From Maylandia zebra (Eukaryota; Chordata; Actinopteri; Cichliformes; Cichlidae), in assembly GCF_041146795.1 (NCBI RefSeq), contig NC_135185.1, forward strand, positions 24,808,529-24,872,528: 64,000 nt of DNA, in the 5' to 3' direction. The translations under genes were made by a program, and so were the position numbers. Positions 1-64,000 of this stretch are shown here, piece after piece; within the stretch, counting starts at the first letter, position 1, and the number at the start of each line of letters is the position of its first letter. The notes under the pieces are model-generated. The model was not told the origin of the DNA, made no database searches, and saw nothing but the letters and a program-made list of their open reading frames with translations.

Positions 1-680
1 AGGTCCCCTCCATCTCCTCCCTTCCCCTCGGTGCTCTTTATGAGCCCCACCTGGCAGATTAGTATTCCACCACCACAAGTACCTTTTCTGCTGTTTACAC
101 ATGCGCACACATTCATCTGTCACCGTTCTGGTGAAGGAATACAGGACACACACTGTTCAGACTACGCCCCTACCACCACCAGCACCACATTGTTTTCACA
201 CGTGTAGGCCGATACTCAAACAGGATAAGGATGTATTGTCATGTTAGTACCTTTAACAAAACATCCGAGGGCAGCAGGACATTGCAGTTGTTTTAGTTGT
301 CCTTTAATGTGGCAATTTCAGTTATATTAGTTGATGGAAATGCCTGATTTTGCATTTGCATTCCAGTCTAAGAAAGGCCCAGACAATTGGGTAAAAACTG
401 TTATCAGTCAGTATTGGTCTTCTTGAGTAACACTAGATAGTTTTGCCAAAAAACAGTCATGTATATATTCGTATTTTTATGTTTCCCTGAGACAAAAAGA
501 GAAAAGACACTCAGATTGGACCAGAATTTCAAGAAAATGTCTATAATTTAAATAGGTTCTATGTTTCTTATAGGCTAGATTGTCCACTGTTTAAACAGCT
601 GTGAAATGGATCAATTAACTCTATTCTAACAAGGGAGTTTAAACTTTACTTACCAACTTGAAAATAAGCTCATTCAGTAG
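1..680. other. Unique non-coding DNA, nothing recognised
   Basis: I see no convincing coding frame, RNA gene or known repeat here. Base composition is mixed with modest AT richness. The short frames present have no recognisable domain and no splice context that I can defend. Confidence 0.5.
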
Positions 681-741
681 GTGGTCTGTGTGCACCATAG
701 GCTGGTCTGTGTGCACCATAGGCTGGTCTATATGTGGCCCA
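681..741. repeat. Short tandem repeat, ~21 bp x 3
   Basis: A unit reading GGCTGGTCTGTGTGCACCATA is seen in an imperfect first copy, a perfect second copy and a diverged third copy (ends near 741). It forces short repetitive peptides on both strands, which I do not regard as genes. Confidence 0.8.
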
Positions 742-1124
742 AGGATGGCTTTGAGCCCAGTTTGTGGTTTTTTAGTATGTAGCTTACAACTGAGCGTAGG
801 CAATATATATATTGTTTGCATGGCACTCAACAATCACATATCATCATATTGTTCAGTATAAAAACCTTCCGATATGGCAGCAGAGTCCAGACCATCGTAC
901 ATTCACAGCACTGTGCCGCAGAGTACTCACAGCTGAGCAGACAGCCATGCAAAGTTAAGACATGTTTTCGGCTATGTATTTCACAACTAGTTTGTGTAAT
1001 GCATTGCTTCAAAGATAATAAACAATGACCACATCACATCCCCTTGTCAACACAACTCCAACATGGGGCAGTGTTTATATCACAATTATTTACTCCCTAC
1101 ACTCTGAAAAGTCTGAGTACATGC

Positions 1125-1125
<1 letters not shown>
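742..1125. other. Unique non-coding DNA
   Basis: AT-moderate unique sequence between the 21-bp repeat and the CA microsatellite. I recognise no gene or mobile element. Confidence 0.45.

Positions 1126-1185
<60 letters not shown>
1126..1185. repeat. (CA)n microsatellite
   Basis: An uninterrupted AC dinucleotide run of about 60 bases. Such long CA tracts are typical of teleost DNA. The poly-His/Thr reading frames through it are artefacts of the repeat. Confidence 0.97.
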
Positions 1186-1186
<1 letters not shown>

Positions 1187-1444
1187 AAATGTCAAGAACA
1201 CGTCCAAGCAGCCTCCACACTTCTACTCCATGTTCCTACAGCCCGGGCAGTCAGTCTGAAAGGACTGACGTTACTATGTGCGTAAAGCAGTAAAAAAAAC
1301 GTATCGAGTGCAGAAGCAGATAAATGCAACCTCATAACAAAAATGCCAAGTGTTACCAAAAGAAGATATGAACGGTTTATGTGCGGCAACATTTTAACCA
1401 CCTGAGGTTTTCCTGCAGAGCTGGATGCTTCAATTTGGCTTAAG

Positions 1445-2060
1445 AACGACGACGAGAAGGAGGAGGAGGAGGGCTGAAAAACTTGCCGCAGTTCAGACTT
1501 CTGCAGTCCGGACTCCTCGAGTCTCAACAAGCCGCTGTGTGAATCCCCAAATATACACTCCGCTTCTTCCTCAAACACAGAATAAAGACTCAAATTTACC
1601 TCAGCAGTTCCACCGCCGGGTCCGGAAAACGCAACGGTAAATCCACAACTTCACGCGGGCTGAGCTCGTGCGGACGGTAGGGCTCGCTGCAGCCGACACG
1701 GCCGGGACAAGTTCATCCGCATATTCTCATTCAAGACCAGAGAGTTGGAGGCGATAGGGGGGGAACCGCTTTCTGCTTTCCCCCTTTCCCTCAGTCGCTT
1801 TCGCTGGTCCTTTCCTCTCGGATATTCCCCTCCCTGGTCCTTTTGAGATCAAACCATCACATTCCACCGCGTCCTTAACAATGAAAAAAGGTGGGTTTTC
1901 CTTTTCTGTTGCCGGAGGACCCACCCCTCGGGATGACTCTGCCCGGTCTGACCGCAAAGAGAACGCCCTTCCCGGCGTCAAGGTCCCGCCTCTCTCTCTC
2001 TCTCCCACAGAACATACACAAGCCAGGCCGGTGAGGAGGAATGAATCCGAGCTGGATCCT
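1445..2060. promoter_or_regulatory. CpG-rich block, candidate orphan CpG island/promoter
   Basis: CpG dinucleotides are conspicuously dense here (for example ACGACGACG near 1447, CCGCCGGGTCCGG near 1612, CGCGGG and GCGGACGG near 1655-1675, CCCGGCGTC near 1970), while flanking kilobases have few. The block also has polypurine (GGAGGAGGAGGAGG) and polypyrimidine stretches. A CpG island usually marks a vertebrate promoter and first exon, but I cannot fix a transcription start, strand or coding exon. Frames of about 60-134 residues on both strands are low-complexity and not persuasive. Confidence 0.45.
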
Positions 2061-4254
2061 GCATAGATGCAGGCTACTGCTTGTGTCTGAGCAAACGTAT
2101 CATAAAAACCAGTTGTCTGTGAACGCTGCATGAACTATTGTTTTATGGCATTTATACCATTTGCAATAGAAGTGACAGAAAAGTCACGGGCTCAGCAGCA
2201 CCTGTAGCATCCCACAACACTTTCAAAGATCATATCCATATAATTAGGATCCCCCCAAGAAAGTACTGATTACCACAAAAAATATTGGGGCTATAATATA
2301 GATGAAATGTCCAAACAGTATAAGCTTGTTGGGTTCTATCAAATGTCTCTAAATATGTATGGACTAACCATTATACAAAACCAGTCAAGACCACAGTCTT
2401 CCCTTACGGGAATAATTAGTATGAGTTCACCTCTCTATTCCCTCTCTTTCAGCTCTCAGAATGTGGTTGTTTAATACGCTGGTGCCACTTGAATGAATAC
2501 TATAGCATTGTTGTTTGTTGTGCTTTCTTTTTTCCCCATGTGTAACTGTTTGCCAATAGTAATGACTTGTCACAGCCGTCTAGACAAATACACACAAACT
2601 AGTCCTGGTTTTCCCCAGAAAGTTTTGGAACAGAGGTGTATTGTTCGCTCTGTTTCTACAGCACGGCCATGAATTCTCCACTGGGTGTTTATTATCTTTT
2701 AGTTGCATGACACTGGAAGGCTGCAAGATGATAAAATATGAATAAAATGTGATAGGCAGCCAGCCAATTAGGTGACGTCATGCCCACACAAACACTCACT
2801 CACATTAAGGAGATTGTTTTTGTGTTCCTTAAACAGTTTTGCATAATTCCCAAGAAGCGTAGCTTTATTTGACAGCACGTGATAACACTATTAAAACAAA
2901 ACCCACGCTTCTTTCATTGGTTGTGCTGTTTCCCACTAACATACCTCTGTCTCAGAAGTCATTCTAGTCGTGTAACTTGACACAATGGGCTAAGAGAGAT
3001 GTAAATAATGTTTTCACTCTCGGCTGGTGGGGAAAGATACCAGAGATACCAAGGAATCAAAGAGAAATTAAATCCTTTCAGATGATGCTGAAATCCAGAG
3101 GCATAGCTGGGCATGCCTGAATGCCACTGCATGAGAAGCCAAACACAGGTGTACCTGAATATGCATGAGCGCCTATGCATTTTTTATACACTTGATAGGT
3201 GTTTGCATATATATATATCAATATACTTGTCTTCTTCAAAGACAAATAACACAGTATGATAAAAACCTGTAGGATATGGTTTTATTTCTGACTTTCAAGA
3301 GCTACTGCTCTGCTGTGCGCATTAAAATAACCATTGATCTTTAAAAAAAATCTATCAAGGCAATAGAAACTGAGATGACATGTAAGTAAATGGAAAACGG
3401 CTTGTTTTATAAGCACGAGTATCGGTCATGTTTCATCCATCTTGAGAGGGTTGGCTCATGCACAGACAAGCTTCTGTCATTTTGGGAATTTGCCTTAATA
3501 TATCAAGTGATATAAATGTGAATGCATTGCACAGACTGCGATCTAATGCATAAGGACAGGGTTACAGGGGAATGTAATCCCCTACACCGCATGACTCTAG
3601 CACGCAGACACAAGCTGATTCAGGAAGAGCAGGTTTCTAGCCAACATCCTTCCTAAACACAAACACCCTTCAACAGCCAGAAACTTTTTTGTTCCAGTAA
3701 GAAGTTATGGGTGAACAGCAAAATTTGAAATTGAGTCAAGTAAAGAAAACAAAAAACAAAAGAAAAAGGTTCCCAAGCAGACGCCGGCATTGTTTTGCTG
3801 TTTGTGATTCCCATGTTAGGCATTTTATCTTAACTAGAGTAGCTTGCAGCAGTTGCAACAGCAGATAATCTCTGATAATCCCATGTAGCACACTAAAAAT
3901 TACAAGCAACCAGTAGCAAGGAGTGTGAGGGTTAGGCCAATAGTCAACCCATGATATGCATTTGACTACAAAACAAGCATGAAAGAAATTAAATGAGAGC
4001 AAAGTGGAATCTCCTGCCTAAGCAAATATGGCTTATGGTGGAGCTTTCCTGCTTTATATCCTTTTTATAGTGAGGATAAGGATTAATGTGCTTAATTCAC
4101 TGTCCTCTCAGGGTGGGTTATAGCCAGTATAAACAGATGTAACCCTGATGGATCAAAATGTGGGGCAGCTTGTCATGTAGAAAAACACTAATCGACTGCC
4201 ATCAAGCAACCGTTGTGTTTGAAGGGGCCATATTCAAGACGGCATTCCCTCATT

Positions 4255-4255
<1 letters not shown>
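2061..4255. other. Unique non-coding DNA
   Basis: About 2.2 kb without a recognisable gene. There are short homopolymer and TATA runs (for example near 3208-3220) but no ORF with a known domain. It could be intronic or intergenic relative to whatever the CpG block belongs to; the sequence does not decide. Confidence 0.4.

Positions 4256-4301
<46 letters not shown>
4256..4301. repeat. (TAA)n microsatellite
   Basis: About 15 perfect ATA/TAA trinucleotide units. Confidence 0.95.
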
Positions 4302-4302
<1 letters not shown>

Positions 4303-5740
4303 TGTGGCTTGCAGTTGCTTAAACAGTCTTTTCCACTTAAAGCAATAAGAGTTAACATCTAACGGCTCTTATTAAGTTCTGATATTTGAAGTCTTAATTT
4401 GGAAATACTCAGAATGTCTCATGGGAGAGGAGCGAGAGGGCGAGCGCTCCAAATCCTTTGATACTTAAAAAAAGTCATGTCCTACTGTCAGGTCTTATAT
4501 CATCTGGAAGTACAGATGCCTCAGTCTGTCTTGTTCACCCTCCCATGGCCCTCTCTTTCTCACTGCAGGGGGACATTCCTCAATCCTCAGCCTCTGGCAT
4601 GCAGTAAATCTGCCTGAGAGAGACCTACTCTCTCAAGCCTGCCAAAAACAATCTGCTAGGAAAGACGTGCGGCTATTTATCAAAACCCAACCTCATGTTT
4701 GCCTTTTGTTCTCCTGACAAGCGCACAGAGCCATCAGGAATAAAATATCTTGTGTAAAATAGAAGTCTTTCTTGTCTGCCAGAGGAGAACTACCTCAAGG
4801 TCGAGCTGTGGTGACGGAGCCACTGTGAAAAAGGTGTTAATTGGGACAGGAGGAGCCTCACACAGGCTGCGCCGTCCTTTATTTAAAACCGACTTTTGAG
4901 TGCATAGATCTTACAGGTGGAAAGTAGCCGTAGCTGGCAGCGTTCCTAAAATTTGTCTTTGCACACCTGGATCTTGGGATGAAGGATTCCTTAGACTGAC
5001 CTGTGCAGTAGTGCTGAACATCAGGGGTCACCTGCATGAATCTGTGTTGGACTCTTTTTGATTTTTCCTGGCTGTTTAAAGGCCGTGCAGAGAACACTAC
5101 ATGAGAAAAGGAATCAGGGCCTGCAGGTAACGGACAGTGTAAAGTCTGTGAAATAATTTGTGAACTTTTGTAGGGCATGGGCATGAACCATGCCACACCC
5201 AGCATTTACCTCCTAAGCTAGTGTGCACATGTAACGTGTACAGTATATTCATGAATTAGGAAACACAAAAGCCAAATACAGTAAAAACAAAGAAAAGCAA
5301 CACAGAACAGTGCAACTACTATGTACTGAAGTGCCATAAAACAAGAGGCAGCAGATTATTCATGACAGTTTGAGTTTAAAATGATCCAAAACGGAGTTCT
5401 GGGTTCATTTGTGTAAGTAAGGAATTCCACATGTCGACGCTCCAAACAGAAATTACGATTTCCACAATGGCACCCATAGATGCTGCACATGTTACTGAGA
5501 TTTATACAAAAAGCTTTAAGAGGAAGCTCACTGCACACCCGGGGAGCCAAATTGTGCAAACATTTATATTATACTTTTATGCTACTGAATATAATAAAAT
5601 GACCAAAACTAAACACTGTCGTTGTGTGACCTTACTGACTTATTGTCCATAATTCTAATTGCCCATCTTTATAAGGGGCCCGATTTTTGCAGATGCTGCT
5701 TCCGACCAAGAAATAAAACAATAACTGAGAAGAAATGCAG
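4302..5740. other. Unique non-coding DNA
   Basis: No recognisable gene. Short ORFs (the largest about 108 codons on the minus strand at 4879-5205) show no motif and no repeat, and are probably chance frames. Confidence 0.4.
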
Positions 5741-5975
5741 TTAGCACCATTGTCTCACAGCAAGAAGCTTGGGGGCTAGTTCAAAGACATTCACATTTCA
5801 GCAATATTTGGCTCTAAATTGGCAACAGGTGTGAATGCTAGAGTGGATGGCTGCCTCTCTGTGTTAGCTCTATGAAAGCCTGGCGACCTGTCCAGGGTGT
5901 ACTCCGCCTCTCACCCTATAACAGCTGGGATCCAACTTAACCACAACCCTAAATTGGATGGATGGATGGATGGAG
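5741..5975 (+). mobile_element. Degenerate tRNA-derived SINE with (TGGA)n tail
   Basis: The segment follows the layout of an abundant teleost SINE: a decayed tRNA-like head (GTTAGCACCATTGTCTCACA and a damaged B box near GCTAGTTCAAA), a body with GGCGACCTGTCCAGGGTGTA and TCCGCCTCTCACCC, and a tail ending in repeated TGGA units (5955-5973). The middle part of the usual body is missing, so this copy is old and internally deleted. Identification rests on my recognition of the body phrases; the family name is left open. Confidence 0.7.
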
Positions 5976-6339
5976 AAATCATATTATCATCTAGTTTGCC
6001 TTTGCAACCTTACTCACCTTTTCGACTTGTTTCTCAAATCTTAAGATGGGAATCTAAAAGAATAAATGGATATTAAACCTCTGAATTCTGTTCCATCCAT
6101 TGTCCATTAATCTTTAGATCTGACTCAGTTTGAGAACTGAGCTCTGGAAGAAAAACAAACTGACACCATTTTCTTATTGTTGAGCATGTTTTCAAGCCAT
6201 GCGCTGCCATGGACTGTAAATGATGGAGACATCCTTTATGCATTTTACTGGACTCCATTGTCCCAGTGCGCTGTGACTGTGGAGTCGATCTCTGCAGGAC
6301 AAAGCCTTCAATATCACATTCACATAAATGCAACTCAGA

Positions 6340-6450
6340 GCTGCCACTTAACCCAGCCTGCATCATGTGTTTGGACTCTGGGAAGAAATCAGAGGACTCA
6401 TGGCAAAAACCAACACAGGCAAGGGGACAAGCTGAAATTCAACACACTCA
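6340..6450 (-). mobile_element. Degenerate SINE body fragment, reverse orientation
   Basis: The phrases TGTTTGGACTCTGGGAAGAA, then AGAGGACTCATGGCAAAAAC and CAACACAGGCAAGGGGACAA, correspond to the reverse complement of the body of the same SINE type (the part that normally precedes the segment kept at 5741-5975). It is heavily mutated and covers only the central body. Confidence 0.5.
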
Positions 6451-7577
6451 AAGGACCTCACTGGCTATTGTTTAAAATATATTCAAGAACATCACTTATC
6501 CACACTTTGAACCAAACCACATCTCATATAAGCTGCTCTCCGTTTCATGACCGAGACAAATCTCAGTGACTTACTGTGGAATCTTTTTGAATCCACACCC
6601 AAACCATGAGCAACAAGTTGCATGTGAAAAGATTTTTACAGTTTATACCCCGCAATGGCACAGCATGTCTGGCAGTCATGAAGGGCACAACCACCAAAAA
6701 GCTCTGCTGTCTTGTTCCACTGCCAAGCCATAATTACAGCAATAAGGTTGGAGAGGCTCGTTAACCTTAATCTAGGAATTATACTGTGGCACCAGGGAAA
6801 GGAGGACGTGTTGTGTTGTGTGCTTGTACATAGGACCTGGAATTAGACATTTACCACAGAGGGGTGCTGGTGCTGCTTTGAACTACACCGAGTGAGAGTT
6901 GTGGTTCATGCAGTTCACAGAGTGCCGTATAGATCCTGCTTGAAACTCTTACCTACTGTGCACTGTTTGAAATGGAGGGAAAGTCCTTTTGTTAGCCTCT
7001 ACCGCCATCGTGTGGTTTAAATGTAGCATTGCTCACTTATCTTATATACAATGTTTTGTTCATTAAGCCCCACTGACCTATGAATATCTCAAGGATAAAA
7101 ATGGCAGCTAGCTGAAGGGAAGAACAAGTGTTGTTTCTACACATAATAGACAACTTAGCAAAAAACAATTTTAGCAGCCAGTCGCAAAGACATGAATTGT
7201 TACCATTTCTTTTGTTGAATATATGCACCAACAAGGTGATTCCCACAGAGATGTTAGCTGAAAACTTTCGAAGAAGTCGAAGTCGAAGAAGTAGAAGACC
7301 ACACTTTAGTTGATCATCATAAAAAACATTAGCTATTTTGCAAAGGTTAACTGACTATCATTTGACCATTTATTACTTGTAGTTGTTCTAAAGCTAAGGA
7401 TTAAAGGCATGGATGGAGAGGTTGGTGTGGAAAATTGAGAAGTTTATCTTTTGTGCTTTCCAACTTTTAACATGATTCTGACATGATTCAGCACAATTAT
7501 CAATTTGCATGACAATTTGAATATTCTAAAGAAGTACACACAAGGAAAACTAACTTTGGCTCCTCCCTTCTTCACAA
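6451..7577. other. Unique non-coding DNA
   Basis: No recognisable gene. A short GAAGTCGAAGTCGAAGAAGT purine repeat near 7271-7297 is the only structure I noticed. Confidence 0.4.
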
Positions 7578-7635
7578 CGCCGCCGCCGCAGCAGCAGCAG
7601 CAGCAGCAGCCTCTCCCACACCACCACCACCACAC
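7578..7635. repeat. Compound GCC/GCA/CCA trinucleotide repeat
   Basis: Successive runs of GCC (about 4), GCA (about 7) and CCA (about 6) with a short CTCTCC break. It generates poly-Cys/Leu/Val frames on the minus strand (7444-7764 region), which look like microsatellite artefacts. Confidence 0.9.
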
Positions 7636-7838
7636 TGCTCTTCTCCAGCTTATCACCTCTGAGGGTAATTGGTGGTAACGAGGGCAGATGAGCAGCAGGG
7701 GCAAGAAAGAAGGAGGAGGAGAGGGAGAAGACAACACCACGCCCACACACTCCCACAGCCTCACAGGATGTAACAGAAGCAGTTCCCTCTTGTATTACAT
7801 GACATCGAGAGGCTATTACAACAGGCCAATTTACTGCT

Positions 7839-8599
7839 AATTCTATGAATCGCCAAAAAGTTAGTAAAATGTTGCAGCGAAGTAGACGTTTCTCTTCATG
7901 TTATTCTCAGGTGCATGAAATCGTGTAGGCGAATGTTCCGTATCATACAGGTCTTTCCTAAGACCAAAATTTGCTTCCTTATAACTGTTTGTAGTACAAT
8001 TGCTGATCTAATCAAAGACATTCATTGCCTGCTCAAGATTGCAAATATGTTGCAAACCTCTTGCAAACTGCAGCAGGCTATTTGGTCATCGCTTGTTCAG
8101 AAGAGACCATTAAACAGGTTCAAACGTGTCTTAGCTGTCACAGTCAGGTCAGCACTGAAATATATAAACAGATCTGTGTAAGACAGACACGTTTCTACAA
8201 ACCCTGAAGGACATGAAAGAAAAATATATGGCACAATAATATTTGCACCAACATTCGGTAGCAGGTTGTTTAAAGCAGGTTATAGTCTAAGAACCGCATG
8301 TCGCTTAAACCACTTGCATACTTTTTAGTTCAATTGTTTTAATGAATTCAGGTTAAGTGATAAAGATCAGTATCAGTACCTACACAACTTTGGTTTCAAC
8401 TTTTCAACTTATCTTTCGCAACAATTTTATCTTCAGTAGGAACCTTAACAGTCACAAAGCCCACCCCAGTCAGTCTCTCTTGGTCTGTAACTGACTGTGA
8501 CTTCTTTTTTGTATTTGCTTCTGAGAATTAGATTAGAAAATTGGTAATAGGAAGGCTGTGGCAGACACCAGAGTCCTAGTACGCCTTTTATACAGAAAA
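7839..8599. repeat. Local duplication, copy 1 (shorter)
   Basis: Homologous to 10041-11341. The first ~100 bases (AATTCTATGAATCGCCAAAA onward) match 10041-10142 almost base for base. The block from about 7981 (ACTGTTTGTAG) to 8599 (CTTTTATACAGAA) matches 10816-11341 with scattered indels, and copy 1 carries an extra piece near 8105-8225. Only about 40 bases separate the two blocks here, against about 670 in copy 2. I recognise no protein in it. Confidence 0.8.
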
Positions 8600-9265
8600 A
8601 CACTAAACACTAAAAAATACTACAAAAATACAACGAGATCGAAAGATCAGTGACGGACATTTTAGATCAACTGTTAAACTGACACGCAGTTGTTCGCACT
8701 AAAGGAAAACACCACCATCATCTCATGCGGCTACCACATCGCCGCAAGCTGCAAGGCTGGAGCTGAACAACAACAAATTCTCTCCCTGATAACAGGACTG
8801 TGTTTATCTCCCATCTCCAACACCTGGTCTGCTAACTTCCAAGGCCGATGTTTAGACGGCGGGTCCAGCTCAGCGCCCTCCGATGGCAGCAGATGCGGAT
8901 AGCTGTGTCTACATAGGCCTACTTCTCGCCCCTTACCCACCCCTGTTGCTTGTCATGTGCTTCATGGTGTTGTAATGTGATAATTTCTGTGCTCTCCTCA
9001 GAGTCCAGCAGGAGTAGAGGTCTCTTTTTTCCCTCCTCCACTTGCCCATTGTACTGTACTTTCTGTGTTTTTCCATAATACTACCAGTATTTCACCGGAG
9101 GGTAACCTTTGTGTGACAAATAAAGGTTTTCTGAACATACTAAGAACTAAAACTAAACTGAAACAACAAAATCCACTCTGGATACTAACAGAAACTAAAC
9201 TGAATTAAAAACAAAAAGTCAAAATGAAATAAAAATAAAAAATAATTAGAAAATACAAAATTAAA
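8600..9265 (+). other. Exon-like segment ending in a poly(A) signal and A-rich tract
   Basis: GC content rises (8690-8950), then comes an AATAAA signal at 9119-9124 followed by an A-rich stretch (9140-9265, with repeated ACTAAACTGAA and AAAATAAAA). This resembles the 3' end of a retroposed transcript or retroelement, but I recognise no family. Frames of 60-70 codons in it have no known motif. Confidence 0.3.
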
Positions 9266-10040
9266 CAGTGGTGAGCTATGATAGTTTGAATTACCAAAAA
9301 AAAGTTAGTGCTGGTTCTAGCAGAAAAGTGTCAGATTGTTGTGTATCAGCTGATTGCTCATGCATCAGAGCTGGACCACAAAGCAATGGAAGAAGGTGGC
9401 CTGGTCTGAGGAGCCCATGTGGATGTTACTTTGACATGCACCACCTGTTGCAGACCATGTACACCTTTCACAGAAGACAGTTTTATTTATTACTTTTATT
9501 TATCTTACCTACCTTCAATGGAAGGACAACAAAAAGTTATTCTCAAAGGCTTTTCCCTCCATTGTACACTACCTTTGTCATCTGCATCAAAACTCTGCTC
9601 ATCTGTCATAGGACACTGTATTGATGGTAATGTATTTTGTTTCCCACAGACAAAGATGACACAATCAGTTACTATGACAACAATGAGTAGTGAAAACCAA
9701 GTAACTGTTGCACTCCTTCTGTAGGTTTATGCTTATGCATATGATGCCGAAAGGATGGCACAGCGACACAGGGCCTGCACCTACTCTGGTTCCCGTTTTA
9801 TTTTAGGGTGATTAAAATCATCGGTAGCACATTTTGCTGCATTTTTAGAAAATGAAATTCAACTTAAATCTGTGAATAGTGGCAGTGACTTTTCATACAC
9901 AGACTAACATTTATAACTCCCCAATTTTATGTCTCATATTAGCATGTGCCAGTCTGTCTCCTTTTCAGGACTAGTTTTCCTAGGTAAGCAGCTAATTTCT
10001 TTACTTGGTAACATCATTTTTCGTGGTGGGGTTTGAAAAC
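9266..10040. other. Unique non-coding DNA
   Basis: No gene recognised. The 118-codon frame from 9268 shows no domain. Confidence 0.4.
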
Positions 10041-11341
10041 AATTCTATGAATCGCCAAAAAGTTAGTAAAATGTTGCAGCAAAGTAGACGTTTCTCTTCA
10101 TGTTATTCTCAGGTGCATGAAATTGTGTAGGCGAATCTTCCGTGTCTTGGACCTTTCAGGTTTTTCCTATGAAGACTGAAGCGACACCTCCTCCGTCTAG
10201 ACCTGAGAGAGCACTCCCACTCACACAGTCAAACACATAACTGTCCTCTCTGTCAGAGAAGTTGTGCTGCTGCTGAACTGAAGCTGTGAATTCATTCAAA
10301 GTGTTATTACATACAGAAGACGATTAAACAACAGAAGGAGCAGTCGGGTAAGCAGTAACTCTGTCATTTGTTTTTTTATATGTCAAATAGAGGTTATTAA
10401 GAGATGCAGATAAAACTAAGTCTAATGTAAAGTGTGAAGCTGTATGTAGTGGCTGCAGTGTCTTCAACTCACTAATAATAATTAGAATAATTACTTAGTG
10501 TCAGGACTGATATTAGACGAGGACATCTCCCCCCTCCCCCTTCAAAAATGTTTTTAAAATAAATAAATAAAATCAACAAAACCTTTATTTCAAATAAAAT
10601 TCCTTTATCAATTTCTTAGTATGATATTTGTATAAAATGAATATTTTGGGGAAGGTAATGTCTTTCTCATAATGTTAAACTGAATTTGAACTCCAAATTA
10701 TTATTATTAATTATAGCATAACAGGATTATTACATTCTGACTAACTTGTAATAAAGCGATTAGATTTGATATTATCAGTAGTTGAAATCAAAATTGTAAA
10801 ATTGCTAACTTGGTTTCTTAGAACTGTTTGTGGTGTAGCTGCTGATCTAATTAAAACCATTCATTGCGTGCTCAAAACTGGAAACATGTTGCAAACCTCT
10901 TGCAAACTGCAGCAGGCTGTTTGGTCATTGCTCGTTCAAAAAAGTCAATTTGCACCAACATTCGGTAGCAGGTTGTTTATAGCAGGTTATAGTCTAAGAA
11001 CCACATGGTGGTTAAACCACTTGCATACTTTTGTAGTTCAATCTTTTTGATGAATTTAGGTCATGTGCTAAAGATCGCTATCAGTACTTAACCAACTTTA
11101 GTTTCAATAACGTCTCTTACGTAACCATTTTGTCTTCAGTGGCAACCTTTACAGTCACAAAGGCCACCCCAGTCAGTCTCTTTTGCTCTGTAACTGACTG
11201 TGACTTCTTTTTAATACCCTTATGTTGTGTAGTGCTACAGTAAGATGCAGACTCATGTGTCCTCTTATCAGAAGCATTTTCCTCTGAGAATTAGATTAGA
11301 GAATAGGTAATAGGAAGGCTTATATGCCTTTTATACAGAAT
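10041..11341. repeat. Local duplication, copy 2 (with 0.67-kb insert)
   Basis: Partner of 7839-8599. The two matching blocks lie at 10041-10142 and 10816-11341. Between them is about 670 bases absent from copy 1, including an exon-like stretch (10180-10346). Either copy 2 gained it or copy 1 lost it. Confidence 0.8.
10180..10352 (+). other. Candidate non-coding first exon with consensus splice donor
   Basis: A less AT-rich stretch ends with CAGTCGG followed by GTAAGC at 10348, a good 5' splice-donor consensus, and then AT-rich intron-like DNA. There is no obvious open frame, so it would be a 5' untranslated exon if real. The partner duplication copy lacks it. Confidence 0.2.
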
Positions 11342-11689
11342 ATTGAAATGTTTGTTTGAAGACAGTTTCTGTTAACACATTAGAACTACAGTTCTGCGAA
11401 ACACAGTTGCAAATTGTGATTTATAATCACTTTATTGTATTGCTTGCTTTTACTAAGACCTTTGTAACACCCCTTTCAATCCTTGGAATAGAGATTTGAA
11501 TGTTTACCTGTGTGCTGGGCCAATAGCTAAGGTTCGACTGCTAGAGCAAAGTGGATGACTAATGAAACGCTCAGAGAACTTGGTTTGATAAACTTGTATT
11601 CACAAATGAATAATCACATATATATACAATGAAAAAATAGCATTGTAGAGCGGAAGTTGTATTTACCTCTCCAGCACTTATTGAGCACT
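11342..11689. other. Unique non-coding DNA
   Basis: Nothing recognised between the duplicated segment and the LINE remnant. Confidence 0.4.
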
Positions 11690-12775
11690 TTTAAGGGCAT
11701 TTCTTATCACTGCTATGCAGATGATATTCAGATATATCTCCTTTAAGCCTCAAGATGTTTCCAAGCTACAGATTTTGCATAGATGCATAGACTCCGTTAG
11801 AGGTTGATTGGCTCTAAACTTTCTTCTACTAAATGAGTTGAAGACTGAACTCCTCGTTTGTTTGGGTTATGGAAAACTTGGGTCCACTTGCTACTTTTAC
11901 CAAAACTTCTATCAGGAACCTTGGTGTAACTTTTGACTCAGCTCTGACTTTGGTCATGTTAAATATCTGGTCCGCTCCTGTTTTTATCACTTGAGAAACA
12001 TTGCTAAGCTGAGTCCCACTGTATCGCGCTCCGAATTAGAAATAGTCATTCATGCATTTGTTTCATCTTTCATTCATTGTTTATTGTTATTCTTTGTTTA
12101 CTAGTTTATATAATGCCTCTTTGGAGCATCTGCAAGTTGTTCAGAATGCTGCTGCAAAGCTTCTGACCAAGTCCTCCAAGTACTCCCATGTCACAGCCCT
12201 GCTGCACTGAGGGTGTGTTTTTGGACAGCTCTTTTAAATTCGGCAAACAAGTGTCTTCTGTTGTCAAATCTTGCTTCTATTGCGTCTTATTTGCAAGGCC
12301 AGACACTATGACCCGCACAGGGACCTGGAAAAGCTTCTCCACGCCTTCATGACATCTAGGTTGGATTACTGCAATTCCCTTTATTTTGGTCTTAACTCTA
12401 CTTTTCTCCATAGACTGCAAATTGTTCAGAATGTGGCGGCTCATTTCCTTACTGATACCGGGCGGCGTGTCTCTATTACCCCTGTCCTTGCCGACCTGCA
12501 TTGGCTTCCCGTTAAGTACCGTATTCAATTCAAAATCCTGCTGCTCACCTTTAGAACTATTAACAATTAAGAGCCAAGTTACCTCATTGAACTACTTAGA
12601 TTATACACCCCTGATAGAGTACTAAGATCATCTTCCCAGTCACTTTTGGTACCACCGAGATCCCGGCTGAAGACTAGAGGTGACCGTGTGTTTGCCTTGG
12701 CTGCACCCGTGAGTCTGATCCATTCAATTCTTCAAATCGCAGTTAAAAACCTGTTTATTTAGCCTCACCTTTTCT
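11690..12775 (+). pseudogene. LINE (CR1/L2/Rex1-like) reverse-transcriptase remnant, two pieces
   Basis: The first piece (about 11690-12190) translates in broken frames to CYADDIQIYL (11711-11740), which carries the RT catalytic YADD box, then LRNIAKLSPT and a short VVQNAAAKLLTK-like stretch near 12135. The second (about 12290-12775) repeats the C-terminal module more cleanly: HAFMTSRLDYCNSLYFGL, LQIVQNVAAHFLTDTGRR, ITPVLADLHWLPVKYRI, then SRLKTRGDRVFALAAP. These are the standard phrases of the C-terminal third of ORF2 of CR1/L2/Rex1-clade LINEs. Stops and frameshifts interrupt both, there is no endonuclease domain, and the two pieces overlap in content, so this is a dead composite of two truncated copies. 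The Helentron complex begins about 40 bases downstream. Confidence 0.85.
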
Positions 12776-12815
12776 ACCAGTTAATGCTTGTTTGTTAAGT
12801 TAGTTTAATGCTTGT

Positions 12816-13108
12816 TGTGTGGATGCTTTAAGCATCCACACTATTGAGTTCCTGTTTCTCTTTATTCTTTATTATTAGTGTGAATGCTTGAAAAGCATTC
12901 ACAGTATTGTTCTTCTAATCTTTATTAGTGTGAATGCTTGAAAAGCATTCACAGTATTGTTATTCTAATCTTTATTATTAGTGTGAATGCTTGAAAAGCA
13001 TTCACAGTATTGTTCTTCTAATCTTTATTATTATTATTAGTGTGAATGCTTGAAAAGCATTCACAGTATTGTTCTTCTAATCTTTATTCTATTTTATTAT
13101 TATCTATT
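12816..13108 (+). repeat. Helentron 5' head cluster 1: one B head, four A heads
   Basis: A B-type head begins at 12817 (GTGTGGATGCTTTAAGCATC, a perfect hairpin) and is followed by four A-type heads starting at 12877, 12927, 12980 and 13039. Each A head holds TGTGAATGCTT-GAA-AAGCATTCACA, an 11-bp stem with a 3-base loop, then ATTGTT(A/C)TTCTAATCTTTATT and a variable (TTA)n. Only two bodies (A1, A2) follow before the next heads, so heads exceed bodies here. The left edge at 12816 joins LINE-derived DNA and is probably the outer boundary of the whole complex. Confidence 0.9.
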
Positions 13109-14584
13109 CCGTACGTTTTTTGTAATCCTACTCCTTCAAAACCGTTCAACTTAGAAAAACCATTCAAACACCATTAGATTCCTATTCTTTTGGACATGAC
13201 TGCTTCTACTTTTCTCATTTTTAACATTTATATTTTTAATTTTATTCAACTTTATTCAACAAAAATTTCCCATGTATTTCAATGGGGAGACCCTTCAAAT
13301 TCTCATTCAACTTACTCATTTTTAAACTCCTACTACTTCCACATACGTTGACATAGAGCCACCATTCAAACTTTAAAACGAAGACAAGACATTCAACTAT
13401 TCAACTTGTATTTATCTTTTCAATATCTATTATACTTTTTCTTCAGTTCCAGTTTAAGTTTCATGATGTTTTTTCACCCGTTTCAGAGTTTATAATGGGT
13501 GTGTATGGGACGGAATGTTGGGGCTAGAGTGAGACAGCTCAACTGCTAGAGTGAGAGGAGCAAAAAAATTAATCTTAAAATCTTTTTTAAAACTGCTGCT
13601 GTGTCTGCAGCGTTTGCTCTACAGGTATGATTTTACCCTCAAAACGTAGCCATCGCTGTCCTCTTTCATCCAATGTGTTTACTATTGTACTAGGTGTTAT
13701 GGTTCTTTCATAAATGTCACCAATGCACAGCCTCCTCCCTCCAACTCTTCCATAGACTCTAATGTTAAAATGGCTCAGAAGGTTCGTTTGAAAATCAGAA
13801 GAGCATGGTGTCTTTACACTGTCACCACGTCCATATAATAAACTCCACAGGCATGAAAACTGAGAATTCAGTAGACTAGACATTGCTGTCGCTCACGGTG
13901 AAAGAATTTTGTCAATACGACTTTTACTTTTCATTTGGGAGCGATTTGTTTGGGCCTGACTTTTCTGTTCATTTTAAGCAGCAAAAGTGAGGTGCATGTC
14001 TGTGTCGTGTGTATGGAGCCATTGGGTGCGGTCACTATAGCAACCAGGCTCACACCTGCCTGCTTAACGAGCTCTGCCTGCCACTGTACCAAGATTCATC
14101 TTAAGCACTTCTCTTTCAACTGCTGCTGTGTCCACAGTGTTACAGCCATCATTTTACCCTCAAAATGTCGCCATTATTGTTCTCTTTCCAACACAGTGTC
14201 TTTCAAAACTCAGACATTTAAACTTTTTAAACTGTGTGGATCAAAGTGGAGGGATCACATTTTCTTCATTCAGTGATTCAAAGAATATGACCTTTTAATA
14301 TTCATTCAGATGTTTTCTGACTAAATGTTCTTTTCTCATTTCTTAGGGTTTTCTAATTTACATTTAAAACATTTTCAGCTTTTTTCCAACTTCTGCTTCT
14401 GTGTAACCTTCAGCTTTTAGCAGTTCAGCACCTTTGTTTTCAGGTTAAATTTGGTTGTTTTTTTTGTTTTTTTTTTATTTCATTCAATATTTTTAACTCA
14501 AAATTCAGCAATTAATTCATTTCAGTGCATACATTCAGATTCAAGCATTCACACTGCAGTTTCTTCAGAAAATGCACTTTCTAG
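13109..14584 (+). mobile_element. Family A non-autonomous Helentron body A1
   Basis: Starts at CCGTACG and ends at CTAG. Its 3' end carries TCAAGCATTCACACT, the 15-base inverted match to the start of an A head (AGTGTGAATGCTTGA), then a hairpin (GCAGTTTCT-TC-AGAAAATGC, one mismatch) and ACTTTCTAG. Sub-terminal inverted repeats, a 3' hairpin and TT-flanked ends are the layout described for Helentron-derived HINEs. It contains no transposase. A1 has the ATTTCCCATG sequence variant near 13264. It is preceded by a head and followed directly by another body. Confidence 0.85.
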
Positions 14585-14600
14585 TTATATTTTATCTATT
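14585..14600 (+). other. Headless junction A1/A2
   Basis: CTAG of A1 is followed by TTATATTTTATCTATT and then the next CCGTACG. The linker equals the tail of the microsatellite that normally follows a head, as expected if A1 sits inside the head microsatellite of A2. Confidence 0.7.
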
Positions 14601-16079
14601 CCGTACGTTTTTTGTAATCCTACTCCTTCAAAACCGTTCAACTTAGAAAAACCATTCAAACACCGTTAGATTCCTATTCTTTTGGACAACACTGCTTCTA
14701 TTTTTCATATTTTTAACATTTATATTTTTAATTTTATTCAACTTTATTCAACAAAAATTTATAATGTATTTCAATGGGGAGACCCTTCAAATCCTCATTC
14801 AACTTACTCATTTTTAAACTCTTACTACTTCCACATACATTGACATAGAGCCACCATTCAAACTTTAAAACGAAGACAAGACATTCAACTATTCAACTTG
14901 TATTTATCTTTTCAATATCTATTATACTTTTTCTTCAGTTCCAGTTTAAGTTTCATGATGTTTTTTCACCCGTTTCAGAGTTTATAATGGGTGTGTATGG
15001 GACGGAATGTTGGGGCTAGAGTGAGAGAGCTCAACTGCTAGAGTGAGAGGAGCAAAAAAATTAATCTTAAAATCTTTTTTAAAACTGCTGCTGTGTCCGC
15101 AGCGTTTGCTCTACAGCCACCATTTTATCCTCAAAACGTAGCCATCGCTGTCCTCTTTCATCCAATGTGTTTACTATTGTCCTAGGTGTTATGGTTCTTT
15201 CATAAATGTCACCAATGCACAGCCTCCTCCCTCCAACTCTTCCATAGACTCTAATGTTAAAATGGCTCAGAAGGTTCGTTTGAAAATCAGAAGAGCATGG
15301 TGTCTTTCCACTGTCACCACGTCCATATAATAAGCTCCACAGGCATGAAAACTGAGAATTAGGTAGACTAGACATTGCTGTCGCTCACGGTGAAAGAATT
15401 TTGTCAATACGACTTTTACTTTTCATTTGGGAACGATTTGTTTCGGCCTGACTTTTCTGTTCATTTTAAGCAGCAAAAGTGAGGCGCATGTCTGTGTACG
15501 TGTGTATGGAGCCATTGGGTGCGGTCACTATAGCAACCAGGCTCACACCTGCCTGCTTAACGAGCTCTGCCTGCCACTCTGCCAAGATTCATCTTAAGCA
15601 CTTCTCTTTCAACTGCTGCTGTGTCCACAGTGTTACAGCCATCATTTTACCCTCAAAACGTCGCCATCGTTGTTCTCTTTCCAACATCTTGTCTTTCAAA
15701 GCTCAGAGATGTAAACTTTTTAAACTGTGTGGATCCAAGTGGAGGGATCACATTTTAGTCATTCAGTGATTCAAAGAATATGACCTTTTAATATTCTTTC
15801 AGATGTTTTCTGACTCTAAATGTTCTTTTCTCATTTCTTAGGTTTTTCTAATTTACAATTAAAACATTTTCAGCTTTTTTCCAACTTCTTCTTCTGTGTA
15901 ACCTTCAGCTTTTAGCAGTTCAGCACCTTTGTTTTCAGGTTAAATTCGTTTTTTTTTGTTGTTTTTTTTAAATCTCATTCAATATTTTTAACTCAAAATT
16001 CAGCAATTAATTCATTTCAGTGCATACATTCAGATTCAAGCATTCACACTGCAGTTTCTTCAGAAAATGCACTTTCTAG
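14601..16079 (+). mobile_element. Family A non-autonomous Helentron body A2
   Basis: A 1479-base unit with the same CCGTACG start, sub-terminal inverted repeat, 3' hairpin and CTAG end as A1. It has the ATTTATAATG variant near 14757, and CAGCCACCATTTTATCCTC (15114) where most units read CAGGTATGATTTTACCCTC. That makes its first internal repeat more like its second (see the internal-duplication finding). Confidence 0.85.
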
Positions 16080-16314
16080 TTAGTGTGAATGCTTGAAAAG
16101 CATTCACAGTATTGTTATTCGAATCTTTATTAGTGTGAATGCTTGAAAAGCATTCACAGTATTGTTCTTCTAATCTTTATTATTGTGTGGATGCTTTAAG
16201 CATCCACACTATTGAGTTCCTGTTTCTCTTTATTCTTTATTGTGTGGATGCCTTAATAGGCATCCACACTATTGAGTTCCTGTTTCTCTTTATTCTTTAT
16301 TATTCCGGGTGTTT
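16080..16314 (+). repeat. Helentron 5' head cluster 2: two A heads, two B heads
   Basis: A heads start at 16082 and 16132; B heads start at 16185 (stem GGATGCTTTAAGCATCC) and 16242 (stem GGATGCCTTAATAGGCATCC). The two B heads differ, and each is complementary to a different B 3' end downstream: 16242 pairs with the end at 20956, 16185 with the end at 25834. Both B heads continue with ACTATTGAGTTCCTGTTTCT and a T-rich linker. Confidence 0.9.
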
Positions 16315-17699
16315 CCGTACACTTTTTGCCGTGGATCTACTTCCACAATTTTTGTGCTATTTTCACCGTTCAAACTCTAAACTGTTCTGCTCTTTCTGCT
16401 AATGCCGGCTATGACTTTTGGTGTTTATTACTATTATACTTTTTAAAATATTACACTTTTTTCCTTTAATTTGTCCCATTGAAATGAATGGGAAACTTCC
16501 ACAATTCTGCTAAAACTTTCTTGTCTTTGAAACTTAACTACTGCCTCATACTTTCACCTAGAAACTTCATTCAAACTTTAAAATGTTCTCAAATGATTTG
16601 GCTATTCCTGTATGATTCAGCTTTTTCAGATCTTCTACCGTTTTAATCTTATCCCTCTTTGAGTTTTCAGTTGCAAAATTGTGATTTTTCAGAAAATACA
16701 TGCGTTGCTATGGTTGCTATGCAATTAACTCAGAGGGGACAGTGAAACTGTTTGAATTTTCTCTTCATGTCCAAACAACTTCTTGCTACTCGCTCAATTT
16801 CCACTCAAGCCCCACAAATTATACACCAAAACGTAGGTATTTTTGCTGGCTTTCAGAAAATGTCACTATCATTGTTGTGGGACTCATAGATATTTTGCAA
16901 ATCTCCTCAGAGTAACACAAAGTCAGAAAACTCTCCATATAAACTCAATGGAGAGTTTGTTCAAAATCACCGCTGGATTTCTCTAATGAGAGGCATTTTC
17001 AAATTGTCATATCTCCTTAACGAAGCGAAGTTAAGACATGAGGCTTGTCCCCGTATATGTTCAGACACTCCTGACGCTCACAATTCAAGAATTTCTTTCT
17101 CACCTATTACCGTTCTGAAATGAGTTGGACTTGTTTGAGGGTAGGAAATTTGTCCCTCGCTCAGATTTCATCAGATTTCAATCTCTGGAAATGAACCACT
17201 TTTTTCTCTCGTCATATCTTTTTGATGGATTTCCACAGAGCCCTGAAAATTTCCATGACTGTTCACCAAAGCCTGCTGTTTCTTACGGTGAAAGAATGAT
17301 TTTGATGCTCCATATAGATTTAGAGTTACCAAAGGTTGTTTGAGCGCAAGTCAAGGCAGTTTTTGCTTCGCCTCTACTCAGTTACAGTGTATTACAAGTC
17401 ATATATCTTTAAGAATTTATGTTTTATCTCTGAATTATGAAGACCTGAAGATTCCCTCATCTCTTCTGAATAAAACGATGCCTGAATGACCGTTCTAGCC
17501 TCTACGGTTAGGAAATTATGGCCATTTGTTCGAGGGGAATCCTGAATGTCAGAAATACACTGAAGAAAACTCACACCTCTCTCTGTGTCTGTGTGTGTAA
17601 GGGCTGACTACAGCAGGTGCAGCTAATTTAACTGACCTACATATACCAAGCCCAGACTCTCCACAGCTCCTGTTCCCTTTACTGTCTGTGTATGTGTGT

Positions 17700-20230
17700 C
17701 TGTGTATCAATATTTCTCCTATGTTTAGGTATTACTCCTCAATCATAGTATTTCTGCTAAAGCAAAGTACTTCTACTACATCTAAGTACTTTTGCCAAAT
17801 CATAGTATTTCTGCTAAATCATAGTATTTCTGCCAATTCATAGTATTTTTGCAAAATCATGGTATTTGTGCAAAATCATGGTTTTGGGGCCAAATATTTC
17901 TGTTATTTTATAATATATGTGCTGAATATATTATATGTGCCAAATCATAGTATTTATCCCAAATTATAGTATTTATGCCAAATTACAGTATTTCTGCTAA
18001 AACGCAGAAATAGTACCTTTTAGCAGGAATTTCTCCCAAAAGATAGTACTTCTGCTAAATCAGAGTATTTCTGCTAAACCAGAGTATTCCTGCCAAATCA
18101 TAGTATTTGTACTGAAACATGGTACTTCTGCCCAATCATAGTATTTATACCCAATCATAGTATTTCTGCTAAATCATAGCATTTGTGCCAAATCATGGTA
18201 TTTGTGCAAAAACATAGTATGTCTGCAAAACCATAGTATATCTCTTATGTTATAGTATTACTACTAAGGCATAGTATTTCTGCCAAATCATAGTATGTGT
18301 GCCAAATCGCAGTATTTATACCAAATCACAGTATTTGTGGTAAAACATAGTATTTCTGCCATATTGTGGTATTTGTGCAAGAACATTGAACTGTTATGTT
18401 ATAGTATTACTACTAAGTCATAGTATTTCTGCATTGTTATAGTATTTGTACTAAAACGTAGTATCTCTGCCAAGTCATAGAATTACTGCAATTTCATAGT
18501 TTTTTTTAGGAAATCTGTTATGTTATAGTATTACTACTAAGTCATAGTATTTCTGCCAAATCACAGTATTTGTGCCAAAGCATCGTATTTGTATGGAGTC
18601 ATAGTATTTCTTCTAAATCATAGTATTTCAATCAAATCTCAGTAGTTGTTGTTAAAACGCAGTATTATTGCCAAATCATAGTATTTGTACCCAATCATAG
18701 TATTTCTGCTAAATCATAGCATTTGTGCCAAATCATGGTATTTGTGCAAAATCATAGTATGTCTGCAAAACCATAGTATATCTTTTATGTCATAGTATTA
18801 CTACTAAGGCATAGTATTTCTGCCAAATCATAGTATTTGTACTAAATCATAGTACTTGTGCCAAATCATAGTATTTGTTGCACATCATAGTATTAGAACC
18901 AAAACATAGTATTTGTCCCAAAGTATCGTATTTGTATGGAGTAATAGTATTTCTTCTAAATCATAGTATTTCAATTAAATCTCAGTAGTTGTGTTAAAAT
19001 GCAGTATTATTGCCAAATCATAGTATTTGTACCCAATCATAGTATTTTTGCCAAATCGTGGTATTTGTGCCCAAATAATAATTCTGTTATGTTATAGTAT
19101 TACTACTAAGTTGTAGCATATCTGTTATGTTATAGTGTATCTGCGGAATATAGTATGTGTGCCAAATCATAGTATTTATACCAAATCACAGTATTTGTGG
19201 TAAAACATAGTATTTCTGCCATATTGTGGTATTTGTGCAAGAACATTGAACTGTTATGTTATAGTATTACTACTAAGTCATAGTATTTCTGCGTTGTTAT
19301 AGTATTTGTGCTAAAACGTAGTATCTCTGCCAAGTCATAGAATTACTGCAATTTAATAGTTTTTTTTAGGAAATCTGTTATGTTATAGTATTACTACTCA
19401 GTCATAGTATTTCTGCCAAATCATAGTATTCGTGTGAATTTGTATACTGTAATATCACTGTATTATGTAGTGGCTAAGTAGGGGCTGTTTACTAAGTGCA
19501 TCAGTGTAAATAGGTCATCTCTTGTGTTGGAGTGCCCTCTTGTGGCGCCTTTTGGGTAGTGCCTTAGTAAACGGGAACCCTGTAAAAAGTGGCATCAGAC
19601 TGATTTGTAGTGGAGGAATTTGTTACCAGTTTTCTTAATCTTTAATCTGTATGCATGTTGTAATGCATACCCTGTTCTTAATCATAGAAACCACACCATA
19701 TCACCTCTCCACATCCTCCTACTGTATGCCATACCTCCCTGTACCATCCATCTGACCGCAATAAACTCCACCTGTGGTAATCTAATCCCTGGATGTCAGC
19801 CTCTCCTTCTGACCGAGGATAGTTATAGTATTTGAGCCAAATCATAGTATTTGTGCTAAAACATAGTATTTCTTCCAAATCATAGTATAACTGCACAATA
19901 AAGGTTCTTGAGCCACATCAGTGTTTGTGCCAAATCTTAGTATTTCTTCTAAATCCTAGTAATTCTGCTCAATGATAGAATTTCTGCTATGCTTTAGTAC
20001 TTTTTTCCTAGATTGTAGTACTTCTGCTAAGTCAAAGTATTTCATGTAAATCATAGTATTTCTACCAAGTCCCAATGTTTCTGCTAAATCATAAATAATG
20101 TTTTAGTACAAATTGTATGATTTGGTGGAACTTTCTGTGTTCCAGCACAAATGCTATGATTTGGCAGGAAAAAAATATTATTTAGTATAAATACTAAGTT
20201 TTAGCAGAAATGCTATGTTTAAACTTTAAA
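17700..20230. repeat. CATAGTATTT-type degenerate tandem array in B1
   Basis: More than a hundred imperfect ~19-24-base units of the form CATAGTATTTCTGCTAAAT, varying at the end (CTGCCAAAT, GTGCTAAA, GTACCCAAT). Larger blocks are re-copied within it: the stretch at 18163 recurs at about 18703, and the stretch at 18323 recurs at about 19183. The array has therefore grown by duplication of multi-unit blocks. It is interrupted by a non-repetitive insert at about 19436-19815. Confidence 0.9.
19436..19815. other. Unclassified insert within the B1 array
   Basis: About 375 bases of non-repetitive DNA (including GAGTGCCCTCTTGTGGCGCC and an AATAAA at about 19762) break the tandem array. It looks like a separate insertion such as a solo LTR or small transposon, but I find no clear target-site duplication or terminal repeat. 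Confidence 0.4.
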
Positions 20231-20332
20231 AAATTCTGCTATTTCTGCTGATGTGTGTTATGACTTTTGACCATTGAAATGAATGGAACACATTATCAAT
20301 GTGGTCACTGATTTTGCATGATGGGCTGAGCT

Positions 20333-20403
20333 GTGCTTTACCTCAGTGAGATAAGCATCCATTCTCAGACTGGGAGGCCTGGGTTCAAATCCAGCTTATG
20401 GCA
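20333..20403 (+). repeat. tRNA-like Pol III promoter module 1 in B1
   Basis: An A-box-like TACCTCAGTGAG (20339-20350) precedes GGTTCAAATCC (20382-20392), a good B box, at a tRNA-like spacing of about 32 bases. The acceptor and anticodon stems do not form convincingly, so this is a tRNA-derived relic rather than a working tRNA gene. Confidence 0.5.
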
Positions 20404-20404
20404 A

Positions 20405-20760
20405 CATTTCTTTCACTTAACAGTTAAACTTTTTTTAAACTCTTTTCAACACAAATTTCATTTTATTCACCCCTTTTCAGCAAAATTTTCAGTTTTTTTA
20501 ACCCCTTTTCAGCACAAATCCAAACTTTATCAGCTCTTTTTCAGCAAAAACCTCTTTTCAGCAGAATTCTGCTCATTCAACTCTTTTCAGCAAAATTTTC
20601 AGTTTTTTCTGCTGTTTTCAGAAAAAAACTCTTTTCAGCAGAATTCTGCTCATTCACCTCTTTTCAGCAGAAATTCTGCTGATGGAACTCTTTTCAGCAG
20701 AATTTTCACCCCTTTTTTTTTGCCCAAATTCTGCTAGCACAATTGTCAATCTCTCCACCT
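20405..20760. repeat. CTTTTCAGCA interspersed minisatellite in B1
   Basis: CTCTTTTCAGCA(G/A)AATT and close variants recur about ten times between the two tRNA-like modules, alternating with TTCTGCTCATTCA-like spacers. The 134-codon plus-strand frame across it is a by-product. Confidence 0.7.
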
Positions 20761-20769
20761 TTTCTTTGT

Positions 20770-20860
20770 GAGAAAGTGTTTGGCTCAGTGAGCTAAATAG
20801 CTGCCCTTTGATCAGGAGGGCCAGGTTCGAATCCTGCTCAGGGCATTTTTTTTTTTTTTT
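20770..20860 (+). repeat. tRNA-like Pol III promoter module 2 in B1
   Basis: TGGCTCAGTGAG (20781-20792, A box) and GGTTCGAATCC (20824-20834, perfect B box), followed by GCTCAGGGCA and a run of about 22 T from 20846, which would act as a Pol III terminator. The anticodon arm (CCCTTTGATCAGGAGGG) has an oversized loop, so I treat this as a tRNA-derived SINE-type head, not a tRNA gene. Confidence 0.55.
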
Positions 20861-20956
20861 TTTTTTTGTTTCAACTTTTTCAGCTTTTTTCAGCAGATAT
20901 CTTCAGCCGTTAAGGCATCCACACTGCATTTTCGCAGGAAATGCAAATTTTTCTAG

Positions 20957-20974
20957 TTATTATTCTAGTTGCTT
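20957..20974 (+). other. Headless junction B1/B2
   Basis: After the CTAG of B1 comes TTATTATTCTAGTTGCTT and then the B2 CCGTACAC start, with no head hairpin. This is the B equivalent of the A1/A2 junction and fits insertion of B1 into the region just after the B2 head. Confidence 0.65.
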
Positions 20975-22479
20975 CCGTACACTTTTCGCCGTTTAACTAC
21001 TTCCACAATTTTTGTGCTATTTTCACCGTTCAAACTTTAAACTATTCAGCTATTTTTGCTAATTCCTGCTACGATTTTTGCTATTTTTAACTATTATACT
21101 TTTTAAAATATTAAGCTTTTTCCCTTTAATTTGTCCCATTGAAATGAATGGGAAACTTCTGCAATTCTGCTAAATTTTGCCTGTTTTTGAAACTTAACTA
21201 CTTCCTCATATTTTCACCTAGAACAACCATTCAAATTTTAAAATGTTCACAAATTATTTGGCTATTCAGGTATGATTCAGCTTTTTCAAATCTTCTACTG
21301 TTTTACTTTTATGCCTCTTAAAGTTTTGAGTTGCAAAATTGTGATTTTTCACAAAATACATGTGTTGTTATGGTTGCTATGCTCTTGGCTTCCAGTGTGC
21401 CACTGAAGGTTTTGCAATTTTCACTTCATGTCCGAACAACTTCCTGCTACTTGCTCAATTTTCACTCAACTTCCACAAATTATACATCAAAACGTAGGTA
21501 TTTTTGCTGGCTTTCAGAAAATGTCACCATCATTGTTGTGGGATTTATAGAATTTTTGCAAATCTCCTCAGACTAACACAAGGTCAGAAAACTCTCCATA
21601 TAAAGTGAATGGAGAGCTTGTTCAAAATCACCGCTGGATTTCTGTAATGAGAGGCATATTCGAATCGTCATATCTCCTTAACGAAGCGACTTTAAGACAT
21701 GAGGCTTGTCCCCGAATATCTTCAGACACCCCTGACGCTCACAATTCAAGAATTTCTTTCTCACCTATTACCGTTCTGAAATGAGTTGGACTTGTTTGAG
21801 GGTAGGAAATTCGTCCTTCGCTCAGATTTCTTCAGATTTCAAACTGTGGAAATGAACCACTTTTTTCTCTCGTCATAACTTTTTGTTGGATTTCCACAGA
21901 GACCTGAAAATTTCCATGATTGTTCACCAAAGCCTGCTGTCTCTTACGGTGAAAGAATGATATCGATACTCCAAATAGATTTCGAGTTAGAAAGCGTTGT
22001 TTGAGGGCAAGTCAAGGCAGTTTTTGCTTCGCTCTACTCAGTTATGGTGCATTACAAGTCAAATATCTTTAATAATTCATATTTTAATGATAAATTGTAA
22101 ACACTGGAAGATTCCCCCATCTCTTCTGAACAAAACGGTGTAAGAATGACCGCTCTAGCCCCTATGGTTTGGAAATTATGGTCATTTGTTTGAGGGGAGT
22201 CCTCACTATGAGAAATAGGCTGCAATAATCCTGTGCCTCTCTGTGCTGCGTGTGTAAAAAGAGGCACATGTTTTGGCGGGAAAAAGTACACAGGCTCTCT
22301 GATTGGTGGATTCAAATTCAGCAGCTCCCAGGCTGACCTAGAAACTTACTTCTCTCTCCCTGTGCATGTTTTTGCTGATTTTTTCATTTAACAAGTATAT
22401 TTGAGGGACCCTCAGCATGTTCAGCATTTTTTCAGCTGTCCATTTTGCTTTTCCAATTTTTCTGTTTAACTTATTACTA

Positions 22480-22880
22480 TTGTGCTAAATAATACTATTT
22501 CTGCTATTTTATAAGATTTGTGCCTAATATAGTATTTCTGCTAAATTACAATATTTCTGCTTTTTATACTATTTGTGCTAAAACATAGTATTTCTACTAA
22601 ATGTAGTATTTATGCTTAATCATACTATTTCTGCTTTTTATGGGATTTGTGCCTAATATAGTATTTCTGCTTTTTATAGGATTTTTGCTCAAACATAGTA
22701 TTTCTACTAAATGTAGTGTTTATGCTTAATCATCCTATTTCTGCTTTTTATAGGATTTGTGCTTAATATAGTATTTCTGCTAAATTATAGTATTTCTGCT
22801 TTTTATAGTATTTGTGCTAAAACATAGTATTTCTACTAAATGTAGTATTTATGCTTAATCATAGTATTTCTATATATTTC
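22480..22880. repeat. TAGTATTTCTGCT array in B2, block 1
   Basis: About 20 imperfect units of the form TAGTATTTCTGCTAAAT or TAGTATTTCTGCTTTTTA, the same monomer theme as the B1 array. Confidence 0.85.
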
Positions 22881-23448
22881 TGCCAGGTCCCCAGGCAGCC
22901 AATCCTCTGTGAGGACTGAGAAATTCAAATTTTCAAATCAGGGCCTGCACGGCTTCCCAGCCAATCATATATGTGTCCTGAGGCATTCAAATTTGCATAT
23001 TGGGGCCTTCATGGCTTCTAAGCCAGCCAATCATATCTGAGGGCTGAGGAATTCAAATCCACAAATCAGGGCCTGCACGGCTTCCCAGCCAGCCAATCAT
23101 ATATGTGGTCTCAGGCATTCATATTTGCATATTGGGGAATTCGTGGCTTCTAAGTCAACAAGTCATCCATGTCATATATCTCTAAAAATTCACATTTTAA
23201 TGATAAATTGTTAACACTGGAAGATTCCCCCATCTCTTCTGAACCAAACAGTGTAAGAATGACCGCTCTAGCCCCTACGGTTAGGAAATTATGGTCATTT
23301 GTTTGAGGGGAGTCCTCACTATGAGAAATAGGCTGCAATAATCCTGTGCCTCTCTGTGCTGCTGCGTGTGTAAAAAGATGCACCTGTTTTGGCGGGAAAA
23401 CGTAAACAGCCACTCTGATTGGTGGATTTAAATTTGGCAGCTCTCTCC

Positions 23449-23451
<3 letters not shown>

Positions 23452-23492
<41 letters not shown>
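23452..23492. repeat. (TG)n microsatellite
   Basis: About 20 uninterrupted TG units inside B2. Confidence 0.95.
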
Positions 23493-23494
<2 letters not shown>

Positions 23495-23629
23495 AGTGGG
23501 AGAGAGAGGACCCTGCCCTTATTTGGCAGCATGTCATTGTAGGATTTAAATTGAATATAGTTAGACTGGTTGACTGGATTAGAGCCTGTGTTTGTGTGTC
23601 CCTCTGTGCATTTGTGTTTCAATAAGTTA

Positions 23630-24075
23630 TTACTATTCTGCTAAATCATAGTATTTCTGGTACTTTTCGGTACTTGTGCTAAATACAGTATTTCTGCTAA
23701 ATTATAGTATTTCTGCTTTTTATAGGATTTGTGCCTAACATAGTATTTCTGCTAAATTATAGTATTTCTGCTTTTTATAGGATTTGTGCTTAACATAGTA
23801 TTTCTGCTAAATTATAGTATTTCTGCTTTTTATACTATTTGTTCTAAATTATAGTATTTCTGCTTTTTATAGTACTTTTGCTCAAACATAGTATTTCTAC
23901 TAAATGTAGTGTTTATGCTTAATCATCCTATTTCTGCTTTTTATAGGATTTGTGCTTAATATAGTATTTCTGCTAAATTATAGTATTTCTGCTTTTTATA
24001 GTATTTGTGCTAAAACATAGTATTTCTACTAAATGTAGTATTTATGCTTAATCATAGTATTTCTATATATTTCTG
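23630..24075. repeat. TAGTATTTCTGCT array in B2, block 2
   Basis: A second array of the same monomers, linked to the second copy of the 1.19-kb segment. Confidence 0.85.
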
Positions 24076-24668
24076 CCAGGTCCCCAGGCAGCCAATCCTC
24101 TGTGAGGACTGAGAAATTCAAATTTTCAAATCAGGGCCTGCACGGCTTCCCAGCCAATCATATATGTGTCCTGAGGCATTCAAATTTGCATATTGGGGCC
24201 TTCATGGCTTCTAAGCCAGCCAATCATATCTGAGGGCTGAGGAATTCAAATCCACAAATCAGGGCCTGCACAGCTTCCCAGCCAGCCAATCATGTATGTG
24301 GGCTCCAGGTATTCAAATTTGCATATTGGGGAATTCGTGGCTTCTAAGTCAACAAGTCATCCATGTCATATATCTCTAAAAATTCATATTTTAATATTAA
24401 ATTGTCAACACTTGAAGATTCCCCCATCTCTTCTGAACAAAACGGTGTAAGAATGACCGTTCTAGCCCCTATGGTTAGGAAATTACGGTCATTTGTTTGA
24501 GGGGAGTCGTCACTATGAGAAATAGACTGCAATAATCCTGTGTCTCTCTGTGCTGCTGCGTGTGTAAACAGATGCACCTGTTTTGGTGGGGAAAAGTGCA
24601 CAGCCTCTCTGATTGGTGGATTCAAATTCACCAGCTCCCAGGCTGACCTAGAAACTTACTTCTCTCTC

Positions 24669-24670
<2 letters not shown>

Positions 24671-24760
<90 letters not shown>
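24671..24760. repeat. (GT)n then (GA)n compound microsatellite
   Basis: About 28 GT units (24671-24726) run straight into about 16 AG units (24729-24760). Confidence 0.95.
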
Positions 24761-24761
<1 letters not shown>

Positions 24762-24984
24762 CTTTTAATGGGATGATCTCATTCTAAGATTTAAATTCAA
24801 TATATTTAGACTGGTTGACTGAATTGGATCTTGTGTGTGGGTCTCTCTGTGCATGTGTGTTTCCTCATGTGTACATATTTGTGATTGTGTGGCTGTAATA
24901 AATTTTTTTGCAGATTTTTGTCATTTAACAAGTATATTTGAGGGACCCTCAGCATGTTCAGCATTTTTTCAGCTGTCCATTTTG

Positions 24985-25720
24985 CTTTTCCAATTTTTCT
25001 GTTTAACTTATTACTATTGTGCTAAATCATACTATTTCTGCTATTTTATAAGATTTGTGCTTAATATACTATTTCTGCTTTTATAGGATTTGTGCTTAAT
25101 ATAGTATTTCTGCTAAATGTAGTATTTATGCTTAATCATACTATTTCTGCTTTTCATAGTATTTGTGCTTAATATAGTATTTCTGCTAAATTTAGTAGTT
25201 CTGATTAATTATAGTTTTTCTACTAAATCATAGTACAGTATTTCTGCTTTTTATGGGATTTGTGCTAAAACAAAGTATTTCTACTAAATGTAGTATTTGT
25301 GCTTAATCATACCATTTCTGCTTTTTATAGGATTTGTGCTTAATATAGTATTTCTGCTAAATTATAGTATTTCTGCCAAATTATAATATTTGTGCTAAAA
25401 CAGTCTTAATTTAAAATTACAATATTCATAGTTCATCACAGTGTCTCTGGTAAATCACAATATTTCTGCTCTGTTGTACTATTTTTCTAAATCATAGTGT
25501 TTCTGTAATGTTTAAGTATTTTTGGCTAAATATATTCTTTCTGTTATCTTATACTATTTCTCCTAAATTCTTGTATTTTTGAGAAGTTATCATGTTTCTG
25601 GTAAGTTACAATATTTCTGCTAAATTCTGCTATGCTATTGTATTTCTGCCAAGTATTATGTTTCCTCTAAGATATTGCAGTTCTGCTAAGTTATTCCATT
25701 TTAGCAAACTTCTTTTGCTT
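24985..25720. repeat. TAGTATTTCTGCT array in B2, block 3
   Basis: A third and more degenerate array of the same monomers, decaying toward the 3' end of B2. Confidence 0.75.
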
Positions 25721-25834
25721 CTGCAAAGTTTTTACAATTTCTGCAACTTTTCAGCTTTTTCAGCTACTTTTTGCATACAGCTTCAGCTTTAAGCATCCAC
25801 ACTGCATTTTCGCAGGAAATGCAAATTTTTCTAG

Positions 25835-25955
25835 TTAGTGTGAATGCTTGAAAAGCATTCACAGTATTGTTATTCTAATCTTTATTAGTGTGAATGCTTG
25901 AAAAGCATTCACAGTATTGTTATTCTAATCTTTATTATTATTATTTTTTCCTATT
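25835..25955 (+). repeat. Helentron 5' head cluster 3: two A heads
   Basis: A heads start at 25837 and 25887, each with the 11-bp hairpin; the second is followed by (TTA)n and a T-rich linker leading to body A3. Confidence 0.9.
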
Positions 25956-27426
25956 CCGTACGTTTTTCGCCGACTATCTCCTTCAAAACCGTTCAACTTA
26001 GAAAAACCATTCAAACACCATTAGATTCCTCTTCTTTTGGAATGGTGTGCTTCTATTTTTCTCATTTTTCTCATTTATATTTTTAATTTTATTCAACTTT
26101 ATTCAACAAAAATTTCCCATGTATTTCAATGGGGAGACCCTTCAAATTCTCATTCAACTTACTCATTTTTAAACTCTTACTACTTCAACATACGTTCACA
26201 TAGAGCCACCATTCAAACTTTAAAACGAAGACAAGACATTCAACTATTCAACTTGTATTTATCTTTTCAATATCTATTATACTTTTTCTTCAGTTCCAGT
26301 TTAAGTTTCATGATGTTTTTTCACCCGTTTCAAAATTTATAATGGGTGTGTATGGGACGGAATGTTGGGGCTAGAGTGAGACAGCTCAACTGCTAGAGTG
26401 AGAGGAGCAAAAAAATTAATCTTAAAATCTTTTTTAAAACTGCTGCTGTGTCCGCAGCGTTTGCTCTACAGGTATGATTTTACCCTCAAAACGTAGCCAT
26501 GGCTGTCCTCTTTCATCCAATGTGTTTACTATTGTCCTAGGTGTTATGGTTCTTTCGTAAATGTCACCAATGCACAGCCTCCTCCCTCCAACTCTTCCAT
26601 AGACTCTAATGTTAAAATGGCTCAGAAGGTTCGTTTGAAAATCAGAAGAGCATGGTGTCTTTCCACTGTCACCACGTCCATATAATAAGCTCCACAGGCA
26701 TGAAAACTGAGAATTAGGTAGACTAGACATTGCTGTCGCTCACGGTGAAAGAATTTTGTCAATACGACTTTTACTTTTCATTTGGGAGCGATTTGTTTCG
26801 GCCTGACTTTTCTGTTCATTTTAAGCAGCAAAAGTGAGGTGCATGTCTGTGTGCGTGTGTATGGAGCCATTGGGTGCGGTCACTATAGCAACCAGGCTCA
26901 CACCTGCCTGCTTAACGAGCTCTCTCTGCCACTCTGCCAAAATTCATCTTAAACACTTCTCTTTCAACTGCTGCTGTGTCCACAGTGTTAAAGCCATCAT
27001 TTTACCCTCAAAACGTCGCCATCGTTGTTCTCTTTCCAACATCTTGTCTTTCAAAGCTCAGACATTTAAACTTTTTAAACTGTGTGGGTCCAAGTGGAGG
27101 GATCACATTTTAGTCATTCAGTGATTCAAAGAATATGACCTTTTAATATTCTTTCAGATGTTTTCTGACTCTAAATGTTCTTTTCTCATTTCTTAGGTTT
27201 TTCTAATTTACAATTAAAACATTTTCAGCTTTTTTCCAACTTCTTCTTCTGTGTAACCTTCAGCTTTTAGCAGTTCAGCACTTTTGTTTTCAGGTTAAAT
27301 TCGGGTTTTTTTTTTTTTTATCTCATTCAAGATTTTTAACTTAAATTCAGTAATTAATTCATTTCAGTGCATACATTCAGATTCAAGCATTCACACTGCA
27401 GTTTCTTCAGAAAATGCACTTTCTAG
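25956..27426 (+). mobile_element. Family A non-autonomous Helentron body A3
   Basis: A 1471-base unit with the standard A start and end. Its 5' end reads CCGTACGTTTTTCGCCGACT, closer to the B start than the other A units, which makes it a useful intermediate when relating the two families. Confidence 0.85.
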
Positions 27427-27504
27427 TTATTAGTGTGAATGCTTGAAAAGCATTCACAGTATTGTTATTCTAATCTTTATTATTATTATATTTTATTCTG
27501 TATT
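27427..27504 (+). repeat. Helentron 5' head cluster 4: one A head
   Basis: One A head from 27432 followed by (TTA)n and ATATTTTATTCTGTATT before body A4. Confidence 0.9.
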
Positions 27505-28972
27505 CCGTACGTTTTTTGTAAGCCTACTCCTTCAAAACCGTTCAACTTAGAAAAACCATTCAAACACCGTTAGATTCCTATTCTTTTGGACAACACTGCT
27601 TCTATTTTTCATATTTTTAACATTTATATTTTTAATTTTATTCAACTTTATTCAATAAAAATTTATAATGTATTTCAATGGGGAGACCCTTCAAATCCTC
27701 ATTCAACTTACTCATTTTTAAACTCTTACTACTTCCACATACATTGACATAGAGCCACCATTCAAACTTTAAAACGAAGACAAGACATTCAACTATTCAA
27801 CTTGTATTTATCTTTTCAATATCTATTATACTTTTTCTTCAGTTCCAGTTTAAGTTTCATGATGTTTTTTCACCCGTTTCAGAGTTTATAATGGGTGTGT
27901 ATGGGACGGAATGTTGGGGCTAGAGTGAGGCAGCTCAACTGCTAGAGTGAGAGGAGCAAAAAAATTAATCTTAAAATCTTTTTTAAAACTGCTGCTGTGT
28001 CCGCAGCGTTTGCTCTACAGGTATGATTTTACCCTCAAAACGTAGCCATCGCTGTCCTCTTTCATCCAATGTGTTTACTATTGTCCTAGGTGTTATGGTT
28101 CTTTCATAAATGTCACCAATGCACAGCCTCCTCCCTCCAACTCTTCCATAGACTCTAATGTTAAAATGGCTCAGAAGGTTCGTTTGAAAATCAGAAGAGC
28201 ATGGTGTCTTTACACTGTCACCACGTCCATATAATAAACTCCACAGGCATGAAAACTGAGAATTCAGTAGACTAGAAGCTGCTGTCGCTCACGGTGAAAG
28301 AATTTCGTCAATACGACTTGTACTTTTCATATGGGAACGATTTGTTTCGGCCTGACTTTTCTGTTCATTTTAAGCAGCAAAAGTGAGGCGCATGTCTGTG
28401 TACGTGTGTATGGAGCCATTGGGTGCGGTCACTATAGCAACCAGGCTCACACCTGCCTGCTTAACGAGCTCTGCCTGCCACTGTACCAAGATTCATCTTA
28501 AGCACTTCTCTTTCAACTGCTGCTGTGTCCACAGTGTTACAGCCATCATTTTACCCTCAAATTGTCGCCATTATTGTTCTTTTTCCAACATCTTGTCTTT
28601 CAAAGCTCAGACATTTAAACTTTTTAAACTGTGTGGATCCAAGTGGAGGGATCACATTTTAGTCATTCAGTGATTCAAAGAATATGACCTTTTAATATTC
28701 TTTCAGATGTTTTCTGACTCTAAATGTTCTTTTCTCATTTCTTAGGTTTTTCTAATTTACAATTAAAACATTTTCAGCTTTTTTCCAACTTCTTCTTCTG
28801 TGTAACCTTCAGCTTTTAGCAGTTCAGCACTTTTGTTTTCAGGTTAAATTCGGGTTTTTTTTTTAATCTCATTCAAAATTTTTAACTTAAATTCAGTAAT
28901 TATTTCATTTCAATGCATACATTCAGATTCAAGCATTCACACTGCAGTTTCTTCAGAAAATGCACTTTCTAG
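27505..28972 (+). mobile_element. Family A non-autonomous Helentron body A4
   Basis: A 1468-base unit. It belongs to the variant group reading AGACTAGAAGCTGCTG near 28270 where most units read AGACTAGACATTGCTG, so the start codon of the otherwise recurrent 98-codon minus-strand frame is missing. Confidence 0.85.
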
Positions 28973-28996
28973 TTATTATTATTATATTTTATTTTT
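28973..28996 (+). other. Headless junction A4/A5
   Basis: CTAG is followed by TTATTATTATTATATTTTAT and the next body; the linker is the post-head microsatellite without a head. Confidence 0.7.
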
Positions 28997-30466
28997 CCGT
29001 ACGTTTTTTGAAAGCCTACTCCTTCAAAACCGTTCAACTTAGAAAAACCATTCAAACATCGTTAGATTCCTATTATTTTGGACATGACTGCTTCTAATTT
29101 TCTCATTTTTAACATTTATATTTTTAATTTTATTCAACTTTATTCAACAAAAATTTCCCATGTATTTCAATGGGGAGACCCTTCAAATTCTCATTCAACT
29201 TACTCATTTTTAAACTCTTACTACTTCCACATACGTTGAGATAGAGCCACCATTCAAACTTTAAAACGAAGACAAGACATTCAACTATTCACCTTGTATT
29301 TATCTTTTCAATATCTATTATACTTTTTCTTCAGTTCCAGTTTAAGTTTCATGATGTTTTTTCACCCGTTTCAGAGTTTATAATGGGTGTGTATGGGACG
29401 GAATGTTGGGGCTAGAGTGAGGCAGCTCAACTGCTAGAGTGAGAGGAGCAAAAAAATTAATCTTAAAATCTTTTTTAAAACTGCTGCTGTGTCCGCAGCG
29501 TTTGCTCTACAGGTATGATTTTACCCTCAAAACGTAGCCATCGCTGTCCTCTTTCATCCAATGTGTTTACTATTGTCCTAGGTGTTATGGTTCTTTCATA
29601 AATGTCACCAATGCACAGCCTCCTCCCTCCAACTCTTCCATAGACTCTAATGTTAAAATGGCTCAGAAGGTTCGTTTGAAAATCAGAAGAGCATGGTGTC
29701 TTTCCACTGTCACCACGTCCATATAATAAGCTCCACAGGCATGAAAACTGAGAATTAGGTAGACTAGACATGGCTGTCGCTCACGGTGAAAGAATTTCGT
29801 CAATACGACTTTTACTTTTCATTTGGGAGCGATTTGTTTCGGCCTGACTTTTCTGTTCATTTTAAGCAGCAAAAGTGAGGCGCATGTCTGTGTACGTGTG
29901 TATGGAGCCGTTGGGTGCAGTCACTATAGCAACCAGGCTCACACCTGCCTGCTTAACGAGCTCTGCCTGCCACTGTACCAAGATTCATCTTAAGCACTTC
30001 TCTTTCAACTGCTGCTGTGTCCACAGTGTTACAGCCATCATTTTACCCTCAAAACGTTGCCATCGTTGTTCTTTTTCCAACATCTTGTCTTTCAAAGCTC
30101 AGAGATGTAAACTTTTTAAACTGTGTGGGTCCAAGTGGAGGGATCACATTTTAGTCATTCAGTGATTCAAAGAATATGACCTTTTAATATTCTTTCAGAT
30201 GTTTTCTGACTCTAAATGTTCTTTTCTCATTTCTTAGGTTTTTCTAATTTACAATTAAAACATTTTCAGCTTTTTTTCCAACTTCTTCTTCTGTGTAACC
30301 TTCAGCTTTTAGCAGTTCAGCACTTTTGTTTTCAGGTTAAATTCGGGTTTTTTTTTTTTATCTCATTCAAGATTTTTAACTTAAATTCAGTAATTAATTC
30401 ATTTCAGTGCATACATTCAGATTCAAGCATTCACACTGCAGTTTCTTCAGAAAATGCACTTTCTAG
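28997..30466 (+). mobile_element. Family A non-autonomous Helentron body A5
   Basis: A 1470-base unit with the ATTTCCCATG variant (29155) and standard A ends. Its 5' phrase TTTTTTGAAAGCC is shared, with small changes, only with copy 2 of the autonomous element (TTTTTTCAAAGCC, 54325). Confidence 0.85.
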
Positions 30467-30597
30467 TTAGTGTGAATGCTTGAAAAGCATTCACAGTATT
30501 GTTATTCGAATCTTTATTAGTGTGAATGCTTGAAAAGCATTCACAGTATTGTTATTCTAATCTTTATTATTATTATTATTATATTTTATTCTGTATT
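30467..30597 (+). repeat. Helentron 5' head cluster 5: two A heads
   Basis: A heads start at 30469 and 30519. The first has the GTTATTCGAATC linker variant also seen at 16082, 32080 and 54233; the second has GTTATTCTAATC. Linker variants could be used to match heads with bodies. Confidence 0.9.
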
Positions 30598-32077
30598 CCG
30601 TACGTTTTTTGTAATCCTATAACTTCAAAACCGTTCAACTTAGAAAAACCATTCAAACACCGTTAGATTCCTATTCTTTTGGACAACACTGCTTCTATTT
30701 TTCATATTTTTAACATTTATATTTTTAATTTTATTCAACTTTATTCAACAAAAATTTATAATGTATTTCAATGGGGAGACCCTTCAAATCCTCATTCAAC
30801 TTACTCATTTTTAAACTCTTACTACTTCCACATACATTGACATAGAGCCACCATTCAAACTTTAAAACGAAGACAAGACATTCAACTATTCAACTTGTAT
30901 TTATCTTTTCAATATCTATTATACTTTTTCTTCAGTTCCAGTTTAAGTTTCATGATGTTTTTTCACCCGTTTCAGAGTTTATAATGGGTGTGTATGGGAC
31001 GGAATGTTGGGGCTAGAGTGAGGCAGCTCAACTGCTAGAGTGAGAGGAGCAAAAAAATTAATCTTAAAATCTTTTTTAAAACTGCTGCTGTGTCCGCAGC
31101 GTTTGCTCTACAGGTATGATTTTACCCTCAAAACGTAGCCATGGCTGTCCTCTTTCATCCAATGTGTTTACTATTGTAGTAGGTGTTATGGTTCTTTCAT
31201 AAATGTCACCAATGCACAGCCTCCTCCCTCCAACTCTTCCATAGACTCTAATGTTAAATTGGCTCAGAAGGTTGGTTTGAAAATCAGAAGAGCATGGTGT
31301 CTTTCCACTGTCACCACGTCCATATAATAAACTCCACAGACATGAAAACTGAGAATTCAGTAGACTAGAAGCTGCTGTCGCTCACGGTGAAAGAATTTTG
31401 TCAATACGACTTTTACTTTTCATTTGGGAACGATTTGTTTCGGCCTGACTTTTCTGTTCATTTTAAGCAGCAAAAGTGAGGCGCATGTCTGTGTACGTGT
31501 GTATGGAGCCATTGGGTGCGGTCACTATAGCAACCAGGCTCACACCTGCCTGCTTAACGAGCTCTGCCTGCCACTGTACCAAGATTCATCTTAAACACTT
31601 CTCTTTCAACTGCTGCTGTGTCCACAGTGTTACAGCCATCATTTTACCCTCAAATTGTCGCCATTATTGTTCTCTTTCCAACACCGTATCTTTCAAAGCT
31701 CAGGCATTTAAACTTTTTAAACTGTGTGGATCAAAGTGGAGGGATCACATTTGAGTCATTCAGTGATTCAAAGAATATGACCTTTTAATATTCATTCAGA
31801 TGTTTTCTCACTCTAAATGTTCTTTTCTCATTTCTTAGGGTTTTCTAATTTACATTTAAAACATTTTCAGTTTTTTTCCAACTCCTTCTTCTGTGTAACC
31901 TTCAGCTTTTAGCAGTTCAGCACCTTTGTTTTCAGGTTAAATTCGTTTTTTTTTTTTGTTTTTTTTTTTATCTCATTCAATATTTTTAACTCAAAATTCA
32001 GCAATTAATTCATTTCAGTGCATACATTCAGATTCAAGCATTCACACTGCAGTTTCTTCAGAAAATGCACTTTCTAG
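30598..32077 (+). mobile_element. Family A non-autonomous Helentron body A6
   Basis: A 1480-base unit with the ATTTATAATG variant and the AGAAGCTGCTG group marker (31368). Standard sub-terminal inverted repeat, 3' hairpin and CTAG end. Confidence 0.85.
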
Positions 32078-32154
32078 TTAGTGTGAATGCTTGAAAAGCA
32101 TTCACAGTATTGTTATTCGAATCTTTATTATTATTATTATTATATTTTATTTTT
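32078..32154 (+). repeat. Helentron 5' head cluster 6: one A head
   Basis: One A head at 32080 with the GTTATTCGAATC linker, then (TTA)n. Confidence 0.9.
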
Positions 32155-33635
32155 CCGTACGTTTTTTGTAAGCCTACTCCTTCAAAACCGTTCAACTTAG
32201 AAAAACCATTCAAACACCGTTAGATTCCTATTATTTTGGACAACACTGCTTCTATTTTTCATATTTTTAACATTTATATTTTTAATTTTATTCAACTTTA
32301 TTCAACAAAAATTTATAATGTATTTCAATGGGGAGACCCTTCAAATCCTCATTCAACTTACTCATTTTTAAACTCTTACTACTTCCACATACATTGACAT
32401 AGAGCCACCATTCAAACTTTAAAACGAAGACAAGACATTCAACTATTCAACTTGTATTTATCTTTTCAATATCTATTATACTTTTTCTTCAGTTCCAGTT
32501 TAAGTTTCATGATGTTTTTTCACCCGTTTCAGAGTTTATAATGGGTGTGTATGGGACGGAATGTTGGGGCTAGAGTGAGGCAGCTCAACTGCTAGAGTGA
32601 GAGGAGCAAAAAAATTAATCTTAAAATCTTTTTTAAAACTGCTGCTGTGTCCGCAGCGTTTGCTCTACAGGTATGATTTTACCCTCAAAACGTAGCCATC
32701 GCTGTCCTCTTTCATCCAATGTGTTTACTATTGTACTAGGTGTTATGGTTCTTTCATAAATGTCACCAATGCACAGCCTCCTCCCTCCAACTCTTCCATA
32801 GACTCTAATGTTAAAATGGCTCAGAAGGTTCGTTTGAAAATCAGAAGAGCATGGTGTCTTTCCACTGTCACCACGTCCATATAATAAGCTCCACAGGCAT
32901 GAAAACTGAGAATTAGGTAGACTAGACATTGCTGTCGCTCACGGTGAAAGAATTTTGTCAATACGACTTTTACTTTTCATTTGGGAGCGATTTGTTTCGG
33001 CCTGACTTTTCTGTTCATTTTAAGCAGCAAAAGTGAGGCGCATGTCTGTGTACGTGTGTATGGAGCCATTGGGTGCGGTCACTATAGCAACCAGGCTCAC
33101 ACCTGCCTGCTTAACGAGCTCTGCCTGCCACTGTACCAAGATTCATCTTAAGCACTTCTCTTTCAACTGCTGCTGTGTCCACAGTGTTACAGCCATCATT
33201 TTACCCTCAAATTGTCGCCATTATTGTTCTCTTTCCAACACCGTATCTTTCAAAGCTCAGGCATTTAAACTTTTTAAACTGTGTGGATCAAAGTGGAGGG
33301 ATCACATTTGAGTCATTCAGTGATTCAAAGAATATGACCTTTTAATATTCATTCAGATGTTTTCTGACTCTAAATGTTCTTTTCTCATTTCTTAGGGTTT
33401 TCTAATTTACATTTAAAACATTTTCAGTTTTTTTCCAACTTCTTCTTCTGTGTAACCTTCAGCTTTTAGCAGTTCAGCACCTTTGTTTTCAGGTTAAATT
33501 CGGGGGGTTTTTTTTGTTTTGTTTTTTATCTCATTCAATATTTTTAACTCAAAATTCAGCAATTAATTCATTTCAGTGCATACATTCAGATTCAAGCATT
33601 CACACTGCAGTTTCTTCAGAAAATGCACTTTCTAG
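32155..33635 (+). mobile_element. Family A non-autonomous Helentron body A7
   Basis: A 1481-base unit, ATTTATAATG variant. Its second half (CACCGTATCTTTC, AGGCATTTAAAC) is almost identical to A6 and A8, indicating recent shared ancestry. Confidence 0.85.
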
Positions 33636-33662
33636 TTATTATTATTATTATATTTTATTTTT
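33636..33662 (+). other. Headless junction A7/A8
   Basis: CTAG followed by TTATTATTATTATATTTTAT and the next body start, with no head hairpin. Confidence 0.7.
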
Positions 33663-35140
33663 CCGTACGTTTTTTGTAAGCCTACTCCTTCAAAACCGTT
33701 CAACTTAGAAAAACCATTCAAACACCGTTAGATTCCTATTCTTTTGGACAACACTGCTTCTATTTTTCATATTTTTAACATTTATATTTTTAATTTTATT
33801 CAACTTTATTCAACAAAAATTTATAATGTATTTCAATGGGGAGACCCTTCAAATCCTCATTCAACTTACTCATTTTTAAACTCTTACTACTTCCACATAC
33901 ATTGACATAGAGCCACCATTCAAACTTTAAAACGAAGACAAGACATTCAACTATTCAACTTGTATTTATCTTTTCAATATCTTTTATACTTTTTCTTCAG
34001 TTCCAGTTTAAGTTTCATGATGTTTTTTCACCCGTTTCAGAGTTTATAATGGGTGTGTATGGGACGGAATGTTGGGGCTAGAGTGAGGCAGCTTAACTGC
34101 TAGAGTGAGAGGAGCAAAAAAATTAATCTTAAAATCTTTTTTAAAACTGCTGCTGTGTCCGCAGCGTTTGCTCTACAGGTATGATTTTACCCTCAAAACG
34201 TAGCCATGGCTGTCCTCTTTCATCCAATGTGTTTACTATTGTACTAGGTGTTATGGTTCTTTCATAAATGTCACCAATGCACAGCCTCCTCCCTCCAACT
34301 CTTCCATAGACTCTAATGTTAAAATGGCTCAGAAGGTTCGTTTGAAAATCAGAAGAGCATGGTGTCTTTCCACTGTCACCACGTCCATATAATAAGCTCC
34401 ACAGGCATGAAAACTGAGAATTAGGTAGACTAGACATTGCTGTCGCTCACGGTGAAAGAATTTTGTCAATACGACTTTTACTTTTCATTTGGGAGCGATT
34501 TGTTTCGGCCTGACTTTTCTGTTCATTTTAAGCAGCAAAAGTGAGGCGCATGTCTGTGTACGTGTGTATGGAGCCATTGGGTGCGGTCACTATAGCAACC
34601 AGGCTCACACCTGCCTGCTTAACGAGCTCTGCCTGCCACTGTACCAAGATCCATCTTAAGCACTTCTCTTTCAACTGCTGCTGTGTCCACAGTGTTACAG
34701 CCATCATTTTACCCTCAAATTGTCGCCATTATTGTTCTCTTTCCAACACCGTATCTTTCAAAGCTCAGGCATTTAAACTTTTTAAACTGTGTGGATCAAA
34801 GTGGAGGGATCACATTTGAGTCATTCAGTGATTCAAAGAATATGACCTTTTAATATTCATTCAGATGTTTTCTGACTCTAAATGTTCTTTTCTCATTTCT
34901 TAGGGTTTTCTAATTTACATTTAAAACATTTTCAGTTTTTTTCCAACTCCTTCTTCTGTGTAACCTTCAGCTTTTAGCAGTTCAGCACTTTTGTTTTCAG
35001 GTTAAATTCGGGGTTTTTTTTTTGTTTTTTTTAATCTCATTCAAAATTTTTAACTTAAATTCAGTAATTATTTCATTTCAATGCATACATTCAGATTCAA
35101 GCATTCACACTGCAGTTTCTTCAGAAAATGCACTTTCTAG
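33663..35140 (+). mobile_element. Family A non-autonomous Helentron body A8
   Basis: A 1478-base unit nearly identical to A7 through most of its length, with standard A ends. Confidence 0.85.
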
Positions 35141-35218
35141 TTATTAGTGTGAATGCTTGAAAAGCATTCACAGTATTGTTCTTCTAATCTTTATTATTAT
35201 TATTATATTTTATCTATT
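35141..35218 (+). repeat. Helentron 5' head cluster 7: one A head
   Basis: One A head at 35146 with the GTTCTTCTAATC linker variant. Confidence 0.9.
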
Positions 35219-36688
35219 CCGTACGTTTTTTGTAGTCCTACTCCTTCAAAACCGTTCAACTTAGAAAAACCATTCAAACACCGTTAGATTCCTATTCTTT
35301 TGGACAACACTGCTTCTATTTTTCTCATTTTTAACATTTTTATTTTTAATTTTATTCAAATGTATTCAACAAAAATTTATAATGTATTTCAATGGGGAGA
35401 CCCTTCAAATCCTCATTCAACTTACTCATTTTTAAACTCTTACTACTTCAACATACGTTCACATAGAGCCACCATTCAAACTTTAAAACGAAGACAAGAC
35501 ATTCAACTATTCAACTTGTATTTATCTTTTCAATATCTATTATACTTTTTCTTCAGTTCCAGTTTAAGTTTCATGATGTTTTTTCACCCGTTTCAGAGTT
35601 TATAATGGGTGTGTATGGGACGGAATGTTGGGGCTAGAGTGAGGCAGCTCAACTGCTAGAGTGAGAGGAGCAAAAAAATTAATCTTAAAATCTTTTTTAA
35701 AACTGCTGCTGTGTCCACAGCGTTTGCTCTACAGGTATGATTTTACCCTCAAAACGTAGCCATGGCTGTCCTCTTTCATCCAATGTGTTTACTATTGTAC
35801 TAGGTGTTATGGTTCTTTCATAAATGTCACCAATGCACAGCCTCCTCCCTCCAACTCTTCCATAGACTCTAATGTTAAAATTGCTCAGAAGGTTCGTTTG
35901 AAAATCAGAAGAGCATGGTGTCTTTCCACTGTCACCACGTCCATATAATAAGCTCCACAGGCATGAAAACTGAGAATTAGGTAGACTAGACATTGCTGTC
36001 GCTCACGGTGAAAGAATTTTGTCAATAGGACTTTTACTTTTCATTTGGGAGCGATTTGTTTCGGCCTGACTTTTCTGTTCATTTTAAGCAGCAAAAGTGA
36101 GGCGCATGTCTGTGTATGTGTGTATGGAGCCCTTGGGTGCAGTCACTATAGCAACCAGGCTCACACCTGCCTGCTTAACGAGCTCTCTCTCTCACTCTGC
36201 CAAGATTCAACTTAAACACTTCTCTTTCAACTGCTGCTGTGTCCACAGTGTTACAGCCATCATTTTACCCTCAAAACGTCGCCATCGTTGTTCTTTTTCC
36301 AACATCTTGTCTTTCAAAGCTCAGAGATGTAAACTTTTTAAACTGTGTGGGTCCAAGTGGAGGGATCACATTTTAGTCATTCAGTGATTCAAAGAATATG
36401 ACCTTTTAATATTCTTTCAGATGTTTTCTGACTCTAAATGTTCTTTTCTCATTTCTTAGGTTTTTCTAATTTACAATTAAAACATTTTCAGCTTTTTTCC
36501 AACTTCTTCTTCTGTGTAACCTTCAGCTTTTAGCAGTTCAGCACTTTTGTTTTCAGGTTAAATTCGGGTTTTTTTTTTTTTATCTCATTCAAGATTTTTA
36601 ACTTAAATTCAGTAATTAATTCATTTCAGTGCATACATTCAGATTCAAGCATTCACACTGCAGTTTCTTCAGAAAATGCACTTTCTAG
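35219..36688 (+). mobile_element. Family A non-autonomous Helentron body A9
   Basis: A 1470-base unit with standard ends; it directly abuts the autonomous element. Confidence 0.85.
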
Positions 36689-38524
36689 TTATTATATTTT
36701 ATCTATTCCGTACGTTTTTTGTAATCCTACTCCTTCAAAACCGTTCAACTTAGAAAAACCATTCAAACACCGTTAGATTCCTATTCTTTTGGACAACACT
36801 GCTTCTATTTTTCATATTTTTTAACATTTATATTTTTAATTTTATTCAACTTTATTCAACAAAAATTTCCCAAAATTTCCCATGTATTTCAATGGGGAGA
36901 CCCTTCAAATTCTCATTCAACTTATTCATTTTTAAACTCTTACTACTTCCACATACATTGACATAGAGCCACCATTCAAACTTTAAAACGAAGACAAGAC
37001 ATTCAACTATTCAACTTGTATTTATCTTTTCAATATCTATTATACTTTTTCTTCAGTTCCAGTTTAAGTTTCATGATGTTTTTTCACCCGTTTCAAAATT
37101 TATAATGGGTGTGTATGGGACGGAATGTTGGGGCTAGAGTGAGACAGCTCAACTGCTAGAGTGAGAGGAGCAAAAAAATTAATCTTAAAATCTTTTTTAA
37201 AACTGCTGCTGTGTCCACAGCGTTTGCTCTACAGGTATGATTTTACCCTCAAAACGTAGCCATGGCTGTCCTCTTTCATCCAATGTGTTTACTATTGTCC
37301 TAGGTGTTACGGTTCTTTCATAAATGTCACCAATGCACAGCCTCCTCCTTCCAACTCTTCCATAGACTCTAATGTTAAAATGGCTCAGAAGGTTGGTTTG
37401 AAAATCAGAAGAGCATGGTGTCTTTACACTGTCACCACGTCCATATAATAAACTCCACAGGCATGAAAACTGAGAATTTGGTAGACTAGAAGCTGCTGTC
37501 GCTCACGGTGAAAGAATTTTGTCAATACGACTTGTACTTTTAATTTGGGAACGATTTGTTTCGGCCTGACTTTTCTGTTCATTTTAAGCAGCAAAAGTGA
37601 GGCGCATGTCTGTGTCGTGTGTATGGAGCCATTGTCACTATAGCAACCAGGCTGACACCTGCCTGCTTAACGAGCTCTCTCTCACTCTGCCAAGGTTAAA
37701 CCTAAAAATGTTAGATTGTAGTAAGATTAACTTTTTCAAAAGTACAATAAGACAGATTTGACAGGGTTTTGCCACAGATTAATAGTTTGTCACTAGTTAG
37801 TATATGCCAACTAAGTAGAGCATTGTGATTGGCACAAAGGTTTTTCAGATCTGGGCAGTTGGAGTCAGTTGATGACTTCAAAATCATCCTTTCTGACCGG
37901 ATAATTAAAGCTCTCAGCATCTATCGGTCTGTAGTTAATTTCCCCACCTTTTAACTAACGTTTCACTAACCTAATCTCATTTAATGTCTCTGTTTATAGT
38001 CTGTATAGTTTATCTCCCCACGAATACACTCAAAGTAGTCTTAAAATAAAACCCACAAAACAGTTCAAGATTTAATACTTTTTATTTGCTCATTTAATGC
38101 CAGTTGCCCTGTTTTTCTGTATGTCACTCATTCGCTTATACTTGGGCAAAAAGGACCAATTTTTACACTAGTATAGTGTATTTTTTCCCTCTATCTCTCT
38201 ATGTCTGTCACACACAGAGACCAACACACAGACATGTATATGCTCATTATTGCTGTTCAAACTGATGGTCAAATTTCCAAGCACCACCTGAACGCCTCAT
38301 CTGTTTTTAACCTATCACTGGACCAACTGTCGTCATTCCGCTTTGCTCTCTGCTGTGGTAAGTACAGTACACTCAGTACTGCAGTGTTTTATTTTTATGA
38401 TGGAAAAAATACATGTTTGACATTTAAACTCACATATCAAGTCCAACAGAGTTAAAAACAATTCAAAGAAGAAAGAAAGAAAAAAGAATAACCTTCGCTA
38501 TCATTTATATACGTTTATTACGTT

Positions 38525-38880
38525 TTGCTGTTAGCAGCAGTGCTAACGCTAGCTTCAATGCTAATGCTAGCAACAATGCTAAGGCTAGCTATAGTGCTAA
38601 CACTAGCCTTAGCAGTTGTTAACTGACAAAAATAATATTCCTGTGATATTTCTTGCCGGTCAGTGAGACAAAAGTAAGAAATTAGCTTTATTATTGCCAT
38701 TGTGGCTCAGTTTTAACAGTAAGAGTGCTAGCGCTAGCAGCATTGCTAACGCTAGCTGCAATGCTAACGCTAGCTGCAATGCTAACGCTAGCTGCAATGC
38801 TAACACTAACTGAAGTGCTAATGCTAGCCGGAATGCTAGCGCTAGCAGCAATGCTAAGGCTAGTAACAGTCTAACAGTAG
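38525..38880. repeat. GCTAACGCTAGC minisatellite, Helentron copy 1
   Basis: Imperfect 18-base units GCTAACGCTAGCTGCAAT in two blocks (about 38527-38615 and 38725-38870) separated by non-repetitive sequence with ATTCCTGTGATATTT. The monomer contains the palindrome GCTAGC. It yields LALALQ-like frames on the minus strand, which are not genes. Confidence 0.9.
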
Positions 38881-39700
38881 CCTTACATAAGTGGCAATAC
38901 TTCAGTTAACTAGTTTGAATTGTAAAATGACTGCTGTATCAGTTGGTGTGCTATATTACTCTATAATTACCCTGCTGACTAGAAGTTCAGTGTATCATGT
39001 CGTGTGGGCTTTGTATTTCTGTTAGTCTGATAACACTGTACAGACAACTAACGTATTATTTCTCGTTTCTTTCAGGAACCTGACTGACACTGTGCTTTGC
39101 CTGGTAGGTGTGCACATACTGTAAGAGAAGTAGACCAAAATAAAAAAATTATATGACTAATATAAGCTGTAAAGTGATGGGTTCAAACTTTGTGCTAGAC
39201 CTTTTAAACACAATTTTATAATAAATACACATAAGTGCAGCTTAACAATTGGGCTAAAATATTTTTTTCGTACATTTTTGTAGTCACACTACATGTGATT
39301 AATTAATGATTCACTCAATCATATTTGTATTTAAAAATATTATTGCTGAATTTAATTAAATATTTATTCTTTTAAAAAGTGCCCAATTATGCAACTTTTT
39401 GCACATGGCAGCCGACAACAGTTTAGCTTGAATATTTGTTTTGTCCTTTTGCAGTAGTCACATTTAGTTCATACAATTACCATGTGATATAATTTTAATA
39501 AAATTATTTTTTTTTCTTGTTTTTTGTTCAGAGTGTGTAGAAGAAGAAGAACAAGGACCAGATCTCCAGTCTTCTCTCTCACATCCCAACCCCCCAACCC
39601 CTCTATCCTCTGTCCTGCTCCACCTATTGTCTCTGCCTTCTTTCCATCTGTATTTCACTCTGTGGTTTGTGAGAAATTTTGCCAAACCAACAATCCTTTT

Positions 39701-40200
39701 GCGGTTTGATTTAAAGCCGTGTCTCTCCTGCTCTGTCTGTTCTCTCTGCTAAATTTTCTCTCTACCTGTTTTTCACTCTTGGCTTGCTGCTGAAAAACGC
39801 CAAGCCAACAAAGCAATAAAGAGTGCATATTTTGCCTCAACCTATGAACAAACTGAACAAACAAAGAAAAATCTGCGGTTTGATTTAAAGCCGTGTCTCT
39901 CCTGCTCTGCCTGTTCTCACTGCTAAATTTTCTCTCTACCTGTTTTTCACTCTTGGCTTGCTGCTGAAAAACGCCAAGCCATTAAAGCAATAAAGAGTGC
40001 ATATATTGCCTCTACCTGAGAACAAACTGAACAAAGAAAACTAATTCACGGTTTGATTGTGATTTCCCAGCCGTGTCTCTCCTGCTCTGCCTGTTCTCTC
40101 TTCTAAATTTTCTCTCTACCTGTTTTTCACTCTTGGCTTGCTGCTGAAAAATGCCAAGCCAATAAAGAGAGTGCATAATATTCTCTCAACTGAAGAACAA
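39701..40200. repeat. 174-bp tandem repeat, three copies, Helentron copy 1 leader
   Basis: Units start near 39701, 39875 and 40048 with CGGTTTGATT. Each contains CCGTGTCTCTCCTGCTCTG, a short inverted repeat TTGGC...GCCAA around TTGCTGCTGAAAAAC (TTGGC...GCCAA imperfect in the third unit), and an AATAAA. Having three poly(A)-signal-like motifs in the leader just upstream of ORF1 is odd; they could limit expression or mark an old gene end. Confidence 0.85.
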
Positions 40201-40338
40201 ACTGTCAAACGAAAGACAACTGTTTAAGACAAATAAAAACTGAAATATAAAAACAAAGACAACATCTCCTGGTGTGTGCCACTCTTATCTTGTGAACATA
40301 TTTTCTAAAGACTAAGAAACACTTGCAGGTGTGTGAAA

Positions 40339-43300
40339 ATGCCAAGGAAGCAGAAAAAGTCACAAGCTGCAAAACAACGCTGGAAAAAGTTTCATGAGTT
40401 TCACAAAGTACCAACATGTGAACAAGCTGAGTTTGATTTTCCTCAGAGCTCTGCAGAAGACAGTGTGTCTACAAAGACCAATTCTGACAGTGTCAAACAG
40501 GCAGGTCAACATGTTCCTGCACATGTACAACAGGTATCTTATGCTGATGCTGTAAAGAGTGGACTGCAGCATAAAGTTAATGAACAACATGAGGTGTCAA
40601 GTGCCCCACAGGTGGGTAATGCTGACTTTTTGAAAAGAGGCTGTCACAGTGATGTGGCAGGACCATCTCATGCAGAAAGAGTGAACCTTGAAAACCAGCC
40701 CTCTGTTATACATGTCTGTGCATCTCGCAGCCAGGCTCATCCTAAATATGGAGACTCCAGAAACAAGCAGTGCACATGTAACTCACTCACATTTCTTGCT
40801 TTCCTTCATGAGAATGAAAACATGACTACAGCTGACCTTAATCTGGTCTTGGATAAAGGTGATGTGATGTACAAAGAGGCCAAGAAAAGATTTCCTAAAA
40901 ATATTCATTTGGCAACCGATGAGCTGCCAGACAAAGTTGATGCTCGCTGGTCTATGTATGATGTCGACATGACACAGCCTTCCCGGTATGGGACATTTGA
41001 AGAACCTCCAGAGGAAGCAGTAGATACCTTTCTCAGCTTAGAAGCAGGACTGAGCTGCCTGTTGTCAGATGTGCAGTATGCCTTATTGATTATGAGTGGA
41101 TTGTGTATCGCAGTGTTCAGATCCACATCAGGCAAATATGGTTTCTTTGATCCACACTCCAGAACACCCAGTGGTCTTCCTCTATTACTACAGTCACGTA
41201 ATCGTGGTACAGCTGTGATGCTGAAATTCACACTCCTCAGTGACATGATTAAGAGGATCCAAGATTCTTATGAAATGATGGAGATATCACCCTCTTGTAA
41301 CTATGAACTGAAGCCTGTGCAGTTCTACAGTATGAGCACAGTCAACCTGAGTGATACTATCACAGACACAGTCTGCAGACCAACAGCTGCCACTGCTGTG
41401 GCATCTACTCACTCTGATACAACTGTTGATGAAGCAAACTCCTCTACTCCAAGGAGAAACACAACGACTGATCTGACTGAGAACATCTTTTGTCAAATGT
41501 CCATTTGTACGCCACCGGTGAAACAAAAAGAAGTTCACGTGACTCAGTTCACATCATATGAAGATCAGAATGAACCTCCTAATATACCAACTGAAGAACT
41601 ATGCAGTGAATTAAGTTTCCTTCCATCAAGTGATGCTTTTTCATGTCAATCAAATGCTGCCATAACAAATGTTGCTGCCTGTGACCTTTCTGATATAGTT
41701 TTACAAAAACTGAAAAAAGTTAATAAACAACAAAGGCACAAAATGAAAAGAAGATTAATGGCATCAGAGAAACCCAGAAATCAGAGAAAAGAAAACCAAA
41801 AAAGGAGAGAACAACAAAAGTATGCTTCAAATAAAGATTACAAAGAAAAGAAAAAATCTTGCGCAAGCGAGACATATAAAAACAATCCTGAAGTTAGACA
41901 AAAACAACAACAGTATATGAAAAGACGTTACTGTGAAAATGATGAATTCAGAAAGAAACAAAAACAATATGTTAAAAAACGTTTTTCTGAGAATGCTACA
42001 GTTAGAAAGAAACAACAACAATATATTAAAAGACGCTACTGTGAGAACGATGAATTCAGAAAGAAACAACAACAATATATTAAAAGACGCTACTGTGAGA
42101 ACGATGAATTCAGAAAGAAACAACAACAATATATTAAAAGACGCTACTGTGAGAACGATGAATTCAGAAAGAAACAACAACAATATATTAAAAGACGCTA
42201 CTGTGACAATGCTGAATTTAGACAAAAACAAAAAAACTATATAACTAAAAGGTATCAAGAAAACCCTGAATTCAGAGAGAGACAGAGATCTCGTGTGACT
42301 CAGCGTTATGCACGTGACAATGCATTCAGAGTAAGACACAGACAACTAATGAAACAACTAATGCGAGACAGGTATCAAAGTAATCTTGCATTCAGGATTA
42401 TGCACAACATGAGATGTGCAATGAAAATAAAAAGGAAATACAGATGGGTGAACAGACAAACCCAAGAGAGTGACAACAGTGTGATCAACGAGGCCATATC
42501 TGTGTTCAAATCACAAATCAAAGCTGGACCATCATACCCATGTACTGTATGCTTCAAGGCTTCATTTCCAAACCAAGTGCGACCCTGCACAAGGTCAAAG
42601 TATGTCAAAAACCCACATGTGGCTGCAACATGTTTGACAGGAAAGTTTGTTCATGTTTGTGATGAAAACTGCAGAAATGAGCAGTGCAAAGTGCCTGATG
42701 AGAGAAAGAGAGAGTGGATATGTCACACCTGCCACGATCATCTTAAAAATGGATCCATGCCAGCACTTGCTGTTGCCAATAAGTTGGATCTTGCTGATAT
42801 TCCAGCTGAACTTTCTGATCTCAACATACTGGAGAGACATCTCATAGCCAAGTGCATACCATTTGCCAAGATCATTCCTCTTCCCAAAGGCAGACAAAGA
42901 GCAATTAGAGGAAATGTGGTCTGTGTCCCATCAGAGGTACAGGAAACTGTTGAAACACTACCTCGATTGAGAATTAATTCTCAGGTGATCAGAGTAAAAT
43001 TGAAGAGACGCTTGTCTTACAAAGGTCATCAGCTGTTTCAGACTGTAAGCTGGTCTAAACTTGTGCAAGCACTGCATAAACTCAAGCAGATTCATCCACA
43101 GTATAAGGATGTGAGCATCAGAGATGATGCTGAGCTGTGTGATCCAACTCTTCCTGATGAAGATGATGAGGATGATGATGATGAAAACATGAATGAGGAC
43201 GATTATGATGAGGCTGATTTAATGGAAATTGACAGCTGTGAGAAAAATGCACTGAGTGAAGCACAAAATATAAATGAACAGGACATTGACATGTTACCCT

Positions 43301-45192
43301 GTGATGGTGAACAATCGCATGAACAGATGAGAGATGATTCAGAGCAAGCAGATGGACTGACTAATGGTGGTTTTGCACTCGAGTCCTGTTTGCAGCCCCC
43401 TGATGTGGCTGAGGAGATATTATGTTTCAGTGAAGGAATCTACTCTGTTGCTCCTGCAGAGAGAAACAATCCAATAAGTTTTTTCAAAACACCTAAACTG
43501 GAGGCCATGGCCTTCCCTGTGCAGTTTCCTACAGGCCAAAACACACTTGATGAAAGAAGGCTGATCAAAGTATCCCCCAGTGGGTATTTCAAATCAAGAC
43601 TTTTCTGCATTGATGATCGTTTTGCCAAAGACACAAACTATTTATTCTTTGCACAGTTTGTGACTGAAATACACTTGGCTACATCCAGCATGACAGTACA
43701 GTTAAGGAAGGCAAAGCCTCTGACCAGAGATGGTAGAAAAATAACCTCAGGCATGTTACAAGATAAACATGAGGTGGAGAAACTGGTGCGAAATAAAGAT
43801 GCAGTGAGATTCATGCAGCCTCTGAGAGGAACCCCAGCCTATTGGGAGAAAACAACAAGAGATCTTTTTGCCATGATCAGACAGTTGGGAACTCCCACGT
43901 TCTTTTGCACATTTTCAGCTGCTGAAATGCGCTGGCCTGAAGTGATCGAGGCAATAACAAGGCAGCAAGGTGAACAAGTGAATTTTGAAGGACTCGACTG
44001 GTCAGCAAAGTGTGACATCCTGAGAAGCAATCCTGTCACAACAATGCGCATGTTTGACAAGAGAGTTGAAGCATTATTCAGAGATTTACTCTTATCTCCC
44101 GCAGAGCCACTTGGCAAAGTCATTGACTACTTTTACAGAGTTGAGTTTCAGCACAGAGGAAGCCCACACATACACTGCCTCCTGTGGGTAGAAGGTGCTC
44201 CTGTGTTTGAGGAGGATGATGAGCAAACTGTTCTTGATTTTATAAACAAATACATTACAGCTCAGCTGCCTGATCCACATAAACAACCTGAACTGTACAA
44301 AAAAGTAACAGAAGTGCAAAAACACAGTAAGAACCACACAAAGACGTGCTTTAGGAGTTTAAGCTCCGGGTGCCGTTTTGGTTTTCCCAAACCACCCTGC
44401 AATGAGACAATGATCACAAGACCCAGTGAGGATGATGCACTGGAAGTAGAAACGGCAAAGAACAAGCTCAGACCACTGAACCAGCTGCTGAATGAACCTG
44501 AAACTGCTTCCATGAGTTTAGAGCAGCTCTTGGAAAGATGCAAGTTGACACATGCAGAATATGAGAGATACCTGAATAAAATGAACATGAGGAGTACGAT
44601 CATACTAAAGCGTGATCCAAAAGACTCTTGGATAAACGGCTATAATCCACATCTGCTTGAAGCCTGGAACAGTAATATCGACATAAGCTTTGTTTTAGAT
44701 GCTTTTGGTGCTGCAAATTATTTAATGAAATATATATCAAAAAAAGAGGGCGGGCTATCTGAGTACCTGAAAACTGTCATTGAGAACTCCCATAAGGACA
44801 GTGTAAATGAGTGCGATGAAATGAGAGCCGTCATGCAGGCATATTCAAAGAAGCGAGAGATCAGTGCACAGGAGTGTGTTGCTCGTGCATGTGGTCTTCA
44901 CATGAAGCAATGCTCACGTGCTGTAATATTCATTCCAACTGATGATAATCCTGTGAAAATGAGTCGTCCCCTGTCAGTTCTGGACAACACAACACCTGAG
45001 TCTTCCAATGTTTGGATGACATCTTTGAATGACAAATACAAAGCCAGACCTGAAACACCAGAGTATGAGGAGATGTGCATGGCAGACTTTGCTGCTACTT
45101 GCAGGATTGTCTATGGCCAACAGAAAAAAGGTAAAGATGTTTTGCCCCTTCTCAATGAGATGGGGTTTGTGCAAAAGGCGCAAAAACAATAA
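40339..45192 (+). CDS. Helentron ORF1: Rep (HUH) protein with N-terminal protease-like domain
   Basis: A 1617-residue frame from the ATG at 40339 (the frame opens two codons earlier at a GTG, an unlikely eukaryotic start). Visible parts in order: basic N-terminus; a possible cysteine protease/deubiquitinase-like domain (QCTCNSL, Cys145; FFDPHSR, Asp271 and His273); a basic 18-residue repeat array (about 519-700); a zinc-binding region (CTVC from 735, CHTC at 795-798); an acidic stretch (about 940-965); and the rolling-circle Rep domain with the HUH motif SPHIH (His1277, His1279) and the tyrosine motif YLMKY (Tyr1461, Tyr1465). In Helitrons Rep nicks and joins single-stranded ends and is fused to a helicase. 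Here the frame ends in QKAQKQ just where the helicase part should follow, probably because of one extra G at 45177/45178. Confidence 0.92.
42034..42195 (+). repeat. 54-bp in-frame tandem repeat in ORF1, three identical units
   Basis: Identical units coding [18 protein letters not shown] start at 42034, 42088 and 42142; diverged relatives lie on both sides (from about 41893 to 42300). The unit length divides by three, so all frames stay open, which explains the long antisense frame at 41827-42345. Copy 2 has seven identical units. Confidence 0.95.
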
Positions 45193-47800
45193 GCCTGCTA
45201 TCATCAGATTTCACCGCTGCTCACAAGAAAAACATCCAGAGCAATATTACGGAAGACTGCTTAAACTGTACCTTCCTCATCGTTCAGACCACGAACTGAA
45301 AACACCATCGTTGCCATCCTATCAGGCTTTCTATGGTGCTGGCTGTGTACAGCTACCAGGTACTGACCATCTTGAGTACGTGCAACACATTGTCAAAAGA
45401 AACAGAGAAAAATATGAGAAAAACAGTGAGGAGATCGAGAGCGCTGTTGAGGAATATGAGCAGAACAGAGGTGTGACTGACGAATGGTGTAATCTGGCAC
45501 CTGAATCAGATCTCGTAAGGTTGCCACTTGTCGAACAAGAAAGAGAGCGAGACAATGAAAATGAACAGGAAGATGTGCCCGACTACAGCCGTCAGGCTGA
45601 TGCTTCAACAGAAGTCAGAGCCATCAGGGAACCCCCTGCTATTGATCCCACATTGTTACGTCAGATGTTTCAGAATCTGAACAAGAAGCAAGCCTGCATA
45701 TTTTATGCAGTTAGAGACTGGTGCATTAAAAGAGTCTGTGCTCTAAATCCAGAGCAGTTTTTCTTTTATATTAATGGTGGTGCTGGAACAGGAAAATCAC
45801 ATCTTATCAAATGCATCTACTCAGAAGCATCTAAGATACTGAGCAAAGTGCCCAGATATGCAGACGACGTTGACATATCAAAACCCACTGTCCTGTTAAC
45901 TGCTTTCACTGGGACTGCAGCTTTTAACATTTCTGGAACAACACTGCATTCTCTTCTCAAGCTGCCTAGAAGCTTAAAACCTCCCATTCAGGGACTTGGC
46001 AATCAGCTGGATGAAGTCAGATCAGAACTTTTGAATGCTGAAATAATCGTCATTGACGAAGTGTCTATGGTGTCAAGACATCTCTTTGCATATGTAGATG
46101 CAAGACTCAAACAGATCAAAGGGACTCGGAGACCCTTTGGAGGCATGTCAGTCATTGCTGTCGGAGACTTCTATCAGCTACCCCCAGTGCGACAGTCTAA
46201 ACCTCTCTGTGTGCACGACCCGTCCGAGATCGACCTGTGGCGGGAGCATTTTCAGATGATCACTCTGACTGAGATTATGCGTCAGAAAGATGATGTTGTC
46301 TTTGCTGAGATGCTGAACAGAATTCGTGTAAAAGGAAAGTTGGATGAGCTTTGCGAAGCAGATAGAGATTTGTTGTTACAGGCCATAACTGAACCAGCCC
46401 ATTGTCCGACTGATGCATTGCACATTTTTGCAACTAATAAAGAAGTGGATGCACACAACTCTTCAACACTGGCTCTGCTCCACACTCATATCATTGACAT
46501 CCATGCAGATGATTATAGAAAAGATCCTAGAACTGGCAGAATGGCACTTCAAGACAGACCATTGAAAGGAGGTAAAAACGAGTTACCAGACACACTGAAA
46601 GTTGCAGAAGGAGCTCGTGTCATGCTCACCAGAAACATTGACATACAAAATGGTTTGGTTAATGGAGCTTTTGGAAAACTACTTAGAGTAGTTCACTCTG
46701 AAAACGACCAACACATCATCAAACTTGGACTTAAAATGGATAATGAGACATCTGGAAAGAATAACCGCACACCAGCAGACGACATGGTGTACATTGAGAG
46801 AGCAGAGGAGAATCTGAAGCAGAAAGGAGTGGTACGAAGACAGTTCCCAGTGAAGCTGGCCTTTGCATGTACAATACATAAGGTACAGGGTATGACAACT
46901 ACATCAGCTGTTGTCTCTCTTAAGAGCATTTTTGAGCCCGGCATGGCCTACGTAGCTGTCAGTAGAGTGACGTCTCTCAGTGGACTGTATCTTCTTGATA
47001 TGGAGGAGAAAAAAATATTCACCAACCCAGAAATCACTGCAGCACTTGAGAACATGAGACAAGCCAACCTTGATGACATGATGCCTCTTCTACACGTGAG
47101 ACAAACCCTCAGCAGGTCAGAGGTTTTCACCATTGTTCATCATAATACAGAGGGACTGCCAGCTCACATTAATGACATCAAAAGTCACCATGAATTGTGT
47201 CTAGCAGATGTTTTGTGCCTAACAGAAACACACCTGCGGGGCTCTTTTGTCGCAGAGAGTCTCCACTTGGAAAATTACAATTTGTTCAAACGCAACAGAC
47301 ACCTGTCCTACACAAACTTTCCCCAAATGGCAAACAGAAGTGGTGGTGGAGTTGCTGTTTATGTGAAAAGTGACATTCAAGTGCATGAAAAACAGTACAT
47401 CCATAATGTAACTGACCTTGAATTTCTGGCTTTAAAGGTTGAAGCACCAGTCAGTGCTCTGATTGCAGTTGTATACAGACCTCCAGACTACACTCTGAGG
47501 CCATTCCTGAAAAACCTGGTAAGCCTATTAGACTCATTGGAGATCATGGACTGTCATCCCATCATAGTTTGTGGTGATTTTAATGAGAATGTTTTATCCA
47601 GTGCAAACAAACCAATCATGGAGTTGTTTGAGTCTAGGGGATACGCACAGGTCATCACTGCCCCTACCACAGAGAAGAACACACTGCTTGACCTAATTTT
47701 CATTTCTCAGCCAGATCGATGTCTCCATTCTGGAGTCTTGAAGACCTACCATAGTTACCATGACCCAGTATACTGTGTATTGTCCTGTGATGATTCATGA
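45029..47800 (+). CDS. Helentron ORF2: Pif1-like helicase plus AP-type endonuclease
   Basis: A 923-codon frame; the real continuation from ORF1 starts near 45179 ([13 protein letters not shown] onward), and the first ~50 codons from the 45029 ATG are ORF1 read in the wrong frame. The helicase has Walker A GGAGTGKS (250-257), Walker B VIDEVSM (Asp343, Glu344), GDFYQLPPV (motif III) and AYVAVSRV (motif VI), as in the Pif1/RecD-like helicases of Helitrons. The C-terminal ~220 residues form an exo-endo-phosphatase domain: HHNTEG (Asn706), LTETH (Glu733), [19 protein letters not shown] (Asp850, Asn852) and YHDPV (His911, Asp912), as in the AP-type endonucleases of CR1-like LINEs. This C-terminal endonuclease separates Helentrons from canonical Helitrons. 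The domain looks complete. It stops at TGA 47798-47800. Confidence 0.92.
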
Positions 47801-48473
47801 TCTAGATCTTTGAATACAGTAAGTAATTTCTATATTTTTGAATGACTTAAGAAAGTAGAGCGATATTTAAAAGTTGACGCTCTGCATTGCAGTATAATGG
47901 TTGAATTGTTTACATAAAATACAATTACATGAATTAAGTAATGATCAGTAAAAGATGACAATTTTATTTATCACAGAAAATCTAAAATTCACTAACAGTA
48001 ACCTATAAATGTCAGAAAAATCAAATATAGCAGTTTAAAATGAATAGTGTAGGCATATCCTCTCTGCAGCCAGGCTTCAACATCCTGCCAGGCTGCCCCA
48101 GTCTCACCGTGGCTGGGAGGGAGGGAGGGTGGACCAGAGGATTGCCTACACAACACATAAATGTTCAACAGCTTCTTCATTGTTTCTGAGAGAACAATAA
48201 TGACTAAAGGTTGCTTTTTAAAAAAACAAACACAAACAAACAAACAAACCTAATTACAGCAATAATGACAGTTAAGCCACTTTATGTGTGCCTCTATTTT
48301 GAAATACTATTTACAAAAATGTTATTATTTTGGTTTGTTATAAACTTTAAACTTTTTCAAAAGTATACGATTATATTTTTGGACAAATCTTTCGATGAAA
48401 CATACATTTTTATGAGCTTTTATCATGTTTCGGCCAGTGCAATCATCAGGGTGGGTCTGGGTTGATAACTGCA

Positions 48474-48528
48474 CATTTCTGGCCAGAAATGTTTCAGCAG
48501 TGTTACATAAGTAGTACATATGTAACAC
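48474..48528. other. Two adjacent perfect inverted repeats
   Basis: CATTTCTGGCCAGAAATG (48474-48491) is an 18-base perfect palindrome. Nine bases later GTGTTACATA (48500-48509) pairs perfectly with TATGTAACAC (48519-48528) across a 9-base loop. Side-by-side hairpins in the 3' half of a rolling-circle element could be functional or a folded-back insertion end. Confidence 0.6.
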
Positions 48529-48594
48529 TTGCTTTCTGTTACCAGCTGATACCCTACATTTGTATAGACATTGGATGGTGTGAGGTTGGGGAGT

Positions 48595-48644
48595 TGAGGG
48601 GGGGGTTTACGGTGGGAGCTGAGGGGGGGGGGGGGGGGGGGGGG
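48595..48644. repeat. G-rich tract with 22-base G run
   Basis: Eight Gs at 48598-48605 and an uninterrupted G run at 48623-48644, with potential to form G-quadruplexes. Assembly of such runs is often uncertain. Confidence 0.85.
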
Positions 48645-50824
48645 TGTTAGGTTTCCCTTTTTCTTTTTTAAGAGAGACACAGTCCTCCTGTGTCTTCTCC
48701 AAGCTTCACATGTAAGATCCAACAGTGTGAAGCACATAGCAGCTAGAAACTGTAATGCCACAGATCAGAGAGGCTTCATCATCACCATCTTCATCGCCGT
48801 ACGATCAGAGCGTGAGACTTCACATCTGGAGCACAGGAGACATTCTGTGATAAGTCCTCCTTCTAGCTTGTCCCACAAGCAGTCGGTGAGATTTACTCAC
48901 AACAAAAAGGGTTAATGACATAATTTCCATGAAAACATGTATTCATTCTTTGTAAAGTGTTTAAATTGTGTTTTCACTTGACCTTAGGAGTGTTAGAGTG
49001 TATTGTAATGTCTGTACTCAGGTGTTTCCCTCTGTGATCCATCCCCATCAGAGCTGAGACACTCAGGACTGAACAGACTGCACAGTTTCTGTGACCGAGC
49101 CTCCAAAACACCTTCTTTGAAACCACTCATGATAGAAGGGCTTCATATTTGCAGCAGCACTACTACAGGTATTCAGTTTATTACAGGATGTGTTTGTTTC
49201 TTAGGACCAGCTCTGAGTGCACACTACCTAACATATACACCTTTCTGTTCATTACAAACCAACTACTCTGGATCATATGGCCAGTTGGCAGGAATGTTGC
49301 TGCAGGAAAACATCCCTGGAGATCACCATCATTGTCAGACTGACTGTGCCTCCTCTGTGCAGTGTCAAGATCCTCTCTAAATGAGTGTGTAAGTTAACAT
49401 TTTCATTATTTTATTCCCTTTGACAAGACAAGTATCACTGATATTTACATTTACAACTACATATGTTCCCGTTTTCTGCTCTTCTTTTAAAGTCCTCAGC
49501 TATCCTGCTTCTGTGCTGCTTGCCACACATCAAACACTGGCCGGATGACAGGGAGGATCCACTCTGAAGTCACTGGACGTGATGAGGATCATATGGGACT
49601 TCATAGTTTCACAGAAACATTGTGCTCTGTGATTACAGGTTTTAAATGGACATAATGACTGCCTCTCTCTGATCAACAGGCTAAAGGATTGTTTTCATTG
49701 TTAGTGCTCTGTACAATGTATGCTTATTTAATATTTCATCACAGAGCAAACCTTTATTTATTTAACATTTTTTTATTTTGTTTTAATGTTGAATTAACTG
49801 TAGGGATTTTTTTAAGTGGGCACTTGGGATGTCATATGACCAGAAATGTGGTAACTGGAATTCAACGTTATGGAAGAAAAAATCTGCTGAGAACGAAACA
49901 CACACAAAACCCCCCAAGAAAATTCAAATTCATTCCATGTAATCCAATCTAAAACATTTTAAACTGCTGAACAGCAACACAAACAGCGTTAAAAAACAGT
50001 GTTAACAGAATGATTATGATGATTTTGTACCAAAGTTTCAGGTCACATGGCACACCTAGTGTGTAGTGTGGGGTATCAGCTGGTAAGTATAGGTTTTTTC
50101 ATATTTGTGTCCTTAGAGTTTAGATAGATAAAGCCTTGTGTATAATAATTAGTCATAACCACAACTCAAAGTCAGGGACTAACTAAATTTGGGACTTTGT
50201 GTCTGAGCCCAGGTTAAAACAATGTGTAAAAAAGCCTTTAGTGGCATGGCTGAACAATGCTGTATTGATACTTATTTATCCATGTTCACAAAAAGGACTA
50301 ATGTGTTTATTTGATTATTTGCATGTGTTAAACTGTGTCACCACCTTAGGCTTTCATTTGAGTTTACTCACAAATCTCTATACAGTTCTCTTTTACCACT
50401 GTGTGGACTCTGTTTACATTAAAACATAAAAAAGAATGAGTAATAAAAAGATGTGTAGACAGATCAGAAGATTAAGTAGACCGATAGAAACAGCTGTTCA
50501 GCCATGTTCTAAGAAACCAACACAATTTAAAGGTTCAGGATTGTGGTTTTAAAAGTTGAATTTTCATGTATTTCATATGTTGCTCATTATTTTTTATTTA
50601 GTTATTTAATTTAGTTATTTTTCTTTATTCTACCAGTCCTTTTCAGAAAGAAGCTGTAAAATATGACTTAAGATTTTTATGTTATTTTCTATGACATACA
50701 AAACAAATTGATGTATGTAATACTATTAAACATGATATACACATGTGTATATGTCTGAAAAACATCATGCTGTATATTAAAGTTTGTATTTTCTGCAGAA
50801 TGTTTGTTCATCTTTTAAGTTCAT

Positions 50825-51122
50825 TTCAATTAGAAGAATATGAACTTTTAATATTCATTCAGAGGTTTTCTGACTCTAAATTTTCTTTTGTCATTACTCA
50901 TCTTTTTATTATTTACATTTTAAACATGCTTAGCTTTTTCCAACTTCTTCTGTGTGAACATCAGCTTTCAAAAGTTCTGCACTTTTATTTTCAGGTTAAA
51001 AATTCTGTATTTTCCAGCTCATTCAGATTTTTAACTTAACATTCAGCAATTAATTCATTTCAGTGCATACATTCAGATTCAAGCATTCACACTGCAGTTT
51101 CTTCAGAAAATGCACTTTCTAG
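50825..51122 (+). repeat. 3' terminal region of Helentron copy 1
   Basis: Aligns with the last ~300 bases of family A (TTTTAATATTCATTCAGA, CTTTTTCCAACTTCTTCTGT, TTTTCAGGTTAAA) but is clearly more diverged, except for the final ~80 bases (CATTTCAGTGCATACATTCA to CTAG), which are identical in all units. The terminal ~80 bases therefore look like the functionally constrained 3' end. Confidence 0.8.
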
Positions 51123-51257
51123 TTATTAGTGTGAATGCTTGAAAAGCATTCACAGTATTGTTGTTGTAATCTTTATTAGTGTGAATGCTTGAAAAGCATT
51201 CACAGTATTGTTCTTCTAATCTTTATTCTATTTTATTATATTTTATTATTATGGATT
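51123..51257 (+). repeat. Helentron 5' head cluster 8: two A heads
   Basis: A heads start at 51128 (with an unusual GTTGTTGTAATC linker) and 51178 (GTTCTTCTAATC), followed by (TTA)n-like sequence. Confidence 0.9.
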
Positions 51258-52726
51258 CCGTACGTTTTTTGTAATCTATCTCCTTCAAAACCGTTCAACT
51301 TAGAAAAACCATTCAAACACCGTTAGATTCCTATTCTTTTGGACAACACTGCTTCTATTTTTCTCATTTTTAACATTTATATTTTTAATTTTATTCAACT
51401 TTTTTCAACAAAAATTTCCCATGTATTTCAATGGGGAGACCCTTCAAATTCTCATTCAACTTCCTCCTCTTTAAACTGTATCTACTTCCACATACATTGA
51501 CATAGAGCCACCATTCAAACTTTAAAACGAAGACAAGACATTCAACTATTCAACTTGTATTTATCTTTTCAATATCTATTATACTTTTTCTTCAGTTCCA
51601 GTTTAAGTTTCATGATGTTTTTTCACCCGTTTCAGAGTTTATAATGGGTGTGTATGGGACGGAATGTTGGGGCTAGAGTGAGACAGCTCAACTGCTAGAG
51701 TGAGAGGAGCAAAAAAATTAATCTTAAAATCTTTTTTAAAACTGCTGCTGTGTCTGCAGCGTTTGCTCTACAGGTATGATTTTACCCTCAAAATGTAGCC
51801 ATCGCTGTCCTCTTTCATCCAATGTGTTTACTATTGTACTAGGTGTTATGGTTCTTTCGTAAATGTCACCAATGCACAGCCTCCTCCCTTCAACTCTTCC
51901 ATAGACTCTAATGTTAAAACGGCTCAGAAGGTTCGTTTGAAAATCAGAAGAGCATGGTGTTTTTACACTGTCACCACGTCCATATAATAAACTCCACAGG
52001 CATGAAAACTGAGAATTAGGTAGACTGGACATTGCTGCCGCACACGGTGAAAGAATTTCGTCAATACGACCTATACTTTTCATTTGGGAGCGATTTGTTT
52101 CGGCCTGACTTTTCTGTTCATTTTAAGCAGCAAAAGTGAGGTGCATGTCTGTGTACGTGTGTATGGAGCCATTGGGTGCGGTCACTATAGCAACCAGGCT
52201 CACACCTGCCTGCTTAACGAGCTCTGCCTGCCACTGTGCCAAGATTCATCTTAAACACTTCTCTTTCAACTGCTGCTGTGTCCACAGTGTTACAGCCATC
52301 ATTTTACCCTCAAAATGTCGCCATCGTTGTTCTCTTTCTAACACTGTGTCTTTAAAAGCTCAGACATTTAAAATTTTTAAATGGTGTGGATCCAAGCGGA
52401 GGGATCACATTTTAGTCATTCAGTGATTCAAAGAATATGACCTTTTAATATTCTTTCAGATGTTTTCTGACTCTAAATGTTCTTTTCTCATTTCTTAGGT
52501 TTTTCTAATTTAAAATTAAAACATTTTCAGCTTTTTTCCAACTTCTTCTTCTGTGTAACGTTCAGCTTTTAGCAGTTCAGCACTTTTGTTTTCAGGTTAA
52601 ATTCGGGTTTTTTTTTTTTATCTCATTCAAGATTTTTAACTTAAATTCAGCAATTAATTCATTTCAGTGCATACATTCAGATTCAAGCATTCACACTGCA
52701 GTTTCTTCAGAAAATGCACTTTCTAG
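51258..52726 (+). mobile_element. Family A non-autonomous Helentron body A11
   Basis: A 1469-base unit with ATTTCCCATG; more private differences than most (CTTCCTCCTCTTTAAACTGT near 51462, AAATTTTTAAATGGTG near 52371), so it may be an older copy. Standard A ends. Confidence 0.85.
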
Positions 52727-52760
52727 TTATTATTATTATTATTATATTTTATTCTGTATT
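52727..52760 (+). other. Headless junction A11/A12
   Basis: CTAG followed by TTATTATTATTATTATATTT and the next body, with no head hairpin. Confidence 0.7.
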
Positions 52761-54230
52761 CCGTACGTTTTTTGTAATCCTACTCCTTCAAAACCGTTCA
52801 ACTTAGAAAAACCATTCCAACACCGTTAGATTCCTATTCTTTTGGACAACACTGCTTCCATTTTTCATATTTTTAACATTTATATTTTTAATTTTATTCA
52901 ACTTTATTCAACAAAAATTTATAATGTATTTCAATGGGGAGACCCTTCAAATCCTCATTCAACTTACTCATTTTTAAACTCTTACTACTTCCACATACAT
53001 TGACATAGAGCCACCATTCAAACTTTAAAACGAAGACAAGACATTCAACTATTCAACTTGCATTTATCTTTTCAATATCTATTATACTTTTTCTTCAGTT
53101 CCAGTTTAAGTTTCATGATGTTTTTTCACCCGTTTCAGAGTTTATAATGGGTGTGTATGGGACGGAATGTTGGGGCTAGAGTGAGGCAGCTCAACTGCTA
53201 GAGTGAGAGGAGCAAAAAAAATAATCTTAAAATCTTTTTTAAAACTGCTGCTGTGTCCGCAGCGTTTGCTCTACAGGTATGATTTTACCCTCAAAACGTA
53301 GCCATGGCTGTCCTCTTTCATCCAATGTGTTTACTATTGTACTAGGTGTTATGGTTCTTTCATAAATGTCACCAATGCACAGCCTCCTCCCTCCAACTCT
53401 TCCATAGACTCTAATGTTAAAATGGCTCAGAAGGTTCGTTTGAAAATCAGAAGAGCATGGTGTCTTTCCACTGTCACCACGTCCATATAATAAACTCCAC
53501 AGACATGAAAACTGAGAATTTGGTAGACTAGACATTGCTGTCGCTCACGGTGAAAGAATTTTGTCAATACGACTTTTACTTTTCATTTGGGAACGATTTG
53601 TTTCGGCCTGACTTTTCTGTTCATTTTAAGCAGCAAAAGTGAGGTGCATGTCTGTGTCCGTGTGTATGGAGCCATTGGGTGCGGTCACTATAGCAACCAG
53701 GCTCACACCTGCCTGCTTAACGAGCTCTCTCTGCCACTCTGCCAAGATTCATCTTAAACACTTCTCTTTCAACTGCTGCTGTGTCCACAGTGTTAAAGCC
53801 ATCATTTTACCCTCAAAACGTCGCCATCGTTGTTCTTTTTCCAACATCTTGTCTTTCAAAGCTCAGAGATGTAAACTTTTTAAACTGTGTGGGTCCAAGT
53901 GGAGGGATCACATTTTAGTCATTCAGTGATTCAAAGAATATGACCTTTTAATATTCTTTCAGATGTTTTCTGACTCTAAATGTTCTTTTCTCATTTCTTA
54001 GGTTTTTCTAATTTACAATTAAAACATTTTCAGCTTTTTTCCAACTTCTTCTTCTATGTTAAACGTCAGCTTTTAGCACTTCAGCACTTTTGTTTTCAGG
54101 TTAAATTCAGGGTTTTTTTTTTTATCTCATTCAAAATTTTTAACTTAAATTCAGTAATTATTTCATTTCAATGCATACATTCAGATTCAAGCATTCACAC
54201 TGCAGTTTCTTCAGAAAATGCACTTTCTAG
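52761..54230 (+). mobile_element. Family A non-autonomous Helentron body A12
   Basis: A 1470-base unit, ATTTATAATG variant, standard A start, sub-terminal inverted repeat, 3' hairpin and CTAG end. Confidence 0.85.
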
Positions 54231-54276
54231 TTAGTGTGAATGCTTGAAAAGCATTCACAGTATTGTTATTCGAATC

Positions 54277-54310
<34 letters not shown>

Positions 54311-54319
54311 TTTATTTTT
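54231..54319 (+). repeat. Helentron 5' head cluster 9: one A head
   Basis: A head at 54233 with the GTTATTCGAATC linker and an expanded (TTA)n, directly ahead of autonomous copy 2. This is the only autonomous copy here with an adjacent head. Confidence 0.9.
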
Positions 54320-55731
54320 CCGTACGTTTTTTCAAAGCCTACTCCTTCAAAACCGTTCAACTTAGAAAAACCATTCAAACATCGTTAGATTCCTATTATT
54401 TTGGACATGACTGCTTCTAATTTTCTCATTTTTAACATTTATATTTTTAATTTTATTCAACTTTATTCAACAAAAATTTCCCATGTATTTCAATGGGGAG
54501 ACCCTTCAAATTCTCATTCAACTTACTCATTTTTAAACTCTTACTACTTCCACATACATTGACATAGAGCCACCATTCAAACTTTAAAACGAAGACAAGA
54601 CATTCAACTATTCAACTTGTATTTATCTTTTCAATATCTATTATACTTTTTCTTCAGTTCCAGTTTAAGTTTCATGATGTTTTTTCACCCGTTTCAAAAT
54701 TTATAATTGGTGTGTATGGGACGGAATGTTGGGGCTAGAGTGAGACAGCTCAACTGCTAGAGTGAGAGGAGCAAAAAAATTAATCTTAAAATCTTTTTTA
54801 AAACTGCTGCTGTGTCCGCAGCGTTTGCTCTACAGGTATGATTTTACCCTCAAAACGTAGCCATGGCTGTCCTCTTTCATCCAATGTGTTTACTATTGTA
54901 CTAGGTGTTATGGTTCTTTCATAAATGTCACCAATGCACAGCCTCCTCCCTCCAACTCTTCCATAGACTCTAATGTTAAAATGGCTCAGAAGGTTCGTTT
55001 GAAAATCAGAAGAGCATGGTGTCTTTCCACTGTCACCACGTCCATATAATAAACTCCACAGGCATGAAAACTGAGAATTTGGTAGACTAGACATTGCTGC
55101 CACTCACGGTGAAAGAATTTTGTCAATACAACTTGTACTTTTCTTTTGGGAACGATTTGTTTCGGCCTGACTTTTCTGTTCATTTTAAGCAGCAAAAGTG
55201 AGGCGCATGTCTGTGTCGTGTGTATGGAGCCATTGGGTGCAGTCACTATAGCAACCAGGCTCACACCTGCCTGCTTAACGAGCTCTCTCTCAGTCTGCCA
55301 AGATTCATCTTAAACACTTCTCTTTCAACTGCTGCTGTGTCCACAGTGTTTGCTTTACAGCCATCATTTTACCCTCAAAACGTAGCCATTGTTGTTCTCT
55401 TTCCAACACCGTGTCTTTCAAAACATTGAGATGTAAACTTTTTGAACTGTGTAGATCCAAGTAGATAGATAACCTCCTAACTGACCCATAGAAATACATT
55501 GTTTTCAGTCAGGAGTTTGTCTCAACAGCAGAAAAGACCCCACCTTTTAAATTACTCCTGTGACCACATTTTTGACAGCGGGAACATAAAGAACATGCTG
55601 TTGTGTAGAAAAATTCCTCTGGATCTCCATGGTTTAAAAGCTGGCTTGACAGGAATTACAATTTTGGATTTAGAAGCAGTTTTTCCAACAGATGCCATTA
55701 AGCAGATTTGAAAGGGGTCACAGAATAATAG

Positions 55732-56253
55732 TGTCATTGTCCAGAGTCTGTGACTCCTTGTTTATATTTAAGTTTATTATTATTATGGGATTTTGTGCTC
55801 CTTTTTCACATTTCATGTTCCTATGTTCTGTGTTCCCTAGTCTGTGTTAAGTTTGTGTGGGTTTTGTTCTGTCGGTGTGTTTCCTGTTTTACGTTGAAGG
55901 TCCGTGTCCAATCTCAGTGTGTTCAGATTACATGTCAGACAATCATGTCTGATTACTCCCAGCTGTGCCCTCCTTCTGTGTCTCATTCCCTCGTTATCCC
56001 TCTGTGTATTTAAGCCTTGTGTTTGCGGCTGGTTCATCTGTGTATCGCCCTCCGTTGCCCTGTGTGGCTTCCCTATGTTTTCTACATCTCCCTGCATCTC
56101 TGTTTCATGTTTGTTTTTGCTTAGCCTTTTCCAGTTTAGGTTACTCTTAGGTGTTTTTTGTACACCACGTTCCTGTTTGTTTTGCCTTCGTGTTAATAAA
56201 GCTCGCTCTCTACTTAAGCAGTCTGCATCTTGGCTCCGTTAATAATTCAGACA
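55732..56253 (+). mobile_element. Solo LTR with 5-bp target-site duplication
   Basis: A 522-bp segment missing from copy 1 begins TGTC and ends GACA (a terminal inverted repeat of TG...CA type) and is flanked on both sides by AATAG (55727-55731 and 56254-56258). It has a TATTTAAG box near 56006 and an AATAAA at 56195-56200. These are the features of a solo LTR from a gypsy/BEL-like or similar LTR retrotransposon left by recombination between its two LTRs. It carries no coding sequence, so I cannot assign a family. It dates after copy 2 diverged from copy 1. Confidence 0.85.
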
Positions 56254-57029
56254 AATAGTATGTCAGTAGTTAGTGTAGGCCAACTGAATAGAGCATTCTG
56301 ATTGCCCTGCTAAATGCAAGCTGATTGTGTATTGGTGGACTTGTCTTCTGCACACAGGTTTTTCAGATCTGGAGTCAGTTGATGACTTTAAAATAATCTT
56401 TTCTGACTGGATAATTAAAGCTCACAGCATCTACCTGTCTGTAGTTAATTTCCCCACCTTTTAACTAACGTTTAACTAATCTAATCTCATTTAATGTTTC
56501 TGTTTATAGTCTGTATAGTTTATCTCCCCACGAATACACTCAAAGTAGTCTTAAAATAAAACCCACAAAACAGTTCAAGATTTAATACTTTTTATTTGCT
56601 CATTTAATGCCAGTTGCCCTGTTTTTCTGTATGTCACTCATTCGCTTATACTTGGGCAAAAAGTACCAATTTGTACACTAGTATAGTGTATTTTTTCCCT
56701 CTATCTCTCTATGTCTGTCACACACACAGACCAACACACAGACATGTATATGCTCATTAATGCTGTTCAAACTGATGCTCAAATTTCCAAGCACCACCTG
56801 AACGCCTCATCTGTTTTTAACCCATCACTGGACCAACTGTCGTCATTCCGCTTTGCTCTCTGCTGTGGTAAGTACAATACAATCAGTACTGCAGTGTTTT
56901 ATTTTTATGATGGTAAAAATACGTTTGACATTTAAACTCACATATCAAGTCCAACAGAGTTCAAAGAATAAAGAAAGAAAAAAAAAAAAGAATAACCTTC
57001 GCTATCATTTATACAGGTTTATGATGTTT

Positions 57030-57575
57030 TGCTGTTAGCAGCAGTGCTAACGCTAGCTTCAATGCTAATGCTAACGCCAGCTATAGTGCTAACACTAGCC
57101 TTAGCAATTATTAACTGACAAAAAGAATATTCCTGTGATATCCCTGTGATATTTATTGGCGGTCACTGAGACAAAAGTAACAAATGAGCTTCATTATTGC
57201 CATTGTGGCTCAGTTTTAACAGTAAGAATGCTAACGCTAGCTGCAATGCTAACGCTAGCTGCAATGCTAACGCTAGCTGAAATGCTAACGCTAGCTTCAA
57301 TGCTAATGCTAATGCCAGCTATAGTGCTAACACTAGCCTTAGCAATTGTTAACTGACAAAAAGAATATTCCTGTGATATCCCTGTGATATTTATTGGCAG
57401 TCACTGAGTCAAAAGTAACAAATGAGCTTTATTATTGCCATTGTGGCTCAGTTTTAACAGTAAGAATGCTAACGCTAGCTGCAATGCTAACGCTAGCTGC
57501 AATGCTAACGCTAGCTGCAATGCTAACATTAACTGAAGTGCTAATGCTAGCTGGAATGCTAAGGCTAGTAACAGT
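57030..57575. repeat. GCTAACGCTAGC minisatellite, Helentron copy 2
   Basis: The same 18-base units as in copy 1, in three blocks because of the ~238-bp duplication. The block boundaries differ from copy 1, so the array has rearranged since the copies separated. Confidence 0.9.
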
Positions 57576-58406
57576 CTAACAGTCTTACATAAGTGGCAAT
57601 ACTTCAGGTAATTAGTTTGAATTATAAAATGGCTGCTGTGTCTTTTAGTGTGCTGTATTATTCTATAACCTGCTAATTATAAGTTCAGTGTATCATGTCG
57701 TGTGGGCTTTGTATTTCTGTTAGTCTGATAACACTGTACAGACAACTAACATATTATTTCTCCTCTTACACTTTCAGGAACTTGACTGACATCTGTGCTT
57801 TGCCTGGTAGGTGTGCACATACTGTAAGAGAAGCAGACCAAAATAAAAATAAAAAATCTGAATAATATAAACTGTAAAGTGATGGGTTCAAAGTTTTTGC
57901 TAGACCTTTTAAACACAATTTTATAACAAATACACACAAGTGCAGCTTAACAATTGGGCTAAATATTTTTTTTCGTATATTTTTGTAGTCACACTACATG
58001 TGATTAGTTAATGATTCACTCAATCATATTTGTATTTAAAAATATTATTGCTGAATTTAATTAAATATTTATTATTTTAAAAAGTGCCCAATTATGCAAC
58101 TTTTTGCACATGGCAGCCGACAACAGTTTAGCTTGAATATTTGTTTTGTCCTTTTTCAGTAGTCACAATTAGTTCATACAATTACCATGTGATATTATTT
58201 TAATAAAATTATTATATTTTTCTTGTTTTTTTGTTCACAGTGTGTAGAAGAAGAAGAACAAGGACCAGATCTCCAGTCTTCTCTCTCACATCCCAACCCC
58301 CCAACCCCTCTGTCCTCTGTCTTGCTCCACCTGTTGTCTCTGCCTTCTTTCCATCTGTATTTCACTCTGTGGTTTGTGAGAAATTTTGCCAAACCAACAA
58401 TCCTTT

Positions 58407-58905
58407 TGCGGTTTGATTTCAAAGCCGTGTCTCTCCTGCTCTGTCTGTTCTCTCTGCTAAATTTTCTCTCTACCTGTTTTTCACTCTTGGCTTGCTGCTG
58501 AAAAACGCCAAGCCAACAAAACAATAAAGAGTGCATATTTTGCCTCAACCTATGAACAAACTGAACAAACAAAGAAAAATCTGCGGTTTGATTTCCAAGC
58601 CGTGTCTCTCCTGCTCTGCCTGTTCTCTCTTCTAAATTTTCTCTCTACCTGTTTTTCACTCTTGGCTTGCTGCTGAAAAACGCCAAGCCATTAAAGCAAT
58701 AAGGAGTGCATATATTGCCTCTACCTGAGAACAAACAAAGAAAACTCTAATTCACGGTTTGATTGTGATTTCCCAGCCGTGTCTCTCCTGCTCTGCCTGT
58801 TCTCTCTTCTAAATTTTCTCTCTACCTGTTTTTCACTTTGCGCTTGCTGCTAAGTTGTGCCAAGCTAATAAAGAGAGTGCATAATATTCTCTTGACTGAA
58901 GAACA
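58407..58905. repeat. 174-bp tandem repeat, three copies, Helentron copy 2 leader
   Basis: Units start near 58407, 58582 and 58754. The third has lost much of the inverted repeat (TTGCGCTTGCTGCTAAGTTG in place of the paired stem), whereas the first two keep it. Confidence 0.8.
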
Positions 58906-59040
58906 AACTGTCAAACGAAAGACAACTGTTTCTGACAAATAAAAACTGAAATATAAAGACAAAGAGAACATCTCCTGGTGTGTGCCACTCTTATTTTATA
59001 AACATATTTTCTAAAGCCTAAGAAACACAGGTGTGTGAAA

Positions 59041-62000
59041 ATGCCAAGGAAGCAGAAAAAGTCACAAGCTGCAAAACAACGCTGGAAGAAGTTCCATGAG
59101 TTTCACAGTGTACCAATATGTGAACAGGCTGAGTTTGATTTTCCTCAGAGCTCTGCAGAAGACAGTGTGTCTACAAAGACCAATGCTGATGGTGTCAAAC
59201 AGGCAGGTCAACATGTTCCTGCACATGTACAACAGGTATCTTATGCTGATGCTGTAAAGAGTGGACTGCAGCATGAATTTAATGAACAACATGAGGTGTC
59301 ATGTGACCCACAGGTGGGTTATGCTGATTTTTTGAAAAGAGGCTGTCACAGTGATGTGGCAGGACCATCTCATGCAGAAAGAATGAACCTTGAAAATCAG
59401 CCATCTGTTACACAGGTCTGTGCATCTCACAGCCAGGCTCATCCCAAGTATGGAGACTCCAGAAACAAGCAGTGCACATGTAACTCACTCACATTTCTTG
59501 CATTCCTTCATGAGAATGAAAACATGACTACAGCTGACCTTAATCTGGTCTTGGATAAAGGTGATGTGATGTACAAAGAGGCCAAGAAAAGATTTCCTAA
59601 AAATATTCATTTGGCAACCGATGAGCTGCCAGACAAAGTTGATGCTCGCTGGTCTATGTATGATGTCGACATGACACAGCCTTCCCGGTATGGGACATTT
59701 GAAGAACCTCCAGAGGAAGCAGTAGATACCTTTCTCAGCTTAGAAGCAGGACTGAGCTGCCTGTTGTCAGATGTGCAGTATGCCTTACTGATTATGAGTG
59801 GATTGTGTATAGCAGTGTTCAGATCCACATCAAGCAAATATGGTTTCTTTGATCCACACTCCAGAACACCCAGTGGTCTTCCTCTACTACTACAGTCACG
59901 TAATCGTGGTACAGCAGTGATGCTGAAATTCACACTCCTCAGTGACATGATTAAGAGGATCCAAGATTCTTATGAAATGATGGAGATATCACCTTCTTGT
60001 AACTATGAGCTGAAGCCTGTGCAGTTCTACAGTATGAGCACAGTCAACCTGAGTGATACTATCACAGACACAGTCTGCAGACCAACAGCTGCCACTGCTG
60101 TGGCACCTACTCACTCTGATGCAACTGTTGATGAAGCAAACCCCTCTTCTCCAAGGAGAAACACAACCACTGATCTGACTGAGAACATCTTTTGTCAAAT
60201 GGTGAAACAAAAAGAAGACCAAATGACTCAGTTCACATCATATGAAGATCAGAATGAACCTCCTAATATACCCACTGAACAACTATGCAGTGAATTAAGT
60301 TTCCTTCCATCAAGTGATGCTTTTTCATGTCAATCAAATGCTGCCATAACAAATGTTGCTGCCTGTGACCTTTCTGATATAGTTTTACAAAAACTGAAAA
60401 AAGTTAATAAACAACAAAGGAACAAAATGAAAAGAAGATTAATGGCATCAGAGAAACCCAGAAATCAGAGAAAAGAAAACCAAAAAAGGAAAGAACAACA
60501 AAAGTATGCTTCAAATAAAAATTACAAAGAAAAGAAAAAATCTTGCACAAGTGAGGCATATAAAAACAATCCTGAAGTCAGACAGAAAAGACAACAGTAT
60601 ATGAAAAGACGTTACTGTGAAAATGATGAATTCAGAAAGAAACAAAAACAATATGTTAAAAAACGTTTTTCTGAGAATGCTACAGTTAGAAAGAAACAAC
60701 AACAATATATTAAAAGACGCTACTGTGAGAACGATGAATTCAGAAAGAAACAACAACAATATATTAAAAGACGCTACTGTGAGAACGATGAATTCAGAAA
60801 GAAACAACAACAATATATTAAAAGACGCTACTGTGAGAACGATGAATTCAGAAAGAAACAACAACAATATATTAAAAGACGCTACTGTGAGAACGATGAA
60901 TTCAGAAAGAAACAACAACAATATATTAAAAGACGCTACTGTGAGAACGATGAATTCAGAAAGAAACAACAACAATATATTAAAAGACGCTACTGTGAGA
61001 ACGATGAATTCAGAAAGAAACAACAACAATATATTAAAAGACGCTACTGTGAGAACGATGAATTCAGAAAGAAACAACAACAATATATTAAAAGACGCTA
61101 CTGTGACAATGCTGAATTTAGACAAAAACAAAAAAACTATATCACTAAAAGGTATCAAGAAAACCCTGAATTCAGAGAGAGACAGAGATCTCGAGTGACT
61201 CAGCGTTATGCACGTGATGACGCATTCAGAGTAAGACACAGACAACTAATGAAACAACTAATGCGAGACAGGTATCAAAGTAATCTTGCCTTCAGGATTA
61301 TGCACAATATGAGATGTGCAATGAAAATAAAAAGGAAATACAGATGGGTGAACAGACAAACCCAAGAGAGTGACAACAGTGTGATTAACGAGGCCATATC
61401 TGTGTTCAAATCACAAATCAAAGCTGGACCATCATACCCATGTACTGTATGCTTCAAGGCTTCATTTCCAAACCAAGTACGACCCTGCAGAAGGTCAAAT
61501 TATGTCAAAAACCCACATGTGGTTGCAACATGTTTGACAGGAAAGTTTGTTCATGTTTGTGATGAAAACTGCAGAAATGAGCAGTGCAATGTTCCCGATG
61601 AGAGAAAGAGAGAGTGGATTTGTCACACCTGCCACGATCATCTTAAAAATGGATCCATGCCAGCACTTGCTGTTGCCAATAAACTGGATCTTGCTGATAC
61701 TCCACCTGAACTGTCTGATCTCAACATACTGGAGAGACATCTCATAGCCAAGTGCATACCATTTGCCAAGATCATTCCTCTTCCCAAAGGCAGACAAAGA
61801 GCAATTAGAGGAAATGTGGTCTGTGTCCCATCAGAGGTACAGGAAACTGTTGAAGCATTGCCTCGATTAAGAATTAATTCTCAGGTCATGAGAGTAAAAT
61901 TGAAGAGACGCTTGTCTTACAAAGGTCATCAGCTGTTTCAGACTGTAAGCTGGTCTAAACTTGTGCAAGCACTGCATAAACTCAAGCAGATTCATCCACA

Positions 62001-64000
62001 GTATAAGGATGTGAGCATCAGAGATGATCCTGAGCTGTGTGATCCAACTCTTCCTGATGAAGATGATGAGGATGATGATGATGAAAACATGAATGAGGAT
62101 GATTATGATGAGGCTGATTTAATGGAAATTGACAGCTGTGAGAAAAATGCACTGAGTGAAGCACAAAATAAAAATGAACAGGATATTGACATGTTACCCT
62201 GTGATGGTGAACAATCGCATGAACAGATGATAGATGATTCAGAGCAAGCAGATGGACTGACTAATGGTGGTTTTGCACTCGAGTCCTGTTTGCAGCCCCC
62301 TGATGTGGCTGAGGAGATATTATGTTTCAGTGAAGGAATCTACTCTGTTGCTCCTGCAGAGAGAAACAATCCAATAAGTTTTTTCAAAACACCTAAACTG
62401 GAGGCCATGGCCTTCCCTGTGCAGTTTCCTACAGGCCAAAACACACTTGATGAAAGAAGGCTGATCAAAGTATCCCCCAGTGGGTATTTCAAATCAAGAC
62501 TTTTCTGCATTGATGATCGTTTTGCCAAAGACACAAACTATTTGTTCTTTGCACAGTTTGTGACTGAAATACACTTGGCTACATCCAGCATGACAGTACA
62601 GTTAAGGAAGGCAAAGCCTCTGACCAGAGATGGTAGAAAAATAACCTCAGGCATGTTACAAGATAAACATGAGGTGGAGAAACTGGTGCGAAATAAAGAT
62701 GCAGTGAGATTCATGCAGCCTCTGAGAGGAACCCCAGCCTATTGGGAGAAAACAACAAGAGATCTTTTTGCCATGATCAGACAGTTGGGAACTCCCACGT
62801 TCTTTTGCACATTTTCAGCTGCTGAAATGCGCTGGCCTGAAGTGATCGAGGCAATAACAAGGCAGCAAGGTGAACAAGTGAATTTTGAAGGACTCGACTG
62901 GTCAGCAAAGTGTGACATCCTGAGAAGCAATCCTGTCACAACAATGCGCATGTTTGACAAGAGAGTTGAAGCATTATTCAGAGATTTACTCTTATCTCCC
63001 GCAGAGCCACTTGGCAAAGTCATTGACTACTTTTACAGAGTTGAGTTTCAGCACAGAGGAAGCCCACACATACACTGCCTCCTGTGGGTAGAAGGTGCTC
63101 CTGTGTTTGAGGAGGATGATGAGCAAACTGTTCTTGATTTTATAAACAAATACATCACAGCTCAGCTGCCTGATCCACATAAACAACCTGAACTGTACAA
63201 AAAAGTAACAGAAGTGCAAAAACACAGTAAGAACCACACAAAGACGTGTTTTAGGAGTTTAAGCTCCGGGTGCCGTTTTGGTTTTCCCAAACCACCCTGC
63301 AATGAGACAATGATCACAAGACCCAGTGAGGATGATGCACTGGAAGTAGAAACAGCAAAGAACAAGCTCAGACCACTGAACCAGCTGCTGAATGAACCTG
63401 AAACTGCTTCCATGAGTTTAGAGCAGCTCTTGGAAAGATGCAAGTTGACACATGCAGAATATCAGAGATACCTGAATAAAATGAACATGAGGAGTACGAT
63501 CATACTAAAGCGTGATCCAAAAGACTCTTGGATAAACGGCTATAATCCACATCTGCTTGAAGCCTGGAACAGTAATATCGACATAAGCTTTGTTTTAGAT
63601 GCTTTTGGTGCTGCAAATTATTTAATGAAATATATATCAAAAAAAGAGGGCGGGCTATCTGAGTACCTGAAAACTGTCATTGAGAACTCCCATAAAGACA
63701 GTGTAAATGAGTGCGATGAAATGAGAGCCGTCATGCAGGCATATTCAAAGAAGCGAGAGATCAGTGCACAGGAGTGTGTTGCTCGTGCATGTGGTCTTCA
63801 CATGAAGCAATGCTCACGTGCTGTAATATTCATTCCAACTGATGATAATCCTGTGAAAATGAGTCGTCCCCTGTCAGTTCTGGACAACACAACACCTGAG
63901 TCTTCCAATGTTTGGATGACATCTTTGAATGACAAATACAAAGCCAGACCTGAAACACCAGAGTATGAGGAGATGTGCATGGCAGACTTTGCTGCTACTT
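59041..64000 (+). CDS. Helentron copy 2 ORF1 (Rep protein), partial at right edge
   Basis: Open from the ATG at 59041 to the last base, about 1653 codons without a stop in my reading. It is collinear with copy 1 ORF1: the 198-base length difference equals four extra 54-bp repeats minus an 18-base in-frame deletion near 60200. All key features recur, including the Cys/Asp-His protease-like motifs, the zinc-binding region and the HUH motif SPHIH with YLMKY near 63619-63633. The position matching the copy 1 extra G lies beyond the window, so whether ORF1 continues into the helicase is unknown. Residue changes from copy 1 cluster in the N-terminal third; the Rep domain is nearly invariant, which fits purifying selection on Rep or recent gene conversion. 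Confidence 0.92.
60718..61095 (+). repeat. 54-bp in-frame tandem repeat in ORF1, seven identical units
   Basis: Seven identical copies of the 54-bp unit found three times in copy 1 (first at 60718, last ends 61095), flanked by the same diverged units. The 216-base excess over copy 1 is exactly four units. It creates the 244-codon antisense frame at 60511-61245, a shadow. Confidence 0.95.

Follow-up and report, generated by a model that had tools for sequence, protein, structure and literature searches.

A probable nested stack of Helentrons, putative rolling-circle transposons, on C19 of Maylandia zebra

In terms of described systems, the elements reported here are most reminiscent of Helentrons and HINE/DINE-1 elements, with which they share a Rep/helicase and fused endonuclease, subterminal inverted repeats, a 3′ stem-loop, microsatellites, and integration at TT with no duplication of the target (Thomas et al. 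2014, PMC4067079), and of Helitron2, whose terminal inverted repeats are likewise asymmetric and which carries a hairpin at each end (Bao and Jurka 2013, PMC3627910). Self-insertion has been proposed for the FoHeli Helitrons of Fusarium, yielding elements that have multiple 5′ ends but a single 3′ end and including one nested example, and in Metarhizium a 5′ end may have been hit by two insertions (Chellapan et al. 2016, PMC5148889). Maize Helitrons reportedly prefer to land near or inside other Helitrons, with nesting giving rise to multi-terminus elements (PMC3288121), and tandem Helitron arrays form clusters of a single orientation (PMC5876387), as does the locus analyzed here.

Architecture and identity of the C19 elements

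The window, a stretch of 64,000 nucleotides (C19:24808529-24872528 in the 962-Mb genome), holds what is very probably a nested stack of Helentrons, putative rolling-circle transposons, together with short non-autonomous relatives. It contains 16 A heads and 3 B heads (the 5′ hairpins) and 13 A and 2 B bodies, every one on the + strand; a recount confirmed these numbers and places from a preliminary description. Two of the 13 A bodies, A10 and A13, are long, and A13, the last, continues beyond the window. The cluster extends to the right as far as window coordinate 82308, spans 69.5 kb, and totals 20 heads and 19 bodies, with A and B elements interleaved. The features are as follows.

12516–12815, +, left flank of host DNA, made up of the end of a LINE copy; the founder inserted at GCTTGT/TG; joined flanks match other LINE copies across the junction
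12816–12860, +, B head, outermost; nested partner B4 at 77136–82308, beyond the window
12877–12920, +, A head; nested partner A15 at 71555–73024, beyond the window; rejoined linker unbroken at 3 places
12927–12970, +, A head; partner A14 at 70063–71532, beyond the window, unless orphan; not the partner of A15
12980–13023, +, A head; partner A2
13039–13082, +, A head, adjoins its own body A1; hairpin folded
13109–14584, +, body A1
14601–16079, +, body A2, no adjoining head
16082–16125, +, A head; favoured orphan without body
16132–16175, +, A head; pairs with the long body A10
16184–16228, +, B head; partner B2
16241–16288, +, B head, adjoins its own body B1; hairpin folded
16313–20956, +, body B1, divergent B subtype
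20973–25834, +, body B2, no adjoining head
25837–25880, +, A head; partner A5
25887–25930, +, A head, adjoins A3
25956–27426, +, body A3
27432–27475, +, A head, adjoins A4
27505–28972, +, body A4
28997–30466, +, body A5, no adjoining head
30469–30512, +, A head; partner A8
30519–30562, +, A head, adjoins A6
30598–32077, +, body A6
32080–32123, +, A head, adjoins A7
32155–33635, +, body A7
33663–35140, +, body A8, no adjoining head
35146–35189, +, A head, adjoins A9
35219–36688, +, body A9
36708–51122, +, long body A10, no adjoining head
40309–45189, +, A10 reading frame: Rep-type domain (Helitron_like_N) and Herpes_teg_N-like domain
45029–47797, +, A10 reading frame: PIF1-like helicase and Exo_endo_phos endonuclease
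51128–51171, +, A head; partner A12
51178–51221, +, A head, adjoins A11
51258–52726, +, body A11
52761–54230, +, body A12, no adjoining head
54233–54276, +, A head, adjoins A13
54320–64000, +, long body A13; continues to window coordinate 70037
59002–63999, +, A13 reading frame of 2565 uninterrupted codons, reaching 66696

The elements match Helentrons in their Rep and PIF1-like helicase, fused AP-type endonuclease, inverted repeats, hairpins at both ends, and insertion at TT. The Helitron_like_N (E = 1.5e-38) and PIF1 (E = 4.1e-29) domains of A10 lie in two overlapping frames, the latter shared with Exo_endo_phos (E = 3.9e-15). Inverted repeats are present near both ends: the A head starts with AGTGTGAATGCTTGA, whose reverse complement is found close to the 3′ end. 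The 5′ hairpins of heads 13039 and 16241 fold at −10.7 and −14.5 kcal/mol (none of 200 shuffles does as well), and the 3′ hairpins are weaker (−5.1 and −5.4 kcal/mol; 6 and 8 of 200 shuffles as good).

Junctions in the window are of four kinds: head-head (10), head-body (9), body-body (6), and body-head (8), the last with the form CTAG-TT-AGTG. The earlier proposal that the linkers of headless bodies equal the microsatellite normally found behind a head is borne out, as all six body-body linkers begin with CTAG-TTA and finish like a head-body linker of the same type.

Nested insertion at TT

If heads are read as opening and 3′ ends as closing brackets, the running count in the window never falls below zero and finishes at +4, as had been claimed; by itself this is weak evidence, since, according to the ballot formula, 19 heads and 15 bodies placed at random stay non-negative with probability 5/20. 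In the complete C19 cluster, each of the nine headless bodies can be given, from 10 heads, a nested partner compatible in type and linker, a result equalled by 1.1% of 5000 token-order shuffles and by 5.3% with shuffled labels, the linker classes having been defined post hoc, on data already viewed. By cluster, order-shuffle P values are 0.011 and 0.042, with 0.05–0.34 for further clusters, and shuffling of labels gives 0.053 and 0.154; the Fisher sum of nine values gives P = 0.0013 and combines differing statistics. For C1, words were restricted to heads and ends that match exactly or nearly so (+ strand items, two isolated C1 ends omitted), and a post hoc split of the 44.5-Mb group in two makes one part 13/13. 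Scoring excluded C7, C3, and the B part of C2, loci only partly covered by the sequence taken. On the per-cluster order-shuffle values, bracket order by itself was rejected as proof; more weight comes from the right flank, the empty host site, the rejoined linkers, and the other clusters.

To the right of the window lie A14, A15, and finally B4, with one balanced B pair between, followed by host DNA. Four unmatched heads had been taken to predict bodies on this side: three are present in the predicted order (A, A, and B last), whereas one A head (16082 or 12927) stays unpaired. The founder of the cluster inserted at a TT of a LINE without target duplication. When the cluster is removed in silico, the left flank and the right flank (from window coordinate 82310) meet at a single TT, as in other LINE copies. 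Among the genome matches to the joined flanks, 32 of 39 cover the junction; of ten loci read individually, nine align through it, and the tenth is the C19 cluster's own right flank. Empty sites back the C19 founder only, other founders being known from flanks alone.

Three linkers whose halves are now split apart by other elements occur intact elsewhere in the genome: that of heads cut like 12877 with body A15 at 3 places, that of a C1 nest at 3 places, and that of C5 heads 11522/11584 with bodies 19898/28064 at 12 places. In a wrong-partner control, head 12927 with body A15, 0 intact linkers were found elsewhere. Together with the right flank, the empty site, and the other loci, these results support insertion into TT steps of the linker that follows the head of a related copy, and the nested-insertion reading of the C19 region is supported in its core.

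As a pairing test, head variant against linker type gave agreement in several pairs and failure or an undecided outcome in others; nested pairs with mismatched variant and linker include C5 6743/8380 and 11646/16897. The variant ATTCGA pairs with a ...TTTTT linker in 4/4 adjacent pairs (five loci), and not in the C1 nest. Segmental duplication was rejected for the order head-head-body-head-body-body, seen twice (25837, 30469), as A3 and A6 are only 94.8% identical. The expected age order, older outside and younger inside, was not seen: the outer terminal branch is the longer in 3/7 C19 pairs (tree of 40 short A bodies, GTR+G; many nodes weakly supported), probably because much divergence predates insertion.

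Recurrence, target choice, and alternative explanations

The search for other clusters proposed at the outset shows the same architecture at many loci on several chromosomes. C1 at 4.84 Mb carries a complete minimal nest, head-head-body-body, of 3.1 kb with host DNA on either side; C2 has a complete A stack of 5 heads and 5 bodies; and in a C1 cluster of 19 heads and 19 ends the running count reaches zero only at the end. In C5 the simple count drops to −1, and no head fits bodies 18399 and 21393. In one C1 cluster 7 heads stay unpaired, in three others the unpaired ends number 1, 1, and 2, and no exact head is found in the vicinity of the isolated C1 3′ ends 9235206 and 35371156.

The proposed preference for the 5′ linker of kin is backed by counts. 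The genome contains 850 exact A heads; genome-wide, 378 heads come after another head's tail and 325 after a 3′ end, and at five loci 53/56 heads lie within kin linkers. Insertions are concentrated in linkers over bodies: 56/63 bodies are whole and contain no head, 6 are incomplete in the sequence taken, and 1 is a fragment. The fragment, on C7, comprises the final third of an A body right behind CTAG (oriented 1617–2093) and suggests one insertion within a body.

Very probably, these observations reflect a founder with B-type ends that entered the TT of the LINE, followed by A and B copies that inserted successively, all facing the same way, at TT steps of the short TTA-rich linker that separates the 5′ hairpin of a resident copy from its body; the linker remnant beside an inner copy's 3′ end also served as target. 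Each insertion separates a head from its body, which yields runs of heads and, behind them, runs of bodies. We tentatively propose, at somewhat short of even confidence, that these Helentrons carry their own landing site beside the 5′ hairpin and that its recognition by the transposase steers integration into the linker of resident kin. Such steering, a step with about even odds, would most likely come about because the adjacent T-rich strand is opened or nicked, either by Rep bound to the hairpin of the resident copy or by the fused endonuclease, at the place where the incoming single strand would join. Slippage or exchange between adjacent heads, with transfer of multi-head or multi-body units, may have produced the orphan heads and bodies.

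A less probable account is passive clustering, in which any TT or TTA-rich site is hit, insertion into a kin linker is harmless, and copies elsewhere are lost by selection. It is consistent with the host founder sites, which also end in TT, often TTATT (C1 at 4.84 Mb and 29.07 Mb, and C5; TAATT in C2), and with the many such steps in TTA linkers. However, bodies should be equally harmless, yet most are complete without an inserted head, as counted above, and bodies hold 608 TTATT motifs on both strands versus 251 in linkers; linkers account for 222 of the 9064 TT steps on the C19 + strand. Long TTA tracts away from kin are likewise abundant, with 57,633 occurrences of (TTA)n 17-mers in the genome, overlapping matches counted.

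Unlikely as a main explanation, transfer of whole nested units with multiple 5′ or 3′ ends, such that head and body runs are partly copied, has been proposed for Fusarium Helitrons (PMC5148889). The existence of orphans fits it, as does the succession of one B body class and then another with an identical linker at 3/3 places (C19 once, C2 twice). Most head runs nonetheless vary in head variant and spacing, composite units presuppose prior nesting, and the rejoined linkers fit insertion.

A simple head-body tandem array, or rolling-circle concatemers rearranged later, is highly improbable. Tandem Helitron arrays have been reported (PMC5876387) and the body-head junctions resemble joined circle ends, but an identical junction, at 25834/25837, has a B body on one side and an A head on the other and is no joined circle; moreover, the nearest relative lies at another locus for 14/19 C19 bodies, head runs and headless bodies would be unexpected, and the rejoined-linker matches with their control contradict this origin. 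An assembly artefact can practically be dismissed: the sequence is highly repetitive, but the structure recurs across chromosomes, the short C1 nest between host flanks is easy to assemble, and the 27 loci checked contain no N.

Comparison with known Helitrons

Were the landing-site reading true, the family would expand in nested stacks, sparing host genes and preserving relative insertion order as brackets, and it would represent a eukaryotic rolling-circle transposon whose distribution depends chiefly on insertion at a single site inside its own relatives. Such stacks would form a natural record of relative insertion order and a source of multi-terminus Helitrons, and would permit a direct test of target choice by Rep and the fused endonuclease; annotation as "tandem" or "fragmented" repeats misreads nested Helentron loci.

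In the portions of the literature considered here, insertion into the element's own 5′ linker and bracket-like clusters are not among the features described for Helentrons and HINE/DINE-1 (PMC4067079), nor is nesting in the own linker described for Helitron2 (PMC3627910). FoHeli resembles the present family in self-insertion and differs in that the cases given are few, without site-specific genome-wide stacks (PMC5148889). The maize elements are canonical Helitrons with CTAG ends, for which the account considered names no single internal target site (PMC3288121), and the tandem arrays, as presented, are head-to-tail and credited to rolling-circle replication rather than to nesting (PMC5876387). 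Nested, self-inserted Helitrons are thus known already, and what appears to be new is the near-exclusive use of one 5′ linker.

Element anatomy and the right flank

The Helentron-type cluster fills the window from 12816 to its right end. A complete element consists, in order, of a 5′ hairpin head (type A or B), a short T-rich linker in which (TTA)n is frequent, a body and a 3′ CTAG; hairpin folding is strong at the heads and weaker at the 3′ ends. Complete short A bodies measure 1466–1491 bp and complete B bodies 3680–5173 bp. Among the C19 bodies, numbered A1–A15 and B1–B4 from left to right, coding frames are present in two long A bodies, A10 and A13. A10 encodes a Rep-type domain, a PIF1-like helicase and an AP-type endonuclease, divided between two frames, and A13 has a single frame of 2565 codons (59002–66696), of which the portion within the window was scanned for domains. 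The Rep-bearing frames (window 40309–45189 and 59002–63999) begin with a match to Pfam Herpes_teg_N, which we take to be a deubiquitinase-like domain; a search with the A10 frame matched this region to PDB 8add_A (213 aa, E 1.3e-35). An in-frame 54-bp tandem repeat (18 codons per unit) is present in 6.3 copies in A10 (41902–42242) and 10.6 in A13 (60573–61142), and a degenerate 19-bp unit forms a long array in body B1 (window 17729–19349; 86.5 copies, 67% matches).

The preliminary description, which read each head as an opening and each 3′ end as a closing bracket, had predicted bodies A, A, A and B to the right of the window. The window corresponds to C19:24808529–24872528 of a 962-Mb genome in 63 contigs, probably that of a teleost to judge by its content. 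C19 sequence was taken up to 24952000; A, A and B were found in the predicted order, and one A is absent. A13 ends at 70037.

Features of C19 to the right of A13 (window coordinates, continued beyond 64000)
70063–71532, body A14, right of A13
71555–73024, body A15, right of A14
73034, B head, opening B3
73108–77119, body B3, balanced with the B head at 73034
77136–82308, body B4, followed by host DNA

One balanced pair, the B head at 73034 with B3, is interposed among the predicted bodies. The scan beyond B4 to the end of the C19 piece revealed no further heads or ends.

Rejoined linkers and bracket order

Elements have inserted repeatedly, in one orientation, at TT within the linkers of their kin. 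The decisive test was whether linker halves now separated by other elements rejoin, under the T|T rule, to a real linker; three such rejoinings were searched in the genome, along with one wrong partner. At C1:4838301–4841700, a complete head-head-body-body nest is flanked on both sides by host DNA, and its outer linker, rejoined across the inner element, is unbroken at 3 other places. On C5 (oriented positions), heads 11522 and 11584 are cut at an unusual point and bodies 19898 and 28064 at the complementary point; they rejoin to a 35-base linker inside a 43-base exact match at 12 genome places. For head 6683 and body 32569 of C5, rejoining restores a linker that follows heads, uninterrupted, in C19, C2 and C5, the head variant differing between the two cases.

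In C19, head 12927 was ruled out as the partner of A15, as their rejoined linker occurs at 0 genome places. The linker of head 12877 rejoined with A15 is unbroken at 3 places, a match not specific to 12877 in that any head cut directly after TTTATT gives the same linker; if pairs do not cross, 12877 is the fitting partner. The orphan A head, one lacking a body, is then 16082 or 12927, and head and linker type favor 16082 as the probable orphan. Slippage between neighboring heads, each about 50 bp long, would yield such orphans.

The bracket order was compared with shuffles. All 9 of the head-less C19 bodies have a compatible head (P 0.011 by order shuffle, 0.053 by label shuffle), and up to oriented position 33000 of C5, 7 of 8 heads are paired against 9 bodies (0.042 and 0.154). 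One C1 series of 19 heads and 19 ends keeps a positive count that returns to zero only at its end; other C1 series have heads/ends of 23/24, 15/16, 9/11 and 2/2, and one of 23/16 leaves seven heads unpaired. A C2 A stack is 5/5 with host on either flank.

Transfer of composite units is likely to have contributed in part. In 3 of 3 places, the B body after one starting ...TTTTTGGCACT has a CTTCA linker, with identical linker letters, and this combination may move as one double-bodied unit.

Places of the B double body
C19 73034–82308 (window coordinates)
C2 oriented 2906–11363
C2 oriented 11373–21275

Left flanking sequence ending at 12815 was fused to right flanking sequence starting at 82310, and the fusion was searched against the genome. 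The junction is covered by 32 of 39 matches (74–88% identity), and 9 of the 10 loci read align across it, the remaining one being the right flank of the C19 cluster itself. Since flank matches cross the junction, the 69.5 kb occupies one TT, without target duplication. A single founder TT, the site of the outermost element in host DNA, fits nesting and edge growth alike and by itself does not separate them. Close to the cluster, a host TAA tract of 15 units (window 4256–4301) contains no insertion.

Site preference and clustering

Across five loci (C19, C2, C5, C7 and C3; 56 heads, 63 bodies), 53 of 56 heads sit within kin linkers, 2 are preceded by long host sequence and one (C2 21310) by 35 bp of host. 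Complete bodies without an internal head number 56 of 63; 6 are cut at the edges of the sequence taken, and 1 is a fragment. This fragment (C7 oriented 1617–2093), whose left half lies beyond the sequence taken, comprises the final third of an A body, immediately behind a 3′ CTAG (91% match to A1 991–1476), which suggests one insertion within a body. TTATT motifs number 608 in complete bodies (both strands, 166 kb) versus 251 in linkers (element strand), and 222 of the 9064 TT steps on the C19 + strand lie in linkers. At every one of the five loci, the heads, starts and ends that the scans retained point the same way.

Genome-wide, there are 850 exact A heads (407 forward, 443 reverse) and 928 exact A 3′ ends. 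The head tail CTTTATT lies within 13 bases upstream of 378 heads and CTAGTT of 325, both counted with a 15-base head core, for which 850 is not the exact denominator; we estimate that about four-fifths of heads adjoin kin. Since the 3′ inverted repeat has this core sequence too, the core by itself is found 1818 times. The 90 exact heads of C1 form 7 groups, compared with about 82 expected from uniform spread; one group is a single head, belonging to a head-body element set in host DNA. The minus strand of C1 carries 89 of these 90 A heads, in six widely separated groups; C2 and C3 are mixed.

We infer that Rep on resident hairpins, or the endonuclease, would steer insertion. Selective loss of insertions elsewhere may add to the clustering but accounts poorly for the spared bodies. 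Duplication as the origin of the cluster is opposed by nearest relatives at other loci for 14 of 19 C19 bodies, by mutual likeness of 94.5–98.8% among the 11 full-length short A bodies in the window, and by A/B interleaving, the exception being a 5095-bp A body present twice, 100% identical, in the C5 cluster (oriented 11775–16869 and 22950–28044), which is recent movement or local copying.

Comparison with known systems

Among the matches listed (titles and abstract starts, few subscription journals covered), none described Helentrons clustered in bracket fashion within the 5′ linker of their own kind, and comparable stacks were not found in the accessible portions of PMC5876387, PMC3630058 and PMC2374699. 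According to the excerpts available, Helentrons and HINEs have TT as their insertion site and frequently contain microsatellites (PMC4067079), the ends of Helitron2 have been described (PMC3627910), self-insertion has been proposed as the source of several 5′ ends in Fusarium (PMC5148889), and maize Helitrons reportedly favor insertion close to or within other Helitrons (PMC3288121).
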